DNA of 64,000 nt, from NCBI GenBank assembly GCA_029237735.1, contig JAQZBU010000003.1:1-64000 (forward strand). Direction: 5' to 3'. Numbering within the stretch: the stretch's first letter is position 1; each line of letters opens with the position of its first letter. Of the stretch, positions 1 through 64,000 are shown one piece after another. Source of the stretch: Ramlibacter sp. (GTDB lineage Bacteria > Pseudomonadota > Gammaproteobacteria > Burkholderiales > Burkholderiaceae_C). Position numbers and translations under genes: made by a program. The notes under the pieces were generated by a model, which made no database searches, was not told the origin of the DNA, and saw nothing but the letters and a program-made list of their open reading frames with translations.

Positions 1-1
1 G

Positions 2-1057
2 CGTCCCACGCACGATCCGCGCGCGACCGACTACGTGCCGCAGATGCTGGACATAGTGAAAAAGCTCGAGGACAAGGGCCTCGCTTACACAACCGACGGT
101 GGCGACGTGAACTACGCGGTGCGCCGCTTCCCGGGTTACGGCAAGCTGTCCGGCAAATCGCTCGACGAGCTGCACGCGGGCGAGCGCGTTGCCGTGCTGG
201 ATGGCAAGGAAGACCCGCTTGATTTCGTGCTGTGGAAATCGGCCAAGCCCACCGAGCCCGATGATGCGAAGTGGGACAGCAGCTATGGCAAGGGCCGCCC
301 CGGCTGGCACATCGAGTGCTCCGCAATGGCCTGCGCGCTGCTGGGCGAGACCTTCGACATCCACGGCGGCGGGGCCGACCTTCAGTTTCCCCACCACGAG
401 AACGAGATCGCGCAGAGCGAAGGCGCGTTCGGCAAGCCGCTGGCCAATTACTGGATGCACAACGGCTTCCTGAACATCGACAACGAGAAGATGTCGAAGT
501 CGCTCGGCAACTTCTTCACCATCCGCGACGTGCTCCAGAAGTTCGACGCGGAAACCGTGCGCTTCTTCGTCGTGCGATCGCACTACCGCAGCCCGTTGAA
601 CTACAGCGATGTGCACCTCGAGGATGCGCGCGGCGCGTTGAAGCGCCTGTACACCGCACTCGACCTGGTTGCGCCCGCGCAGGTGGCGATCGACTGGTCG
701 CGGCCGTATGCGGCGCGGTTCAAGGCGGCGATGGACAACGACTTCGCAACTTCCGAGGCGATGGCGGTGCTGTTTGACCTGGCGGCCGAAGTGAACCGCG
801 GCAAGTCGGCCGAGCTCTCGGGCCTGCTCAAGGCGTTGGGCGGCTGCCTGGGCATCCTGCAGGGCGAGCCGAAGGCCTTCCTGCGCGCCGGCACGCAGCT
901 GGACGAGGCCACCGTCGCCGACCTTATCGCGCAGCGGGCGGCGGCCAAGAAGGCGAAGAATTTCGCCGAAGCCGACCGCATCCGCAACGATCTGCTCGCG
1001 CAAGGCATCGTGTTGAAGGACTCGCCCACCGGCACGACCTGGGAGGCCGCTTCTTGA
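2..1057 (+). CDS. cysS: Cysteine--tRNA ligase, 3' part (5' end outside window)
   Basis: This class I aminoacyl-tRNA synthetase charges tRNA-Cys in the cytoplasm. The reading frame is open from base 2, and the residues before the first in-window ATG ([15 protein letters not shown]) fit the family, so the gene is cut by the window edge and base 35 is not its true start. Counting from that [11 protein letters not shown] (91-98, with a zinc-ligand Cys), the HHENE zinc/adenylate segment (120-124) and KMSKS (152-156) are all present, followed by the helical C-terminal domain. The N-terminal HIGH motif lies upstream. The stop overlaps the next start as TTGA. Confidence 0.97.
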
Positions 1058-1698
1058 GCACTTCCATGCAGATCGTCGTGGCAACGCCCGAATACTGGGA
1101 AGAAGCCTGCCGCCACCTGGCCCGCAAGGACCGCGTGATGAAGCGGCTGATCCCGCAGTTCGGGGACGCTTGCCTGCAGTCGCGCGGCGACGCCTTCACC
1201 ACGCTTGCGCGTAGCATCGTCGGCCAGCAGATATCGGTGAAGGCCGCCCAGACGGTGTGGGACCGCTTCGCGAAATTGCCTCGGCGCATGAGCGCGGGCA
1301 ACGTGCTCAAACTCAAGGTCGACGACATGCAGGCGGCGGGCCTGTCCGCCCGCAAGATCGAATACCTGGTCGATCTCGCCCTGCATTTCGATTCCGGCGC
1401 CGTCCACGCGGATGCATGGAAGGACATGACGGACGATGAGATCATCGCTGAGCTCGTCGGCATCCGCGGCATCGGCCGCTGGACCGCCGAGATGTTCCTC
1501 ATCTTCCACCTCATGCGCCCCAACGTGCTGCCGCTGGACGATGTCGGCCTGCTGAGCGGCATCAGCCGCAACTATTTTTCGGGCGATCCCGTCAGCCGCA
1601 GCGACGCGCGCGAAGTGGCCGCCGCCTGGGTTCCATATTGCAGTGTCGCGACTTGGTATATTTGGCGTTCGCTGGACCCGTTGCCGGTCGAGTATTAG
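1054..1698 (+). CDS. DNA-3-methyladenine glycosylase (AlkA-like, HhH-GPD)
   Basis: This 214-residue base-excision-repair glycosylase is predicted to remove alkylated purines from DNA. The HhH-GPD core is visible: the helix-hairpin-helix [12 protein letters not shown] at about 136-147, followed by LPLDDVGL (159-166) carrying the catalytic Asp. The N-terminal helix with SIVGQQIS (54-61) is typical of AlkA/Mag proteins. It is shorter than E. coli AlkA because it lacks the N-terminal beta domain. A TTG start at 1054 overlaps the cysS stop; an ATG at 1066 is the alternative. It lies between cysS and accA in one apparent transcription unit, an order common in Burkholderiales. Confidence 0.93.
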
Positions 1699-1728
1699 CC
1701 GGCCCCCCGCGACAACAAGGAGCAAACC

Positions 1729-2706
1729 TTGGCAAAGAAGACATTCCTCGATTTCGAGCAGCCCATCGCGGAGCTCGAAGGAAAAATCGAAGAACTGCGT
1801 TACGTCCAGACGGAATCCGCGGTCGACATCTCCGAGGAGATCGACCAGCTTTCAAAGAAGAGTCAGCAGCTCACCAAGGACATCTACAGCGACCTCACAC
1901 CCTGGCAGATCACCAAGATCGCGCGGCACCCCGAGCGCCCCTACACGCTCGACTACGTCAACGAAATCTTCACCGATTTCATCGAGCTGCACGGCGACCG
2001 CCATTTTGCGGATGACCTGTCCATCGTCGGTGGGCTGGCGCGCTTCAACGGCAATGCCTGCATGGTGCTGGGCCAGCAGAAGGGGCGCGACACCAAGGAG
2101 CGCGCGCTGCGCAACTTCGGCATGAGCCGGCCCGAGGGCTATCGCAAGGCGCTGCGCCTGATGAAGACCGCCGAGAAGTTCAAGCTGCCGGTCTTCACCT
2201 TCGTCGACACGCCCGGCGCATACCCCGGCATCGACGCTGAAGAGCGCGGACAGTCTGAGGCGATCGGCCGCAACATCTTCGAGATGGCGCAGCTGGAAGT
2301 GCCGATCATCACCACCGTGATCGGCGAGGGCGGCTCCGGCGGCGCGCTGGCGATCTCCGTGGCAGACCAGGTGCTGATGCTCCAATACTCGATCTACTCC
2401 GTGATCAGCCCCGAGGGCTGCGCGTCCATCCTCTGGAAGACGTCCGACAGGGCGCAGGACGCGGCGGACGCCATGGGCATCACCGCGCACCGGCTGAAGG
2501 CAATGGGCCTGATCGACAAGATCGTCAACGAGCCCGTAGGCGGCGCGCACCGCGACCACAAGCAGATGGCCGCCTTCCTGAAGCGCGCGCTCAACGATGC
2601 GTGGCGGCAGCTGGCCGACTTGAAAGTGCGCGAGCTGGTGGACCGGCGCTACGAGCGACTTCAAAGTTACGGACGCTTCACCGACACCAAGGCGGAAGCT
2701 CGTTAG
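1729..2706 (+). CDS. accA: Acetyl-CoA carboxylase carboxyltransferase subunit alpha
   Basis: The alpha subunit of the carboxyltransferase half of acetyl-CoA carboxylase transfers CO2 from carboxybiotin to acetyl-CoA, the first committed step of fatty acid synthesis. The 325 residues match the usual length of about 320. The N-terminal helical region ([19 protein letters not shown]) and the crotonase-fold segments [29 protein letters not shown] and [11 protein letters not shown] are intact. The start is TTG at 1729, chosen because it sits just after an AAGGAG ribosome-binding site and because the family N-terminus begins there. The partner accD is not in the window. Confidence 0.97.
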
Positions 2707-2728
2707 CCGGGCTCCTGACACAAACCCC

Positions 2729-3676
2729 ATGGGCCTGAAAGTTCCCGCGGCCCTGCTGGCATTCGAGCCGACGCTGCCTGCTGCCGTGGCATTCAGCGGA
2801 GGGGCGGATTCCACCGCCTTGCTCCTTGCAGCGGCGCGCGCCTGGCCGGGCCAGATCTTCGCGATCCATGTGCACCACGGGCTCCAGGCTGCGGCGGATG
2901 ACTTCGCGCGGCACTGCCGGCAGTTCTGCGACGGGCTCGGCGTTTCGCTCCACCAGGTCAACGTGGATGCACGCCACGAGAGCGGGGAGAGCCCCGAGGA
3001 CGCGGCGCGCAAGGCGCGCTACACGGCACTGGCGCAGGCCGGCCTGGCGCTGGGTGTCAAAGCTGTCTGGCTTGCGCAGCACGCCGACGACCAGGTTGAA
3101 ACCATGCTCCTGGCGCTGAGCCGCGGTGCCGGACTGCCGGGTCTCGCCGCCATGCCGGCGCGGTTCGAGCGCAACGGCATGCGCTTCGAGCGGCCGTTGC
3201 TGGGCGTCAGCGGCCCGGCGATCCGCGAGTGGCTGCGCGCGGAAGGCGTGAGTTTCGTCGAAGACCCGACCAACGAAGACCGAGGCTTCACGCGCAACCG
3301 CATTCGTCATGAGCTGCTGCCCGCGCTGGAAAAGGCGTTCCCCCAGTTCAGGGACACCTTCGCCCGGTCCGCGCGCCATGCCGCGCAGGCGCAGCGGGTG
3401 TTGTCCGCAGTGGCGGCCGAAGATCTTGCGCGGGTGGGCAACCCGCCTTCGATCGCGGCGCTGCGTACGCTCGAGCGCGCTCGCCAGGCCAATGTTCTGC
3501 GTCACTGGCTGCTGGCCGCGCACAAGGTGCACTCCAACGCCGCGCAGCTGGAAGAACTGATGAACCAGGTGGCGGCGTGCTCAACGCGCGGGCATGACAT
3601 CCGCATCAAGGTGGGCAATGGCTTCGTCGAGCGCAACGGCGAGTGCCTGGGGTTCCGGCCGCACCTGGACGCCTAG
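2729..3676 (+). CDS. tilS: tRNA(Ile)-lysidine synthase
   Basis: TilS attaches lysine to C34 of tRNA-Ile(CAU), changing its reading from AUG to AUA; it is an ATP pyrophosphatase of the PP-loop family. The PP-loop SGGADSTAL lies near residue 19, followed by LAQHADDQVETMLLALSRG and the ENPTNED-like EDPTNEDRGFTRNRIRH segment characteristic of TilS. At 315 residues it is clearly shorter than the roughly 430-residue E. coli enzyme. It keeps the N-terminal catalytic and linker domains and has at most a minimal C-terminal domain, as in other short beta-proteobacterial versions. It follows accA after 22 bases and is probably cotranscribed with it. Confidence 0.94.
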   Translation: MGLKVPAALLAFEPTLPAAVAFSGGADSTALLLAAARAWPGQIFAIHVHHGLQAAADDFARHCRQFCDGLGVSLHQVNVDARHESGESPEDAARKARYTALAQAGLALGVKAVWLAQHADDQVETMLLALSRGAGLPGLAAMPARFERNGMRFERPLLGVSGPAIREWLRAEGVSFVEDPTNEDRGFTRNRIRHELLPALEKAFPQFRDTFARSARHAAQAQRVLSAVAAEDLARVGNPPSIAALRTLERARQANVLRHWLLAAHKVHSNAAQLEELMNQVAACSTRGHDIRIKVGNGFVERNGECLGFRPHLDA

Positions 3677-3677
3677 G

Positions 3678-3683
3678 TATAAT
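3678..3683 (+). promoter_or_regulatory. Probable lysC promoter, -10 box
   Basis: A perfect TATAAT preceded by a G two bases upstream lies directly after the tilS stop and 84 bases before the lysC ATG. No good -35 hexamer is obvious, so this may be an extended -10 promoter. Inferred from sequence only. Confidence 0.45.
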
Positions 3684-3766
3684 CCCGAGGGTTTCCCGGC
3701 GGCGCGGCCCGCCCTCGTCGATTTGCCCGAATACCGCCGCACCTCACCTCACTTTCCTTCCTTCCG

Positions 3767-5035
3767 ATGGCATTGATCGTTCACAAATACGGCGGCACGT
3801 CGATGGGCTCGACCGAGCGCATCCGCAACGTCGCCAAGCGCGTGGCCAAGTGGCAGCGCGCCGGCTACCAGATGGTGGTGGTGCCCAGCGCCATGAGCGG
3901 CGAGACCAACCGCCTGCTGGCGCTGGCCAAGGAACTGGCCCCCGCCAAACAGACTGACGCGATGTGCCGCGAGCTCGACATGCTGGCCGCCACCGGCGAG
4001 CAGGCCTCGTCGGCGCTGCTGGCGCTCGCGCTGCAGGCCGAAGGCCTGGAGGCCGTGAGCTACGCCGGCTGGCAAGTGCCCGTCAAGACTAACAGCGCCT
4101 ACACCAAGGCCCGCATCGAGTCGATCGACGACAAGCGGGTGCGTGAGGACCTTGCCGCCGGGCGCGTGGTGATCATCACCGGCTTCCAGGGCGTCGACGA
4201 CGAGGGCCACATCACGACCCTCGGGCGCGGCGGCAGCGACACCTCGGCTGTCGCGGTTGCAGCGGCCATGAAGGCCGACGAATGCCTGATCTACACAGAC
4301 GTGGACGGCGTCTACACGACCGACCCGCGCGTGGTGCCCGAAGCGCGGCGCATGCAGACCGTCAGCTTCGAGGAAATGCTGGAGATGGCGTCCTTGGGCT
4401 CCAAGGTACTGCAGATCCGCTCCGTGGAATTCGCGGGCAAGTACAAGGTCCCGCTGCGCGTGCTCTCCAGCTTCACGCCGTGGGATATCGCCATTGAAGA
4501 GGAAGCCGCGTCCGGCACCCTGATCACTTTTGAGGAAGACGCAAAAATGGAACAAGCCGTCGTTTCCGGCATCGCCTTCAACCGCGACGAGGCCAAGATC
4601 TCGATCCTGAGCGTGCCCGACAAGCCGGGCATCGCCTACAACATTCTGGGGGCCGTGGCCGACGCGAACATCGAGGTCGACGTCATCATCCAGAACATCT
4701 CCAAGGACGGCAAGACCGACTTCAGCTTCACCGTGCACCGCAACGATTACGCGCGAACGGTCGATTTGCTCAAGACCAAGGTGTTGCCATCGCTGGGCAC
4801 GGACGAGCTTATAGGCGACACGCGCATCTGCAAGGTCAGCATCGTGGGCATCGGCATGCGCAGCCACGTCGGCATCGCCAGCAAGATGTTCCGGGCGCTC
4901 TCCGAAGAGGGCATCAACATCCAGATGATCTCCACCAGCGAGATCAAGACGTCTGTGGTCATCGACGAGAAGTACATGGAGCTCGCAGTGCGGGCCCTGC
5001 ACCGGGCTTTCGACCTGGACCAGCCCGCCGGCTGA
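3767..5035 (+). CDS. lysC: Aspartate kinase
   Basis: Aspartokinase phosphorylates L-aspartate, the entry to lysine, threonine and methionine synthesis. The 422 residues fit the alpha2beta2-type enzymes. The kinase domain opens with VHKYGGTSMGS (about 4-14) and includes the ITGFQGVDDEGHITTLGRGGSD substrate-binding region and IYTDVDGVYTTDPR. Two C-terminal ACT domains (from about residue 265) would bind lysine or threonine for feedback inhibition. An internal start for a separate beta subunit is possible (METs near 260) but cannot be proven. The gene is preceded by its own putative promoter and followed by tRNA-Ser. Confidence 0.97.
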   Translation: MALIVHKYGGTSMGSTERIRNVAKRVAKWQRAGYQMVVVPSAMSGETNRLLALAKELAPAKQTDAMCRELDMLAATGEQASSALLALALQAEGLEAVSYAGWQVPVKTNSAYTKARIESIDDKRVREDLAAGRVVIITGFQGVDDEGHITTLGRGGSDTSAVAVAAAMKADECLIYTDVDGVYTTDPRVVPEARRMQTVSFEEMLEMASLGSKVLQIRSVEFAGKYKVPLRVLSSFTPWDIAIEEEAASGTLITFEEDAKMEQAVVSGIAFNRDEAKISILSVPDKPGIAYNILGAVADANIEVDVIIQNISKDGKTDFSFTVHRNDYARTVDLLKTKVLPSLGTDELIGDTRICKVSIVGIGMRSHVGIASKMFRALSEEGINIQMISTSEIKTSVVIDEKYMELAVRALHRAFDLDQPAG

Positions 5036-5095
5036 GCTGATTTCCCCTCCCGCAGCCGGGCTTTGGCCCTGTTTCGGGCATAATTGCATGCGCCA

Positions 5096-5188
5096 GGAAA
5101 CGTGACCGAGTGGCCGAAGGTGCTCCCCTGCTAAGGGAGTATGGGGTGTAGAGCCTCATCGAGGGTTCGAATCCCTCCGTTTCCGCCA
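5096..5188 (+). tRNA. tRNA-Ser (anticodon GCU)
   Basis: A 93-base tRNA including an encoded CCA. The acceptor stem GGAAACG pairs with CGTTTCC, followed by discriminator G and CCA at 5186-5188. The anticodon stem CTCCC/GGGAG encloses the loop CTGCTAA, giving anticodon GCT. A long variable arm precedes the T arm GAGGGTTCGAATCCCTC, as expected for tRNA-Ser. It reads AGC and AGU codons. A CATAAT-like -10 box lies about 13 bases upstream. Confidence 0.97.
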
Positions 5189-5202
5189 GATACACTTCTG
5201 AG

Positions 5203-5236
5203 AAGCCCCCATTGGACCCTTCCATCGGGGCTTTTT
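5203..5236 (+). terminator. Rho-independent terminator after tRNA-Ser
   Basis: AAGCCCC at 5203-5209 pairs with GGGGCTT at 5227-5233 around a 17-base loop and runs into a T tract. The position, 14 bases after the tRNA 3' end, fits a tRNA (and possibly lysC) terminator. Confidence 0.75.
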
Positions 5237-5287
5237 CATTGGGAAAACTGCTTTCAGGGCACTTCTTGTCGTCTCAGCCAATGTCAT

Positions 5288-5712
5288 TTATTGGTGGGTA
5301 ACAGGAAGGCCTTCGCATGAAGATCGGGGACAAGCGCCGCGACATGGGCCTCGGGGGCTTCCCGGTTGTCGAGCTCGCGCAGGCACGTGAAAAGGCCCGC
5401 GCCGCCAGAGCCCTGGTCGACCAGGGCGTGGACCCGATAGTTCAACGCAAACAGGCCAAAAGCGCGCTTGCGGCTCAGCAAGCCGCCCAGAAGACATTCA
5501 AGCGCTGCGCTTTGGAATACATCGACTCCAAATCGGCCGAATGGTCGAACGCGAAGCATGCGAGTCAATGGACAAATACTTTGGAGACTTACGCGTTCCC
5601 ACGCTCGGGCCGATGTTTCGGCCGCATGTGGACCCACAGTGCCGAGAGCACTGACTGGTTGCCTGCATTAGCTCCGCCTCAGCGGGAACAACCTATTGCA
5701 ACTCACGGCTAG
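5288..5712 (+). pseudogene. P4-type tyrosine integrase remnant
   Basis: Residues such as MKIGDKRRDMGLGGFP, followed by VELAQAREKARAARALVDQG, are the arm-DNA-binding (DUF4102) region of P4-like integrases. KTFKRCALEYIDSKSAEWSNAK and NTLETYAFP then match the start of the core-binding domain. The N-terminal piece LLVGNRKAFA lies in another frame just upstream (5288-5317), so a frameshift is present. After NTLETYAFP (about 5597) similarity stops, so the catalytic R-H-R-Y domain is missing. Its position just after tRNA-Ser is the usual integration site of such elements. It is dead as an integrase. No second copy of the tRNA 3' end was noticed in the window. Confidence 0.85.
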
Positions 5713-6545
5713 TCGAAGCGGTGGGTCTGCTTCGACAGAAAGGCAGATACCCCTGTGGAAGAATCCGCAGAGAATCGCGGCAGCGCCGCTGCGAGGGCTT
5801 CGGTCATGAAGCCCTCCTCATTGCCCATGGTTTCAATGCGCGGCAGTACCTGGATGGCGAGGTACGTCGTCAGCGGGGCGTTGCCGGCCACCGAGATTGC
5901 CAGCGCCTCTGCCTTGGCCATGCCTTTGCCGGCCGGCATCACATGGTGCGCAAGACCAAGCGCGAGGGCTTCCTGGGCGCTATAGGTCCGACCGGTCAGC
6001 ATCATTTCCGTCATTCGGCCGCTGCCGATGATGCGGCCCACGCGGACCGTGGCGCCGCCACCGACAAACACGCCGCGCTGTGCTTCGGGAAGGCCGAAAA
6101 AGGCATTCTCCTCGGCCACCCGGATGTGCGCCGCAGTGGCTATTTCAAGCCCGCCGCCCAGCACTGCGCCGTGCATCAACGCGATGACCGGCAACCCGCC
6201 ATACTGCACATCCTGCAATACCCTGTGCCACAACCGCGACTCCTCGATCGCGCCCAGCGGATCGGTCGCGGTGAGGACCTGCGTCAAGTCCAGCCCGGCA
6301 CAGAAATGGTCGCCCTGCGCATGCAGGATGACGGCCTTCACGCCAGGAGGAGGCGAGGAGAAGAAGGCACCGATCTCGAGGATCATCTCCTTGTTGACCG
6401 CATTGCGTTTTTCCGGGCGGTTCAACCGCAGCTTGGCCACCGCCCCCTCGATACTGAGGTGCAGATAGCTGAATTGGTGTGGAGAGGCCGCCGTGCCGGC
6501 GGCACCCGAGGCAGTGGCGCCAGGAAAATCGTGAATTGTATTCAT
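5709..6545 (-). CDS. Enoyl-CoA hydratase/isomerase family protein
   Basis: A crotonase-fold protein of 278 residues, expected to hydrate a 2-enoyl-CoA or a related CoA thioester. Visible are LRLNRPEKRNAVN (early core), HFCAGLDL (first oxyanion-hole segment) and HGAVLGGGLEIA (second). The usual catalytic Glu pair is not clearly conserved (FFGLPEAQRGVFVGGGAT keeps one). The start at 6545 (MNTIHDFPG) is preferred over 6581, although the 6581 frame is open. The chosen start codon lies inside a palindromic operator, see 6533-6564. It is the last gene of the minus-strand acyl-CoA cluster and follows the TetR gene. Confidence 0.9.
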   Translation of the reverse strand: MNTIHDFPGATASGAAGTAASPHQFSYLHLSIEGAVAKLRLNRPEKRNAVNKEMILEIGAFFSSPPPGVKAVILHAQGDHFCAGLDLTQVLTATDPLGAIEESRLWHRVLQDVQYGGLPVIALMHGAVLGGGLEIATAAHIRVAEENAFFGLPEAQRGVFVGGGATVRVGRIIGSGRMTEMMLTGRTYSAQEALALGLAHHVMPAGKGMAKAEALAISVAGNAPLTTYLAIQVLPRIETMGNEEGFMTEALAAALPRFSADSSTGVSAFLSKQTHRFD

Positions 6546-6564
6546 GACATCAAGAATACCATTC
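6533..6564. promoter_or_regulatory. Tandem palindromic operator, start-codon-overlapping
   Basis: Two palindromes of the form GAATnnnATTC (6533-6543, GAATTGTATTC; 6554-6564, GAATACCATTC) lie exactly 21 bases apart, measured start to start. They are part of a 17-base inverted repeat (6527-6543 against 6554-6570, one mismatch). The first overlaps the ATG of the enoyl-CoA hydratase. The same double site occurs at 17901-17932 and a single one at 19673-19687. The form and the adjacent TetR gene suggest a TetR operator; this is inference. Confidence 0.75.
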
Positions 6565-6595
6565 ACGATTCCGCGACGCAAGCCCGCTTCACCGC

Positions 6596-7309
6596 TCAGT
6601 CATCTGCTTTCGGGGCTGCTGCCTCGGCCGATGCGCACTCGGCCGCGGGCTTTGCAAGCAGGCCTGGCAGCACATAAGTCATGCTCTGTTCCGTGAGGGC
6701 TTCCACGTCGATTCGCCGGCCGGTCGCGGCGGACCACCAGACAGAATGATCAAGCCCCCCGATCACGAAATCGCGGATGAAGCGAACATTGAGATCAGGC
6801 TGGAACTGCCCGCTCTTGATCCCGTCGCGCAGGATGTCCTCGAAACAGCGCACGTAGATGCTACTGAGCTGGCTGAGGATGGACGAATATTTGTGCGGGG
6901 GACGGCGCGTTTCGTGGAAATACAGCAGGTTGAACTTGGGCGAATCGCGCCACGACAGAAATTGCAGCTCCACGAAGCGGCGCATCCGGTCCAGCGGCGT
7001 CTTCTCCTTTTTCACTTCGCTGCGGATCATCTGCACCACTTCGGCGTAGTGCCACGCGATCGAGCGGTACAACAGTTCCTCCTTGCCGTCGAGGTGCTTG
7101 TAGAGAAGGCCGTCTGAAATGCCCAGGCGTGAAGCGATGGAGCTGATCGAGGTGGCGTCGTAGCCGTTCTCGCAGAACTCCGCCAGCGCCGCTTCGAGGA
7201 TGGCCTCCCCCCGCAGTTCGAACTCTTTTCGCAGCGATGCGCGCGGCGTAGTCTTTGGCATTTTTCGGGCGGCCGCAACGAGTCTAGACACAGTGGCACG
7301 TCCTTTCAT
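6596..7309 (-). CDS. TetR/AcrR family transcriptional regulator
   Basis: A 237-residue repressor-type protein. The N-terminal HTH is clear: ILEAALAEFCENGYDATSISSIASRLGISDGLLYKHLDGKEELLYRS at about 35-82, with the typical TetR recognition helix around GLLYKHL. The C-terminal ligand-binding half is variable, as in the family, and ends in an Ala-rich tail. It sits between the thiolase/acyl-CoA dehydrogenase gene and the enoyl-CoA hydratase gene on the same strand, so an acyl-CoA or the parent acid is a plausible effector. It is the best candidate to bind the TGAATnnnATTCA sites of this cluster. Start codon choice is uncertain; an internal ATG (MPKTTPRAS) 16 codons later is possible. Confidence 0.92.
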   Translation of the reverse strand: MKGRATVSRLVAAARKMPKTTPRASLRKEFELRGEAILEAALAEFCENGYDATSISSIASRLGISDGLLYKHLDGKEELLYRSIAWHYAEVVQMIRSEVKKEKTPLDRMRRFVELQFLSWRDSPKFNLLYFHETRRPPHKYSSILSQLSSIYVRCFEDILRDGIKSGQFQPDLNVRFIRDFVIGGLDHSVWWSAATGRRIDVEALTEQSMTYVLPGLLAKPAAECASAEAAAPKADD

Positions 7310-7348
7310 TTTTTTTGATACCCCCCATTTTTGCCCATCGTGCCCGCC

Positions 7349-10123
7349 TCAGTCCACCAAAAACGCCGCCTGAACCACATGTTCGGCCGCGAGCACCTGT
7401 GCGGCGTGGGTGTCGCAGCGTGGCAGCACCTGGGCTGCGAAAAACTTCATGACCGCAAGCGGCTCTGCGTTCGCCTGCGGCCCATCCGGCTCGGCTTCCC
7501 GCGCCAGCAGCAAAGCCGCGATCAGCGTGCCGGCGAAATCGAGAAAATCGCTGGCCGCTGCGGCAGCCGTCGACGGTTGCGTGGACCAGCGCTGGTTCGA
7601 AAGATCAACCAGTGTGGAAAACAGGCTGCAGTACCGGTCAACGGCAGCAAACGGCTGCGCCCATTGGGGTTCTTCTTCGGCGCGCGCCCTGAACTGGCCA
7701 TGCAGCTCGACGATCAGCTCCCGCAGCGCCTGGCCCTGGTCGCGGAGGACCTTTCGGCGGCCGAAATCCAATGCCTGGATGCCGTTGCTTCCTTCATAGA
7801 TCGGCCCGACCAGGGCATCCGCGAGATAGCTCGCTACGCCGGTCTCGGCAACATAACCGGCGCCGCCGTGAACCTGGATCGCCATGGCCGTCACCTCCAC
7901 GGACCGCGCGCTGCACCAGGACTTGGCGACCGGCGTGAGCAGTTCGAGCCGGGCCTTCGCCACTGCTCGCTGCGCGGGAACGGAATGCGCGGCCGAGATG
8001 TCCAGCTGGGCGGCGGCGTAGAGATACAGCGCGCGGGCGCCGGCGATCAGCGTGCGCATCGTCAGCAGCATGCGTTGCACGTCCGGGTGGCCGATGATCG
8101 GAATCGACGCGGCGCCGCCGGTGACCGGCTTGCCCTGGATGCGATGCCTTGCGTAGCCTATCGCCTGCTGGTAGGCGCGCTCCGCAAGGCCGACGCCCTG
8201 CACCGCAGTGGCCAGGCGCGTGATGTTGAGCATCGAGAACATGCAGGCCAGGCCCCGATTCGCCTCCCCCAGCAGCCAGCCCTGGGCGCCTACCCCGTCG
8301 CGGCCGAATTCCATCCAACAGGTCGCGCTGGCATGCAGGCCGATCTTGTTTTCGAGGGACACCACCCGGACGTGATTGAAATCCCCTGCGACGCCCGCGA
8401 CGTCGGCCCGAAGCAAGGGCACCGCGAACAGCGAGATACCCGCCGTGCCTGCGGGGGCTCCCGGCAAACGTGCCAGTACCAGATGCAGCACGTTCGCCAC
8501 GCCGTCATGATCGCCCCAGGACGTGAACACCTTCTGTCCAACGATCAAGTAGTGGTCGTCGTGGGGGACGGCCCTGGTCCGCAGCAGGCCGAGGTCCGAA
8601 CCGGCTTGCGGCTCGGTCATTCCAAGGGCGCCGGTCCACTCCCCTGAGACCAGCCTGGGCAGCCATCCTCGCCGCATCCACTCGGGCGCGTGCTGCTCGA
8701 GCGCAACCATGACCCCATGGGTCAAGGCCGGCAACTGATTGAAAGCAGCGTCGCCCGCACTCCAGATTTCGCACAATGCGAATTGCACAGCCCAAGGCAG
8801 GGCGCTCCCGCGCACCTCGCGCGGCATGGACATGCCCATCCATCCGTCGCTTCGGAACGCGTCATAGGCCTTGGCAATGCCCACGGGCGCCTTGACGCGG
8901 CCGCCCTCCAGTCTCGCGCCCTCGCGCTGCGAGGCGTTCCGGCCGGGCGACAGCCACCTCGTCGCGAACCGTCCCCCGTGCGTCAGGACGGCGGCGACGC
9001 GCTTCAGTCCCATCGCGCGCCCGGCAAGCAAGGCGTGCCCGGCCATCCGCGTCCCGCTCATTCCGTAGGGGTGGCCGATCGAGATCGCGCCGCCGTGGAT
9101 GTTGAAGCGTTCATTGGGCAGCCCCAGCCGGTCGCGGCAGTACAGGACCTGCGATGCAAACGCCTCGTTCAGTTCCCACAGGTCGATGTCGTCGATCGAT
9201 AGGCCGTTGCGCGCCAGCAGGCGGGGCACTGCGAATACGGGCCCGATGCCCATCTCGTCGGGCTCGCATCCGGCCACGGCAAAGCCGCGAAAGGCGCCCA
9301 GCACCTTCAGGCCGCGGCTCTCAGCGAACTTGCGCTCCACCACGACGACAGCCGCCGCGCCATCGGACAGCTGGCTGGCATTTCCCGCGGTGACGCTGCC
9401 CTCGGGCTCCACCGCCTTGAGGCCGGCCAGACCGTCCAACGTCGTGCCGGCGCGCGCGCCTTCGTCGTGGGCCAGCGTCGCGGTTTCCTCATAGGTGGTG
9501 TCGCTTCCTTTGGCAACCACCCGCCGCCGCACGGTGATCGGCACGATTTCGTCCCGCAGGATCGCCTGCTGCTCCGGCGACGCGTGGCGCAGCTGGCTTT
9601 GCAGCGCGTAGGCGTCCTGCTGTTCACGCGAAATCCCGTAGCGCTTTGCCACCACCTCGGCGGTCTGCAGCATGCTCATGCGGTAGATCTCAGGATACTT
9701 CTGCAGCAGCCAGGCTTCCTCCACGTTCGAGCGGTTCTTGCCCGGGCCCTCGATCAGGCTCAGCGACTCCACGCCGGCCGCCACCATCACGTCACTGCCA
9801 CCGGCGATGATCTGCTGCGAGGCGATGGCGATCGCCTGCAGGCCGGAGGAGCAAAAGCGGTTGACCGTCAGGCCGGCCGCTGTCACCGGCAACCCGCCCC
9901 GCAGCGCTGACTGCCGGGCAATGTTCTCGCCGGTTGCGCCTTCGGGATAGCCGCAGCCCACGGTCACGTCCTCGACCTCGCCGGGTTCGATGCCCGCACG
10001 TTCGACGGCGGCGGCGATCGCATGGCCGGCCATGGTGGCACCGTGCGTCATGTTGAGGCTGCCGCGATGGGCCTTGCCGATGGGGGTTCGGGCATAGCCC
10101 ACTACTACTGCTTCTCGCATCAA
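7349..10123 (-). CDS. Thiolase / acyl-CoA dehydrogenase in-frame fusion
   Basis: One open frame of 924 residues holds two enzymes. Residues 1 to about 380 are a thiolase (acetyl-CoA acyltransferase): nucleophile NRFCSSG with Cys91, NEAFASQ near 320, and GGAISIGHPYG with His351. The final thiolase motif with the second Cys (CxGGGxG) is absent; the frame reads VLTHGGRFATRW instead. From about 390 on it is an acyl-CoA dehydrogenase of the DmdC/AcdA-like class (FRSDGWMGM, GALGMTEPQAGSDLG, GPIYEGSNGIQALDF with the probable catalytic Glu) that lacks about 50-60 N-terminal residues. The junction is near 8950-8985. It looks like a deletion that joined two neighbouring genes. The thiolase half is probably impaired. 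A natural deletion and an assembly collapse cannot be told apart here. Confidence 0.88.
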   Translation of the reverse strand: MMREAVVVGYARTPIGKAHRGSLNMTHGATMAGHAIAAAVERAGIEPGEVEDVTVGCGYPEGATGENIARQSALRGGLPVTAAGLTVNRFCSSGLQAIAIASQQIIAGGSDVMVAAGVESLSLIEGPGKNRSNVEEAWLLQKYPEIYRMSMLQTAEVVAKRYGISREQQDAYALQSQLRHASPEQQAILRDEIVPITVRRRVVAKGSDTTYEETATLAHDEGARAGTTLDGLAGLKAVEPEGSVTAGNASQLSDGAAAVVVVERKFAESRGLKVLGAFRGFAVAGCEPDEMGIGPVFAVPRLLARNGLSIDDIDLWELNEAFASQVLYCRDRLGLPNERFNIHGGAISIGHPYGMSGTRMAGHALLAGRAMGLKRVAAVLTHGGRFATRWLSPGRNASQREGARLEGGRVKAPVGIAKAYDAFRSDGWMGMSMPREVRGSALPWAVQFALCEIWSAGDAAFNQLPALTHGVMVALEQHAPEWMRRGWLPRLVSGEWTGALGMTEPQAGSDLGLLRTRAVPHDDHYLIVGQKVFTSWGDHDGVANVLHLVLARLPGAPAGTAGISLFAVPLLRADVAGVAGDFNHVRVVSLENKIGLHASATCWMEFGRDGVGAQGWLLGEANRGLACMFSMLNITRLATAVQGVGLAERAYQQAIGYARHRIQGKPVTGGAASIPIIGHPDVQRMLLTMRTLIAGARALYLYAAAQLDISAAHSVPAQRAVAKARLELLTPVAKSWCSARSVEVTAMAIQVHGGAGYVAETGVASYLADALVGPIYEGSNGIQALDFGRRKVLRDQGQALRELIVELHGQFRARAEEEPQWAQPFAAVDRYCSLFSTLVDLSNQRWSTQPSTAAAAASDFLDFAGTLIAALLLAREAEPDGPQANAEPLAVMKFFAAQVLPRCDTHAAQVLAAEHVVQAAFLVD

Positions 10124-10137
10124 AGTCGTTCCTTAAG

Positions 10138-10836
10138 TCAAACTGCCAGCCACTGGCGGAAGATTTCGGGTTGCGCAGTCAATGCCTGGGGCGAACCCGA
10201 ATAGACGATCTGCCCACGCCCCATGACATGCACGGTGCGCGATAAGCGCAGCGCGATGGTCAGCTTCTGCTCCACAAGAAGAATGCCGACGCCCGCGGCG
10301 GCGATTTCGCTGAGCAGTTCGGCAACCTGTGCCACCACTTTCGGCGCCAGGCCCTCGGTGGGTTCGTCCACCAGCATGACCCTTGGGTTGCCCAGCAGAC
10401 TGCGGCAGATGGTCAACATCTGCTGCTCGCCGCCGGACAGCGACCCGGCGTTCACCTCTGCGCGCTCGGCCAGGCGCGGAAAGCGCTGAAACATCTCCTC
10501 GAGGCTCCACTGCGACTCGCCGCCGGGGCCGCGCTTGATTCCCAGGGAGAGGTTCTTGCGCACCGTGAGCTCGGGGAAGACGTCACGGCTCTCCGGGACG
10601 TACGCGATGCCCGCGCGCGCGACGAGGTGCTGTGGCAGCCCGATCATTTCGGCATCGTCGAGGCGGACCGACCCTTGTGCCTGAACCTCGCCGATGATTG
10701 CCTTGAGCGCGGTGGACCGGCCAGCGCCGTTGCGCCCGAGCAGGCTTACCACCGCGCCGGCGGGTACCTCGAGGTCGATGCCCTGCAGGATGTGGCTCTG
10801 TCCGTAGTAGGCATGAAGGTTCTTGATGCTAAGCAT
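10138..10836 (-). CDS. livF: Branched-chain amino acid-type ABC transporter, ATP-binding protein LivF
   Basis: One of two ATPases of a HAAT-family (Liv) importer. The 232 residues carry Walker A GRNGAGRST (note Arg in place of the usual Lys of GxxGxGKST at about residue 40), signature LSGGEQQM, Walker B MLVDEPTEGLAP and the H-loop region. Its ATG lies 8 bases inside the end of livG. The Lys-to-Arg change in Walker A would weaken ATP binding if real and deserves a check against sequencing error. It belongs to the operon livK-H-M-G-F, next to an acyl-CoA ligase, so the cargo is more likely an organic acid than leucine. Confidence 0.93.
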   Translation of the reverse strand: MLSIKNLHAYYGQSHILQGIDLEVPAGAVVSLLGRNGAGRSTALKAIIGEVQAQGSVRLDDAEMIGLPQHLVARAGIAYVPESRDVFPELTVRKNLSLGIKRGPGGESQWSLEEMFQRFPRLAERAEVNAGSLSGGEQQMLTICRSLLGNPRVMLVDEPTEGLAPKVVAQVAELLSEIAAAGVGILLVEQKLTIALRLSRTVHVMGRGQIVYSGSPQALTAQPEIFRQWLAV

Positions 10837-11587
10837 GGTCCTGCTCCAAATCCCCGAGGTAGGCTTCCCGCACCGCGGCGTTGTCGCGGACAGCTTCGGG
10901 CGTGCCGGTGCACAGGACTTTGCCGGCCACCAGCACGGTGATCCGATCGGCCAGGCCGAAAACGACGCTCATGTCGTGCTCCACCATGACCAGCGCACGG
11001 CCTTCGCTGACGCGGCGAATCAAGCCAATGGCCCGTTCGGTCTCGGCCTGGCTCATGCCGGCGGTGGGTTCGTCGAGCAGCAGCACGGAGGGCTTGCCGG
11101 CGACGGCGATCCCGATCTCCAGTGCACGCTGTTCCGCGTAGCTCAAGTTCTCGGCCAGCGTGTCCGCCCGCGCTTCCAGCTCGGTTTCCTCAAGCAATTC
11201 CTGCGCGCGCCGGTTGGCCGCATGCGATTTGGCGACGTTGCGCCAGATCGAATACCGGTCTCCGCTGCTCCACATACATCCGCAACGTAGGTTTTCCAGC
11301 ACACTCAGACGCGGGAAGAGGTTGCTGATCTGGAAGCTGCGGGCGAGGCCCAGGCGCGCGATCTCGTGCGGGACCAGTCCGGATATCTTCTTCTGGCCCA
11401 AGGTGATGCGCCCCCCGGACAAGGGCTGGCGTCCAGAGATCACGTGGAACAGCGTGGATTTGCCGGCGCCGTTGGGGCCGATGATGCAATGGCGCTCCGA
11501 CGCGGCAATCGACAAGTTCACGCCCTGGAGCACCTTGAGGAGGCCGTACTGCTTGCGCACCTCGGTCAGTTCGAGTGCCGTGCTCAT
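10829..11587 (-). CDS. livG: Branched-chain amino acid-type ABC transporter, ATP-binding protein LivG
   Basis: The second ATPase of the Liv-type importer, 252 residues. It shows Walker A GPNGAGKST, the Liv-specific GLARSFQISNLFP segment, signature LSYAEQRALEIG (LivG proteins have this degenerate LSGG), Walker B VLLLDEPTAGMS and the C-terminal VLVAGKVLCTGTPEAVR stretch. The start ATG overlaps the stop of livM as ATGA, which points to translational coupling. With livF it forms the cytoplasmic nucleotide-binding pair on the LivH/LivM channel. Confidence 0.95.
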   Translation of the reverse strand: MSTALELTEVRKQYGLLKVLQGVNLSIAASERHCIIGPNGAGKSTLFHVISGRQPLSGGRITLGQKKISGLVPHEIARLGLARSFQISNLFPRLSVLENLRCGCMWSSGDRYSIWRNVAKSHAANRRAQELLEETELEARADTLAENLSYAEQRALEIGIAVAGKPSVLLLDEPTAGMSQAETERAIGLIRRVSEGRALVMVEHDMSVVFGLADRITVLVAGKVLCTGTPEAVRDNAAVREAYLGDLEQDHA

Positions 11588-12837
11588 GCTGCCTCCATCT
11601 TGCCGTGGGTGACGTCAGGTGCGGCTCGCCGGGTCCTGGCCGCACGCGCGAGCGTGGACCATCCCCACCAGGCGCCCGAGGCGGCCACCAGGAGCCAGAG
11701 CAATAGCGCACCCGCCAGCGGAAGCCCGAGCGTGAAGATCGACACGGCGCCGCCGCCGCTCATGCGCCGGGCGAACACGACCTCGGTCATTCCGATCAGG
11801 CCGGTGGCCACCACCAGGATGGCCGCGGCGCGCACGAGCCCGTTGCGCAGCAGTTGCCTGCGTCCCGTCCCTGCGACGAGCAGCGCACGCTGCGCCGCGA
11901 AGGCCCCCGCCAGGCCGTTCGGCGAGAACAGGATCACGCAGGTGAAGATGACTCCGAGGTAGAAGAGCCAGGCCGGCGTCACGCCGCTGAGCTGGGTGCT
12001 GAGCAAGGTCACGCCGATTGCGCCGGCGATGGTTCCGAAAAAGGAGCCCGTTCCACCGAGCACCGTCATGAATACCGGCAGCGCCGAATGTTCGATCGAC
12101 AGCGACGCCAGGCCGACGTGCTCGTAGCTCAGCGCGGACAGGCTGCCCGCGATTCCCGCAAAGAAGCTGGCCACGGTGAAGGTGAGCCAGCGCACCATGC
12201 GAACGTCGTAGGCGAGAAACCGAAGACGCTCGGCGTTCTCCCGCGCGGCCAAGGCGATGCGGCCAAGTGGTGTGGTCTCGAAATGGCGGATCGCCAGCAT
12301 GCTCAGCGCCACCCAGCAGACAATCAGCAGATAGACCTGCCATGGCGGCCCGAACGTGATGCCAAGGGGCGTGGGGCCGACCCACCGGTCCACCGACAGG
12401 CCTTCTTCTCCGCCCGACACCGACCTGAACACATAGCCCAGGCCCATGGCCAGTTCGCCGATGCCCAGGGAGATCATGGCGAAGGCCAGCTTCTCGCGGC
12501 GCGTTGCGATCCAGCCAATAGCCGCGCCGGCAAGCGCCGCGACGAGGCCGCACGCCAGCGGTAACAGGGAGATCGGCACGTAGGGGATCGATTGCACGTG
12601 AAAACCCTTCAGGAGGTAGACCAGGGCGTATCCGCCGACCCCGAAGAAGATGCCGTGGGCAAACCACAGCATTCCGCAGATGCCGTACATGAGGTGGAAC
12701 GACAGCGCGAACAGGATTGCGATCGCAATCTGCGACGCGCCGGTGAGCATGGCCGGAGACAGCTGGAGCAGGGGCAGAGACATGGCGGCCGCGAACAGCG
12801 TGAGCGCCAGCAACAATCGATGAGGGCGGGTGAACAT
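11584..12837 (-). CDS. livM: Branched-chain amino acid-type ABC transporter permease LivM
   Basis: An inner-membrane permease of the Liv importer, 417 residues, with about ten hydrophobic segments. The family block GICGMLWFAHGIFFGVGGY, and the later GTGSFFGTIAGAIG, are clear, as is the ATRREKLAFAMISLGIGEL region. The open frame runs much further upstream, to 13596, but that part overlaps livH and is not LivM-like. The start at 12837 (MFTRPHRLLLALT) shares one base with the livH stop (TGATG). The C-terminus after about 330 carries an extra hydrophobic stretch beyond the usual permease end. Confidence 0.93.
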   Translation of the reverse strand: MFTRPHRLLLALTLFAAAMSLPLLQLSPAMLTGASQIAIAILFALSFHLMYGICGMLWFAHGIFFGVGGYALVYLLKGFHVQSIPYVPISLLPLACGLVAALAGAAIGWIATRREKLAFAMISLGIGELAMGLGYVFRSVSGGEEGLSVDRWVGPTPLGITFGPPWQVYLLIVCWVALSMLAIRHFETTPLGRIALAARENAERLRFLAYDVRMVRWLTFTVASFFAGIAGSLSALSYEHVGLASLSIEHSALPVFMTVLGGTGSFFGTIAGAIGVTLLSTQLSGVTPAWLFYLGVIFTCVILFSPNGLAGAFAAQRALLVAGTGRRQLLRNGLVRAAAILVVATGLIGMTEVVFARRMSGGGAVSIFTLGLPLAGALLLWLLVAASGAWWGWSTLARAARTRRAAPDVTHGKMEAA

Positions 12838-13784
12838 CAGACGTCTCGCGTTCCGAAAAGCCCGCGCGGGCGAACCAGCAGCAGGACGATCATCAGAAGA
12901 TAGGGAAGCAGCGGTGCGATGGATGCGGTCGACAACTGGCGCAGGTCGGTGCTGCGAGCCAGCGCCTGCCCATCCAAGTGCAGCAGCGCCGCCATGTCCA
13001 GCAATGAAATCGGGTAAGAAACCGCGGCGGTCTGAACCAGGCCAATCAGCAGGGACGCGATCAGCGCACCGCCGAGCGAACCGAGCCCGCCGACCACCAC
13101 CACCACGAAGATCAGAGCGCCGAGCTGGATGGCCATCGTCGGCTGCGTGCCCAGGACGTTGCCCGCCAGCGCCCCGGCCAGGCCCGCCAGGCCCGCGCCC
13201 ACCGCGAACAGCTGGTTGAACAGGCGCGGCACGTTGTGGCCCAGCGCCGCTGTCATTTTGGGATGCGTCAGCGCGGCCCGGATGATGGATCCGATCAGTG
13301 TCAGGCGCATAACCAGGAACAGGACAATGAAGACCAGCAGCGTCAAGCCGAATGACAGAACCTTGTACGCCGAGTACTGGATGCCACCGGTGCTCAACAG
13401 CGGAAAGTCGAGGAAAGCCGGAACCAGGTAAGGCACCGAGGTCCTGCCCCAGATCAGTTGAACCGCTTCTGTCAGCACATAGGCCAGGCCGAAGGTCACC
13501 AGCAATTCCGCCAGGTGGCCCGCGCCCCGCGCCCGTGACAGCACGTGACGCTCGATCACGGAGCCCAGGATGGCCACCCCGATCGGCGCCAGGCACAGGC
13601 CGAGCCAGAAGCCGCCGATCCGCGACAGCTCATAGGCGAAGTACGCGCCAAGCATGAAGAAGGTCGCATGGGCGATGTTCAGCACGCCCATGATGCCGAA
13701 CACCAGCGTGAAGCCGCTGCTCAAAAGGAACAGCATCAGCCCGTAGGAGATACCGTTGAAAACGACGAAGGCGACACTGTCCAT
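12837..13784 (-). CDS. livH: Branched-chain amino acid-type ABC transporter permease LivH
   Basis: The partner permease of LivM, 315 residues, eight or so membrane helices. Typical LivH segments are present: NGISYGLMLFLLSSGFTLVFGIMGVLNIAHATFFMLGAY at the N-terminus, GLVQTAAVSYPI late, and a C-terminus ending RPRGLFG, which is a hallmark of the family. It follows livK by 27 bases and overlaps livM by one base, consistent with one polycistronic mRNA for the importer. Confidence 0.95.
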   Translation of the reverse strand: MDSVAFVVFNGISYGLMLFLLSSGFTLVFGIMGVLNIAHATFFMLGAYFAYELSRIGGFWLGLCLAPIGVAILGSVIERHVLSRARGAGHLAELLVTFGLAYVLTEAVQLIWGRTSVPYLVPAFLDFPLLSTGGIQYSAYKVLSFGLTLLVFIVLFLVMRLTLIGSIIRAALTHPKMTAALGHNVPRLFNQLFAVGAGLAGLAGALAGNVLGTQPTMAIQLGALIFVVVVVGGLGSLGGALIASLLIGLVQTAAVSYPISLLDMAALLHLDGQALARSTDLRQLSTASIAPLLPYLLMIVLLLVRPRGLFGTRDV

Positions 13785-13811
13785 GGAACGCTCCGATATA
13801 AATGCCGCGCG

Positions 13812-15074
13812 TCAGGAAGGCCGCGCCATCTTGCAGGTGGTCGGCATCATCGAACCCTGCGGCGAAGGCGGGTACAGCGTCTTGAAGCCGACGCCGGTGG
13901 TGCGCCCTTCGACAACATATTTCTCCGGCACCGATGCGGATAGCTGCACGATGGTGAGCGGGAACTCGAACTGGTGATCGGTGATCCGGAAAGACGCCGG
14001 CCCGGAGGGCGTGGTGATCCTGGTCTGCTCCAGCGCGACCGCGACCTTGCGCGGGTTGTCCTCGCCGACCTTGTCGATGGCGGACTTGAACATGTCCAGC
14101 ATCCAGACCATGCGCTCGGCGAAGTAGCTTCCGTTGAAGTTGCTCCGGTAGTTGGCATACACCTTCTTCATCTCCGCACTGACGCCATCGTTGGGGTTCA
14201 GGTCAGTCACGGCGACCACCGGCACGATGGCCAGGTCCTGCGGCGTGATCACGGCCATGTGCGGGGACAGATTGCCGTACGCGGCATAGACCTTGACCTT
14301 GAGGCCGGCCGCCACGATGGCCTTATAGAAGCGAATGAAGTCCACGTCGAACGCGCTGGTCAGCACCGTGTCGACGTTGAGTTGCCGCAGTTTGGCGACG
14401 TAGGGCGTGAAGTCCTGCACCTTGCCGAAGGGCAGGATGACGTCGGAGGCCACCACGCCGGCATTGGGCAGACGCTCCTTCACCAGCTGCGCGGCTGCGT
14501 CGTGGAAAGCCTGGCCCAATGCATAACCTTGGTCAATCTGGTAGATGCGCTTGACGCCCGGATCCCTGGCCATCGCGTTGACCAGGGCCGAGGCGTACAT
14601 GTCGGCGCCGATGCCCCAGCGGAAGTGCCAGTACGAGCACTTCTCGTTGGTCAGCGCGAGGGCACCGCCGGAGGTGTTGAAGAAGACCATGGGATTGTCC
14701 GGCGAGCGCTTGTTCTGACGCTCGACGAAGGCGGTGGTCGCCAGAGCGTGGTTGGAACCGATGCCCACGGCGACATAGCGGATGCCATCGTCATAGGCCT
14801 TGTTGAGCAGTTCGTTGGTCTTCTCGACGTTGCCGGCGTTGTCGAGCGGAACGATCTGGATCTTCCGGCCCTTGAGCACGCCGCCGCGGGCGTTCAGCTC
14901 ATCGGCGGCGACCATCAGGTTGTCGACCCAGGGCTTGCCGGTGCCGGCCGTCGGTCCCGACAGCGGCTCGATGACGGCGATGCGCACCGGCTGGCTGGAA
15001 GCTGCCGCGGGCAGCAAGCAACCGGCGGTAACCGCCAAAGCGCAAATGCCGTGAAACGCTCGAGTGAATTGCAT
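13812..15074 (-). CDS. livK: ABC transporter substrate-binding protein (LivK type)
   Basis: The periplasmic receptor of the Liv importer, 420 residues. A Sec signal peptide (MQFTRAFHG, hydrophobic core ALAVTAGCLLPAAAS) ends near residue 27. The mature part starts with VRIAVIEPLSGPTAG, as in the Peripla_BP_6 family, followed by the two-lobed fold (FFNTSGGALALTNEKCSYWHFRWG, AYGNLSPHMAVITPQDL). It lies directly downstream of the acyl-CoA ligase gene (80-base gap), so the bound ligand is probably a carboxylic acid that is then activated to its CoA ester. The ligand cannot be read from the sequence. Confidence 0.93.
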   Translation of the reverse strand: MQFTRAFHGICALAVTAGCLLPAAASSQPVRIAVIEPLSGPTAGTGKPWVDNLMVAADELNARGGVLKGRKIQIVPLDNAGNVEKTNELLNKAYDDGIRYVAVGIGSNHALATTAFVERQNKRSPDNPMVFFNTSGGALALTNEKCSYWHFRWGIGADMYASALVNAMARDPGVKRIYQIDQGYALGQAFHDAAAQLVKERLPNAGVVASDVILPFGKVQDFTPYVAKLRQLNVDTVLTSAFDVDFIRFYKAIVAAGLKVKVYAAYGNLSPHMAVITPQDLAIVPVVAVTDLNPNDGVSAEMKKVYANYRSNFNGSYFAERMVWMLDMFKSAIDKVGEDNPRKVAVALEQTRITTPSGPASFRITDHQFEFPLTIVQLSASVPEKYVVEGRTTGVGFKTLYPPSPQGSMMPTTCKMARPS

Positions 15075-15154
15075 GGTGATTCCTTATCTCTTGATGGGCA
15101 ACTGAGAAGAATTGCGCGTGGGGCGCGGATACAAACGAATGCTCGAAAGGTGGA

Positions 15155-16789
15155 TCAGGCGCGCGCGGCGCCGCGCTGCCACAGGCCGTCCTTGATCGCT
15201 TTTCTCATGACCTTTCCGGTCACGGTGAGCGGCAACTGCGCCATGAACTCGATGCGGCGCGGATATTCGTGGCGTTCCAGGCGGGTGCGGCCGTACTCGA
15301 CCAGCTCGCTGCTCAGGGTTTCGGAGGGCTCGACTCCGGGCTTGAGCTGCACGACAGCCGTCACGGCCTCGCCGCGCACTTCGTCGGGCAGCCCGACCAC
15401 GGCCACCAGGTCGACCGCCGGGTGGGTGGCGAAGCAAGCCTCGATGTCCGAGGGTCCGATGCGATAGCCCGAGCTCTTGATGATGTCGTCGTTACGGCCG
15501 ACGAACCACAGGTAGCCCTCTTCGTCCTGCCAGGCCTCGTCGCCGGTCAGCAGCCACTCGCCACGCAGCTTGGCTGCCGTCGCGGCTTCGTCGCCCCAGT
15601 AGCCCAGGAAGGTCTGTGGATGGCTGCGGTGCGATGCGATCTCCCCCACCTCGCCGCACTTCACCGGCTCGCCAGCAGCGTTCACGATCTGTAACCGGGC
15701 GCCCGGAACCCCAAGGCCAAGCGAGCCGAAGCGTGCCGGCATCAACGCCGCGTTGTGAACGGTGAAAGGGGCGCACTCGGTCTGCCCATAGGCCTCGCCC
15801 GGGATGAGGCCGAACGCCGACTGAAGGTACTCGAACATGTCCTTTCCAAGCGACTCGCCGGTACAGAACAGGCTGCGCAGCACCGTCGGCGGCGGCGTCC
15901 TGACCTGCCGCATCATGCGCAGCATGGTCGGTGTCAGCAGGGTGTTGCGAATCTTGTGACGCGACATGAATGCGAACACCGCGTCGGGGTCGAAGGGATG
16001 CGGCGCCTTCCAGGACACCAGCGGGGTGCCGGCATACAGAAAGGAGAGCAGGATCCCGGAAAAGCCGGCGATCCAGGTCCATTCCGCGGGCGACCACGCA
16101 ACGTCGCCCGTCGTTCCGAGGTCGGTGTGGATCATGGCAAGTCCACCCACGCCGCCGAGCCAGCCTCCGTGCGAATGCACCACTCCCTTGGCTTTGCCGG
16201 TGGTGCCCGAGGTGTAGATGATGTATGCCGGATCGCGGCCCTGGCCTGGTACGCCGGGGGACAGTGTCGAACCCTTTGCCACGTCGGACCAGAAGTTGGC
16301 AGTGCCCGCTTCAGTTCCGTCGGTGAGCCAGATCGTCATGTCGGGCGGAAGCTGGTCCAACAGGGGCTGCAACTTTGCATAGCCTGTGCGATCGGTCACG
16401 ATGCCCTTGGCGCCCGAATGAGCCAGCCTGTGCAGCAGTCCGGTCCCGCTGAACACGCTGGCGATCGGCATCGCGATGGCCGCCAGCCGCCAGGCTGCGA
16501 TCAGCGCGATCGGCATCTCGGGCGTCTGCCCCAGAAACAGAGCCACGCGGTCGCCCCGACGGACGCCGCGCGCGGCGAGGGCGTTGGCGAAACGCGTCGA
16601 CAGCTCCCGCAGCTTCGCGTAGCTGTAGGTGGTGACGGTTCCGTCGGGCGCTTCGTCCATCAGGGCGAGGGAGTCCGGGGCGCTCTCGGCATGCCTGTCG
16701 CACAGGGCGATGCTCAGGCCTCCCGACGCAGGGCCGTTGGTGGCGTATTTTTTCAGAAATGCCGCATAGCGGGCCAGGTCGAACGTCAA
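15155..16789 (-). CDS. AMP-dependent acyl-CoA synthetase/ligase
   Basis: An ANL-superfamily acid:CoA ligase (544 residues) that would activate an imported acid via acyl-AMP. The P-loop IIYTSGTTGKAKG, the YGQTE motif and the hinge/C-terminal RNDDIIKSSGYRIGPSDIE are present, with the catalytic Lys in LTVTGKVMRK near the end. It resembles medium-chain (ACSM-like) ligases more than acetyl-CoA synthetase. The open frame extends to 16870, but TTG at 16789 is preferred: it overlaps the upstream stop as TTGA and has an AGGGAGG ribosome-binding site. It is translationally coupled to the 3-hydroxyacyl-CoA dehydrogenase gene and followed by livK. Confidence 0.92.
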   Translation of the reverse strand: MTFDLARYAAFLKKYATNGPASGGLSIALCDRHAESAPDSLALMDEAPDGTVTTYSYAKLRELSTRFANALAARGVRRGDRVALFLGQTPEMPIALIAAWRLAAIAMPIASVFSGTGLLHRLAHSGAKGIVTDRTGYAKLQPLLDQLPPDMTIWLTDGTEAGTANFWSDVAKGSTLSPGVPGQGRDPAYIIYTSGTTGKAKGVVHSHGGWLGGVGGLAMIHTDLGTTGDVAWSPAEWTWIAGFSGILLSFLYAGTPLVSWKAPHPFDPDAVFAFMSRHKIRNTLLTPTMLRMMRQVRTPPPTVLRSLFCTGESLGKDMFEYLQSAFGLIPGEAYGQTECAPFTVHNAALMPARFGSLGLGVPGARLQIVNAAGEPVKCGEVGEIASHRSHPQTFLGYWGDEAATAAKLRGEWLLTGDEAWQDEEGYLWFVGRNDDIIKSSGYRIGPSDIEACFATHPAVDLVAVVGLPDEVRGEAVTAVVQLKPGVEPSETLSSELVEYGRTRLERHEYPRRIEFMAQLPLTVTGKVMRKAIKDGLWQRGAARA

Positions 16790-17913
16790 GAGGCCTCCCT
16801 TTCGGTGGTGGCTGATAGCCCGCCAACTGCGCGCAACGCGGCGGGAACGGGTTGTCCATGGGCTTCGCACAGAGGGTGAACCAGGCTCCGCACTTCGGCG
16901 GCGCCCAGCCGGTCCATCAAGGCGACAGGCGCGAGGCCGAACCGCAACGCCACGCGGGCCGCAAGATCGAAATCCGCCGCTGCGGCCACGCCTTGGTCAA
17001 GCGCGTGGAGAATCGCAAGGAACACGCTGCCCCTGAGTCGATCGACGATGGCCTGCGGAACGGACGCGGGCGCAGCGGACTTGTCCCCCAGGGGCCAGGG
17101 TGTCATCGCGGCCGCATGCGAAACCACGTTGGCGGCCGGTGCATAGAAAGGGCCCAGAGCAGCCAGCGCCGCTATTGCGCCGTGTGTTGTCCTCGGGCTG
17201 CCGAGATTGCAAAGAGCCAGCGGCGCGATGGGCGGCTCAAACGCCAGTTTCGCGGCCTCGTCGACCAGGCTGGCGGACGCCAGGCCCTCATCGACGATGC
17301 GAGCTGCCTCGTTGATGAAGGGAAGGTAGAAGCGGTTGACCACGAAGCCAGGGGAGTCCTTGCATTGCAGCGTGGTCTTGCCGATCGAGCGACAGAACGC
17401 GATGGCGCGTTCGAGGCTGGACTGGCTGGTGCGGGTGCTGCGCGTGATCTCGACCAGCGCGTTTTGGTGCGCGGGAATGAAGAAATGCATTCCGGTGAAA
17501 CGCGAAGGCTGTGCAATGGAACCCGAAAGGGCCTCGATGGAGAGCGCGCTGGTGTTGCTGGCAACCAGGGCGTCGGGTGCCACGATGCCGCCGATCTGCC
17601 GGAACAGTTCCGACTTGACTGCCAAATCCTCGAACACCGCTTCGATCACGGGATCGCAGGCCGCCACTCCCTCGATCCTGCTGTCACTGGAAATTCGCGC
17701 CATGGCGGCGGCGGCTTGCTCCTGTGTCAGGCGCCCCCGCGCGGCAAGGCGCTGCAGGTCCATGCGCATGCGCTCGAACGCGGTATCCAGCGCGGCCGCG
17801 TTCTGATCGTGCAGGACGACGGCGCGCCCCGACAGCGCGCAGGCCAGCGCAATTCCACAGCCCATCACGCCGCTGCCGATCACCGCCGTTTTAATTTCGT
17901 GAATACGATTCAT
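16786..17913 (-). CDS. 3-hydroxyacyl-CoA dehydrogenase
   Basis: An NAD-dependent enzyme of 375 residues oxidising a (3S)-hydroxyacyl-CoA to the 3-oxoacyl-CoA, the third beta-oxidation step. The N-terminal Rossmann motif KTAVIGSGVMGCGIA is followed by SNTSALSIEAL, RFTGMHFFIPAH with the catalytic His, and GFVVNRFYLPFINEA. Two C-terminal helical domains follow, making it longer than the approximately 290-residue single-domain form. The open frame continues to 18162, but MNRIHEIK at 17913 fits the family N-terminus; another ATG is at 17934. The start codon lies inside a tandem palindromic operator. First gene of the ligase/Liv operon. Confidence 0.93.
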   Translation of the reverse strand: MNRIHEIKTAVIGSGVMGCGIALACALSGRAVVLHDQNAAALDTAFERMRMDLQRLAARGRLTQEQAAAAMARISSDSRIEGVAACDPVIEAVFEDLAVKSELFRQIGGIVAPDALVASNTSALSIEALSGSIAQPSRFTGMHFFIPAHQNALVEITRSTRTSQSSLERAIAFCRSIGKTTLQCKDSPGFVVNRFYLPFINEAARIVDEGLASASLVDEAAKLAFEPPIAPLALCNLGSPRTTHGAIAALAALGPFYAPAANVVSHAAAMTPWPLGDKSAAPASVPQAIVDRLRGSVFLAILHALDQGVAAAADFDLAARVALRFGLAPVALMDRLGAAEVRSLVHPLCEAHGQPVPAALRAVGGLSATTEREAS

Positions 17914-17932
17914 GGAATTGAGAATAGCATTC
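17901..17932. promoter_or_regulatory. Tandem palindromic operator at the 3-hydroxyacyl-CoA dehydrogenase start
   Basis: GAATACGATTC (17901-17911) and GAATAGCATTC (17922-17932) are two GAATnnnATTC palindromes 21 bases apart, the same architecture and spacing as at 6533-6564. Flanks extend each to TGAATnnnATTCA-like form. The ATG at 17913 lies in the first site, the alternative ATG at 17934 in the second, so a bound repressor would block initiation of this operon. Confidence 0.75.
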
Positions 17933-18127
17933 ATGAAGCGCGTTTGCAAGGCTTTCTGGCGGGGGATGAACTGTTGAGCGGAGGTCCCTTTTGAGGCGCA
18001 GTGCCGCCAAACGGTGCGCGTGGATGCAAGCCGCGCCGACGCTCGTCCGACGGGCTGCTCGCATGCTGGTCCGTGGATCAACCGCGCCGAGGATGCCCCA
18101 GGATGGAGCGGGCGCGAGGCGCCGACA

Positions 18128-19132
18128 TCAAGGCTCGATGATGACCTTGCCGAATAATTCACGCCGGTCCAGCGCCTCGAACGCCTCGACGGCCCGCGAC
18201 AACGGTACCGTCCGGTCGATCATCGGGATGAGCTTGCGTTGCTGCACCAGGTCGAGCAGGGCGTGCAGGCCGTCCCTGTCCCAGGCATTGGAGCCCTGGA
18301 TGTTGAGCTCGAAGGTCCAGATGTAGCGAATGTCCGTTTGCGGGTCGTAACCGGCGGTGGCTCCGCAGGTCATCAACCGCCCGCCCCGGTGCAACGAACG
18401 CAGGGAGGGCACCCAGGTGTCGCCGCCAGTGAAATTCACCACCATGTCGACGCCGCCGCCTCCCCATACCCTGGGTTTGCCGAACCGCTCGTGGATGGCC
18501 TTCATGAAATTGACGGCCTGGTAGTTGATGCCTTCGTGAGCACCCAGCTCGATCAGCCGGTCCAGCTTCTCGCGGGTGGAGGCGGCCGCCACCACATGGG
18601 CCCCGGCCAGTCGGGCCAGTTGCACACAGCAGGTTCCAACGCCCCCCGAAGCGCCGAGCACCAGCACCTTTTCGCCGGCCGCCACCTTGCCGCGCGTGAT
18701 CATCATGCGGTAGGCCGTACCGTAGGCGACCGGGAGGGCTGCAGCCTCGGCGAAGGACACGCGATCGGGCAACGCCATCAGCATGTGGGCCGGGACTTCA
18801 CAGTACTGCGCCAGCCCGCCGTCCGACATCTCGCCGATCAACTGGTTTTTCACATGGTCCATGGGATCGACCAGGACCCGGTCGCCTACCTTCCAGCCCG
18901 ACACGCCTTTGCCTACGGCCGCGATCTCGCCGGCCATGTCGATCCCCATGATGATCGGCATCGGAACCTTGATGCCCGGCATGCCTCGCAGCGTAAACAG
19001 GTCGTGGTAGTTCAAGGCACACGCCTTGACGGCGAGCACGACGCTCCCTTCTCGCGCTACGGGATCGGGCCACGCGTTCTCGCAGGCCAATTCACCGATT
19101 TCGCCGTGCCGGCGAATCACCACTGCTTTCAT
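18128..19132 (-). CDS. Zinc-independent-type MDR alcohol dehydrogenase/quinone oxidoreductase
   Basis: A medium-chain dehydrogenase/reductase of 334 residues, NAD(P)H dependent. The GroES-like N-terminal domain has ALNYHDLFTLRGMPG and PIIMGIDMAGEIAAVG; the Rossmann domain has VLVLGASGGVGTCCVQLAR with a consensus nucleotide-binding loop. The structural-zinc cysteine cluster of zinc ADHs is missing, which points to a quinone-oxidoreductase or enoyl-CoA reductase-like activity. It is downstream of the thioesterase gene with 49 bases between them. A role in the neighbouring acyl-CoA pathway is inferred from position. Confidence 0.88.
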   Translation of the reverse strand: MKAVVIRRHGEIGELACENAWPDPVAREGSVVLAVKACALNYHDLFTLRGMPGIKVPMPIIMGIDMAGEIAAVGKGVSGWKVGDRVLVDPMDHVKNQLIGEMSDGGLAQYCEVPAHMLMALPDRVSFAEAAALPVAYGTAYRMMITRGKVAAGEKVLVLGASGGVGTCCVQLARLAGAHVVAAASTREKLDRLIELGAHEGINYQAVNFMKAIHERFGKPRVWGGGGVDMVVNFTGGDTWVPSLRSLHRGGRLMTCGATAGYDPQTDIRYIWTFELNIQGSNAWDRDGLHALLDLVQQRKLIPMIDRTVPLSRAVEAFEALDRRELFGKVIIEP

Positions 19133-19181
19133 TGCCGCTCCTGTACTGGAATTTGGAAGGTTGCTGGAACGCGTGCCCTCG

Positions 19182-19619
19182 TCATGGGCTGATTTCCGGG
19201 CGCGGCACGCCGAAGCAGCCCCGTCCGACCGCCGTCAGACGATCCTGGTCGTCGAAGACGTCGACGTCCACGACACCCACGGTCTTGCCGACCTTGCGAA
19301 TCAAAGCCTTCGCCACCAGAAAAGCTCCGCTCGATGGACGTAGGTAGTCGATGCGGAAGTTGATAGTCGGCACGGGGCCCCCGGTCACCATGACCACAGC
19401 AAAATCGCCCGCCGTATCAACCAGCGAAGCCACCGGACCTCCGTGGTATTGGCCCGATCCGGCAAAACGCTCGAGTTGCGCGCGCATGGGCAGCCTGAGG
19501 GACAGCGTCCCGGCTTCCACGTCCATGCTTTCGCAGCGCAACTGGAGGAAATCGATGAAAGGCGAGCTGTCGAGCTGCCCCTGGAGCTGCTCCATCGTCA
19601 TGTACTGGTTATCGGGCAT
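19182..19619 (-). CDS. PaaI-type hotdog thioesterase
   Basis: A 145-residue hotdog-fold acyl-CoA thioesterase. RFAGSGQYHGGPVASLVDTAGDFAVVM contains the hydrophobic hotdog helix with the HGG and Asp residues used by PaaI-like enzymes, and NFRIDYLRP is the following strand. It probably releases CoA from stalled intermediates of the pathway. It is preceded by the single palindromic site at 19673-19687, so it shares the presumed regulon. Confidence 0.88.
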   Translation of the reverse strand: MPDNQYMTMEQLQGQLDSSPFIDFLQLRCESMDVEAGTLSLRLPMRAQLERFAGSGQYHGGPVASLVDTAGDFAVVMVTGGPVPTINFRIDYLRPSSGAFLVAKALIRKVGKTVGVVDVDVFDDQDRLTAVGRGCFGVPRPEISP

Positions 19620-19672
19620 CTTGCGGCGCTAACTGTTGTGTCCCACGGAAGCAGGGCACGGGTGGAAAAATG

Positions 19673-19687
19673 ATGAATATAATTCAT
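19673..19687. promoter_or_regulatory. Palindromic operator upstream of the thioesterase gene
   Basis: ATGAATATAATTCAT is a perfect 15-base palindrome (6-base arms around ATA), 54 bases upstream of the thioesterase ATG. It matches the TGAATnnnATTCA sites at 6533-6564 and 17901-17932. No second copy at a 21-base distance is present here. Confidence 0.65.
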
Positions 19688-19824
19688 GACATGTTAAACG
19701 GCAAGAAAAATCAGCATTCCAGGCGCTTCGAGAGGGGCGGCGGCTCGCTGTGGGCGCTGCGGGGCACGACTGATACAACGAGGAACACGCGCCAGGAGGC
19801 GCCGGCGCTTGCGCGACTGTCGCG

Positions 19825-20637
19825 CTAGCGGGCCAGCCGCTTGCCCGTGGGATCGAGGGCCTTGGCGGTGATGCTGACGTCGAGAAGACTGGCCGAGGAC
19901 ATCAGGGCATTGAGCACCATGGACCTGGAGGATCTGAGCTCTTCCAGAATCGCCTGCTGTGCGGCTTTTGCGTCGCCTTGGCTCAAGGCTTCGATCAGGG
20001 CTTCATGCTCATGGCGCATTTCGGCCGTGCGGTCCCGGATCGCCAGGCCGAAATGGAAGAAGCGCTCCATTTCGTGCAGCACTTCGGCCAGCGCGCCGAC
20101 CAGCCGTTCGTTGCCGGTGGCAGAGGCGATCAGCAGGTGGAACTCCGAATTGGCGCGCAGGAACCGGTCCTCGCTGTCGCGATTACCTGGCTTGTAGCTC
20201 AGCCCGCAAACCTTGTCGAGCCGCCGCAGGCTGACCTCGTCCACGCGTCCGGCTGCGGCCTTGACGATCGCAAGCTCAAGGACCTCGCGCAGGCCATACA
20301 GGTCGTTCACGTCACGCAACGTGATGGGTTTGATCTGATAGCCGCGCCGGTGTAACGGCTGCAGCAGTCCGTGTGTCGCCAGGCGGTCGAGCGCAGCGCG
20401 GGTGGCGGCGCGCTTCAGCTTGAAGTGCTCCTCGATCTCGGCTTCCGACACGGTTCGCCCGGGCGCCAGTTCGCAGCGCACGATCGCACGTCGTATCGAC
20501 TGGAATGCCAGGTCACTCTGCCGCTCCGATGCCAGAGGCCTCACCGCCGCGTCGCGCGCCGGCGGTCCCGTTGTTTGCAGAACGGCATTCTTGCCCGCGG
20601 TTGCCATGGATCCAACTATAGCACCGCGGTGTTGCAT
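19825..20637 (-). CDS. GntR family regulator with FCD (FadR C-terminal) domain
   Basis: A 270-residue transcriptional regulator. The winged HTH is at about 40-105 (AFQSIRRAIVRCELAPGRTVSEAEIEEHFKLKRAATRAALDRLATHGLLQPLHRRGYQIKP). The FCD effector domain follows with LYGLREVLELAIVKAAAG, SEFHLLIASATGNERL, and RHEHEALIEALSQGDAKAAQQAI, the metal- and acid-binding pattern of this subfamily. It is transcribed divergently from the glyoxalase-fold gene across a 40-base region filled by an inverted repeat, so it probably represses both that operon and itself. Confidence 0.93.
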   Translation of the reverse strand: MQHRGAIVGSMATAGKNAVLQTTGPPARDAAVRPLASERQSDLAFQSIRRAIVRCELAPGRTVSEAEIEEHFKLKRAATRAALDRLATHGLLQPLHRRGYQIKPITLRDVNDLYGLREVLELAIVKAAAGRVDEVSLRRLDKVCGLSYKPGNRDSEDRFLRANSEFHLLIASATGNERLVGALAEVLHEMERFFHFGLAIRDRTAEMRHEHEALIEALSQGDAKAAQQAILEELRSSRSMVLNALMSSASLLDVSITAKALDPTGKRLAR

Positions 20638-20641
20638 GGCA

Positions 20642-20683
20642 TTTCATAACAGGTTACAGTAACCTCAATAACAGTTTATGAAA
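20642..20683. promoter_or_regulatory. Nested inverted repeats between gntR and the glyoxalase-fold gene
   Basis: GGTTACAGTAACC (20652-20664) is a perfect palindrome around a central A. Around it TTTCATAA (20642-20649) pairs with TTATGAAA (20676-20683), and the right arm contains the start codon at 20678. A GntR regulator divergent from these genes is the obvious candidate to bind here; that link is inference. Confidence 0.65.
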
Positions 20684-21316
20684 CCGATGCTGCCACTCGA
20701 CCACATCCTCTGGACCGTCCCGGACCTCCAGTCCGGGATATCGCTCTTCGAGCAAATGACTGGCGTACGTGCGGGTATCGGCGGCAGGCATCCCGGCCGC
20801 GGCACACAAAATGCGCTGGCATCGTTTGGTGAAGGCTGCTATCTCGAGATCGTCGCGCCCGATCCGGCCCAGCCGCTGGAAAACAACTACGGCGCCATCG
20901 TCCACGCCCGGCAAGCCCCCGGCCTGATCACCTTCGTGATGCGGTGCACCGACATGGCGCCGGTGGCAAGCGCCGCTGCGCGCCTGGGACTGCCATGGGA
21001 CGGACCGAACCCTTGCAGTCGACAGCGGCCCGACGGCGAGTTCCTGCACTGGCGTCTCGGCTTCACCGAGGGCTCTGCGTTCGGGGACTACCTGCCTTAC
21101 TACATCGACTGGCAGGACACGCCCCATCCGTCGGAGACGGCGCCTGGCGGCTTGCAGCTGCTGGAATTCGAAGTGATTCACCCCAAGGCCGACGAGCTGC
21201 GGGCGATTTACCGGGAACTGGGAATCGCGGTTCCGGTGCGTCGCGCGCTGCAGCCCGGCATGCGTGCGCTGGTGGCTTGTCCTGCCGGCCAAATCGTTCT
21301 TACATCGCTCCTATGA
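20678..21316 (+). CDS. VOC/glyoxalase-like domain protein
   Basis: A 212-residue protein of the vicinal-oxygen-chelate superfamily, closest in pattern to the Glyoxalase_3 group. LDHILWTVPDLQSGISLFEQMTGVRAGIGG is the first beta-alpha-beta module with His8 as a probable metal ligand; FGEGCYLEIVAPDP supplies a further Glu. A second module follows from about 80. The substrate is unknown. It overlaps the next gene by four bases (ATGA) and so is coupled to a cystathionine beta-lyase. Confidence 0.85.
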   Translation: MKPMLPLDHILWTVPDLQSGISLFEQMTGVRAGIGGRHPGRGTQNALASFGEGCYLEIVAPDPAQPLENNYGAIVHARQAPGLITFVMRCTDMAPVASAAARLGLPWDGPNPCSRQRPDGEFLHWRLGFTEGSAFGDYLPYYIDWQDTPHPSETAPGGLQLLEFEVIHPKADELRAIYRELGIAVPVRRALQPGMRALVACPAGQIVLTSLL

Positions 21317-22539
21317 CATCAAACATCACAGCAGAATCCCTGCCCCACAACCCAGACGTTCTCAGGTCCACCTCCGACGACAGGACGCTTCTGGTCCACG
21401 GTGGCCGGCAACCCGGGCGGTTTTCCGGCATGGTGAATACGCCGGTCCACCGCGGCTCGACTATCCTGGCCTCCAGTCTGGAGGAATGGGAGCGCTGGAA
21501 GGCCCGGGAAAACGGGACCAGTCGCTACGGGCGATTCGGCACGCCAACGACGCACAGCTTCCAGGACCTGATCGCCAAGCTCGAAGGCGGACACCGCAGC
21601 ATCGTGTTTCCCTCCGGGCTGTCGGCGTGCACGCACACCTTGCTTTCCTTCCTGCAGGCTGGCGACCACATCCTCATGACCGACAGCGTCTACGGCCCCG
21701 TGCGCAGCTTTGCGACACAGGTGCTCAAGCGCTTCGGAATCGAAGTCGGTTTTTTCGATCCTTTGATCGGCTCGGGCATCGGTGCGCTCATCCGGCCCAA
21801 CACGCGCGTCGTGTACGTCGAATCCCCAGGCTCATGGACCTTCGAGGTGCAGGACATCCCGGCCATCGCGGAGCAAGCCCACCGCGCGAAGGCGACGGTG
21901 GTGATGGACAACACCTGGGCGTCGCCGTTGTTCTTCAAGCCCTTCGAGCATGGAGTGGACGTTTCGATCCAGGCCGCAACCAAGTACATCGTCGGCCATT
22001 CCGATGCATTTCTCGGGGTCGCCACCGGCACCAGTGAAAGCTGGGAACGCCTGCAGAAGGGAAGCCACGATTTTGGCGAGATCGCCGGCCCCGACGATAT
22101 CTACCTGGCCTTGCGCGGCCTGCGCTCCATGGACGTTCGACTGGCCAGACACTGGGAAAACGGCGCGATCCTCGCCGAGAGCCTGCGCGAACACAAGCTG
22201 GTCCACAGCGTGCTGCATCCGGCCCTGCCCGAGCACCCGGGCCACGCCTTGTGGAAGCGCGACTTCCGCGGCGCGAGCGGCCTGTTCGGAGTGCAGCTGC
22301 ACAGACTGGAGCCGCACGTCATCAAGGCGCTGTTCGATCGCCTGCAGTTGTTCGGTGTGGGCTTTTCGTGGGGCGGCTTCGAGAGCCTGGCGGTGCCGTC
22401 CGAAGAATCGATTCCCGGTTCCGCGCGCACCTGGCCGCATGCGGGAAAGATCATCCGGATCCATGCCGGGCTGGAAAGCGCCGAGGACCTGGTGGCCGAC
22501 ATGAGACAGGCGTTCAGGCACGCCGCCAGCCTGGTTTGA
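21313..22539 (+). CDS. metC: Cystathionine beta-lyase (PLP-dependent)
   Basis: A 408-residue Cys/Met-metabolism PLP enzyme that would cleave cystathionine (or a similar thioether) to homocysteine, pyruvate and ammonia. STRYGRFGTPT-like SRYGRFGTPTTHSF, the segment VMDNTWASPLFFKPFEHG, and QAATKYIVGHSDAFLGV with the PLP Lys are all intact; the C-terminal SWGGFESL region is that of beta-lyases. An open frame extends upstream to 20944 over the glyoxalase gene, but ATG 21313 fits the family start. In the context of a GntR and a VOC protein it may act on a particular sulfur or C-S compound. Confidence 0.92.
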   Translation: MTSNITAESLPHNPDVLRSTSDDRTLLVHGGRQPGRFSGMVNTPVHRGSTILASSLEEWERWKARENGTSRYGRFGTPTTHSFQDLIAKLEGGHRSIVFPSGLSACTHTLLSFLQAGDHILMTDSVYGPVRSFATQVLKRFGIEVGFFDPLIGSGIGALIRPNTRVVYVESPGSWTFEVQDIPAIAEQAHRAKATVVMDNTWASPLFFKPFEHGVDVSIQAATKYIVGHSDAFLGVATGTSESWERLQKGSHDFGEIAGPDDIYLALRGLRSMDVRLARHWENGAILAESLREHKLVHSVLHPALPEHPGHALWKRDFRGASGLFGVQLHRLEPHVIKALFDRLQLFGVGFSWGGFESLAVPSEESIPGSARTWPHAGKIIRIHAGLESAEDLVADMRQAFRHAASLV

Positions 22540-22645
22540 CCGGAGATGGGTGGGGGCCACGCGTGATTGTCGATTCATACCGGGCTCTCGAAAGGGCAGT
22601 GGATCAGGTGGTGGTTGACAAACACCTTGAGATTGGAGCGCATTC

Positions 22646-23047
22646 ATGAGCATTTCGAACGGGCGTGAGGGAGTTCTCGTCGGCCAGCTTCCGACGAACT
22701 GGGCGCGAAGGACGCCCAGGAAAACCGCCATCGTTTTTGGCGAGGAACGAATCAGCTTCCAGGACTTCAACGATCGTGTGAATCGTTGCGCCGCCTTCCT
22801 CACCCAGCAAGGTCTACGCAAAGGCGACAAGGTTGCGGTGCCCAGTCGCAACCGGCCGGAACTGCTCGAGATCCTTTTTGCGGCCGCCAAGTCCGGCATC
22901 ACCTACGTCCCCGTGAACTCTCGCCTGGTTTCGGTCGAAATCAACTTTGTCCTCGGCGATTCCGGTGCAAAGCTGTTCCTGCTGTCCGATTACTTCGAAG
23001 TGGCCCGGGACCCGAATCGCAAGCGATCCGAAGTTTCCGGCCGGTAG
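22646..23047 (+). pseudogene. Truncated acyl-CoA synthetase (N-terminal 133 residues)
   Basis: MSISNGREGVLVG begins a normal AMP-binding ligase N-terminus (ARRTPRKTAIVFGEERISFQDFNDRVNR, then NRPELLEILFAAAKSGITYVPVNSRL). The frame is cut at a stop after SDYFEVARDPN, where the family would continue for about 400 more residues with the ATP-binding P-loop. It has a good GGAG ribosome-binding site, so the promoter side of the gene is intact. The break at about 23020-23050 is the left border of the catabolic island that follows. Confidence 0.85.
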
Positions 23048-23290
23048 CCGCGATGTGGTCGTCGTCAGCACGGCATCGCAGGGAAGCCTCGTTGTCCATA
23101 GCTCCCGCTCGGTTAACCCGCCTTACCTCGACATGGCACTGCCTCCGTTTGACTGGCTGTGGTTCAGTTCAGCTCAGCAAAACGGGGGAATCCGTGTTTC
23201 CCCTTGTTCAAGTGACTTGACTAATGATCATGTCGGGGCTAAAGTTTGACAACTCGCAGCCGTCCCGGCCGTGACACTCAGGGAAATCTG

Positions 23291-24454
23291 ATGACGTATA
23301 TGACCGACGTGGTCGAGCTCACGCGGCAGCTGGTCCGAATGGAGACCATCAATCCGCCCGGCCAGGAAGAGGAATGCGCCCGATGGCTCTCAGGCTTTCT
23401 GCGCGACATCGGCTTTAAGGCAGAGCTCATTCCTTTCGGCCCGGGCCGGTATAACCTGGTGGCAGACCTGCGCGGTACGGGCGCGGGCAAATTGCTCGCC
23501 TTCTCAGGCCACATGGACACCGTCCCCCTAGGCCGGGCAGCTTGGAACGTGGACCCGTTCGCAGGCGAGATTCGCGAAGGCCGGTTGTACGGGCGCGGCG
23601 CGACCGACATGAAGTCAGGCATCGCGGCTTTCCTGGTGGCTTGCATTCAGTCAAGGGACGTGATTGATGCTTCGGCAGGCGTTCGCATCCTGCTGACGGG
23701 AGGGGAAGAGACCGGTTGTGACGGCGCACGTGCAATCCGAGAGCGCCTGCCTGGCTATCTTGACAACGTTGGCGCGCTAATCGTCGGCGAACCAACTCAG
23801 AATTATCCATTCGTAGGGCACAAGGGCGCGCTATGGCTGCGAGGCGCCGCCCAAGGGATCGCTGCGCACGGCGCGATGCCGGAAGCCGGAGATAACGCGA
23901 TCTACAAGATCGTAGACGCCATCGACAGACTGCGGAAGTTCGCGTTGGTGCACCAGCATCCGTTGATGGGCGGGGCTTCGATGAATGTCGGCACCGTCTC
24001 CGGCGGCCTGAATGTCAACTCGGTGCCGGATGCGGCGCGCTTCGAGGTCGATCTTCGAACTGTCCCCGGAATGGAGCACGCCAAGCTCCGCAACGAGCTA
24101 GCGACCCTGCTCGGAGACGATGTGCAGCTGTCTGCGTTCGCCGACGTTCCTCCTCTTGAGACGAGCGAAACGCATCCGTGGTTGCAACGCGTATTCGCGT
24201 GTTGCGCGCCCGAATGCGGACAGATCATCCCAAAAGTGGTGCCCTACTCGGATGGCAGCGTCCTCGTTTCCGACTCGAGTGTGCCGGTCGTCATCCTTGG
24301 GCCTGGCGAGCCTCAGACCATGCATAAGACGGACGAATACTGCCGCGTTGACCGCTTGTACGAGGGAGTGCGGGTCTATGGACGCATTCTTCACGACTGG
24401 CAGGACGGATCAGTAAACGCCTCCGGCGCCCCTGTGTTCGCCGTCGCCAACTGA
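23291..24454 (+). CDS. M20 family metallo-amidohydrolase/deacylase (ArgE/DapE type)
   Basis: A cytoplasmic zinc hydrolase of 387 residues that would cleave an N-acyl amino acid or a small amide. The first metal motif is SGHMDTVPLG, followed by YGRGATDMKSGIAAF, then TGGEETGCDGA with the catalytic Glu pair, GEPT, and the C-terminal HKTDEYCRVDRL. The dimerisation domain is in the middle. The start at 23291 has an AGGGAAAT ribosome-binding site; the frame is open 15 codons further upstream. As the first gene of the island, next to a permease for N-heterocycles, it fits deacylation or deformylation of an N-acylated glycine. The substrate is inference; acetylornithine or succinyl-diaminopimelate are less likely in this context. 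Confidence 0.85.
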   Translation: MTYMTDVVELTRQLVRMETINPPGQEEECARWLSGFLRDIGFKAELIPFGPGRYNLVADLRGTGAGKLLAFSGHMDTVPLGRAAWNVDPFAGEIREGRLYGRGATDMKSGIAAFLVACIQSRDVIDASAGVRILLTGGEETGCDGARAIRERLPGYLDNVGALIVGEPTQNYPFVGHKGALWLRGAAQGIAAHGAMPEAGDNAIYKIVDAIDRLRKFALVHQHPLMGGASMNVGTVSGGLNVNSVPDAARFEVDLRTVPGMEHAKLRNELATLLGDDVQLSAFADVPPLETSETHPWLQRVFACCAPECGQIIPKVVPYSDGSVLVSDSSVPVVILGPGEPQTMHKTDEYCRVDRLYEGVRVYGRILHDWQDGSVNASGAPVFAVAN

Positions 24455-24549
24455 TTCCAGTTCGGAACGATCCCTTTTTGGCGCGCATTATGCTTAACTT
24501 GAGCAGCTGTAAACACACTTGACCGTTCCACCAACCGGAGATTGACCCC

Positions 24550-25986
24550 ATGCAAGCAGACCTGAAGGCAGGCGACGTCGTCCTGCCGCGCGATACTAGC
24601 CACGTCGAGTCACACGGCGTAGACATTATTCCACCTCAGGCGCGGCACTCATCGCCCAAGGACGTTTTCTACGTCTTCCTGGGTTCCCAGATGTGCTTCG
24701 GAATCATCGTAATTGGCGCGTTGCCCGTCGTCTTTGGCCTAAGCTTTTGGGCTTCCCTCACATCTATCACGGTTGGCCTCGGTCTCGGGTCCATCTTATT
24801 CGGGTTGCTCGCTCCCTTCGGCGCCAAGACGGGAACGAACGGCCCCGTGGCGAGCGGTGCCCACTTCGGTGTGAACGGGAAGGCGATTGGCACCGTTATG
24901 GGCGTACTAGTTACGCTGGGCTTCTATGCGCTGACGGTCTGGACGGGGGGCGAGGCGGTAATCGCCGCAGGTAGCCGGCTGTTCGGGTGGCAGTCCACAC
25001 CCGACCTGCTCTTTGCCGGTGCTGCGGTCATTGGTGTACTTACGGTGGCTGCCGCCATCTTCGGGCATGGGCTGATCGTGAAATCCGAGACATTCGTGAG
25101 TTACGTAATCGCAGGCACCCTCATGATTGCAGCAATCTCCCTCGCCCCCGGCTTCGACGCCGCTTATCCGGGGACCGGCAAGTTTGCAGCGGGATCATTC
25201 TGGCCGACGTGGCTGCTCGCGAGCAGCATCTGCGCAGCGCTTCCGATCTCCTACGCAACCATCCTGAACGACTACACCCGCTACCTCCCTGAAACGACCC
25301 GCACATCGCGGGCCGTATGGGCGGCGAGCGGAGGCATGTTCGTTGGCTGCTGGCTTGCCCTCTCCTTTGCCGCGTACGTCACCACGATCTTTAAGAGCCC
25401 CGACGCTCCCTTCGTTTCCGGTTTGATAGGGCTGCTTCCGATCTGGCTGGTTCTCGTGTTCGCGTTTGTCGGCATCGTCGGCAGCCAACCTCAGGGGAGC
25501 CTCTGCCTCTACCATGGTGGTCTTGGTATGCAGAGCTTGGCGCCGCGGACGAGCCGGGTGGCGTGGACGGTCCTGCAAAGCGTTGCTGGGATGATCCTCG
25601 TGTGGGCTGGTATCTATCTTGCAAACATGACGGATTTGCTGATCGCCTTTCTGACGCTGATCGAGTGCGCGGTGTCGCCCTGGCTCGCCATCAACGTTGT
25701 GGGGTACTTCTTGGTCGCGAAGGGCAAATACGCCCCCCATCAACTACTCGTGAGCAATCAGAGTAGCCAATACTGGTACTCCGGCGGATGGAACATACAA
25801 GCGCTGGTCTCATGGGCGGCCGGCACGATCGTGGGCCTGCTTTTTGCCGAAACGGCCGTGTTCAACGGGCCGCTCGGTGGATTCACCGGCGGAACCAACG
25901 CCGCCTGGCTGCTGGCGGGCATCGCTGGCGCCATCCTCTATCTAATTCTGCAAAACAAGTCAGTCCGACGCGACCTGGCACCCTAA
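24550..25986 (+). CDS. NCS1 family permease (cytosine/purine/hydantoin/allantoin type)
   Basis: An inner-membrane symporter of 478 residues, 11-12 hydrophobic helices. FGLLAPFGAKTGTNGPVASGAHFG resembles the substrate-binding loop of NCS1 proteins, and the later ISYATILNDYTRYLPE matches the conserved helix 6 region of CodB-like members. Known cargoes of the family are cytosine, allantoin, hydantoins, thiamine and uracil, all small N-heterocycles. Only 11 bases separate it from the monooxygenase alpha subunit gene, so it is very likely the importer for the substrate of that enzyme. Confidence 0.87.
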   Translation: MQADLKAGDVVLPRDTSHVESHGVDIIPPQARHSSPKDVFYVFLGSQMCFGIIVIGALPVVFGLSFWASLTSITVGLGLGSILFGLLAPFGAKTGTNGPVASGAHFGVNGKAIGTVMGVLVTLGFYALTVWTGGEAVIAAGSRLFGWQSTPDLLFAGAAVIGVLTVAAAIFGHGLIVKSETFVSYVIAGTLMIAAISLAPGFDAAYPGTGKFAAGSFWPTWLLASSICAALPISYATILNDYTRYLPETTRTSRAVWAASGGMFVGCWLALSFAAYVTTIFKSPDAPFVSGLIGLLPIWLVLVFAFVGIVGSQPQGSLCLYHGGLGMQSLAPRTSRVAWTVLQSVAGMILVWAGIYLANMTDLLIAFLTLIECAVSPWLAINVVGYFLVAKGKYAPHQLLVSNQSSQYWYSGGWNIQALVSWAAGTIVGLLFAETAVFNGPLGGFTGGTNAAWLLAGIAGAILYLILQNKSVRRDLAP

Positions 25987-25997
25987 AGGAGAAGGTG

Positions 25998-27488
25998 ATG
26001 ATGCTTAACAATTCAGATTGGTACGACTTGGCCCGCGAGACAAACTGGACACCGACGTACGTGGAGGAGGCTGACCTCTTCCCGCGCGAGATCAGTGACC
26101 CATACGACATCCCGGTGACGGAGTGGGAGAAGTTCGACGAGCCATACAAGGTGACCTACCGCGACTACGTCCGTACCCAGCGTGAGAAGGACGTCGGCGC
26201 GTATTCTATTAAGTCGGCCTTGGACCGTGTGTCGTTCTACAAGAGCGCAGATCCTGGGTGGAAGGCGCTGTTGCAACTGCATTTCGGCGCGATCCCCTTT
26301 GTCGAATACGGCTCCGTCTCGGCTTTTGCGCGGATGACTCGGTTTGGCCGCGGGCCTGGCATGCGGAACATGGCCTCCTTTGGCACCTTGGACGAAATCC
26401 GCCACACGCAGATTCAGATGTTCTTCGGCTACGAGTTCCTCAGTGTGGACCGCGCATTCGACTGGGCGCACAAGGCCCCGAACACGGACAACTGGGTGGT
26501 GATCAGCGAGCGCCATACGTTCGACGACGTGGAGCACACGCGTGACGCAGTAAGCGCTGCCATCATGACCAACTTTTCCTTCGAGCAGGGCTTCACGAAC
26601 CTACAGTTCATCGCGCTTTCAGCGGACGCGAAGCGCAACGGGGACCATAGCTTCTCCGCCATGCTGCAGACCGTCCAGTCCGACGAAGCGCGGCACGCGC
26701 AGATCGGTGAGCCGCTGCTCGAGATCATGATCGAGAACGGTAAGCTGGCTGAAGCCCAGCGCCTGGTCGACATCTCCTTCTGGCGGGTCTGGAAGCAATT
26801 CTCCGCACTCAGCGGGGTGGGGATGGACTACTACACGCCATTGGCAAAGCGCGAGCACTCGCTGAAGGAGTTCGTGGAGGAGTTCGTCTGCCAGCAGTTC
26901 TCGCGCAACCTCAAAGCCCTCGGCCTAGACAAGCCTTGGTACTGGGATGAGCACTTCCTTCCAGACATAGAGACGTACCACCACGCGCAGCACCTCGGGA
27001 TGTACTTGTACCGCAAGACCGGCTGGTGGAACCCGGTCGCCGGAGTCGGTCCTGCGGAGCGGGAGTGGCTCGAGAAGAAGTATCCGGGCTGGAACGAGAC
27101 GTTTGGTGAAGTCTGGGACGTGATCACCGAGTCCATCCTCTCTGGACAGCTGGACAAGACGGAGCCCTCCGTGCTTCCGATGATCTGCAACATGTCGGGC
27201 CTGGAGCTTTCGGGCGTCCCCGGTAAGAAGTGGAACGTGAAGTCCCATTTTGTGGACCTGGATGGGCGTCGCTATCACTTCGGTTCCGCCGTGGACAAAT
27301 GGATCTTCGAACTGGAGCCGAGCCGCTACCGCAGCCACAAGAGCCTAGTGGACCGCTTCGTGTCCGGCGTTATCCCGCAAGGTGATGATGCCGTGTACGA
27401 GTACATGGGCATGGCTCCCGAGGAACGTGGCCGCTGCGCCGAAGACTTCGCCTGGGCCGAGGCATTCCGAAACAGAAAGGTCGCCTGA
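25998..27488 (+). CDS. Diiron monooxygenase hydroxylase alpha subunit (TmoA-like)
   Basis: The catalytic subunit of a soluble bacterial multicomponent monooxygenase, 496 residues, about the length of toluene-4-monooxygenase TmoA. All six iron ligands are in place with a one-residue offset to TmoA: Glu103, Glu133, His136, Glu196, Glu230, His233 (motifs FVEYGS, DEIRH, FEQGF, DEARH). Thr200 and Gln227 equivalents are kept. The active-site strand before Glu103 reads AIPFVE instead of the TmoA residues IAVGE, and Ser106 replaces Ala107, so the pocket is altered and probably smaller. It would insert one oxygen atom into a C-H bond, using electrons from the Rieske protein and reductase encoded nearby. 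ATGATG start; AAAGGAG precedes it. Confidence 0.95.
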   Translation: MMLNNSDWYDLARETNWTPTYVEEADLFPREISDPYDIPVTEWEKFDEPYKVTYRDYVRTQREKDVGAYSIKSALDRVSFYKSADPGWKALLQLHFGAIPFVEYGSVSAFARMTRFGRGPGMRNMASFGTLDEIRHTQIQMFFGYEFLSVDRAFDWAHKAPNTDNWVVISERHTFDDVEHTRDAVSAAIMTNFSFEQGFTNLQFIALSADAKRNGDHSFSAMLQTVQSDEARHAQIGEPLLEIMIENGKLAEAQRLVDISFWRVWKQFSALSGVGMDYYTPLAKREHSLKEFVEEFVCQQFSRNLKALGLDKPWYWDEHFLPDIETYHHAQHLGMYLYRKTGWWNPVAGVGPAEREWLEKKYPGWNETFGEVWDVITESILSGQLDKTEPSVLPMICNMSGLELSGVPGKKWNVKSHFVDLDGRRYHFGSAVDKWIFELEPSRYRSHKSLVDRFVSGVIPQGDDAVYEYMGMAPEERGRCAEDFAWAEAFRNRKVA

Positions 27489-27523
27489 GGGCGCCCCGCA
27501 CGCAACGATTTCAAGGATTTCCA

Positions 27524-27784
27524 ATGGCAAGCTTTCCGCTCGTATGTAATTTCCAGGGCGACTATGGCATGAAACTGCTGATGGTCGACACCGGCGACAC
27601 GATGGACACTGTCGCCGAAAAGGCAAAGGGAGCGCTGGTAGGCGTCGTGGTCAAGGCGCCGCAGCACGGAGCCGTGCTACGCGTGAGTCGTCACGGCGAG
27701 CGGGAGTTCCTTCCGCGCAATCTCCGGGTTTCCGATGCACGTTTCGTGCAGATGGAAGCGGTCGACATCCAGGTCGAGAGCTGA
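27524..27784 (+). CDS. Monooxygenase hydroxylase gamma subunit (TmoB-like)
   Basis: An 86-residue ubiquitin-like fold protein. FPLVCNFQGDYGMKLLMVDTGDTMDTVAEKAK, followed by VLRVSRHGEREFLPRNLRVSD, aligns over its full length with TmoB/TouB. It forms the third subunit of the hydroxylase (alpha-beta-gamma)2. It lies 35 bases after the alpha subunit gene with an AAGGA-like ribosome-binding site. Confidence 0.92.
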   Translation: MASFPLVCNFQGDYGMKLLMVDTGDTMDTVAEKAKGALVGVVVKAPQHGAVLRVSRHGEREFLPRNLRVSDARFVQMEAVDIQVES

Positions 27785-27829
27785 GACCTGGAGAATTCTG
27801 CAGCCGCCGAAGTACGTAGGAGCGAATAA

Positions 27830-28183
27830 GTGTTCGAAAGAGTCTGTACAACCGACGACGTCTGGGTAGGCGAGCTGATCGCCTTCGACGTCGCATCACG
27901 CAAAATCATCCTGATTAACGTGGAAGACAAGTTCCACGCATATGATGCGCAGTGCCCGCACCAGGACCAGTCGCTCTGCGAGGGGAGCCTCGAGGGAACG
28001 GTGCTTACGTGTCCTGCGCACCAGTGGCAGTTTGACGTGACCACCGGGCTTGGAGTCAATCCCACCGGCTGCAAGCTCAAGGCCTACGCCCTGAAGATCG
28101 AGGCGGACGAGATTTATGTCGACGCCGAGCAAACCCCCGAAAAACCGAAACAACATGAGCCATCCCATGAGCATCATCAGTGA
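27830..28183 (+). CDS. Rieske [2Fe-2S] ferredoxin of the monooxygenase (TmoC-like)
   Basis: A 117-residue electron carrier between reductase and hydroxylase. The Rieske ligands are Cys42-Pro-His44 and Cys61-x-x-His64 (CPHQDQSLC, CPAHQWQF). It has an unusual charged, His-rich tail (TPEKPKQHEPSHEHHQ) not seen in TmoC. The start is GTG at 27830. A Rieske protein, rather than direct reduction as in methane monooxygenase, places the system in the four-component (toluene/alkene monooxygenase) class. Confidence 0.94.
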   Translation: MFERVCTTDDVWVGELIAFDVASRKIILINVEDKFHAYDAQCPHQDQSLCEGSLEGTVLTCPAHQWQFDVTTGLGVNPTGCKLKAYALKIEADEIYVDAEQTPEKPKQHEPSHEHHQ

Positions 28184-28472
28184 AGAGCCGGATTTCGTCG
28201 GCCCGATCATCACAATCGGCGAGATCGCCGATGCGGCTGTCGAGGCCGCAGAACTGGACAACCCTGGCCGCGAAATCCGCGTAACCGAGGGTCCTTCTTA
28301 CATCCGCCTAGAGGCACGCGGCGAGATCGCGTTATCGACTTGCAACATGTCGCAGGCCTTGGGCAGGCCCTTTCACATGGGCGAGCTCGAGAAGAACATG
28401 CCGGGGTTTTCCGGTTTCATCCGAATGGGCTCCGATCGCGTCAAATTCGTCGCGTCGAAGACAAATAAGTAG
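28155..28472 (+). CDS. Monooxygenase effector/coupling protein (TmoD/MmoB-like)
   Basis: A 105-residue cofactor-free effector. FVGPIITIGEIADAAVEAAELDNPGREIRVTEGPSYIRLEARG is the effector-family core, and QALGRPFHMGELEKNMPGFSGFI is its C-terminal helix and strand. It binds the hydroxylase near the diiron site and controls O2 activation and coupling. The start at 28155 (MSHPMSIIS) overlaps the end of the Rieske gene; the frame is open from 28116 but that part is out of family. Confidence 0.92.
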   Translation: MSHPMSIISEEPDFVGPIITIGEIADAAVEAAELDNPGREIRVTEGPSYIRLEARGEIALSTCNMSQALGRPFHMGELEKNMPGFSGFIRMGSDRVKFVASKTNK

Positions 28473-28506
28473 CCGGCTGCATCCCTGCCAAATTGAAGGA
28501 ATTCAC

Positions 28507-29499
28507 ATGAACAACCCTGTCCAAGCACCTCAGTCCAAGGGCCTGAAGACCTGGAGCGCGCTACTCAGCACAAAAAAGCGCCCTAGCGAATACGAGATCG
28601 TCACCCATGGGCTGCACTATCGCAACCGCAATCCTGAGGCGCCGTACGAGCTCGACTCCAAGTTGATGATGAACGAGTGGTACAAGAAGCACGTCTTTGG
28701 CAGCCCTCTGAAGCACGCCGACTGGAACAAGTTTCGCGATCCTGACCAGGTCACGTATCGTGGCTACATGACGATGCAGGACGGGCAGGAGGAGTACGTT
28801 GACGGGCTGCTGCGCGAGCATGCCGCACGCTCGCATGACAAGGACTTGAGCGCCGAGTGGGTAAAGGTGCTGGGTGAGCTGTATACGCCGCTGCGCTATC
28901 TCGGCGCCGCGATGCAGATGGAGATGGCCTATGTCGTTCAGATGGCCCCAGCAAGCACCGTCACGAACTGCGCCGCTTTTCAAGAGGCCGACTCGACGCG
29001 GTGGATGTCTCGTGTCGCTTACCGAACGCGCGAACTCGCCAACGCGCATGCGGGCGCGGGGTTTGGCGAAAACGAGCGCAAGATGTGGGAACACCTCCCC
29101 GCTTGGCAGGGCGTACGCGAAGGGGTCGAGAAGATGTTGGCGACATACGACTGGGCCGAAAACCTCTTGGTCGCGAACCTCATCGTGATTCGCAGCGCGG
29201 AGGAGTGCATGCGCCAACTGGCGCAAGCTGCCCGGCAGCACCATGACTCGCTGACTGGCATGCTGCTGGAGGCGCAATTGCGCGACGGTGAGCGCTCGCG
29301 CCGCTGGACGCAACGTCTAGTCGAATTGGCGCTCGAAACCGAAGGCAACCGCGCGGTGATTGGCGGTTGGATCGAGAAGTGGCTTCCCTTGGGCCATAAG
29401 GCGATCGAGAGCTACTGCGCCGCTGTGCCGATGCCTGATGCAGCAAGGGAAGCCAAGAAGGGTTTGACGACCTTTCACTCCTCCTTGAACCTGACCTGA
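28507..29499 (+). CDS. Monooxygenase hydroxylase beta subunit (TmoE-like)
   Basis: A 330-residue ferritin-like helical subunit without iron ligands. LKTWSALLSTKKRPSEYEIVTHGLHY, WNKFRDPDQVTYRGYM and the middle LRYLGAAMQMEMAYVVQMAP are characteristic of TmoE/TouE. It completes the hydroxylase and scaffolds the alpha subunit. It is the last gene of the A-B-C-D-E block; the reductase normally following as F is displaced 4.5 kb downstream. Confidence 0.94.
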   Translation: MNNPVQAPQSKGLKTWSALLSTKKRPSEYEIVTHGLHYRNRNPEAPYELDSKLMMNEWYKKHVFGSPLKHADWNKFRDPDQVTYRGYMTMQDGQEEYVDGLLREHAARSHDKDLSAEWVKVLGELYTPLRYLGAAMQMEMAYVVQMAPASTVTNCAAFQEADSTRWMSRVAYRTRELANAHAGAGFGENERKMWEHLPAWQGVREGVEKMLATYDWAENLLVANLIVIRSAEECMRQLAQAARQHHDSLTGMLLEAQLRDGERSRRWTQRLVELALETEGNRAVIGGWIEKWLPLGHKAIESYCAAVPMPDAAREAKKGLTTFHSSLNLT

Positions 29500-29513
29500 C
29501 CCGGAGCGAAAGA

Positions 29514-30731
29514 ATGGACTCTGTGACAAGTATGTCAAAGCGAGCAGCCTTCGCGCTCGGCGGAAGTTCCGCCTTTGGCGGGTTTCCGATGGCGCTGCGA
29601 GTTGGCGACACCCTCTACATCGGTTCGCAGCACAAGGCAAGTTCCGGGTTGGCTACCGAGGCGGACATCGCCGCCCGGACGCACTCGGCATTCTCCAGCC
29701 TGGTGACTACTTTGGAGGCCGCAGGTCTGACGATGTCAGACCTGATGAAGCTGCACACGTACTACGTGTTTAATGGTGAGGGGCCTGACGTCACGGGTTT
29801 CTGGGAGCGTATGACGGACGTGCGGTTGCGTTACCTCGCCAACCCTGGCCCGGCGGCAACGGCCTTGCGCGTTGCGGGTAGCCCTACACGTGGCGAGCTC
29901 ATCACCATTGACGGGATCGCGACGTTCTCCCAAGCGCGCACGCGGTTGATGCCGGCGCATGCGTGGGACTGGAGCATCCCGACTCCCTTCTCCCAAGGGT
30001 GGAAGGTCGGCAAAAAGGTGTACGTCGGCGGGCAGGTCTCCGCGGACCGGAAAGGCAAGGCAGTTGCCGCCTGGGACGCCGAGCAGCAGACGCGGAACAC
30101 CCTGGAATACATCCGCCATGTCCTTCTCGAGGCGGGTGGTTCGTGGAGCGACGTGGTGTCGCTGAAGGTGGCCTATCGACATGACGGGCGGGACCTCGAA
30201 GCTCGGGAACTGCTGGCCAAGATCCTGTCGATCGTGAGGGAAAGCTTGCCGCAGCCAGGTCCGGCGCTCACCTGCATCGGTGTCGACCTGATTTACGAGG
30301 GTCTGGTGCTGGAGATCGACGCGGTGGCCGTTCTCGGCGAAAAGCGACAGGACATCACTGCATCCGGCAGCGACAACTGGGTTTCGGTGCCGGGCTTCGC
30401 AGCAGGCACAAGCGTCGGTGACGAGGTTTACATCGGCGGGACGTCCGCGCCAGGCGCCGCTTCTTTGGTCGCACAAGCGGAAGCATCAATGGAGCGGATG
30501 CTCAGGGTCCTGGCCTCTGCCGACGGCGACGCCGACGAGCTGGTGAAATTGAACGTTTTCTATCGCGGCGAGGACCACACGGACTCGGACGAGGTGAAAC
30601 AGATCGCTCGCATCGCTGGTGAGTACCTTCAGGAACGTCGTCCGGTGCTGAGCATCATTCGCGTGCCGGGACTGCCGCACGACGGACAGCGAGTGCAGGT
30701 CGACGGTGTGGCCGTTAGGGCCCTTGTATAA
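29514..30731 (+). CDS. Triple-domain RidA (YjgF/YER057c) protein
   Basis: A 405-residue protein made of three tandem RidA-like domains at about 15-138, 145-275 and 280-403. Each shows the same pattern: a YIGSQ/YVGGQ/YIGGT strand, then DLMKLHTYY, DVVSLKVAY and ELVKLNVFY, and an ending TIDGIA, EIDAVA and VDGVAV. Standard RidA proteins have about 130 residues and trimerise, so this chain mimics a trimer. The Arg of canonical imine deaminases (PARS motif) is replaced in all three copies (PAAT, PALT, PVLS). A role on a ring-derived imine or enamine intermediate is inferred from position between monooxygenase and hydrolase. Confidence 0.88.
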   Translation: MDSVTSMSKRAAFALGGSSAFGGFPMALRVGDTLYIGSQHKASSGLATEADIAARTHSAFSSLVTTLEAAGLTMSDLMKLHTYYVFNGEGPDVTGFWERMTDVRLRYLANPGPAATALRVAGSPTRGELITIDGIATFSQARTRLMPAHAWDWSIPTPFSQGWKVGKKVYVGGQVSADRKGKAVAAWDAEQQTRNTLEYIRHVLLEAGGSWSDVVSLKVAYRHDGRDLEARELLAKILSIVRESLPQPGPALTCIGVDLIYEGLVLEIDAVAVLGEKRQDITASGSDNWVSVPGFAAGTSVGDEVYIGGTSAPGAASLVAQAEASMERMLRVLASADGDADELVKLNVFYRGEDHTDSDEVKQIARIAGEYLQERRPVLSIIRVPGLPHDGQRVQVDGVAVRALV

Positions 30732-30753
30732 CTCTGTTGAACAGGAGATATCA

Positions 30754-31683
30754 ATGATCAAAAATCCGGTACCCTGGCCGAATGGCGCCCGATGCGCAGT
30801 GGTCTTCACTTGGGACATGGACTCCGACTCCATCTTGCACTTAGCGCACCCCAACGATGCTGACACGCGCCTCTCGACAAATTCAATGCTTCGCTACGGA
30901 CCGGAAATCGGGGTTCCGCGGATCATCGACACCTGCCGCGATTTTGGCATGAAGCACACGTTCTTCGTGCCGGGCTGGTGCGCCGAGCAGTTTCCAAAAG
31001 CCGTCGAACAGATGGTCGAGGCGGGTCACGAGGTGGCGCTGCATGGGTACTTGCACGAGTATCCCAACGAGCTGACCCAGGAAGAGGAGCGGTTCTGGAC
31101 CCACAAGGGCACGGAAGCTATCGCCAAGATTTCTGGTACGCGGCCGCGAGGCTATCGGTCCCCCTGGTACAAGTATTCCAAGCACTCGACGGACGTGTTG
31201 CTCGACGAGGGATTCCTCTGGGACACTTCCCTGATGGGCGATGACGTTCCTTACTTGGTTGAGTCCAAGAAGCGGGCCTCGGGACAGAGCCTCGTGGAAC
31301 TGCCTTCTCGCTGGCAGCTCGACGACTGGCCGCAGTTTGTGCACAACCACGACCTAGACTTCATGATGCCGATTGCCTCGCCGCAATACGCCATGGACGT
31401 GTACATGGCTGAGTTTTATGCCATGTGGGAGCACGGTGGCGTGTGGGTGAACTGCTTCCATCCCTTCTGTACTGGGCAGGTCGCGCGCATGATGATGTTG
31501 CGGGAGATGATGTCCAAAATGCAGGCCAAGGGCGACGTGTGGTTCGCCACCGGCGAAGAGGTGGCGCTGCACGTCCAGAAAGTGATTGCGGCCGGAACCT
31601 ATAAGCCGCGCGTCGATCGCGTTCCTTTCTATGAAGGCCGGCTACCTGAGCTGGAGCCGGGCTACGCCATGAAGTCACGCTGA
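30754..31683 (+). CDS. PuuE-like polysaccharide-deacetylase-fold hydrolase
   Basis: A NodB-fold metal hydrolase of 309 residues without signal peptide, so cytoplasmic and not a cell-wall deacetylase. TWDMDSDS (19-26) gives the first Asp, HGYLH (97-101) the HxxxH pair, GYRSPWYKYS (133-142) the substrate loop. PWPNGARCAVVFTW and the overall plan resemble the PuuE allantoinase and Helicobacter HP0310-like groups, which act on cyclic amides or imidates. AGGAG precedes ATG 30754. In this operon ring opening of a hydroxylated heterocycle (a lactam or imidazolone-type amide) is the likely job; the exact substrate is inference. Confidence 0.85.
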   Translation: MIKNPVPWPNGARCAVVFTWDMDSDSILHLAHPNDADTRLSTNSMLRYGPEIGVPRIIDTCRDFGMKHTFFVPGWCAEQFPKAVEQMVEAGHEVALHGYLHEYPNELTQEEERFWTHKGTEAIAKISGTRPRGYRSPWYKYSKHSTDVLLDEGFLWDTSLMGDDVPYLVESKKRASGQSLVELPSRWQLDDWPQFVHNHDLDFMMPIASPQYAMDVYMAEFYAMWEHGGVWVNCFHPFCTGQVARMMMLREMMSKMQAKGDVWFATGEEVALHVQKVIAAGTYKPRVDRVPFYEGRLPELEPGYAMKSR

Positions 31684-31699
31684 ACAAAGGCACACTGCG

Positions 31700-32029
31700 A
31701 TGTGCGGACTCTGCGGCGCCTTGGGCAGTAATCAGTATTGGACTGATGCCGCTGGAAGCTCGGACTTCCAGCGTAATGGCGCAGCGATTACTCGTCGGGA
31801 GGAACGCGAGCGGCGCGTGATGCTGATTAACCAAGTGCTGCATACGCGGGGATTGGCCTTGCGGGACTGGGGCGGCAATTCCTATCTTCTTGAAGGTTCC
31901 CGCGGCAATCTACAGAACGTCTACAACCTCGCAGGCATCTGGTCGGCGGTGGACGAGCATACGTCCGGTCCGCAGATCGACCCGCTGGACGCGGATTTTC
32001 TCGATCAGTTGGAGGCGCGGACGGCATGA
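31700..32029 (+). CDS. Small MCGLCG protein, function unknown
   Basis: A 109-residue protein that starts MCGLCGALG and otherwise contains Arg-rich RREERERRVMLINQVL, LRDWGGNSYLL and an acidic C-terminus. After Met removal Cys2 would be N-terminal, as in class II glutamine amidotransferases (MCGI), but the rest is far too short for that fold. The CxxC could bind metal. It overlaps the following G3E GTPase by ATGA, and such coupling suggests a joint role, for example as target or partner in metal delivery. No firm function. Confidence 0.7.
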   Translation: MCGLCGALGSNQYWTDAAGSSDFQRNGAAITRREERERRVMLINQVLHTRGLALRDWGGNSYLLEGSRGNLQNVYNLAGIWSAVDEHTSGPQIDPLDADFLDQLEARTA

Positions 32030-33156
32030 GCACTGCAGCTAAGCTTTCGTGCATCATTCTGACCGGCTTCCTGGGGAGCGGCAAGACGACCCTCTTGAAC
32101 CGATTGCTGAAGGACGCGGAGTTCCAAGGTGCCGCAGTCCTGATCAACGAGTTCGGCGAGGTTCCCCTCGACCATGAGCTTATCGTGCATTCCGAGGATC
32201 GCCTAGTGGTCCTTTCCGGGGGCTGCGTCTGTTGCGCACTGCGCGAGGACGTAGAGGGCGCGTTGCGACAGCTGTTCGAGGCGCGAGACGCTGGCGTGGT
32301 GCCCCCGTTCACCCGGATTGTGATCGAGACGACGGGGCTGGCAGATCCCGTCCCGTTGTTGATGACGTTGCAGGCATTCGGCCTCGCGCGTGAGCGCCTC
32401 CAGGCTCCCCTGGTCGTGACCACGGTCGACGCTGGGCTTCACCATGTGACGACTGCAAATCATCCCCAAGCGCTGCGCCAATTGGCGATTGCACAGTTGG
32501 TTCTGATTACGAAGTCGGACATTGTTGGTGAAGAGGCAGCCAATAAGGTCCTGTCGGATGCTGCACGCCTGAATCCGTGGGCCCGGATAGAAGTTGTTCG
32601 CCGTGACGTGGGTGGATCTTGGCTCGCACAGGCGCTGCGAGAGTGTCAGACGGCAGGTTTATCGTCGGTGCACGAGCAACTGGCTTCGCTGCCCAGCGGA
32701 CCGGGAGCTTGGCTCACCGGCAAGTATCAGCGACCAGAGGGCCACGGTGCAGTTTCATTCCCGGTCATCTTTGACAGCCCTGTCGATTGGACTGCTTTTG
32801 GTGTCTGGATGACCCTACTGTTGCATCGACATGGAAGCAGAATACTGCGGATCAAGGGATTGCTCCACGTCGCCGGTCTGCAGGGCCCTGTTGTGATTCA
32901 CGCTGCTCAGCACATGGTCCATCCGCCCGAGCATTGGGACGAGTGGCCATCCCCGGACCGGCGAACGCGACTGGTCTTCATCGTCGAGGGCCTGGATCCC
33001 ACCACGATTCGGCGTTCCCTGAAGGCATTTCTTCAAGCCGCACGCGTGGCCGTGGCCGTGAGCGTCGATGCTCATCATGTTGGTGCTGGCGCCGGCGGTA
33101 CGGTGCGCGGACGGCCCGTGCGCAGACCGACGGCGCCAAGGTGGATTCGAGGATGA
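32026..33156 (+). CDS. G3E family GTPase, CobW/COG0523 metallochaperone type
   Basis: A 376-residue P-loop GTPase. The Walker A GFLGSGKTTLLNR is at 14-26, INEFGEVPLDHEL follows as in CobW proteins, and the metal-binding GGCVCC is at 65-70. The base-recognition motif reads TKSD. The C-terminal CobW domain has a short His-rich segment (AAQHMVHPPEHWDEWP). Such proteins insert Zn, Co or Ni, or protect metal sites, using GTP. Here the client may be the adjacent NodB-fold hydrolase or the diiron enzyme. It overlaps its neighbours at both ends (ATGA at 32026 and 33153). The final approximately 30 residues are not family-like. Confidence 0.88.
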   Translation: MSTAAKLSCIILTGFLGSGKTTLLNRLLKDAEFQGAAVLINEFGEVPLDHELIVHSEDRLVVLSGGCVCCALREDVEGALRQLFEARDAGVVPPFTRIVIETTGLADPVPLLMTLQAFGLARERLQAPLVVTTVDAGLHHVTTANHPQALRQLAIAQLVLITKSDIVGEEAANKVLSDAARLNPWARIEVVRRDVGGSWLAQALRECQTAGLSSVHEQLASLPSGPGAWLTGKYQRPEGHGAVSFPVIFDSPVDWTAFGVWMTLLLHRHGSRILRIKGLLHVAGLQGPVVIHAAQHMVHPPEHWDEWPSPDRRTRLVFIVEGLDPTTIRRSLKAFLQAARVAVAVSVDAHHVGAGAGGTVRGRPVRRPTAPRWIRG

Positions 33157-33923
33157 CTGCCAGACCACTTCGCACCTTGTTCATGCATACTGGAAGCATG
33201 AAAAAGTCCGCCGTTCCGCGCTCCCCTCGCAAGCAAAGGGGACTCTCCGAAAGCAATCCTCCTGTGCACGGTGCTGCGATTTCAAGCCATTTTGTCGAGC
33301 CTGGTGCTCCGATCAAAAATGAGCCGGCAGACTCGGCCATGCAATCCAGGCGTTCGGACGACCTCCAGATTGGTGGGAAATTGCGGCACGCTCGGATGGT
33401 GCGCAAGCTTCGGCTCAAGGATCTTGCAGAGCGCGTCGGATGCTCGGAGAGCATGCTTTCCAAGGTAGAAAACGACCAAGTTCGCCCGTCGCTCAAGATC
33501 CTGCACCGGATAGCCGCCGAACTGAATACCAGCATTGGGGCCCTTTTTTCGGGTGCCGACGACCGGAACAAGGTGGTGATGCGCCGAAGCGAGCGCCCCG
33601 TCATCCGAACCAACGTGATCGGTCGCCCCGGGGCTGCGGGTGTCCGGCTCGAGTGCCTCGTGCCGGACCCTGAAAACCGCCTACTGTACGGCTCGATCCA
33701 CGTCGTCGAGCCCGGTGGCGGAAGCGAAGGTGCCATCGAGCACCAGGGCGAGGAAATTGGGTATGTCCTTGAAGGTGAACTGGACCTGACTGTCGATAGT
33801 GAAACGTTCCACCTGTTCCCAGGCGACTCGTTCTTCTTCGACTCCAGTCTGCCGCACGGCTATCGGAATCCTGGGCAACTTACTGCCAAAGTGATTTGGA
33901 TCAACACGCCCCCTACGTTCTAG
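33153..33923 (+). CDS. XRE-family HTH regulator with cupin domain
   Basis: A 256-residue regulator from ATG 33153; starts at 33198 or 33340 are also possible, the last giving the usual length of about 194. The HTH is KLRHARMVRKLRLKDLAERVGCSESMLSKVENDQVRPSLKILHRIAAEL. The cupin_2 domain carries EHQGEEIGYVLEGELDLTVDSETFHLFPGDSFFFDSSLPHGYRN, with two Glu/His metal-type positions. These one-component regulators sense a small metabolite through the cupin. It is encoded inside the monooxygenase operon and probably controls it. The ATGA overlap with the GTPase gene favours the upstream start. Confidence 0.87.
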   Translation: MTARPLRTLFMHTGSMKKSAVPRSPRKQRGLSESNPPVHGAAISSHFVEPGAPIKNEPADSAMQSRRSDDLQIGGKLRHARMVRKLRLKDLAERVGCSESMLSKVENDQVRPSLKILHRIAAELNTSIGALFSGADDRNKVVMRRSERPVIRTNVIGRPGAAGVRLECLVPDPENRLLYGSIHVVEPGGGSEGAIEHQGEEIGYVLEGELDLTVDSETFHLFPGDSFFFDSSLPHGYRNPGQLTAKVIWINTPPTF

Positions 33924-33991
33924 CCGACTTAGGGCCAATTGGGCCCGCCGTCGCCTGGCACCGTGAAGGGGCTTCAAACGGAGACAACTTC

Positions 33992-35038
33992 ATGGAATTC
34001 GCGGTGACGATATTGCCAAGCGGGCGGCGCTTTGTCGCCGAGGCTGGGGAGACGCTTCTGACCAGTGCGATTCGCCAAGGCGTGGGGCTTCCCTACAGCT
34101 GCCGCGATGGAACTTGCGGAACGTGCAAGACAAAACTTGTTTCAGGCGAGGTAAACCTGATGCCGCACAGTGAAGCGGCGCTATCGCCAGCGGAATGTGC
34201 GGAAGGTTTCACCTTGCCATGTTGTGCCATGCCCGAGTCGAACGTGGTGCTTGAGACGGATCGCGTGGTCGCGGCGGACATGCATCCCATTAAGAAGATG
34301 GCATGTCGTGTTTTGGAGATCCAGAAGCTGGCCGTCGATGTCGCCATCGTTCGACTGCAGCTGCCCGGTAGCGACACCTTGGGCTATCACCCCGGGCAAT
34401 ACCTAGAACTTGCCCTCAAAGATGGAACCCGTCGAAACTATTCGATGGCCACGGCTTACGGCACCCGCGAACTGGAACTGCACGTGCGCCACATGCCCGG
34501 CGGGAAATTCAGCGGCTATGTGTTCGACACGCTTAAGGTGAAAGACGTGCTTCGGCTCGAAGGCCCATTCGGAAGCTTCTTCCTGCGGGAGTCTGCGGGC
34601 AAGCCCCTGATCCTTCTTGCTTCAGGAACTGGTTTCGCTCCCATCAAGGCGATCATTGAGCAGATGAAGACGAAGGGCATCAAGACTCCAGCAACCCTAT
34701 ATTGGGGCTGCCGGAGCAAGGCGGACCTGTACCTGCACGAGTGGGCCGAGCGTGCGGCTAGGGAGCTGGGGAACCTGGCCTATGTTCCGGTGTTGTCGGA
34801 ACCCCGCGAGGCGGATGCATGGAATGGCCGCACAGGTCTTGTGCACAACGCCGTGATGAAGGACTTTCCTGACCTGAGCGGACACCAAGTGTATGCCTGC
34901 GGGGCACCGATCATGGTGGATTGCGCACGCGCCAGCTTTACCGGCAGTTGCGGGTTGCCTGCCGACGAGTTCTTCGCAGATTCATTTGTCACCAACCATG
35001 CGCACACTGCTGCGACGCAGTCGCCTGTTCCCGCGTAA
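33992..35038 (+). CDS. Monooxygenase NADH:ferredoxin reductase (TmoF-like)
   Basis: The 348-residue reductase that feeds electrons from NADH to the Rieske protein. An N-terminal plant-type [2Fe-2S] domain has Cys37, Cys42, Cys45 and Cys77/78 (SCRDGTCGTC, LPCCAM). The FAD domain follows with RRNYSMA, and the NAD domain with LLASGTGFAPIKAI and YACGAPIMVDCA. Start at 33992 (MEFAVTILP) after GGAGAC; the frame opens earlier but without family match. In toluene monooxygenase operons this gene directly follows the E gene; here it comes after four unrelated genes and the regulator. Confidence 0.93.
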   Translation: MEFAVTILPSGRRFVAEAGETLLTSAIRQGVGLPYSCRDGTCGTCKTKLVSGEVNLMPHSEAALSPAECAEGFTLPCCAMPESNVVLETDRVVAADMHPIKKMACRVLEIQKLAVDVAIVRLQLPGSDTLGYHPGQYLELALKDGTRRNYSMATAYGTRELELHVRHMPGGKFSGYVFDTLKVKDVLRLEGPFGSFFLRESAGKPLILLASGTGFAPIKAIIEQMKTKGIKTPATLYWGCRSKADLYLHEWAERAARELGNLAYVPVLSEPREADAWNGRTGLVHNAVMKDFPDLSGHQVYACGAPIMVDCARASFTGSCGLPADEFFADSFVTNHAHTAATQSPVPA

Positions 35039-35047
35039 GGATCCGCC

Positions 35048-35290
35048 ATGCCTACCATTCGTATTGAGATGCTCGAAGGGCGTACAGACGACCAGAAGAG
35101 GGCATTCGCGCGTGCCGTAAGCGAAGCAGCCGTCCGTGATCTTAGGTCGGAGCCCCAGCACGTCGACGTTGTCTTCTTCGAGGTCTCCGGCAAGAATTGG
35201 GCAACAGGCGGCGTGTTCTTCTCCGAAGTGGGGTATCCGGCTGGTCCTCAGGTAAGCCGTAAAGAGTCGGAGGCCGGGAGCTCGAAGTAG
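35048..35290 (+). CDS. 4-oxalocrotonate tautomerase family protein
   Basis: An 80-residue tautomerase-superfamily subunit. Met is followed by Pro (MPTIRIEMLEGRTDDQKR), so the catalytic Pro1 becomes N-terminal after processing. The DVVFFEVSGKNWATGGVFFSE segment is the C-terminal half of the beta-alpha-beta unit. It is longer than the 62-residue 4-OT and resembles the tautomerase_2/MSAD-like side. It lies ten bases after the reductase gene. Converting the enol form of a hydroxylated ring to the keto (amide) form before hydrolysis would suit the pathway; this is inference. Confidence 0.82.
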   Translation: MPTIRIEMLEGRTDDQKRAFARAVSEAAVRDLRSEPQHVDVVFFEVSGKNWATGGVFFSEVGYPAGPQVSRKESEAGSSK

Positions 35291-35565
35291 CCGATGAAGA
35301 GTTTGTTTCACCTGCTTTGCGGGGCCCGCCGCACGGACCGATTCTTCGGGCTTCCCAAGCTGCCGGAGCAAATCACGGCGAAGCTAATCGTCGGTCGAAC
35401 TCATCAAGGTAATTCGTCACCCGGTCAAAAAATCTGATCGTGGCGACAAAGGCGCGCCTGCAGGAGGTCGCGCTCGGACGCGGCACAGCAGCCACGTGGC
35501 CTTTTACCTCATTGAATCACTGAGCGGCCCTCGGTCTCAACGCTCCTGGTGCCGGAGCGGCGACT

Positions 35566-36552
35566 CTAGTGGCTTGCCGGACCCCGGAGTGCCATGTCCG
35601 CCAAGATCGGAAAAAAGCTGTTGCGGCGCACCCGAAATTCCTCGCACTGCTGCGCCAGCCAGAGGGCGAGGACAGCCACCCGCGGCTGCGGCTGCGCAAC
35701 GTGCACGATCCGGTATCCGGCGGGGGAGCAGACGGCTTGCGAAAAGAGCGGCACCAGCCGGCCTACTTGCACGTGCTCCAGCACCAAGGCCAAGCGGCCC
35801 ATCGCAATTCCTTGGCCTGCAAGCGCGGCTTCCACCGCGAGCTGTGCCATGTTGAAGCGCTTGCCTTGTGCCAACGCAACGGAGCTGGCCCCAACTTGCT
35901 GGAGCCAATGTCGCCATTCTGCGTCTGCGGATGCACCCGGCCACGCAAACGCGTCATGCAGCAGTGTCGACCCGTCCAGGTCCGCGGGGGTGCCGAGCTG
36001 CGGGTGCGCGGTCACAAACTCCGGTGTGGCGACCGGCAACAGGTATTCGTCAAGCAGCAGCGTCGACTCCAAATCCTTGTACTCGCCCAAGTCATAGCGG
36101 ATGGCCGCATCGATGCCTTCCCTTAAGACGGTTGCCATTTCAAGGACGTGGAATTCTGCAGAGAGCCGCAGGTCAATCTGCGGGTGCTCTCGGTAGAACG
36201 TCCCAATGCGCGGCATCAGCCACAGAAGCGCAAAGGAGGAATAGCAGCTGAGCGCCACTGGCCCCTCGGCGCCGCGGTCCTGCACGCGCGACAACGCAAT
36301 TTCCAGTTCGTCCAGTGCGGATGTAACCGCGAGGCGCAGCTGCTCGCCTTCATCGGTCAGCACAAGCTGCCGGGGCAAACGCCGGAAAAGGGGGACGCCG
36401 AGGCGCTCCTCGAGTTCGCGTACCTGCTGGCTGATCGCACCCTGAGTGAGACATAACTCGGACGCGGCCTGCGTAAAGCTTCCTACCCTTGCCGCTGCTT
36501 CGAAGCAGCGCAACCACGACATGACCGAGCTGTTCAGGCGAGTCCGGCGCAC
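35566..36552 (-). CDS. LysR family regulator, GcvA-like
   Basis: A 328-residue LysR regulator. The HTH is WLRCFEAAARVGSFTQAASELCLTQGAISQQVRELEERLGVPLFRR, which has the GcvA-subgroup form; the C-terminal effector domain includes EIALSRVQDRGAEGPVALSCYSSFALLWLMPRIGTFY. It is divergent from gcvHP with 112 bases between the starts, the arrangement expected for a glycine- or purine-responsive gcv activator. An alternative start is the ATG 10 codons downstream. Between the tautomerase stop and this gene (35291-35565) no further gene is seen. Confidence 0.9.
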   Translation of the reverse strand: MRRTRLNSSVMSWLRCFEAAARVGSFTQAASELCLTQGAISQQVRELEERLGVPLFRRLPRQLVLTDEGEQLRLAVTSALDELEIALSRVQDRGAEGPVALSCYSSFALLWLMPRIGTFYREHPQIDLRLSAEFHVLEMATVLREGIDAAIRYDLGEYKDLESTLLLDEYLLPVATPEFVTAHPQLGTPADLDGSTLLHDAFAWPGASADAEWRHWLQQVGASSVALAQGKRFNMAQLAVEAALAGQGIAMGRLALVLEHVQVGRLVPLFSQAVCSPAGYRIVHVAQPQPRVAVLALWLAQQCEEFRVRRNSFFPILADMALRGPASH

Positions 36553-36584
36553 GTTTGAATCCTGTCTCTCACGCAGTGCAACTA

Positions 36585-36666
36585 ATGGGAGCCCCAGTAT
36601 AAGTCGTTTGACCCTTCATGGATCCCTCCAGAGAATGCCTCATCACGTTCATTTCGAGGCTCCCAT
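36585..36666. promoter_or_regulatory. Inverted repeat spanning the lysR-gcvH intergenic region
   Basis: ATGGGAGCC (36585-36593) is repeated inverted as GGCTCCCAT (36658-36666) with 64 bases between. The right arm covers the gcvH ATG, the left arm lies just upstream of the divergent lysR. The two 9-base arms could be operator half-sites of the GcvA-like protein or the feet of a DNA loop; this is a weak call. No glycine riboswitch is recognisable in this 112-base region. Confidence 0.3.
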
Positions 36667-37057
36667 GACAACACACACCGACGATCTCCGCTTCACAGAG
36701 GAACATGAATGGCTTCGAAGGGAAGCGGAAGATGTCGTCGTTGTCGGCATCACCGAACACGCGCAGTCGCAGCTTGGTGACCTCGTGTTCGTCCAACTTC
36801 CTGCGTTGGGCACGCACTATGACGCGGGCGATGAAATGGCGGTCATAGAGTCGGTCAAGGCTGCCGGCGAGATCAAGGCACCGATTTCCGGCACGGTCGT
36901 CGAAGTCAATGCTGCTCTTGCAGAAGATCCGAGCAAGGCGAACAACGACCCCCTGAACGAAGGCTGGTTTGTGAAACTCAAGCTGGACGACAGTTCGGGT
37001 CTGGCGAGCCTCATGACAGCCGAAGCCTATTCCCAGCTGCTGCAGGGCGAAGGCTGA
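36665..37057 (+). CDS. gcvH: Glycine cleavage system H protein
   Basis: The lipoyl carrier of the glycine cleavage system, 130 residues. Lys65 in [18 protein letters not shown] is the lipoylated residue. [37 protein letters not shown] matches the family. It shuttles the aminomethyl group between GcvP, GcvT and lipoamide dehydrogenase. It starts a six-gene series followed by formate dehydrogenase; an ATG at 36665 after GAGG. The window does not contain an lpd gene for the L protein. Confidence 0.96.
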
Positions 37058-37101
37058 GCACCTGCCCGCACTGGCCGGATTCATCATCAGAGACCTTTTC
37101 C

Positions 37102-39999
37102 ATGACCACGCAAGACAAGAGCCGAGAATCTCCGGAGTACAGCCGGTTGACGCAGCACGCTGACTTCATTGGCCGCCACATCGGTCCAACGCAGTCTGAC
37201 CAGCACAAGATGTTGGAAACGCTCGGGTTGGCATCAATGGGCGAGTTGATCGACCGGGTGGTGCCCGCTTCGATTCGCTCTCGTGAGTCGCTGGCGCTCG
37301 GCCGACCGCGCAGCGAGGTGCAGGTCCTGGAAGATCTGCGCCGAATCGCCAGTAGGAACAAGGTGCTCAAGTCGTGCATCGGTCAGGGGTACTACGACTG
37401 TCATGTGCCTACAGTCATACTGCGTAACCTGATGGAAAATCCGGCTTGGTATACGGCGTACACGCCTTACCAACCTGAAATCTCGCAAGGAAGGCTGGAG
37501 GTGCTGCTTAACTTCCAGACCATGGTGAGCGAGCTCGCAGGGCTGGACATCGCGAACGCATCTCTGCTGGACGAAGCGACCGCCGCCGCTGAATCCATGA
37601 CGTTCTGCCTCCGGCTCGCCACGAACAAGTCCAAGCGATTCTTCATCTCCACCGAGTGCCACCCGCAGACCATCGACGTGGTGCGCACGCGTGCCGAAGC
37701 TATCGGCGTTGAGGTGGTGGTGGGCGACGAGCACTCGGATCTAGCCTCGCTTGAATGCTTTGGGGTCCTCGTGCAGTACCCGGGTACCAGTGGCGAGGTG
37801 AGGGACCTATCGAAGATTGCAGACTGCGTGCACGCAAAGGGAGCGTTGCTGGCGGTGGCCGCGGATCTACTTGCCCTGACCCTGTTGCGCCCCCCAGGCG
37901 AATTGGGCGCGGATGTGGCAGTGGGGTCGACGCAGCGGTTCGGTGTGCCGCTGGGATTCGGCGGGCCGCACGCTGCGTACTTCGCGACCCGCGACAGCTA
38001 CAAGCGGGAGATGCCTGGACGACTGGTTGGCGTCTCGGTGGACCGCCACGGACGGAGGGCGTACCGGCTCGCCATGCAGACACGGGAGCAGCACATCCGG
38101 CGAGAGAAGGCCTCCAGCAACATTTGCACGGCGCAAGCGTTGCTGGCCATGATGGCCGCAATGTATGCCATTTACCATGGCCCGAAGGGGCTGATGATCA
38201 TCGCGCTACGCGTCCACAGACTGGCGGCCACGCTCGCCAGGGGATTGCAGGGTCTGGGGCTAGAAGTGCAAACCCAGGCGTTTTTCGACACCGTCACCGT
38301 GAAGACCGGCAGCCGAACGGAGGAGATCCATCAAAAGGCGCGGGAGCGCGGCATCAACTTGCGCGAAATCGATGCAGGACATCTCGGTGTGTCGCTAGAC
38401 GAGACGACCACCGCCGCGGACGTCGAAACGCTGTGGGCAGCGTGCGCTCCCTCCGACCTGCGCCTGCCCGTATTTGCGGAGGTCGAGGCCGTTGCGCCGG
38501 ACTGTATCCCCGAACCGCTGATCCGGACCTCGGAGTTCCTAGCGCATCCGGTGTTTAACACGTACCACAGTGAGACGGATCTCCTGCGCTACATGCGCAG
38601 CCTGGCGGACAAGGACCTAGCGCTCGACCGCACGATGATCCCGCTAGGCTCCTGCACGATGAAGCTCAACGCGACCACTGAGATGATTCCGGTGACCTGG
38701 AAAGAATTCGGCAGCATGCATCCCTTTGCGCCGGCGGATCAGGCTGAAGGGTATGCGCAGCTGACGCAGGAGCTAGAGCAGATGCTGTGTGCCTGCACCG
38801 GGTACGACGCCGTCAGCTTGCAGCCGAACTCGGGCGCCCAGGGTGAGTACGCCGGACTGCTCGCGATCCGTGGATGGCATGCCAGCCGCGGCGAGGGCCA
38901 CCGCAACATCTGTCTGATTCCTTCGTCGGCGCACGGAACCAATCCAGCCACAGCACAGATGGTGGGAATGCACGTGGTCGTCGTCAGCTGTGACGAGGAG
39001 GGCAATGTTGATGTCGCTGACCTCAAGGCTAAGGCTGCAAAGCATGCCGCCACCCTGGCGGCCATAATGATCACCTATCCCTCCACGCACGGCGTGTTCG
39101 AGGAGCGAGTGACCGAGATTTGCGCTGTGGTCCACGATCACGGGGGTCAGGTGTACATCGACGGAGCCAACATGAACGCGCAGGTGGGGCTATCACAGCC
39201 TGGCGCGTATGGCGGCGACGTTTCTCACCTTAATCTGCACAAGACGTTCTGCATCCCGCACGGTGGGGGCGGCCCCGGCGTCGGCCCCATCGGAGTTAGG
39301 TCCCACCTTACTCCCTTCCTGCCGGGTCATCGCCACTTCCCGGAGCGCAGGCGGGGGGCAGTCAGTGCTGCACCGTGGGGAAGCGCCAGCATCCTGCCGA
39401 TCACCTGGGCGTATGTGAGTCTGATGGGGGCGACGGGGCTGAAGCAAGCTACGGAAGCAGCCATCCTCAGCGCCAACTACATTGCGCAACGCCTGGCGCC
39501 GCACTATCCCATCCTGTACACGGGCACGCACGGTATGGTTGCGCACGAATGCATCATTGACCTGCGCCCGCTGAAAGACAGGACGGGCGTGGGCTCCGAA
39601 GACGTTGCCAAGCGGCTGATCGACTTCGGGTTCCACGCGCCGACAATGTCCTTCCCAGTTCCGGGTACGCTGATGATTGAGCCTACGGAAAGCGAGCCCA
39701 AGGCCGAGCTCGATCGGTTCTGCGATGCCATGATCTGCATCCGTCAGGAGATCGCAAGCGTGGAGCGCGGCGAGATGGACCGCGACGACAACCCACTCAA
39801 GAACGCGCCGCACACAGGCTTGGCGATTGCCTCGGGCGAATGGCCCCACCCCTACTCGCGCGAGCAAGCCGTCTTCCCGACCGCATCCCTGAAGGCACGC
39901 AAATACTGGCCCCCGGTGGGCCGGGTAGACAACGTTTACGGCGACCGCAACTTGATGTGCGTGTGTCCGCCTCTCTCCGACTACAAAGAAATTTTGTGA
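37102..39999 (+). CDS. gcvP: Glycine dehydrogenase (decarboxylating), P protein
   Basis: A 965-residue PLP enzyme that decarboxylates glycine and loads the aminomethyl group on GcvH. It is the fused homodimeric form: an inactive-copy-like N-terminal half ([17 protein letters not shown]) and the catalytic C-terminal half, with PLP Lys714 in [23 protein letters not shown]-like glycine motifs and [13 protein letters not shown] are intact. The length fits E. coli GcvP (957). It is placed before glyA, unlike the common gcvTHP order, which supports a purpose-built cluster. Confidence 0.97.
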
Positions 40000-40027
40000 G
40001 CAAGCGCCGTCCTAGAAGGAAAAAGCC

Positions 40028-41290
40028 ATGATCGATTCTCAATCCAGCCTTTCAGACTTCGACCCTGTCTTGTGGCGCGCGATGAACGCCGAGGCCTGCC
40101 GGCAGGAACAGCACATCGAACTGATAGCCTCGGAAAACTACGCGAGCCCGCGCGTGCTCGAGGCTCAAGGCTCGGTGCTCACGAACAAATACGCTGAGGG
40201 TTATCCGGGTAAGCGCTACTACGGCGGCTGCGAGCACGTGGACGTCGTGGAGCAACTCGCCATCGACCGCGCGAAGGAGCTGTTCGGTGCGGACTGGGCC
40301 AATGTGCAGCCTCACTCAGGTTCGCAAGCCAACGCAGCGGTCTACATGGCGCTGATCAGCCCAGGTGACACGATCCTGGGCATGAGCCTTGCGCACGGCG
40401 GGCACCTCACCCATGGTGCCAAAGTCAGCTTCTCGGGCAAGCTGTACAACGCCGTGCAGTACGGGATTGATGAGCGGGGGCTGATCGACTACGACGAAGT
40501 CGCGCGACTCGCGAGGGAGCATCGACCCAGGATGATCGTGGCCGGGTTCTCCGCTTACTCACGACATCTTGACTTCGAGCGCTTCCGCGCCATCGCCGAC
40601 AAGGTCGACTCACTTCTCTTCGTCGACATGGCACATGTTGCCGGACTGGTAGCGGCAGAGATCTACCCCAACCCGGTCCCCCTTGCCGATGTAGTGACCA
40701 CGACGACGCACAAGACGCTGCGCGGCCCTCGGGGCGGCCTAATTTTGGGGCGCACCAACGCCGCGCGGCCGGACATCGAGAAGAAAATCGCATCGATGGT
40801 GTTTCCCGGCGCCCAAGGCGGGCCTCTAATGCACGTCATTGCTGCGAAAGCGGTTGCCTTAAAGGAGGCACAGCAGCCGGAGTTCCGAGCATACCAGCAG
40901 CAAGTCGTCTCGAACGCACGGGCCATGGCCGCGGTGTTCGTCGAGCGAGGCTATGACATTGTGTCTGGGGGTACCGATGACCACCTTTTCCTCGTCAGCC
41001 TGATCTCGAAGGGTCTGACCGGCAAGGCGGCTGATGCAGCCCTGGGAAAAGCGCACATCACAGTGAACAAGAACGCAGTGCCAAATGACCCGCAGTCGCC
41101 CTTCGTCACAAGCGGCATCCGCATTGGAACGCCGGCCGTGACAACGCGCGGCTTCCTGGAGGCCGACGTCCGGCAACTGGCGGGCTGGATGTGCGACATC
41201 CTGGACGCGATCGACGATCACGGGATCAACGAGCGCGTGCGGAAGCAGGTCGCGGAGTTGAACAAGCGCCTTCCCGTGTACGCCTACTAG
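40028..41290 (+). CDS. glyA: Serine hydroxymethyltransferase
   Basis: A PLP enzyme of 420 residues joining glycine with 5,10-methylene-THF to give serine. PLP Lys229 lies in [14 protein letters not shown], the same number as in E. coli GlyA. N-terminal [24 protein letters not shown] and [16 protein letters not shown] are family signatures. With gcvP/H/T it converts two glycines to one serine, CO2 and ammonia. This is probably a second, catabolic copy in the genome; that cannot be checked here. It lies 28 bases after gcvP. Confidence 0.97.
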
Positions 41291-41299
41291 GTGACTACC

Positions 41300-42679
41300 A
41301 TGTCCGTTAGCGTATTGGATTTGTTCAAGATCGGCATCGGCCCCTCGAGTTCTCACACGGTGGGTCCGATGCGTGCGGCGCGAACCTTTGCCGACAATCT
41401 ACGGGAACGCGGATTGTTGGAGCAGGTCGCACGCGTGTGTGCGGAGCTGTACGGCTCGCTCGGCGCGACGGGCAAGGGGCACGGGTCGGATGTCGCGATC
41501 CTGCTAGGGCTCGAGGGCGAAACGCCCGACGAGGTGAACACAGAAAGCGTTCCGCTGCGCGTGGCAGCGATTCGCGAGAATAGGCGCATCCGGATTCTCG
41601 GCAAACGCGAGATTTCGTTCGATGAGAAAGCCGACGTGTTAATGTACCGGCGCGAAAGCCTTCCTCTCCATCCAAACGGCATGCGCTTCACTGCGTATGA
41701 CGCGGCTGGGAACGTGCTGCATGCACGGGTGTACTACTCGGTGGGTGGCGGTTTCGTCTTGGACGAGTCTGCCGCGGCGGGCTCACGGATCATCGAGGAC
41801 CCACGGCAGCTGCAGCATCCATTTAACAGTGGAGTCGAACTGCTGGCGCGTTGCCGCGAGACTGGCCTGCCTATCAGTGCGCTCATGATGGACAACGAAC
41901 TAGCTTGGCGCCCCGCCGAGGAGACACGGGCCGCGCTCCTGCGGATCTGGAGCGTCATGGAGGACTGCGTCCGCCGCGGTTGCCGCAACGAAGGCGTGAT
42001 GCCGGGTGGCCTGCGAGTCCGGCGCCGGGCCGCCGATATGTACCGATCGCTGACAAGCCGTCCGGAGGCGGGCTTGCGCGATCCGTTGAGCGTAATTGAC
42101 TGGGTCAACCTCTATGCGCTGGCAGTCAACGAGGAAAACGCGACCGGCGGCCGCGTAGTAACTGCGCCCACCAATGGTGCGGCAGGCATCGTGCCCGCGG
42201 TGCTGCACTACTACACGCGGTTCGTTCCGGGCGCCAATGAGGATGGTGTTGTGCGCTTCCTGCTCACCTCGGCGGCCATCGGCATTCTCTACAAGCAGAA
42301 CGCCTCGATCTCAGGCGCTGAGGTCGGCTGCCAAGGCGAGGTGGGCGTAGCTTGCTCAATGGCGGCAGGAGGACTGGCGGAAGTGCTCGGAGGCACGGTC
42401 GCCCAGGTGGAGAACGCGGCGGAGATTGGGATGGAGCACAACCTGGGTCTGACCTGCGATCCGGTTGGCGGATTGGTGCAGGTGCCGTGCATCGAGCGCA
42501 ATGCCATGGGCTCGGTGAAGGCCATCAACGCGGCGCGCATAGCGCTGCAAGGTGACGGCAGTCATTTCGTCTCGCTGGACCAGGTGATCAAGACCATGCG
42601 CGAGACCGGCGCCGACATGATGGTCAAGTACAAGGAAACCTCCCGGGGAGGCTTGGCCGTTAACGTAATTGAGTGCTGA
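41300..42679 (+). CDS. sdaA: L-serine ammonia-lyase (iron-sulfur type)
   Basis: A single-chain serine dehydratase of 459 residues that turns serine to pyruvate and ammonia, closing the route from glycine to central metabolism. [20 protein letters not shown] is the N-terminal domain start; the Fe-S Cys residues are in [18 protein letters not shown] and [21 protein letters not shown] at 41291 is in frame three codons upstream, but ATG 41300 has an AGGTGA ribosome-binding site six bases before it. A clear catabolic enzyme next to glyA. Confidence 0.95.
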
Positions 42680-42692
42680 AAGAGCAATTGCC

Positions 42693-43820
42693 GTGAATAA
42701 CATCCATCCGACCCATCTTGCGCGAACCGCATTGCATGAACTGCATGTCGAACTCGGTGCGCGCATGGTGCCCTTTGCGGGGTATTCAATGCCCGTGCAG
42801 TACCGCGACGGCATCCTGAAGGAACATCTGCACACGCGGTCCCAAGCCGGACTTTTCGACGTGTCGCACATGGGCCAAGTGCGCCTTTCGGGTCCGAACG
42901 CTGCAGCCGCCCTGGAGGCACTTGTTCCTGTGGATGTGTTGGATCTTCCCGTCGGGCAGCAGCGCTATGCCCTGTTCACCAATGATGCTGGCGGCGTGAT
43001 GGACGACCTGATGGTGGCAAACTTCGGCGATTTCCTGCTTGTCGTGGTGAACGCTGCCTGCAAGCAGCAGGACATCGCGCACATGCAGGAGCGTATTGGC
43101 GAGCACGCCCGCATCGAAGTCCTGGTGGACCGCTCATTGCTGGCAATCCAAGGCCCGGCCGCGTCGAAGGTAATGGCTAGGCTGGCGCCGCAGCTTGAGA
43201 AAATGGTCTTCATGGCCGTGGCCACGGTGCGGTTGGCCGGGGTCCAATGCATGGTCAGCCGTTCGGGCTACACGGGCGAGGATGGGTACGAGATCTCCGT
43301 TCCGTCCACATCCGCGATGGATCTGGCCTGCGAGCTGCTACGGCACCCGGAGGTGAAAGCCATCGGGCTCGGTGCGCGCGACTCCCTGCGGCTTGAAGCG
43401 GGCTTGTGCCTGTACGGGCACGATCTCGATGCGGAAACGACGCCGGTGGAAAGCAGCCTGTTGTGGGCGCTTTCCAAGTCGCGCAGAGCCGACGGCGCGC
43501 GCCCCGGAGGCTATCCGGGGGCGGAGCGGATCCTGGCGCAGATCAAGGAAGGCGTGCAGCGCAAAAGAGTCGGCCTGCTCACGAAGGATAGGACGCCTGT
43601 GCGGGATGGCGTGGAGGTCATGGATGAAAGCGGGCAGCGCGTCGGCACCGTCACCAGCGGCGGTTTCGGACCGACGCTCAATGCACCGGTCGCAATGGGC
43701 TATGTCCAGGCGCGGCTGGCGCAGCCCGGGACCGTTCTCCATGCGGTGGTTCGCGGGAGGAAGGTTCCCATGGAGGTCGCACGTACTCCGTTTGTCCCGC
43801 AGCGCTACTACCGGGGCTGA
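42693..43820 (+). CDS. gcvT: Glycine cleavage system T protein (aminomethyltransferase)
   Basis: A 375-residue enzyme transferring the methylene carbon from the aminomethyl-lipoyl GcvH to THF, releasing ammonia. ELGARMVPFAGYSMPVQY, FDVSHMGQVRLSG and GYTGEDGYEISV are the signatures, and LGARDSLRLEAGLCLYG contains the folate-binding region. The GTG start at 42693 is preferred; a TTG at 42669 in the same frame overlaps the sdaA end. It completes the T, H, P set in this operon. Confidence 0.94.
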   Translation: MNNIHPTHLARTALHELHVELGARMVPFAGYSMPVQYRDGILKEHLHTRSQAGLFDVSHMGQVRLSGPNAAAALEALVPVDVLDLPVGQQRYALFTNDAGGVMDDLMVANFGDFLLVVVNAACKQQDIAHMQERIGEHARIEVLVDRSLLAIQGPAASKVMARLAPQLEKMVFMAVATVRLAGVQCMVSRSGYTGEDGYEISVPSTSAMDLACELLRHPEVKAIGLGARDSLRLEAGLCLYGHDLDAETTPVESSLLWALSKSRRADGARPGGYPGAERILAQIKEGVQRKRVGLLTKDRTPVRDGVEVMDESGQRVGTVTSGGFGPTLNAPVAMGYVQARLAQPGTVLHAVVRGRKVPMEVARTPFVPQRYYRG

Positions 43821-43823
43821 GAA

Positions 43824-44912
43824 GTGAAGCAAGTTCCCAATACTGATGGCCTAGTAGCGGATTCGGCACCTGCGAGCCATTCCCACGCGGGCACCAAGCT
43901 CCGTGGAGCCGAGAAGCTTGCCCGAATTCCCGTGAAGGTCATGCGCAGTGATCCCAGGCACCTGCTGCGCAAGCCAGAATGGATCCGGATGCCTTCCGGG
44001 GCGGCCACAGAGGTGGCGCGCATCAAGAAATCGCTGCGCGAAAAGCGGTTGCACACTGTGTGTGAAGAGGCCGCATGTCCGAACCTGAAGGAGTGCTTCG
44101 GGCACGGTACCGCCACCTTTATGATCATGGGGGACATCTGCACCCGACGCTGCCCCTTCTGCGAGGTAGGCCATGGTCGGCCGCTGCCGCTTGATCCGCA
44201 GGAACCCCAAAACTTGGCTGAAGCCATCCAAGCAATGGGGCTCAAGTACGTGGTGATCACGTCAGTCGATCGCGACGATCTGCGCGACGGGGGAGCCGCC
44301 CATTTCGCAATGTGCATCCAGCTGACGCGCCGCCTAAACCCTTCGATCGTCATCGAAATCTTGGCGCCGGACTTTCGGGGCAGAGCTGATACGGCACTGG
44401 ACATCCTGCGTGAGTCTCCACCCAACGTGTTCAACCACAACATCGAAACGGTGCCGCGCCTGTACCGCGAGGTGCGGCCAGGCGCCGACTACCAGCAATC
44501 TCTCGAGTTGCTGCGGCGCTTCGGCGAACGGCATCCCGGCCTGCCGACGAAGTCTGGGTTGATGCTGGGGCTCGGTGAGACAAGTATAGAGGTCGAGCAG
44601 GTGATGTGCGACGTGCGAGCTCACGGCGTGAGCGTGCTCACGCTCGGCCAGTACCTGCAGCCCAGCCTGCATCATCTTCCGGTGCAACGCTACGTTCATC
44701 CGACAGAATTTGATCGGCTGCACCAAGTTGGCATGTCGATCGGCTTCAAGCACGTCGCATCCGGACCGATGGTGCGGTCGTCCTACCACGCCGACGTGCA
44801 GGCGTCCGCACTGGTGAGTGGCGCCGCGTCCAGTCAAGGCTCGGGGGCACCGTCCGTACACCCACTCGCGGTCGGGCCGTTCAACACTTCTGCCGGGGAC
44901 CCTCATGGGTGA
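43824..44912 (+). CDS. lipA: Lipoyl synthase
   Basis: A radical-SAM enzyme of 362 residues that inserts sulfur into octanoyl-H protein to make lipoyl. The auxiliary cluster has [12 protein letters not shown], the radical SAM cluster [21 protein letters not shown] and the ending SSYHADVQA are typical. It carries an unusual C-terminal Ser/Ala/Gly-rich extension of about 30 residues. A dedicated lipA inside a glycine cleavage operon is unusual and would supply the lipoyl group for the extra GcvH. Its end overlaps the formate dehydrogenase beta gene by 8 bases. Confidence 0.93.
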
Positions 44913-46581
44913 CACCGTCGCGCCGCTGCGCTTTCATCCGCGTTCCACGCCAAAGGGGCGCCAAGCCGACGATTCCTCTCGCGGCGCCGTGCACGACTCC
45001 TGTGCTGGTCTGGAGCCCAGCCGAGACCTGCTCATTGAGCACCTGCATAGGCTCCAGGACTGCTTGGGTGCGCTGTCCCGCCCGCACTTGGTTGCGCTCG
45101 CGGAACGACTGAAGATGGCGCAGGCCGAGGTCTACGAAGTCGCAACGTTCTACGACCACTTTGAGGTGGTGGATGATTTGCGAGAAGCATCTCGGGTGAC
45201 GGTGCGTGTCTGCACCAGCCTGCCGTGCGCAATGGCAGGCAGTGAACGGCTTCTCGCGGCCGTGCGGGCGCAGCCGGGCGTGCGCTTCAAGCCGGCGCCC
45301 TGTCTCGGGCGCTGCCATCAGGCACCAGCTGCGTGCATTGGCCAGCACGAGATGGGGCATGCCACGGCGGTGGCCATTGACGATGCGCTGGCGCAAGGTG
45401 ACACTGGGGCTCGTCCTCTGCCGCACGCCACGCGTCTCCAGGAGTACACCGCCCTCGGCGGCTACCAGCTACTCGCGGCCTGTCATCGCGGAGACCGGCC
45501 TCCCGAATCCGTCATCACGGAACTCGAGGAGGCCGGCCTGCGCGGGCTGGGCGGGGCAGGCTTTCCCGCCGCACGCAAGTGGCGCACAGTCGCAGCGCAG
45601 TTGGCGCCACGCCATATGGTGGTGAACATCGACGAGGGCGAGGTCGGCACCTTCAAGGACGGACATCTGCTGGCCACGGACCCACATCGCGTGCTGGAGG
45701 GGGCACTCATTGCCGCTTGGGCGGTGGGTGCCGAGAGGATCTGGTTGTACGTGCGGGATGAATACCATGCCGCCCGCAATCTGCTGGTGCAGGAAGTTGC
45801 CGCGTTGCAGGAGCGACCGCCCGTAGGAAACCTGCCCGCCATCGAGATCCGTCGCGGCGCCGGAGCGTACATCTGCGGGGAAGAGTCAGCGCTGATCGAG
45901 TCGATTGAGGGCAAGCGCGGATGGCCTCGGCTGCGGCCCCCGATCGTTGCCCAAGTCGGCGTCTTCGGGAGGCCGACACTGGCGCACAACCTGGAGACAA
46001 TGTGGTGGATCCGTGACGTCGTGGAGGGCGGGGGTGCCGCCTGGGCGGCCCGCGGGCGGCGCGGACGCACCGGCTTGCGCCGCTTTTCGGTGTCCGGGCG
46101 CGTGGCGCGCCCGGGCGTTCACCTTGCACCAGCGGGAATCACGTTACGCGAGTTGATTGAGGAGCATGCCGGCGGCATGCTGCCGGGACACGAACTCTAT
46201 GGGTTCCTGCCCGGCGGGGCATCAGGAGGCATCCTTCCCGCCACTGCGGCGGATGTTCCCCTGGACTTCGACACCCTGGCCGAGTACGGTGCCTTCGTCG
46301 GTTCGATGGGGGTAATCGTGCTGTCGCAGCATGACCGGGCGCGCGATGCGGCGGCCAACCTGATGAGTTTTTTTGAGCACGAGAGCTGCGGTCAGTGCAC
46401 TCCCTGCCGGGAAGGCACCCGCCAGGCTTCTCTGCTGATGGCGCAACGCGATTGGGACACAGATCTGATGGCTGATATCTCCAACGTAATGCGCGATGCT
46501 TCGATCTGCGGCCTGGGGCAGGCCGCCCCTAATCCAATGGACAGCGTCGTCCGCTTCTTCCGCCATGAAATTCAGTCTTGA
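44905..46581 (+). CDS. NAD-dependent formate dehydrogenase diaphorase subunit (NuoE-NuoF type fusion)
   Basis: A 558-residue FMN/Fe-S protein that passes electrons from the formate-oxidising subunit to NAD+. Residues about 30-165 are a NuoE/FdsG-like thioredoxin-fold [2Fe-2S] part ([22 protein letters not shown]); residues 190-555 are NuoF/FdsB-like, with [45 protein letters not shown] and the 4Fe-4S ligands [11 protein letters not shown]. In Cupriavidus-type FdsGBACD these are two separate chains; here they are fused. It overlaps lipA by 8 bases and the next subunit by 17. Confidence 0.92.
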
Positions 46582-49300
46582 CGACCGCGAGGTCGAAGTA
46601 CGGGACGGTGAGTCCATCTGGTCCGCGGCCGAACGTGCGGGCGTCTCCATCCCCCGCCTGTGCCACAAGCCAGGCTACCCTGCAGCCGGCAATTGCCGCG
46701 CATGTGTGGTGGAAATCGAGGGCGAGCGCGTGTTGGCAGCGTCGTGCTGCCGTACCGCACAACCCGGAATGAAGGTGAAGTCAAGCTCGACGCGCGCAGT
46801 ACGGGCACAGAAAGCCGTGCTGGAGTTGCTTCTTGCCGCCGCTGGGGACACGCGGAAGCTCAAACATGACAGCGAGCTGGGCGCTTGGGCCGACCGCCTG
46901 CAGGTCGTGTCCCGTTACGCGGCTCGCGCCGAAGCGCCGGCAGTGGATCGGTCGCATGCCGCCATGACGGTGGACCTTTCGGCATGCATTCAATGCACCC
47001 GCTGCGTGCGGGCCTGCCGCACTGAGCAGGTGAATGACGTGATTGGCATGGCCGGCCGGGGCTCCAGATCGACAGTGGTGTTCGACCAAGGTGATCTGAT
47101 GGGCGACAGCACGTGCGTGGGCTGCGGCGAGTGCGTGCAGGCTTGTCCTACCGGCGCGCTGGCGCCCGCCAATGGTTCATACGCACGCCCCGCGCAGAAG
47201 ACGGTGGACTCAGTCTGCCCCTACTGTGGGGTCGGCTGCCAAGTTACATACCACGTGGAAAACGAGCGCATCGTGCGCGTGGATGGCCGTGACGGCAGCG
47301 CCAATGAAAGCCGCCTGTGCGTTAAGGGCCGATTCGGCTACGACTACATCCATCATCCAGGGCGGCTGACGGTTCCGCTCGTGCGTAAGCAGAACGTCCC
47401 GAAGGACCCATGCCGCGTAAGCGTGGGGGACTGGCGCGAGCTGTTTCGAGAGGCGTCTTGGGACGAGGCGCTCGAGCTCGCCGCAAACGGACTCAGCCGC
47501 ATTCGTGACCGACATGGCCCCGCGGCTCTCGCCGGCTTCGGCAGCGCCAAGGGCACAAACGAGGAGGCGTACCTGTTCCAGAAGTTGGTGCGCACAGGTT
47601 TTGGCAGCAACAACGTTGATCACTGCACCCGCTTGTGCCACGCCTCCAGCGTCGCTGCGCTGATGGAAGGGATTGGTTCCGGCGCGGTCAGCAATCCGGT
47701 GCGCGATGTCGAGCTCGCCGAGGTGGTGCTGGTGATCGGTGCCAACCCGACCGTGAACCACCCCGTTGCCGCAACATGGATGAAGAATGCCGCGCAGCGC
47801 GGCGTGCGCTTCGTGCTGGCCGATCCGCGTCGTACCGACCTAGCCCGCCACGCATGGAAAGTGCTTCAGTTCAACGCTGACACCGACATCGCCTTGCTTA
47901 ACGCACTGGTGCATGCGGTGATCGACGAAGGGCTGGAGAACAGGGAATTTCTGCGCGATAGAGCATCAGCTTACGAAGAGTTGAGGCGCCACGTCCGAAA
48001 CTACAGTCCGGAAGCCATGGCACCCATCTGCGGCGTCGACGCGACGACGCTTCGGGAGGTCGCACGGGCGTTTGCGACGTCCGGCGGATCCATGATCCTG
48101 TGGGGCATGGGAGTGAGCCAGCACGTGCACGGCACAGACAATGCGCGTGCGCTGATCGCGCTCTGCCTGGTGACGGGCCAAATCGGCCGTCCCGGCACGG
48201 GCTTGCACCCGCTGCGAGGGCAGAACAACGTGCAAGGTGCGAGCGATGCGGGCCTGATTCCGATGATGCTGCCGGACTACAGCTCGGTGGGTGATCCTGA
48301 GGCGCGTGGCCGTTTCGAGGCATCGTGGGGCGTTGCGCTTGACCCTACACCGGGGCTGACCGTAGTGGAAGTGATCGACGCAGCACACGACGGGCTCGTA
48401 CGCGGCATGTACGTTGAAGGCGAGAATCCCGCCATGAGCGACCCCGATGCGCAACACGCTCGCGAGGCGCTCGCGAGGCTCGAACATCTGGTGGTCCAGG
48501 ACATCTTCCTCACCGAGACGGCTGCGCTGGCCGATGTTATTCTGCCTGCGACCGCTTGGCCGGAAAAGACCGGCACCGTCACGAACACGGACCGGTGCGT
48601 GCAGCTCGGGCGCCAGGCACTGCAGCCGCCCGGACAAGCGAAAGCAGACTTGTGGCTGATCGCACAGATGGGTCGCCGGCTGGGATTGGACTGGCAGCTC
48701 GAGATCGACCCGAGCGGAGGCGAAGGCGGCGTTGCGGCAGTGTATGAAGAGATGCGTTCTCTCATGCCTTCGCTGCGCGGTATCAGCTGGCGCCGTTTGG
48801 TACGTGATGGCTCAGCGACATATCCTTGCGAAACCGAAGACCAACCCGGCAATCGAGTCGTGTTCACCAAGACCTTCCCGACTTGGGACGGGCGTGCCCG
48901 CTTGGTGCCGGCAACGCTGACGTTTGCGGCCGAGCGGCCGGATGAGGAGTTCCCGCTGGTGCTGATCACCGGACGGCAGCTCGAGCACTGGCACACCGGG
49001 ACGATGACGCGGCGCTCCAGCGCGCTCGATGCGCTGGAGCCTGCGCCCACGGTGAGCATCCACCCCTCGCTGCTGCGCCGCCTGCGTGCACGCACCGGCG
49101 AAATGCTCATCGTCGAGTCGCGCCGGGGGCGCATCAGCCTGATCGCGCGGGCCGACGAGGGCGTTCCGGAGGACGCGGTGTTTATCCCGTTTGCTTACGC
49201 TGAAGCCGCGGCCAACCTGCTCACCAACCCCGCGCTGGACCCGGAAGCAAAGATAGCAGAGGTCAAGTATTGCGCCGTTCGCGTGCGGAGCGAGCGATGA
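46565..49300 (+). CDS. Formate dehydrogenase, molybdopterin catalytic subunit (FdsA/FdhF-like)
   Basis: A 911-residue Mo (or W)-bis-MGD enzyme oxidising formate to CO2. It has an N-terminal plant-type [2Fe-2S] domain (HKPGYPAAGNCRACVVEIEG), a second cluster region (CIQCTRCVRACRTEQ), a ferredoxin pair (CVGCGECVQACPTGAL) and the proximal cluster CPYCGVGCQVTY. The active-site metal ligand is Cys358 in DHCTRLCHASS, so it is a cysteine, not selenocysteine, enzyme. GQNNVQGASDAG and WPEKTGTVTNTDR are typical of the family. No FdhD/FdsC maturation gene follows. It would dispose of formate made by the pathway. Confidence 0.93.
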   Translation: MKFSLDDREVEVRDGESIWSAAERAGVSIPRLCHKPGYPAAGNCRACVVEIEGERVLAASCCRTAQPGMKVKSSSTRAVRAQKAVLELLLAAAGDTRKLKHDSELGAWADRLQVVSRYAARAEAPAVDRSHAAMTVDLSACIQCTRCVRACRTEQVNDVIGMAGRGSRSTVVFDQGDLMGDSTCVGCGECVQACPTGALAPANGSYARPAQKTVDSVCPYCGVGCQVTYHVENERIVRVDGRDGSANESRLCVKGRFGYDYIHHPGRLTVPLVRKQNVPKDPCRVSVGDWRELFREASWDEALELAANGLSRIRDRHGPAALAGFGSAKGTNEEAYLFQKLVRTGFGSNNVDHCTRLCHASSVAALMEGIGSGAVSNPVRDVELAEVVLVIGANPTVNHPVAATWMKNAAQRGVRFVLADPRRTDLARHAWKVLQFNADTDIALLNALVHAVIDEGLENREFLRDRASAYEELRRHVRNYSPEAMAPICGVDATTLREVARAFATSGGSMILWGMGVSQHVHGTDNARALIALCLVTGQIGRPGTGLHPLRGQNNVQGASDAGLIPMMLPDYSSVGDPEARGRFEASWGVALDPTPGLTVVEVIDAAHDGLVRGMYVEGENPAMSDPDAQHAREALARLEHLVVQDIFLTETAALADVILPATAWPEKTGTVTNTDRCVQLGRQALQPPGQAKADLWLIAQMGRRLGLDWQLEIDPSGGEGGVAAVYEEMRSLMPSLRGISWRRLVRDGSATYPCETEDQPGNRVVFTKTFPTWDGRARLVPATLTFAAERPDEEFPLVLITGRQLEHWHTGTMTRRSSALDALEPAPTVSIHPSLLRRLRARTGEMLIVESRRGRISLIARADEGVPEDAVFIPFAYAEAAANLLTNPALDPEAKIAEVKYCAVRVRSER

Positions 49301-49701
49301 AGACTGTGCTTGCTATTACCGAGCCCGTGGTCGTGCAACGCTTCGGGTGGCAGGTCCTGCACATTGCCGGACTGCGGTTCGACGCAATGCTGGGTGTGCT
49401 TTCTCATGAGAAGCTGTCTCCGCAGCCGGTGTCGGTTGACGCGGAACTCCACCTGGGCTCGCAACCCATGTTTCCCCGTGACGATGACATCATGAACGTG
49501 ATGGACTACCGCCAAGTGCGGCGGATCATCCTCGACGAGTGCACATCCGGTCACGTGAACCTTTTGGAAACCCTTATTGGGAAGGTGGCGCACACCCTGC
49601 TGCAGCTGCCAGGTGTGCGAGGGGTGCGGCTGAAGATCGTCAAATTGGAGATTTTCGATGATTGCGAAGTGTCCATCCGCATGGAGCTTGGGCAATGGTG
49701 A
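49297..49701 (+). CDS. Dihydroneopterin aldolase family protein (FolB-like)
   Basis: A 134-residue FolB-type protein. LHIAGLRFDAMLGVLSHEKLSPQPVSVDAEL and HVNLLETLIGKVAHTLL match the FolB fold, and LKIVKLEIF supplies the Lys near the active site. FolB makes the pterin precursor of THF. The overlap with the formate dehydrogenase gene (ATGA) and position at the end of a one-carbon cluster suggest boosted THF synthesis for the glycine cleavage module, but a different pterin-related role is possible. It is the last gene of the island. Confidence 0.85.
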   Translation: MKTVLAITEPVVVQRFGWQVLHIAGLRFDAMLGVLSHEKLSPQPVSVDAELHLGSQPMFPRDDDIMNVMDYRQVRRIILDECTSGHVNLLETLIGKVAHTLLQLPGVRGVRLKIVKLEIFDDCEVSIRMELGQW

Positions 49702-49739
49702 ACAAGGCGTCCTCTGGGATGCAATCGTTGGCGGCGATC

Positions 49740-49926
49740 GGTGGCGGAAGGTGAAAGGCGCCCCGTCAGCCACATCACTTCCACGTTTCGCTGGCACTCG
49801 CGTTCCAGGCGCAGGCTGGAACGCGACCCGATTCAAGTAGCCATATATGTAGATCTTGGGCAGCACCCGCGGGTGGTAGGGTGGGCGCCCGGTGGCCGTG
49901 GGCGCGGCCCATGGCGCCTCCGGCAC
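49740..49926 (-). pseudogene. Transposase remnant (IS1182/DUF772-like), frameshifted
   Basis: Minus-strand translation gives GRPPYHPRVLPKIYIYGYLNRV and then, in another frame, SLRLERECQRNVEVMWLTGRLSP. Together these are the conserved N-terminal block of IS1182/IS5-type transposases (GRPGYxPxxLLKLYIYGYLN, RRLERE, NVEVMWL). A frameshift separates the parts and the remainder is missing. It marks the right border of the 23-49.7 kb island and hints at IS-mediated movement. Confidence 0.8.
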
Positions 49927-49989
49927 GGGTTTCCGAATTCTAAGAGATCACGGGGTTTTTACACAGCCTCCGTCGGAAGCGGACATGTC

Positions 49990-50919
49990 CTATACCATGG
50001 GTCCTCCAATGCAAGGCACGCCCGTTCCACACTTCGAGCCGGCTTGCGTCATATGTGCGAGCAGGAAGGAGCGAAATATCTCCGCGGCGGGTGTGAGTTC
50101 GCGGCCTTTGATCGTGCAGAGGACCACGCGGTTGGCAATTGTCGGCTTGACGAGTCGGATCATGTGCACCTGCGATGGATTCAGCGCTGACTCCACGTAG
50201 CCAGGCATCAGCGCCACGCCCAGGTTTGCGCGGACCAGTCCAAGCGCCGACGTCGCAAAATTCAGTCCCGACTCAACAATGATAGGAAGGTCCTTGCCCA
50301 GCTCCGCGCGCGTCAGCATCGCGGTGATGCCGCTGGAAATCAGCGGAACGTCCGTCAGCTCGTCCCAGGCAATGCACTCGTGCCCGGCCAGCGGATGCGC
50401 CGGATTGCATGCCAGGTGAGTGTGCGCGGTCAACAGCAGTTCCTTGTGCAACTCGTCGTTGGTCTGGTAGTCGGGCAGGATACCGAGGTCGACATGCCCG
50501 TCGTCCAGCAAGTCCCCGATCTCGCTGCGCTTCGCGTCAGTCACGAGCACACGCACCTGCGGTTCCGCTGTGCGAAAGGCTGACAGCAGCTCGGGAAGCA
50601 CCGCCCAGCAAATGATTTGCGTGGCCGCGACACGGACCGTCCCGACCAGTTGCCTTTTCAGGTCCTCGGCACACAGCTTGGCGTCGTTGACCGCTCGCAG
50701 CACGCGCTCGGCGTTCTCGTAGTAGCTTGTGCCGGCCGCCGATAGCCGCACGCGGCGCGTCGTGCGTTCGAGCAGGCGCAAACCCACCGCATCTTCCAGC
50801 TCGCGCACCAGGTTGCTCAATGCCGACGGCGTGACGTGCAAGGCCCCGGCCGCTGCCGCGAAGCTCCCGAGCCGGGCAACGGCGTGAAATGCGGAGAGCT
50901 GCCGAAAGGTTACATTCAT
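49990..50919 (-). CDS. LysR family transcriptional regulator
   Basis: A 309-residue LysR protein with HTH FRQLSAFHAVARLGSFAAAAGALHVTPSALSNLVRELEDAVGLRLLER at the N-terminus and the effector-binding domain from about 90 (RVAATQIICWAVLPELLSAF). It lies divergently beside methylaspartate ammonia-lyase (89 bases apart) and probably activates that operon. The C-terminus runs on with a Gly/Cys-rich tail to the region of the transposase remnant. Confidence 0.9.
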   Translation of the reverse strand: MNVTFRQLSAFHAVARLGSFAAAAGALHVTPSALSNLVRELEDAVGLRLLERTTRRVRLSAAGTSYYENAERVLRAVNDAKLCAEDLKRQLVGTVRVAATQIICWAVLPELLSAFRTAEPQVRVLVTDAKRSEIGDLLDDGHVDLGILPDYQTNDELHKELLLTAHTHLACNPAHPLAGHECIAWDELTDVPLISSGITAMLTRAELGKDLPIIVESGLNFATSALGLVRANLGVALMPGYVESALNPSQVHMIRLVKPTIANRVVLCTIKGRELTPAAEIFRSFLLAHMTQAGSKCGTGVPCIGGPMV

Positions 50920-51008
50920 CAGATTTGTCTGAACAATTCGCCAAAATTAATTGATAGACGCATTAGATCACGGGCCCTATCGTCACCATCGACGTAGAAA
51001 GAGTGGTC

Positions 51009-52238
51009 ATGCAAATCAAGAAAGTGGTCTGCGCGCTGGGCAAGTCGGGATATATGCATCTCGATCTGGCTGCGATCCGCGGCGGCGCCGTCGCCGACGG
51101 CGGGGTGTTTCACGGCGCACCTTTGACGCCGGGATTCAAGCGCATCGCCGAACCGGCCGCGATCCTGTCGATCATGCTGGTGCTGGACGACGGGCAGGTG
51201 GCATTCGGCGATTGCGCCGACGTCATCTTTGCAGGAGCGGCCGGCCGCGATCCCATCTTCCATCCCACCGAGCATCTGGAGCTGGTGCGCACACACATGG
51301 CTGCGTCGCTGGTTGGGCGAGATGTCAGCGCGTTCAAGCGCAACGCCGATGAACTGGATGCCTGGACCCACGCGGGCCTGCGACTGCACACGGCGGTGCG
51401 CTACGGCGTAACGCAGGCCCTGCTGCATGCGACCAGCCTGGCGCGCCGAATCACGATGGCCGAGGTCGTGGCCAATGACTACGGCTGCAAGTTGTCGGCG
51501 AGGCCGATCGCTTTGCTGGCCAACTGCCAGAACAACGACCTGATGCAGCTGGATCGCATGATCCTGAAGCGTGTGGAGCTGCTGCCGCATGCGTATTTCA
51601 CCTCGGTCGAAAACGAGCTGGGCAACCGTGGCGAGAAACTGCTCGCCTGGCTCGGTGGCATTGCGAAGCGGGTGCGAGAGGTGGGCGATGCAGATTACCA
51701 GCCTCGCCTGCACATCGATGTCTACGGCACGATCGGCCAGCTGTTCGCGGGCAGGGTCGAGGAGATTGCAGACTATCTGGGCGAACTGCGTGCCGCCGCG
51801 CAGCCTTACGAGTTGCTGGTGGAGTCGCCCTTGATTGCCGCCACGCGCGCCGAGCAGATCGAAAAGTTCGCAGCGCTGCGCCATGCGCTCACGTGCAAGG
51901 GAATCGCAGTGCCCGTCATCGCCGACGAGTGGTGCAACACACTCGAGGACATCGCAGCATTCACAGAGGCGGGTGCCGCCGACTTCGTACAGGTGAAGAC
52001 GCCGGACCTCGGTGGGATCAACAACACGATCGAGGCAGTGCTGCACTGCCGGCGCAAGGGAATTGGCGTCTGCCTGGGCGGAACCGGCAACGAAACGGAC
52101 CAATCGACGCGGATCTGCGCGCACATCGGCCTTGCAACCCAACCGGACTTCATGTTGAGCAAGCCCGGGCTGGGCGGCGACGAGGCCATCATGATCCAGT
52201 CCAACGAAATGGCGCGTGCGCTCGCACTCGCCGCATGA
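51009..52238 (+). CDS. mal: Methylaspartate ammonia-lyase
   Basis: An enolase-superfamily enzyme of 409 residues that converts (2S,3S)-3-methylaspartate to mesaconate and ammonia. The catalytic Lys is in FVQVKTPDLGGINNTIEA; other marks are HIDVYGTIGQLF, ESPLIAATRAEQIE and CLGGTGNETDQSTRICAHIGL. The length fits the known enzymes (413). ATG 51009 is taken, GTG 51003 being possible. No glutamate mutase (glmES) gene is in the window, so its methylaspartate source is unclear; a related C5 or C6 substrate is possible. Confidence 0.93.
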   Translation: MQIKKVVCALGKSGYMHLDLAAIRGGAVADGGVFHGAPLTPGFKRIAEPAAILSIMLVLDDGQVAFGDCADVIFAGAAGRDPIFHPTEHLELVRTHMAASLVGRDVSAFKRNADELDAWTHAGLRLHTAVRYGVTQALLHATSLARRITMAEVVANDYGCKLSARPIALLANCQNNDLMQLDRMILKRVELLPHAYFTSVENELGNRGEKLLAWLGGIAKRVREVGDADYQPRLHIDVYGTIGQLFAGRVEEIADYLGELRAAAQPYELLVESPLIAATRAEQIEKFAALRHALTCKGIAVPVIADEWCNTLEDIAAFTEAGAADFVQVKTPDLGGINNTIEAVLHCRRKGIGVCLGGTGNETDQSTRICAHIGLATQPDFMLSKPGLGGDEAIMIQSNEMARALALAA

Positions 52239-52264
52239 CCCCCCAAACATTCGTGGAGAAACCG

Positions 52265-53233
52265 ATGAAAGCACTGTTCCGATTCGCTGGCGCCGCTGCG
52301 GCGCTCTTCCTCTCGACCGCCGCGGCAGCCCAAAACTTTCCAGACAAGCCGATCCGCATCGTGGTGCCTTACCCGCCCGGCGCGTCGACCGACATGTTGG
52401 CTCGCCTGGTCGGCAAGAAGCTCAGCGAAAACGTTGGCCAACCGGTGATCGTCGATAACCGCGGCGGCGCAAACGGCGCTATCGGCTCGACTTTCGTGTC
52501 GCGCTCGACGCCCGACGGCTACACGATCCTGGTGGGCACCTCGTCGTCCCACATCATCGTGAAGTACCTGTCGAAGGTGCAGCCCTATGACACGCTGAAG
52601 GACTTCACGCCGCTCACTGCGGCGGTCGAGATCCCGATTGCGCTTGTCGTTCATCCGTCGGTGCCGGCCAGGACCGCCAAGGAATTGGTCGACTACGCGA
52701 AGAAGCCGGGAACGAAACTGTCCTACGGGAGTTCCGGGACCGGCTCGGCTCACCATCTCGCGGGCGAGCAGTTCAAGCAGCTTACCGGGATCGAGATGAC
52801 GCATGTGCCGTACAAGGGTGGCACGCCCGCGCTGCAGGATCTGCTGGGCGGGCAGATCCCGGTTCTCGTCACGACCCTGGCGACGGCCGTGCCTTTCCTC
52901 GATTCGGGAAAGCTGCGCGTCCTGGGCATGGTCGAAAACAAGCGCACCTCGATTGCCCCGAAGATTCCGGCCGTGTCCGAGACCGTGCCGGGTTATGCGG
53001 CGCCCTCGACCTGGTTGGGGTTCTTCGGTCCGCCGAACCTGCCGCCGGCCATCACCGCGAAACTGAATGCCGAGCTGCTCAAGGCACTGCGCGATCCGGA
53101 AATCAAGGCCAAGCTCCACGCCGACGGCCTGATCGTGATGGGCACCAGCCCCGCCGAGTTCGAGAAGATCATCCGCAACGACCTCGAGACGGTGCAAAAG
53201 ATCGTGACGGCGGCTGGCATCCAGCCGGAGTGA
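52265..53233 (+). CDS. Bug/TctC-family periplasmic binding protein
   Basis: A 322-residue extracytoplasmic receptor with a Sec signal peptide (MKALFRFAGAAAALFLSTAAAAQ). NFPDKPIRIVVPYPPGASTDMLAR and NRGGANGAIG are the hallmark of the Bordetella uptake gene (TTT receptor) family, which binds carboxylic acids. No TctAB membrane genes adjoin it, which is common in Burkholderiales. It lies in the methylaspartate ammonia-lyase operon. Confidence 0.94.
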   Translation: MKALFRFAGAAAALFLSTAAAAQNFPDKPIRIVVPYPPGASTDMLARLVGKKLSENVGQPVIVDNRGGANGAIGSTFVSRSTPDGYTILVGTSSSHIIVKYLSKVQPYDTLKDFTPLTAAVEIPIALVVHPSVPARTAKELVDYAKKPGTKLSYGSSGTGSAHHLAGEQFKQLTGIEMTHVPYKGGTPALQDLLGGQIPVLVTTLATAVPFLDSGKLRVLGMVENKRTSIAPKIPAVSETVPGYAAPSTWLGFFGPPNLPPAITAKLNAELLKALRDPEIKAKLHADGLIVMGTSPAEFEKIIRNDLETVQKIVTAAGIQPE

Positions 53234-54570
53234 AGGCAATGGGTCTCACCGAGTCGCTGGCCCGGCTGACGGCCGGCCGGATGGCGCTTAGCGGCGAGGC
53301 GGAGGCGATCATCGCCGGTGGCTTCATCGACGCAATCGGCTGCATGCTGGCCGGCGCGCGCGAACCTGCGGTGGAGGCGGTCCTTTCGGTGGTGCGGGCG
53401 CGTGCTGGCGGCCCGGCGCCGGCGCGGCTGCTGCTCGGCGCCGAGCGGGCGTCGCCGCAGGACGCTGCACTCGTGAATGGCACAGCGGCGCACGCTCTCG
53501 ATTACGACGACGTGGCGCTGACGGGCCATCCCAGTGCGGTCCTGGTTCCCGCGCTGCTGGCAGAGGGCGAGCGCTGCGACGCGCGCGGCGAGGCCGTGAT
53601 GGAGGCTTATCTCACCGGTTACGAGGTCTGGGCAGAGCTGGTCTCGCGCGACCAGGATCCGTACCACGACGCCGGGTGGCACTCCACCTCCGTCGTCGGG
53701 ACGGTCGCGGCCGCAGCAGCCGTGGCGCGTCTCAACGAACTTGACGAAATCCAAAGCCGGCACTCGCTTGCCATTGCGTCCAGCATGGCGTCCGGCCTGC
53801 TGGCCAACTTCGGCACCATGATGAAGCCGGTGCATGCCGGTCGTGCCGCCTCCTGCGGGATCGAAGCGGTGCGGCTGGCGCAGGCCGGCCTCGCCGCTTC
53901 CGCCACATCGTTTGAGGGCGAGGTCGGTTTCGTCAAAGCGTATTCGCCGCGGGGCCGCATCGATCGCGAAGCGCCGACTCGCACACCGCAAAATCTTTGG
54001 CTGCTGGAGCATCGGCTCTCGATCAAGAAGTATCCGCTCTGCTACGCCACGCACCGCGTGGTGGACGCGGTGATCGATCTCGCGCGCCAACACCGCGTCG
54101 CCGCCAGCGACGTTGCCGCTGTGCATGCCACCGTCGGTGTGAGCCAGGCCGCCATGCTCTACAGTCACGCGCCCGACGACCCGATGGAAGCAAAGTTCAG
54201 CCTGGAGTTCGCGGTTGCCGCGGCGCTGGTCGCGGGCAGGGTTGGGCTCGCCCATCTGCAGCCGGAATTCATCCGGCGCGAGGACGTTCGACAACTGATG
54301 AAGAAGGTTGTGACCCACACCTGCAGCACGCGTTGCCCGGTTGCGCCGGCATTCTCCATGACGGACCAGGTCATGCTGACACTGCACGATGGCCGCTCTC
54401 TCCGATCCCCGAAGATCCGGTTCGCCCGCGGCGACGGCCGTCATCCGCTGGTGGAGGGTGAGCTTGAGGCAAAGTTCCTCGACTGCGCCGGTCCTCAGGC
54501 TACCCGGTTGCTCTCGCGCTTGAAGGAACTTCGCACGCTGCCGTCGTTGCGAACGCTGTGCCTGGAATGA
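53230..54570 (+). CDS. MmgE/PrpD family protein
   Basis: A 446-residue protein of the 2-methylcitrate dehydratase (PrpD) superfamily, which contains dehydratases and isomerases of tricarboxylic and related acids (also cis-aconitate decarboxylase). FIDAIGCMLAGAREPA, NGTAAHALDYDDVAL, GWHSTSVVGTVAAAAAVARL and MMKPVHAGRAASCGI are typical. GTG 53230 overlaps the preceding stop; ATG 53239 is the alternative. With mesaconate as a possible product of the previous step, a hydratase or isomerase role is plausible. Confidence 0.92.
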   Translation: MKAMGLTESLARLTAGRMALSGEAEAIIAGGFIDAIGCMLAGAREPAVEAVLSVVRARAGGPAPARLLLGAERASPQDAALVNGTAAHALDYDDVALTGHPSAVLVPALLAEGERCDARGEAVMEAYLTGYEVWAELVSRDQDPYHDAGWHSTSVVGTVAAAAAVARLNELDEIQSRHSLAIASSMASGLLANFGTMMKPVHAGRAASCGIEAVRLAQAGLAASATSFEGEVGFVKAYSPRGRIDREAPTRTPQNLWLLEHRLSIKKYPLCYATHRVVDAVIDLARQHRVAASDVAAVHATVGVSQAAMLYSHAPDDPMEAKFSLEFAVAAALVAGRVGLAHLQPEFIRREDVRQLMKKVVTHTCSTRCPVAPAFSMTDQVMLTLHDGRSLRSPKIRFARGDGRHPLVEGELEAKFLDCAGPQATRLLSRLKELRTLPSLRTLCLE

Positions 54571-55817
54571 CGCGTCGACAGCCCCACTGGGTGGTCGCGC
54601 TGTGCGCGGTCGTTGCTGTCCAGGCGATCGCCACGTGCCTTTATCGCATCGTCCCGACCCTTGCGCCGGCGCTCACCGCACCGGTAGGGTGGCAAGCGAG
54701 CGCCGCGGGACTGCTCGCCGGATTGATGACCGCTGGCTGTGTCCTATTCCTGCTGGTCGGGTCGCCGATGATTCGGCAGGAGGGCGCTTTCCGTGTGCTG
54801 CAGCTCGGCTTGGCCGCTTCCGCTGTGGGCGCGATCCTGTGCGCCTGGCCCACCGGCATGTCTCTGCTGCTCGGATGCGTGCTGCTAGGCATTGGCTACG
54901 GACCGTCCACCTCCGCGGCCAGTGACGTTCTGCAACGCCATGCGCCGCATCGCCACCGCAACCTGGCGTACTCCATCAAGCAGGCCGGCGTTCCAGTCGG
55001 TGGCGTGATCGCAGGCCTCGCACTGCCACCCCTTGTGCTGCAGATCGGGATGGCCGGTGTCGCGATGGTGATGGCGGGTGCTGCAATGCTGGCCTTCCTC
55101 GCGCTCGAGCCGATTCGGCGGCGGCTGGATACGCCCGCGGTTGGCCGCAGCGTACTGCGGTGGAGAAAGCTCGGCTCCTGGCGCAACCTGCAAGGTCCAC
55201 TGCGCTTGCTGAACCAGTCGCCGCAACTGCGTCCCCTCGGCCTTGCGGGCGGTGCGCTGGCGCTCGGGCAAGGGGTCTGGTTCGCGTACCTGGTGACGTT
55301 TGCCGTCGTCGAGCTAGGATGGAGCATCGCAGCGGCTGGCGCGCTGTTTGCCGTCATGCAGGGCGTGAGCATCGTCGGCCGGCCCTTGCTCGGATGGCTA
55401 TCGGACCGACGCGGTTCTGCGACGAGCATTCTTCGCGGCTGCGCAATTGCGTCAGCAGCGACGACAGCATTGCTCGCGGCGGTGCCGGCGGATGCGCCGC
55501 TGCTCCTGTGGTCGATCGCGATCGCGGGCGGCCTCACTGTCTCAAGCTGGAACGGCGTGCACATGGCCCGGATAGCGGAAGCCGTCCCCGCCGACCTGGT
55601 CGCCGATAGTGCATCCGCAACCAACTTGATTGTTTTCGCGGGCTACATCGTCGGTCCAGCGCTCGTTATGGCCGTGGTGGAACTGGGCGGAGGGTATCGG
55701 GCGGGGATGTTCGGCGCGGCGGCAGCCACGGCTGCCGCCTGGATTCCCTTGCGCAATGTCGGCGAGGCCCAACCCGGATTGGGCGAAGCGCTCGTTGGGC
55801 CAAGACCACCGCGTTGA
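54567..55817 (+). CDS. Major facilitator superfamily transporter
   Basis: A 416-residue inner-membrane protein with about twelve hydrophobic segments. Signatures include GYGPSTSAASDVLQRHAPHRHRNLAYSIKQAGVPVGG (second half of domain one) and WLSDRRGSATSILRG after helix 8, an MFS GxLaDrxGrkxxL-like loop. It overlaps the PrpD-family stop as ATGA and is thus in the same operon. It may move the acid substrate or a product. Confidence 0.9.
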   Translation: MTRRQPHWVVALCAVVAVQAIATCLYRIVPTLAPALTAPVGWQASAAGLLAGLMTAGCVLFLLVGSPMIRQEGAFRVLQLGLAASAVGAILCAWPTGMSLLLGCVLLGIGYGPSTSAASDVLQRHAPHRHRNLAYSIKQAGVPVGGVIAGLALPPLVLQIGMAGVAMVMAGAAMLAFLALEPIRRRLDTPAVGRSVLRWRKLGSWRNLQGPLRLLNQSPQLRPLGLAGGALALGQGVWFAYLVTFAVVELGWSIAAAGALFAVMQGVSIVGRPLLGWLSDRRGSATSILRGCAIASAATTALLAAVPADAPLLLWSIAIAGGLTVSSWNGVHMARIAEAVPADLVADSASATNLIVFAGYIVGPALVMAVVELGGGYRAGMFGAAAATAAAWIPLRNVGEAQPGLGEALVGPRPPR

Positions 55818-55928
55818 TGCGAGTAACTTCGACTCTAGGCCGGCGTTGCTGTCGCAGTTGCCGGGCTGGCCGACGCGAATGGAGAAGCCGATGAAAGCAT
55901 CTCCGTAAACGATCGTGGGCTCGCGGCT

Positions 55929-56584
55929 TCAACCGACATTCTCACGCAGGAACGCGAGCGTCCGCTCGCGCGCCTGCTGGGCGGCTGCGAGATTGAAGGC
56001 TGGTCGGTGGCAGCAATTAAAGCCATGGTCCGCAGCGTAAATGTATATCTGCTGCTTCGCATGACGCGCCTGCAGCTGCTTCACGCCTTCCAGCGGGATC
56101 AGCGAGTCGTGTTCGGCGAAGTGCGCCAGCACCGGGACCCGCGGCTCCAGTTGGGCGTGGTCCACGATGCCGCCGCCGTAATAGGGAACGGAACAGGCGA
56201 GACCTTGTAGCCGCGCCGCCGCGACCCAGGCGATGAGGCCGCCCCAGCAGTAGCCGATGATCCCGACTTTTCGAGCTTCACCGGCGGCCGCAATCGCCGC
56301 GGCGACGTCCAGCATCGCGGTATCCAGCCGTGTGCTTGCGATCAGCTCACGGCCCCTGACGATGCCCTCCTGCGTATACGGAAGGTCCACATTCTTTTCG
56401 GTGCGGTCGAACATGCCGGCGCTATCGTCAGGTAGCCATCAGCTGCGTAGCCGTCCGCCACTTCCCTGATATGGGCGTTGACGCCGAAGATTTCCTCACT
56501 CGAGCGGATGCCGCTCAATCTGAGCGCGCTTTCGGCGCGAGTACTGCAGGGCCACGCAGAGGACGCCCGGCTTCGGACACGCAA
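55929..56584 (-). pseudogene. Dienelactone hydrolase family pseudogene
   Basis: The 3' part (55929-56414) reads GYCWGG (nucleophile Cys), AHFAEHDSLIP and DHGFNC, the catalytic triad of dienelactone hydrolases. The preceding part EEIFGVNAHIREVADGYAADGYLTIAPA lies in another frame (up to 56584), so a frameshift near 56415 separates them, and the very N-terminus is also degraded (SGIRSSEEIF). A decayed alpha/beta hydrolase. Confidence 0.85.
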
Positions 56585-56610
56585 AGGTATGGATCCAGTC
56601 GAACATTCAG

Positions 56611-56873
56611 GTGGTGGGTGACATAGAGGAAATCGAGATAGTGTTGGACAATCTCATCGGGAACGCGCTGAAATTCTCAGCGCGTCGTGAAGTGACGGCA
56701 TCGCCTCAGAAGACGCCACGCGAATCTTTCAGCCGTTCATACGATGCCATTCCGGCTTCGGCGGGTCCGGAGTTGGATTGGCGGTTGCTGGCCGCATTGA
56801 AGAGCGCCATGGAGGGTGCATTTGGGCAACGGGCGAGCCCGGTTTTGGCACCACAGTTTCCTTCTATGTTTAA
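56611..56873 (+). pseudogene. Histidine kinase C-terminal remnant
   Basis: DIEEIEIVLDNLIGNALKFSA (56620-56690) is an HATPase N-box. After a frameshift the frame from 56724 reads IFQPFIRCHSGFGGSGVG, LAVAGRIEERHGG and EPGFGTTVSFYV and then ends in TAA, the F- and G-box order of sensor kinases. Only the ATP-binding end of the gene survives. The rest was lost before 56611. Confidence 0.8.
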
Positions 56874-57596
56874 GAATCCGACGAACCGTCCAACCCAAAT
56901 TGGAGTCAAGTTCAGCATGAGACCTAACGACGGATCATTCTCTCCCCGCACTGATAGCTCTTGGCAGGAAGAGGCAGCGCTATTACTGCTCCGTTCTGGG
57001 TTCAGGCCCACTGACACGATTGGCCAGGTCGCACACATAGCGAATGCACATGAGGCGGGACGCACCGGACGTACGTTCGGTTCCGTTTGGCACGCGATGC
57101 GCAACTTAGTAGAAGGCGAGCAAGCATGTTCCGTCAGTAGAGCGCACGACATAGCATGCGGGGAGCCTCTTCGGTGAAGACAGTCCGAGCGATTGCAAGA
57201 TCTTCACTGCATAGGGCCGGCGCATGCAACTTCTCTCGGGGCGGCAGCCACCGTTGAGTTGCTGGTGTGGCCAGGCCGGGATGGCGCGCAACGCAAACCG
57301 TGAGACATGCGGCCGCGAGGCGCAAGTCGCTTGAGATTCGCGTTTCATCGGGATGGAGCCTTCGGACGCCGTCGAAACCGCCGCCCGCAAGTGGGAAGCT
57401 GCACTCCACACCTTTGCGCGGAGAGGTGGTCCGCTTCGGGGACGAGGGGCGATGCGGCTTCATCCACACGCCGAGCGCGGATTTCTCGTATCACGCGCGG
57501 GTAGTTCCGCAGTGTCAGCAAGGCAGGCAGCCGCTATACTCCCGAAGGTGTCTGGTCTCGCCAACGTCTCGTTGCCGGGCGAGGACCAGAGTACCC
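56874..57596. other. Intergenic decayed stretch without recognisable gene
   Basis: Open frames of 60-190 codons occur on both strands but none resembles a known protein or shows a good ribosome-binding site. The stretch lies between the histidine kinase remnant and the LysR gene at 57597 and is probably degraded sequence plus the promoter of that LysR gene. Confidence 0.5.
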
Positions 57597-58514
57597 ATGT
57601 CGCGGCGGATTCCCCCTCTCAACCCACTACGGACTTTCGAGGTAGCGGCCAGACACCTGAGCTTCACGCGCGCGGCGGAGGAACTGTTCGTCACCGCGGC
57701 CGCGGTCAGTCACCAGATCAAGACGCTGGAGGAAAGCCTCGGGGTGGTGCTGTTCGTCCGCCACCCGAAATCGCTTGAACTGACGAAGGCCGGCGCGGCC
57801 TACCTGCCCGGCATCCAGCGCGCCTTCAAGCAGATGGCCGAGGCCACCCAGCAGCTCCACCTGCGGGGCAACTCGCGCACCCTGAAGATCAACGTGCCGC
57901 CGACCTTCGCGCTGAAGTGGCTGATCCCGCGCATGGTCCGGTTCCTGAAAGAACATCCCGCGATTGACCTGAAGGTGTCCTCCCAGGCTAAGCAGGTGGA
58001 CTTCGACCGCGAGGATTTCGACCTCGCGGTGCGCTATGGCCGCGGGGTGTATCCCGGACTGCACGCTGAGCTGTGCCTGCCGGTCGAGGTCTTTCCGGTC
58101 TGCAGCCCGGCGCTGTTCCAGGGCGAGCATCCGTTGCGCGTTCCGGACGACCTGCGGCACCACACGCTGTTGCATGACGACAGCACCTATGCCGACAGCA
58201 GCAATCCGGACTGGGCGATGTGGCTGCAGCATGCCGGCGTGGAGGGCGTCGATCCGACGCGTGGCCCGTCGTTCTGGCCCAGCCACCTTGTGATCAACGC
58301 GGCGATCGACGGCCTCGGCGTCGCTCTGGTCAAGAAGAACTGGGTGGAGAAGGACATCGCCGAGGGCCGCCTGGTGCGGCCATTCCCGATCAGCCTGCCA
58401 GTCGAGTTCTCCTATTTCCTGGTCTACCCCGAGGCGCGCGCGAGCGATGAGCTGATCACGACCTTCGTCGAGTGGGTGCGAAGCGAGGTCGCCAAGGACG
58501 CCGCTCGGCCCTGA
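57597..58514 (+). CDS. LysR family regulator, GcvA-like
   Basis: A 305-residue regulator: PPLNPLRTFEVAARHLSFTRAAEELFVTAAAVSHQIKTLEESLGVVLFVR is the GcvA-type HTH and KWLIPRMVRFLKEHPAIDLKVSSQ the beginning of the effector domain. ATG 57597 is chosen from the family start; the frame is open from 57267. It is upstream of the FAH/dehydrogenase/transport genes and is the likely regulator acting on the repeats at 59368-59474 and 61791-61829. Confidence 0.92.
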   Translation: MSRRIPPLNPLRTFEVAARHLSFTRAAEELFVTAAAVSHQIKTLEESLGVVLFVRHPKSLELTKAGAAYLPGIQRAFKQMAEATQQLHLRGNSRTLKINVPPTFALKWLIPRMVRFLKEHPAIDLKVSSQAKQVDFDREDFDLAVRYGRGVYPGLHAELCLPVEVFPVCSPALFQGEHPLRVPDDLRHHTLLHDDSTYADSSNPDWAMWLQHAGVEGVDPTRGPSFWPSHLVINAAIDGLGVALVKKNWVEKDIAEGRLVRPFPISLPVEFSYFLVYPEARASDELITTFVEWVRSEVAKDAARP

Positions 58515-58526
58515 GCCGGCCGCTGC

Positions 58527-59306
58527 TCAGCGCCCGACGAAAACCGCCGGCGCCTTGGCCAGGAAGGCCCCGTAGCCGATCCGAAAATCCTCGGTCTCGA
58601 AACAGGCGTAGCACTCGTCGATCTCGGTGGCGTCCAGCGGGGCTGGGCTGTCCAGCCGGCGGATGAAGCGCTTGTGCCAGCGCGCCACCAGGGGCGCGCC
58701 TTCGCCGATGCGATGGGCGGCCGCCAGCACTTCCTCATGCACCTCGGCGTCCGGCACCACCCGGTTCACCAGGCGCTTGGCCAGAGCCTCGGCGGCGTCG
58801 AACACGCGCCCCTCCAGCAGGATCTCGAGCGCCACTGCGCTGCCCACGAGCGAAACCAGCGGCCGCAACTCGTCGTAGGAAACGACCAGGCCCAGGCGCT
58901 TGACAGGAATCCCGAAGCGGCTGGAGGCGCCGCAGATGCGCATGTCGCACACCGAGGCGATCTCCAGCCCGCCGCCCACGCAGGCGCCCTGGATCATGGC
59001 GATCACCGGATGCGGGCAGTTCGCGATCGCCAGCATCGCTGCGTGGGTGGTGTGGGCGAAGGCCCTGGCCTGCTCCACGTTCGAGCGCACGACGGCGAAT
59101 TCGGCCACGTCCGCGCCGGCCGCGAACGCCTTGTCGCCCGCGCCGCGCAGCACGACACAGCGCAGGCTATCGTCCGCCGACAGCGCCTGGAAAGCGCGGG
59201 CCAGGCCCGACCACATTTCCAGGTCGAGTGCGTTCATCTTCCCGGGCTTGTTGAGGGTGACGGTGGCGGTGGCGCCGTCGCGGTCGATAAGGATGGTGCT
59301 GGTCAT
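58527..59306 (-). CDS. Enoyl-CoA hydratase/isomerase family protein
   Basis: A 259-residue crotonase-family protein. ATVTLNKPGKMNALDLEMW, DKAFAAGADVAEF (oxyanion hole) and IQGACVGGGLEIASVCDMRI are clear; SRFGIPVKRLGLVVSYDE has a degenerate Glu position. It is convergent with the LysR gene and divergent from the FAH-family gene. A 34-base promoter element at 59368-59401 faces this gene. The acyl-CoA substrate is unknown. Confidence 0.92.
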   Translation of the reverse strand: MTSTILIDRDGATATVTLNKPGKMNALDLEMWSGLARAFQALSADDSLRCVVLRGAGDKAFAAGADVAEFAVVRSNVEQARAFAHTTHAAMLAIANCPHPVIAMIQGACVGGGLEIASVCDMRICGASSRFGIPVKRLGLVVSYDELRPLVSLVGSAVALEILLEGRVFDAAEALAKRLVNRVVPDAEVHEEVLAAAHRIGEGAPLVARWHKRFIRRLDSPAPLDATEIDECYACFETEDFRIGYGAFLAKAPAVFVGR

Positions 59307-59367
59307 GAATGGGGTGGTGGAGACGACAAAGCGCCGAGTCTAGTGAGCGCGCCGGGGCGCCTCAACC

Positions 59368-59401
59368 GACAAATTTTCAAACGGCTACTTATAAAAACTT
59401 G
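59368..59401 (-). repeat. Promoter repeat copy 1 (minus orientation)
   Basis: Read on the minus strand this stretch runs CAAGTTTTTATA, ten or so variable bases, then AAAATTTGTC. It matches, with a variable centre, the + strand element at 61791-61829. It lies 60-95 bases upstream of the enoyl-CoA hydratase start. Probably an operator of a regulator in this locus. Confidence 0.65.
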
Positions 59402-59436
59402 TGCAGGCCGCCGCCGCGATGCGCGCCGCCCGCTTT

Positions 59437-59474
59437 CAAGTTTTCTAGGGCTCGCGTCAAGTAAATGTCGTTTG
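59437..59474 (+). repeat. Promoter repeat copy 2
   Basis: CAAGTTTTCT, a variable centre, then AAATGTCGTTTG, in the + orientation 33 bases before the FAH-family ATG. It shares both ends with the copy at 61791-61829 (CAAGTTTT and TGTCGTTTG) but is one base shorter. Confidence 0.55.
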
Positions 59475-59506
59475 TTCCAGCGGGGAGGGTCTGCCTAGAA
59501 TTCTTC

Positions 59507-60676
59507 ATGCAAGGCAAACTGACAGCCGCCGCCATCCTTCCCGTCGATCACGAACGCGCCACCCTCGTCGGGCGCGTGTGGCTGCCCGGGCGGGGCTGCC
59601 CGGCGCCGGTGCTGGTGCGCGGGGGCGTGCTGCACGATCTCGGCGCGATTGCGCCCACCGTCAGCCAGCTGCTGGAGCTGGAATCGCCGCTGGCCGCGCT
59701 GGCCGTGGCTTGGGAGCGGCCGCCGATCGCCAGCCTGGCCGAGGTGCTCGCCAACACCGATCCGGCAACGCGCGACGCTTCGCGCCCCTGGCTGCTCGCG
59801 CCCTGCGACCTGCAGGCGCTCAAGGCCAGCGGCGTCACCTTCGTCGCCAGCATGCTGGAGCGGGTGATCGAGGAGCAGGCGCGCGGAGACGCTGCGCGCG
59901 CCGAATCGGTTCGCGCTGCGGTGGTGGCGGTCGTCGGCAAGGACCTGGCGCGCATCCGCCCCGGCTCGCCGGAGGCGGCGCATCTGAAGGAGGTGTTGAT
60001 CTCCCAGGGCGTGTGGTCCCAGTACCTGGAGGTGGGCATCGGCCCCGACGCTGAAATCTTCACCAAGTCGCAACCGATGTCCGCGGTCGGCTGCGGCGTG
60101 GAGGTCGGCATCCACCCCGACTCGGTGTGGAACAACCCCGAGCCCGAGATCGTGCTCGCCGTCAACAGCCGGGGCGCCGTGGTCGGCGCCGCGCTCGGCA
60201 ACGACGTCAACCTGCGCGATTTCGAGGGCCGCAGCGCCTTGTTGCTCGGCAAGGCCAAGGACAACAACGCCTCCTGCGCCATCGGGCCGTTCATCCGCCT
60301 GTTCGACACCGGTTTCGGGCTGGACGATGTGCGCGGCTGCGACGTGCTGCTGGCCATTGAAGGGCCCGACGGTTATCGCCTGAGCGGCAGCAGTTCAATG
60401 TGCCGGATCAGTCGCGACCCGCTCGACCTGGTCGGGCAGGCCATCGGCGCGAACCACCGCTACCCCGACGGCCTGATGCTGTTCCTGGGCACGATGTTCG
60501 CTCCCACCGCGGACCGCCTACAGCCCGGCCAGGGCTTCACCCATGTGGTCGGCGACGTGGTCACCGTCCACACGCCCGGATTGGGCGCGCTGGTCAACCG
60601 GGTGAACCGCGCCGACCGTTGCGAGCCCTGGACCTTCGGCATCGGGGCGCTGCTGTCCCGGCTCGCGGCCCGCTGA
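59507..60676 (+). CDS. Fumarylacetoacetate hydrolase (FAH) family protein
   Basis: A 389-residue FAH-superfamily enzyme. The C-terminal catalytic domain has VGIHPDSVWNNPEPEIVLAVNSRG (metal-ligand Glu residues), GNDVNLRDFEGRSALLLGKAKDN and the late SSSMCRISRDP. Length and pattern resemble sugar-acid dehydratases of the AraD1 / 2-keto-3-deoxy-arabinonate or -xylonate group more than true fumarylacetoacetase. In an operon with a sugar-type ABC transporter and an Ldh-family dehydrogenase that fits a sugar-acid pathway. ATG 59507; upstream frame to 59465 is open but not family-like. Confidence 0.85.
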   Translation: MQGKLTAAAILPVDHERATLVGRVWLPGRGCPAPVLVRGGVLHDLGAIAPTVSQLLELESPLAALAVAWERPPIASLAEVLANTDPATRDASRPWLLAPCDLQALKASGVTFVASMLERVIEEQARGDAARAESVRAAVVAVVGKDLARIRPGSPEAAHLKEVLISQGVWSQYLEVGIGPDAEIFTKSQPMSAVGCGVEVGIHPDSVWNNPEPEIVLAVNSRGAVVGAALGNDVNLRDFEGRSALLLGKAKDNNASCAIGPFIRLFDTGFGLDDVRGCDVLLAIEGPDGYRLSGSSSMCRISRDPLDLVGQAIGANHRYPDGLMLFLGTMFAPTADRLQPGQGFTHVVGDVVTVHTPGLGALVNRVNRADRCEPWTFGIGALLSRLAAR

Positions 60677-60707
60677 TTTCCCCGACACATCCCACGAAAA
60701 CTACTCG

Positions 60708-61784
60708 ATGGAAAACTACGATTCGCACCATTGCAGCAGGCAGGACCTGCAGGACTTTCTGACCCACGTGCTGTCGGCGGCCGGCTGCGACGCGCCGAGC
60801 GCCGCGGCAGTCACCCGCGCCGTGGTCGACGCCTCGGCCCGGGCCTACGACACGCACGGGGTTCGCCTGATCCCCTGGTACCTGCAATGCCTCGAAGGTG
60901 GGCGCATCAACCGCTCGCCGCGCATCGACATCAGCCGCAAGGCGCCCGCCATAGTCCACGTCGACGCCGACAACGGCTTCGGCCATCTCGCCAGCTATCG
61001 CGCGATCGACGCGCTATGCGAGGTGGCGGACCAGCAGGGCGTCGCAGTTGCGACGGTCGGGCGGTCCTCGCACCATGGCGCAACCGGCTGCTACACGGTG
61101 GAAGCGGCGCGCCGCGGATTCGCCGCGCTCGGCATGACGCACGCCGATGCGGTGGTGGTACCGCATGATGGCATCACTCCGTTCTTCGGCACCAATCCGA
61201 TCAGCTTCGCGGTGCCGCTCGAAGGCGAGGAGCCGCTGGTCCTCGATATGGCCACCAGCTCGATTCCGCTCAACCGCGTCATGCTGCGCCGCTCCACAGG
61301 CGCGCCCTTGCCGCCGGACGTGGCGGTGGACGGCGAGGGGCGGGTGACGACCGATGCCCACCACGCAGCGGCACTGCTACCGGTGGGCGGGGAGAACTTC
61401 GGCTACAAGGGCGTCGGGCTGGCCGGCATGGTCGACATCTTCTGCTCTGCCTTCACCGGCATGCAGCATGGGGCGAAGTTCCCTTGCTTCAACGGTCCGG
61501 ACTTCAGCCGGCCGATCGAGATCGGGCACTTCTTTATCGTCATGCAGCCCGCCTTGTTCCAGGCGATGGCCGCCTTCAATGCCTCAGTGAGCGCGCTGGT
61601 GGGCGACCTGCGGCGGCAACGGGCCAAGCCGGGCAAGGCGGTCCACGCGCCCAGCGACCTCGAGAAGGCCGAGGCCGGCCGACGGGCGCGCGAGGGTATT
61701 CCGCTGGACCCGCTCACCTGGCGCGCTTTCCAGCTGCTGGGCCAGCGCTACGGCTGCCCGCTCGAGCAGCACGTGGCCGCCTGA
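60708..61784 (+). CDS. Malate/L-lactate dehydrogenase family (LDH2) oxidoreductase
   Basis: A 358-residue NAD(P)-dependent enzyme of the LDH2/MDHG family, unrelated to classic lactate dehydrogenases. DTHGVRLIPWYLQCLEGGRIN, VGRSSHHGATGCYTVEAARRG, TPFFGTNPISFAVP and GYKGVGLAGMVDIFCSAFTG are signatures; His in SSHHG is the catalytic-type residue. Members reduce 2-oxo acids such as 2-oxoglutarate semialdehyde-derived acids, ureidoglycolate or 2,3-diketogulonate. It is 32 bases after the FAH-family gene. Confidence 0.9.
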   Translation: MENYDSHHCSRQDLQDFLTHVLSAAGCDAPSAAAVTRAVVDASARAYDTHGVRLIPWYLQCLEGGRINRSPRIDISRKAPAIVHVDADNGFGHLASYRAIDALCEVADQQGVAVATVGRSSHHGATGCYTVEAARRGFAALGMTHADAVVVPHDGITPFFGTNPISFAVPLEGEEPLVLDMATSSIPLNRVMLRRSTGAPLPPDVAVDGEGRVTTDAHHAAALLPVGGENFGYKGVGLAGMVDIFCSAFTGMQHGAKFPCFNGPDFSRPIEIGHFFIVMQPALFQAMAAFNASVSALVGDLRRQRAKPGKAVHAPSDLEKAEAGRRAREGIPLDPLTWRAFQLLGQRYGCPLEQHVAA

Positions 61785-61790
61785 GGTCAG

Positions 61791-61829
61791 CAAGTTTTTA
61801 TATCGCGAGCTTTCAAAAATTGTCGTTTG
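61791..61829 (+). repeat. Promoter repeat copy 3
   Basis: CAAGTTTTTATA, a variable centre, then AAAAATTGTCGTTTG, starting 7 bases after the dehydrogenase stop and 63-101 bases before the binding-protein ATG. It contains both end motifs shared with the copies at 59368-59401 and 59437-59474. Confidence 0.65.
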
Positions 61830-61891
61830 ACCCACTGGCGGGCCATCCCTAAAGTTCATCTCGCCCCCAAACGAGAACACAGGAGACATAC

Positions 61892-63157
61892 ATGACCATC
61901 GAAAACCCGGGCCGCCGCAGCGTCCTCAAAGGCATTTCCGCCGCGGCGGTGACACTCGGCGCCGGCGCGTCCCTGACCAGCCGGCAAGCGCTGGCCGCCG
62001 ATCCGGTGCAATTGATCAGCCACCGCTATCCGGCCCTGGAATTCTGGGCCGGCAAGATGAAGACGGCGCTACCCGGCGTGGACGTCAACGCCCAGTTGAT
62101 GCCCTTCGAGAAGATGGGCGAGTTGGTCACCATCGCCATGTCGTCCAAGGCGTCGACCTTCGACATCGTCTACGTGATCGACTCCACCGTGGCTTCCTAC
62201 GCACGCAACGGTTGGCTGCGTCCGCTGGACGACCTGTGGGCCAAGTACAAGAACGAATTCAACCTCGGCGATTATTCCGACGCCGCGATGAAGATGTGCA
62301 GCTACAACGGCCGCATCTACGCGCTGCCAGGCACGGTCAACGTGATGATGATGTACTACCGTAAGGACCTGCTGGATGCCAGCGGGAAGGCCCTGCCCAA
62401 GACGGTGGCGGAGTACCAGGCGCTGGCCAAGGCGCTCCACTCGCCGGCGCGCGCCGGCACCATCAGCTGCCTGAAGCCGACCGACGCGGCGATGAACGAG
62501 GCGCACTGGTACATGAACACCATCGGCCAGGGCTGGTTCGACGACAAGTGGAAGCCGATCTTCAACAACGCGAGCGGCGTGCGCGCCATCGAAGCCCTGA
62601 AGGAGACGACCCGCGTAGCCCAGCGCGGCTTCGTCACCGCGGCCAACGACGAGTGCACCATCGCCCTGCAGCAGGACGCGGCGGCGCTCGGCATGCAGTG
62701 GGCCACCCGTGCCCGCTCGGTGGACGACCCGAAGCAGTCCCGCGCGGCCGGCAAGTTCGAATGGGCGTCCATGCCCCAGGGCCATGCCCGGGTGCTCGCC
62801 GACGGCTACGCCATCTCGGCCTTCAGCAAGCAGGACCCTGACCTGCTGTTCCGCATCATGGCCACCGCCACCCGGGAGTCCAACATGCGCGAAGCTGCGG
62901 GCATGATGGTGCCGCCGCGCAAGGCCCTGCTCAACGACCCCCAGTTGCGGGCCAGCAACCGGTTCTATCCGGCGGCCGCCCAGGCCATCGAAAGCGGCAC
63001 GCCGTTCCCGGCGCTGCCCGAGTTCTACGCCGTGGGTGAATTCATCTCCCGCCGCATCCTGCAGGCCGTCACCGGCGAAATGCCGGTCAAGCAGGCGCTC
63101 GATACCGCGGCCGGCGAGACTGAGGCCTATCTGAAGACCCGCGGCTACTACCGCTGA
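61892..63157 (+). CDS. Extracellular solute-binding protein family 1, Tat-type signal
   Basis: A 421-residue periplasmic binding protein of the sugar/polyol type (SBP_bac_1). A twin-arginine motif GRRSVLKG (7-14) and hydrophobic stretch with A-L-A cleavage near 36 suggest Tat export. The mature part shows typical blocks such as [44 protein letters not shown] and a C-terminal [14 protein letters not shown]. It is the receptor for the ATPase that follows; membrane subunits lie outside the window. Confidence 0.92.
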
Positions 63158-63197
63158 AGCGAACTCGCGAGCAACCCCGCACAAAGGCAGGATCCCC

Positions 63198-64000
63198 ATG
63201 GCTTCCGTACAGATCAGCGGCATCGAAAAGCATTTTGGCGGCACCCACGTCATCCGCGGCGTGGACATCGACATCGACGACGGCGAGTTCTGCGTGCTGG
63301 TCGGCCCGTCGGGGTGCGGCAAGTCCACGCTGTTGCGCATGATCGCCGGCCTGGAGGAGGCCGACGAAGGGCGGATCTCGATCGGGACCCGCGTGGTCAA
63401 CGAGGTGCCGCCCAAGGACCGCGACATCGCGATGGTGTTCCAGAACTACGCGCTGTATCCGCACATGTCGGTGCGCGAGAACATGTCGTTCGCGCTCAGC
63501 CTGGCGCGCCAGCCGAAGCGGGAAATCGAGCAGCGCGTGGCCCGGGCTGCCGAGATCCTGGGCCTGGGCCCCTACCTCGAACGCTTCCCGCGCCAGCTTT
63601 CGGGCGGACAGCGCCAGCGGGTCGCCATGGGCCGGGCCATCGTGCGCAATCCGCAGGTGTTCCTGTTCGATGAGCCGCTGTCCAACCTCGACGCCAAGCT
63701 GCGCGTGCAGATGCGCACCGAGATCCGCGAGTTGCACCAGCGGCTCAAGACTACCTCGGTCTACGTCACCCACGACCAGACCGAAGCCATGACGATGGCC
63801 GACAAGATCGTGGTGATGCGCGGCGGCGTGGTGGAGCAAGCGGGCGCGCCGCTCGAGCTCTACGACCGGCCGGTCAACACCTTCGTCGCCACCTTCATTG
63901 GCTCGCCGGCGATGAACCTGCTGCCGGGCGTGTTCCGCTCCCTAGGGGGCGGGCAGGTGGTACTGGAGGGCGGCGCCAGCCTGCCGCTGCCGGCCGGGAG
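63198..64000 (+). CDS. ABC transporter ATP-binding protein, MalK/UgpC type (3' end outside window)
   Basis: The frame opens with ATG 63198 and runs to the window edge without a stop (267 residues seen). GPSGCGKST (Walker A), [17 protein letters not shown] (Q-loop), [15 protein letters not shown] (signature), [16 protein letters not shown] (Walker B) and [15 protein letters not shown] (H-loop) are present, then the start of the TOBE-containing C-terminal domain ([14 protein letters not shown]). It energises the sugar-type importer with the preceding binding protein. Confidence 0.95.

Follow-up and report, generated by a model that had tools for sequence, protein, structure and literature searches.

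What joins a four-component diiron monooxygenase to genes for the use of glycine and formate in one stretch of a Ramlibacter genome? We analysed the window, that is the whole 64,000-nucleotide stretch of Ramlibacter sp. DNA, and think it slightly more probable than not that its two neighbouring operons serve a single catabolic pathway, whose substrate would be a small polar N-heterocycle, five-membered and with an unsubstituted C-H; imidazole is the leading candidate.

Gene content and recurrence of the upper cluster

The window carries two operon-like runs with a LysR gene in between (Table 1). The upper run (23291-35290) consists of M20, NCS1, TmoABCDE, triple Rid, PuuE-like, U109, CobW, HTH-cupin, reductase and tautomerase genes, with operon-like intergenic gaps of -68 to +95 bp. 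The lower run (36446-49701) reads gcvH-gcvP-glyA-sdaA-gcvT-lipA-fdhBA-folB, with similarly operon-like gaps of -95 to +44 bp. Every gene class named in the original prediction was recovered as an open reading frame where it had been placed. U109, CobW, the HTH-cupin regulator and the minus-strand LysR gene had gone unmentioned there. Mean GC3 is 0.74 for the 24 island genes vs 0.86 for 16 hand-picked flanking genes, consistent with a foreign origin of the island. No glycine riboswitch was found, there being no Rfam match at gathering score within 20000-58000.

Table 1 Features of the island in window coordinates, with proposed roles where given.
Feature	Position	Strand	Evidence
M20 (ArgE/DapE-type) hydrolase; proposed N-formylglycine deformylase	23291..24454	+	Pfam PF01546 + PF07687; homologue in/beside cluster in 6/6 loci
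NCS1 permease; proposed heterocycle importer	24550..25986	+	PF02133, 6e-53; homologues in L011, L013
TmoA, diiron hydroxylase alpha subunit	25998..27488	+	PF02332; TouA identity 53%
TmoB, hydroxylase gamma subunit	27524..27784	+	PF06234
TmoC, Rieske ferredoxin	27830..28183	+	PF00355
TmoD, coupling/effector protein (start codon uncertain)	28116..28472	+	PF02406
TmoE, hydroxylase beta subunit	28507..29499	+	PF02332
Triple Rid-domain protein; proposed role at formimino/imine intermediate	29514..30731	+	three PF01042 stretches; in 6/6 loci
PuuE-like polysaccharide-deacetylase-fold hydrolase; proposed ring-opening cyclic amidase	30706..31683	+	PF01522; in 6/6 loci
U109, uncharacterised 109-aa protein, N-terminus MCGLC; partner of the PuuE-CobW pair	31700..32029	+	no Pfam match
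CobW-type GTPase, probable metallochaperone	32026..33156	+	PF02492 + PF07683; in 4/6 loci
HTH-cupin regulator, probably of upper operon	33153..33923	+	PF01381 + PF07883; in 4/6 loci
2Fe-2S/FAD/NAD reductase (TmoF role)	33896..35038	+	PF00111, PF00970, PF00175
4-oxalocrotonate-tautomerase-like protein	35048..35290	+	PF01361
LysR regulator, divergent from lower operon	35566..36552	-	PF00126 + PF03466
GcvH (GCV_H domain from residue 81; true start probably downstream)	36446..37057	+	PF01597
GcvP, glycine decarboxylase	37102..39999	+	PF02347
GlyA	40028..41290	+	PF00464
SdaA, L-serine dehydratase	41291..42679	+	PF03313 + PF03315
GcvT	42669..43820	+	PF01571; NCBIfam gcvT above cut-off
LipA lipoyl synthase	43824..44912	+	TIGR00510 above cut-off
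NuoE/NuoF-like fusion, presumed NADH-linked formate dehydrogenase subunit	44818..46581	+	PF01512, PF01257
Molybdopterin formate dehydrogenase catalytic subunit	46496..49300	+	PF00384, PF01568, PF04879
FolB-like dihydroneopterin aldolase	49270..49701	+	PF02152

The gene content and spacing of the island are accompanied by recurrence of its upper cluster: Tmo, triple Rid (Rid3), PuuE-like and M20 genes occur together in all six related loci, which come from several families (the window, L011, L012, L013, L014 and L023). In eight more distant Tmo loci from that scan, tblastn (E ≤ 1e-6) found none of Rid3, PuuE-like and M20; three of the eight (L017, L021 and L024) stop 0-1.4 kb after Tmo and weigh less as absences. 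NCS1 importer genes are present in three loci (window, L011 and L013). In two others the tmoA flank of the cluster carries NMT1-type ABC genes, on the same strand in L012 and on the opposite one in L014. U109 is present in four of the six; neither it nor CobW was seen in L014 and L023. None of the five other loci gave a tautomerase match (E ≤ 1e-6), L013 ending before that place, and the window reductase is 69% identical to that of L013 and 27-28% identical to the reductases after tmoE in L011, L012, L014 and L023.

An FmdA/AmdA-family amidase and a porin adjoin the cluster of Zavarzinia. Formamide, the product that this amidase suggested, was kept as an option only, since four of the six genomes have no match to the family (E ≤ 0.001).

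TmoA of the window type is rare. Besides the window, a homologue was found in one of 60 relatives (43% identical, E ≤ 1e-60) and in one of 398 genomes of the order (55%, E ≤ 1e-165), and the best plasmid TmoA among the matches listed is 53.7% identical. A PuuE search at E ≤ 1e-90 through 250 genomes of the family of Pusillimonas caeni matched P. caeni alone, and a Rid3 search at E ≤ 1e-60 through 25 genomes of the order of Sneathiella litorea matched S. litorea alone. No plasmid copy of the island was seen among the matches listed, some of whose neighbourhoods were opened. A parallel set is found on an Arthrobacter plasmid and consists of NCS1, HpaB monooxygenase, cyclase-family hydrolase, Rid, M20, HTH-cupin, alanine dehydrogenase and molybdopterin formate dehydrogenase genes.

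Co-transfer of glyA-sdaA with the upper cluster in Pusillimonas caeni

The strongest result concerns the link between the two runs. In P. caeni, gcvP and a helicase gene are separated by about 15.4 kb filled by glyA-sdaA and the upper cluster, and in a congener (G506) the same two flanking genes stand 75 bp apart, i.e. the site is empty. Thus, glyA-sdaA and the upper cluster travelled together in this second lineage. The second GlyA of P. caeni shares 94-96% identity with the one GlyA that each of two congeners has, and the island GlyA 60%; the window GlyA is 75% identical to the P. caeni island GlyA and 61-63% identical to the housekeeping GlyA proteins of P. caeni and the two congeners. The original prediction had coupled the oxygenase half to glycine use and had staked this in part on co-conservation in other genomes; the independent arrangement in P. 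caeni and the comparison with the empty site support the coupling. Counting against the proposed pathway, gcv genes adjoin the upper cluster in only two of the six loci; gcvP lies elsewhere in the genome in L012 and L014, and the contigs of L013 and L023 end too soon.

In the window itself, a catabolic glycine-to-pyruvate module of gcvHPT, glyA and sdaA occupies one run (36446-43820). The glycine-utilisation operon of Pseudomonas, gcvH2-gcvP2-glyA2-sdaA-gcvT2, has the same gene order, whereas the island adds lipA, fdhBA, folB and the LysR gene and sits behind a Tmo cluster. Further GcvP sequence is found on two other contigs of the window genome (65% and 54% identical), and another FdhA, 66% identical to that of the island, on a further contig, so the island copies look additional.

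The formate half fared less well. The window is the one locus of six in which formate dehydrogenase genes adjoin the cluster, and at E ≤ 1e-50 two of the genomes gave no FdhA match; both points count against the proposed pathway. Of the whole island as originally predicted, the glycine coupling is supported and the formate half is a proposal. An FTHFS gene adjoining TmoA in L015 was considered as a third formate link and set aside, L018, which lies outside the clade, also having an FTHFS gene near Tmo, in surroundings that look like housekeeping genes.

The monooxygenase, the hydrolases and the Rid protein

The soluble diiron monooxygenase set is complete, with Pfam matches for all six components: alpha, beta and gamma subunits, Rieske ferredoxin, effector and reductase. 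Aligned with TouA, the window TmoA carries E103, E133, H136, E196, E230 and H233 as the residues of the six diiron-ligand sites. In a tree of 18 TmoA rows (L021 and plasmid matches other than L007 and L008 left out), the six rows defined by gene content and L015 form one side of a branch with support 98/96. TouA clusters with L016, L019, L020 and L022 (97/97), and the window TmoA falls elsewhere (98/96). Judged from this alignment and tree, the window TmoA is in a clade separate from the TouA-type toluene/o-xylene enzymes, with two changed positions. At TouA position 107, all five island rows covering it read Ser, against Ala in 11 of the 12 other rows; at position 180, four of six island rows have Glu and Sneathiella-type loci have Cys or Ala, suggesting that substrates may differ across the clade.

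The PuuE-like protein has 3rxz, 3qbu and PuuE (3cl6) as PDB sequence relatives and a polysaccharide-deacetylase fold, and keeps one Asp and an HxxxH motif in six of six loci. By fold and relationship it would belong to the PuuE group of cyclic-amide/imide hydrolases, with a putative ring-opening activity. In the 369 genomes of the class, its one match besides the window is in G981 (42%), beside ABC transporter genes. Two of the plasmid neighbourhoods opened hold a PuuE-U109-CobW triad without Tmo. The AlphaFold2 model of U109 (mean pLDDT 69.8) had no Foldseek match at E ≤ 0.001, and no function was drawn from structure.

The triple Rid protein fits less easily. In its domain 2, Leu replaces the Arg that the PAR motif has in four aligned PDB relatives, and on visual inspection the PAR-type Arg appears to be missing from domains 1 and 3 too. 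The protein appears to lack the Arg needed for RidA imine hydrolysis, which counts against the proposed pathway. Domain 2 has one match in the same 369 genomes besides the window, in G901 (34%). Eight plasmid records match the triple Rid protein among the matches listed. Several of the other plasmid Rid and PuuE neighbourhoods opened (L005, L006, L060 and L063) have neither an oxygenase nor azole-like logic, which also counts against the pathway. Among five plasmid M20 neighbourhoods opened, three fit N-acyl or N-carbamoyl chemistry and two do not, one of the latter being from the approximately 50% identical Pantoea group.

A proposed route for imidazole, its rivals and its relatives

The substrate, the role of formate and every enzyme function beyond family level are inferred here. 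NCS1 would import the heterocycle, and the four-component diiron monooxygenase would hydroxylate imidazole to the level of 4-imidazolone. Ring opening of the cyclic amide, giving N-formiminoglycine, would fall to the PuuE-like enzyme, for which U109 and CobW are probable maturation partners. Loss of ammonia would then yield N-formylglycine, a step that the triple Rid protein may assist or perform, and the M20 enzyme would split N-formylglycine into glycine and formate. GcvHPT, with GcvH lipoylated by LipA, would act with GlyA and SdaA to convert two glycines to pyruvate, and formate dehydrogenase would oxidise formate, giving back one NADH for every NADH that the oxygenase consumes. With imidazole as substrate, all the proposed steps balance. 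Literature searches for imidazole catabolic genes found no paper for or against. The predicted use of an N-heterocycle gains support from the importers, the separate TmoA clade with its changed positions and a parallel in gene classes with the hin route described below. A broader reading, which we offer tentatively and as somewhat short of an even prospect, is a horizontally moving, self-contained aerobic mineralisation of imidazole built from a four-component diiron monooxygenase that passed from hydrocarbon chemistry to an azole ring, three hydrolases and its own serine/glycine and formate disposal.

Three other readings have to be weighed. We regard as unlikely that the substrate is oxidised at C2 too, or is a hydantoin or imidazolidinone, in which case PuuE would give N-carbamoylglycine, M20 would be a carbamoylase, the products would be glycine, CO2 and ammonia, and the formate dehydrogenase would be incidental. 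Allantoinase and cyclic imidases are among the PuuE relatives, one of which lies near an amidase of the hydantoinase/carbamoylase family; M20 relatives of about 44% identity adjoin N-carbamoyl-D-amino acid hydrolase and also hydantoinases, and no formate dehydrogenase stands beside five of the six loci in the stretches examined. However, hydantoin itself needs no oxygenase, and the formate dehydrogenases of the window lower operon and of the Arthrobacter set would be left unexplained. It seems to us quite unlikely that the substrate is some other small N-ring, such as N-methylimidazole, oxazole, thiazole or pyrazine, which likewise ends as glycine or an amino acid close to it and may vary among members. 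The variation of position 180 (Glu, Cys, Ala) within the clade and the amidase and porin adjoining the Zavarzinia cluster speak for this reading, but imidazole requires no enzyme beyond a single monooxygenation and three hydrolytic steps, a matter of consistency and not proof. Lastly, although the component set and the identity to TouA are those of the toluene/o-xylene monooxygenase type, it is improbable that Tmo acts on an aromatic or alkene hydrocarbon and that the adjoining hydrolases and glycine genes serve other pathways, given that Rid3, PuuE-like and M20 accompany Tmo in six of six loci from several families, that no genes of a hydrocarbon pathway were seen in the upper run, that importer genes are present and that glyA-sdaA moved with the cluster in P. 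caeni.

The imidazole route has partial counterparts in known systems. According to the parts of PMC8231116 and PMC6467879 consulted, the Pseudomonas histamine route hinFLHG takes imidazole-4-acetate to aspartate with the monooxygenase HinF, the enamine deaminase HinL, the amidase HinH and the EC 3.5.1.8 amidase HinG. Its gene classes as published (a monooxygenase, a Rid-type enamine deaminase and two amidases) parallel those of the island, HinH and HinG being alike by role only, and, as in the pathway proposed here, an imidazole ring becomes an amino acid. HinF, however, is an FAD monooxygenase, whereas the island has the four-component diiron enzyme and, within 23291-35290, no gene for a flavin monooxygenase; the hin outlet is aspartate, whereas the island outlet genes are for glycine/serine. 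As regards a hin-type Rid protein, the island has three Rid domains with the imine-hydrolysis Arg missing (domain 2 by alignment, 1 and 3 by eye). No hin locus was recognised from the PuuE or Rid domain 2 matches in the 369 genomes of the class, the G901 neighbours being without a Pfam scan.

Purinolytic clostridia, in the portions of PMC3519856 drawn upon here, make glycine from formiminoglycine and employ Gcv, GlyA, serine dehydratase and formate dehydrogenase, and the genes leading from the imidazole intermediate to formiminoglycine were unidentified when that paper was written. Clostridium acidurici purine fermentation thus shares the lower enzymes and, on our reading, an intermediate with the island (PMC3519856), but, as far as those portions go, it is anaerobic, transfers the formimino group in a THF-dependent manner and has no oxygenase. 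Toluene-4-, toluene/o-xylene and isoprene monooxygenases share all six components and the diiron-ligand residues with the island (isoprene composition from part of PMC9004368). They differ from it in that TmoA stands in a clade apart from TouA with positions 107 and 180 changed, and in that an importer and amide hydrolases replace the hydrocarbon pathway genes.

If the imidazole reading is true, genes would be named for the aerobic breakdown of unsubstituted imidazole-type rings, on which literature searches gave no relevant paper, and a clear gene set would become available for following azole pollutants. It would also provide a testable enzyme series that includes a route to formiminoglycine, a step without genes in the clostridial pathway as far as the consulted part of PMC3519856 tells. 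It would further show that four-component diiron monooxygenases, a type familiar from toluene and isoprene degradation, have been recruited to polar N-heterocycles.

Content and conservation of the island

The original prediction described an island coupling a diiron monooxygenase to a glycine- and formate-consuming module. ORF listing and Pfam scans recovered every gene class it named as open genes and added four more: U109 (a 109-aa protein with no Pfam match), CobW and two regulators, one of HTH-cupin and one of LysR type. The 14 plus-strand genes from M20 to the tautomerase (the upper cluster) are separated by -68 to +95 bp, and the nine genes from gcvH to folB by -95 to +44 bp; the LysR gene sits between these runs, on the minus strand. 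Mean GC3 is 0.74 for 24 island genes versus 0.86 for 16 flanking genes of our choosing. The island is real. Additional GcvP and FdhA sequences occur elsewhere in the genome. The gene fragments on either side of the island are possible scars of an earlier rearrangement, and the gene set directly downstream is apparently a separate catabolic unit.

A genome collection described as holding 84,980 species was scanned once for exact 8-residue TmoA stretches, a search that would miss more diverged relatives, and the 14 loci obtained were sorted by tblastn with the window proteins (E <= 1e-6). Tmo, the triple Rid-domain protein (Rid3), the PuuE-like hydrolase and M20 were found together in six of six loci, the window included. 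Eight others (L016-L022 and L024) have Tmo components and no Rid3, PuuE-like or M20 match at this threshold; L017, L021 and L024 stop 0 to 1.4 kb past the last Tmo match and the other five extend 7.8-8.0 kb. L015, a 4-kb contig, is too short for a call on hydrolase content. U109, CobW and the HTH-cupin regulator are each present in four of the six hydrolase-bearing loci and NCS1 in three (window, L011, L013), while NMT1-type ABC genes lie on the tmoA side in L012 and L014, on the opposite strand in L014. The upper cluster is a real, mobile and conserved catabolic cluster.

In an 18-row TmoA tree, a branch supported at 98/96 sets off the six content-defined rows together with L015 (100/100 for the six alone), and the toluene/o-xylene monooxygenase alpha subunit TouA and Aromatoleum toluvorans TmoA form a different group (97/97). 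Island TmoA keeps its residues at all six positions that we take to be diiron ligands. At TouA position 107, which together with 180 presumably lines the substrate pocket, judging from toluene monooxygenase mutagenesis, Ser is present in all five covering island rows and Ala in 11 of 12 others, the single exception being L015, which joins the island clade. Position 180 is Glu in L015 and in 4/6 island rows; the Sneathiella type has Cys or Ala there.

Features and loci considered in this part (L-numbers, loci from genome and plasmid searches)
Locus	Coordinates	Feature
Window	22646-23047	AMP-binding fragment, 133 aa
Window	23291-35290	Upper cluster
Window	29514-30731	Rid3
Window	30706-33156	PuuE-U109-CobW triad; the 109-aa protein begins MCGLC
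Window	36446-49701	Glycine/formate run
Window	49990-55817	LysR, methylaspartate ammonia-lyase, TctC receptor, MmgE/PrpD, MFS
Window	55929-56414	Dienelactone-hydrolase fragment, 161 aa
L011, Pusillimonas caeni		Tmo, Rid3, PuuE-like, M20
L012, Zavarzinia aquatilis		Tmo, Rid3, PuuE-like, M20
L012	2964-5169	FmdA/AmdA amidase and Phenol_MetA_deg porin adjoining the cluster
L013, Pseudomonadota MAG		Tmo, Rid3, PuuE-like, M20
L014, Sneathiella litorea		Tmo, Rid3, PuuE-like, M20
L023, Rhodospirillales MAG		Tmo, Rid3, PuuE-like, M20; locus begins inside tmoA
L015	614-4050	Formate-tetrahydrofolate ligase (FTHFS) 233 bp upstream of TmoA sister to the island clade
L017, alphaproteobacterial MAG	5205-8942	Two tandem TmoA genes on one contig
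L004, Arthrobacter plasmid NicSoilE8-1	4816-18184	Oxygenase-hydrolase set, ~13.5 kb
L076, same Arthrobacter sp. NicSoilE8 plasmid	11132-20942	Neighbouring second set, annotated formate dehydrogenase and flavin reductase
L061, Aminobacter niigataensis DMFA1 plasmid	6412-10786	HpaB monooxygenase, PuuE-like, M20, flavin reductase in a single run
L077, L078, Rhizobium johnstonii pRL12 and Roseateles plasmid	7107-9366, 7064-9399	PuuE-U109-CobW triad without Tmo in the opened stretch

Linkage to glycine and formate metabolism

In P. caeni the gene order is gcvT-gcvH-gcvP-glyA-sdaA-HTHcupin-(polyketide-cyclase-like)-NCS1-TmoABCDE-reductase-Rid3-PuuE-U109-CobW-M20, followed on the other strand by a UvrD/Rep-type helicase gene (named by eye). 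In the congener genome G506, gcvP and the helicase gene stand tail to tail with only 75 bp and no gene separating them, and are 77% and 88% identical to those of P. caeni, whose sole GcvP found is this resident one. A second congener, G474, is uninformative for the empty site, the helicase gene not being found near its gcvP. P. caeni has two GlyA copies and each congener one (E <= 1e-100); congener GlyA shares 94-96% identity with the second P. caeni copy and 60% with the island copy. Window GlyA is 75% identical to that island copy and 61-63% to the remaining ones. The empty site and these identities thus indicate that the inserted block takes in the complete upper cluster as well as glyA and sdaA, placed directly behind resident gcvP. 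The window is arranged differently, with the glycine genes downstream of the upper cluster and a full gcvHPT set included. Finding the genes in two different orders in separate lineages points to function, not chance. The predicted glycine/serine coupling is therefore supported by the empty-site comparison and the second arrangement, but gcvP adjacency is not general: gcvP is on another contig in L012 and >400 kb away in L014 (L013 and L023 are uninformative).

The formate half of the prediction fared less well. A formate dehydrogenase lies in the window island but, within the stretches compared, beside the cluster in none of the other loci: FdhA is 37-38% identical and elsewhere in the genome in P. 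caeni and Zavarzinia, 58% identical and >500 kb from the cluster in Sneathiella, and without a match at E <= 1e-50 in the L013 and L023 genomes. Because this link is confined to the window, formate is the weaker half of the claim. FTHFS is near Tmo in L018 as well as in L015, and may be a landing site.

Hydrolases, parallel systems and a candidate pathway

PDB relatives of the PuuE-like protein are 3rxz, 3qbu and PuuE allantoinase, and the PuuE group includes cyclic imidases (PMC9304392 and PMC3084791). Of 58 plasmid records with U109, two were opened, and both carry the triad without Tmo. We infer that PuuE, U109 and CobW form a working unit in which CobW and U109 would serve PuuE metal loading. 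Three of five opened M20 neighbourhoods carry N-carbamoyl-D-amino acid hydrolase, hydantoinases or TenA, in keeping with small N-acyl substrates; the other two do not. In Rid domain 2, Leu occupies the site of an Arg in four aligned PDB relatives, and domains 1 and 3, judged by eye, likewise lack the Arg. In PMC4433059, that Arg is required for RidA imine hydrolysis and absent from Rid4-Rid7, whose function is given as unknown. The evidence does not extend to reading the triple Rid as a simple imine deaminase.

The Arthrobacter plasmid set contains an NCS1 permease, alanine dehydrogenase, molybdopterin formate dehydrogenase, flavin reductase, HpaB monooxygenase, cyclase-family hydrolase, Rid, an HTH-cupin homologue and an M20 fusion, and follows the logic of the island with alanine in place of glycine. 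It is possibly a parallel azole pathway, perhaps, speculatively, for a methylimidazole. The Aminobacter run is another predicted pairing of an oxygenase with a ring-opening hydrolase; other opened Rid or PuuE neighbourhoods (L005, L006, L060, L063) hold no such set.

Known pathways offer further parallels. In the histamine pathway (PMC8231116 and PMC6467879), imidazole-4-acetate is converted to aspartate by HinF (FAD monooxygenase), HinL (enamine deaminase) and the amidases HinH and HinG; the island enzyme classes correspond, except that a diiron enzyme replaces HinF and glycine, rather than aspartate, is the outlet. Purinolytic clostridia convert formiminoglycine to glycine, which they process by glycine cleavage, GlyA and serine dehydratase; a formate dehydrogenase also takes part (PMC3519856). 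Our search, which left most subscription literature outside its scope, found no relevant paper on imidazole catabolism or the Tmo-glycine combination, hence novelty is unproven.

We infer imidazole as the best-fitting substrate of the island pathway, and likewise the substrate of each enzyme in it. Imidazole, O2 and NADH would yield imidazol-4-one, which with water would open to N-formiminoglycine; hydrolysis would then give N-formylglycine and NH3, and finally glycine and formate. Each step balances when computed, and NAD-linked formate oxidation would give back the NADH spent by the oxygenase.
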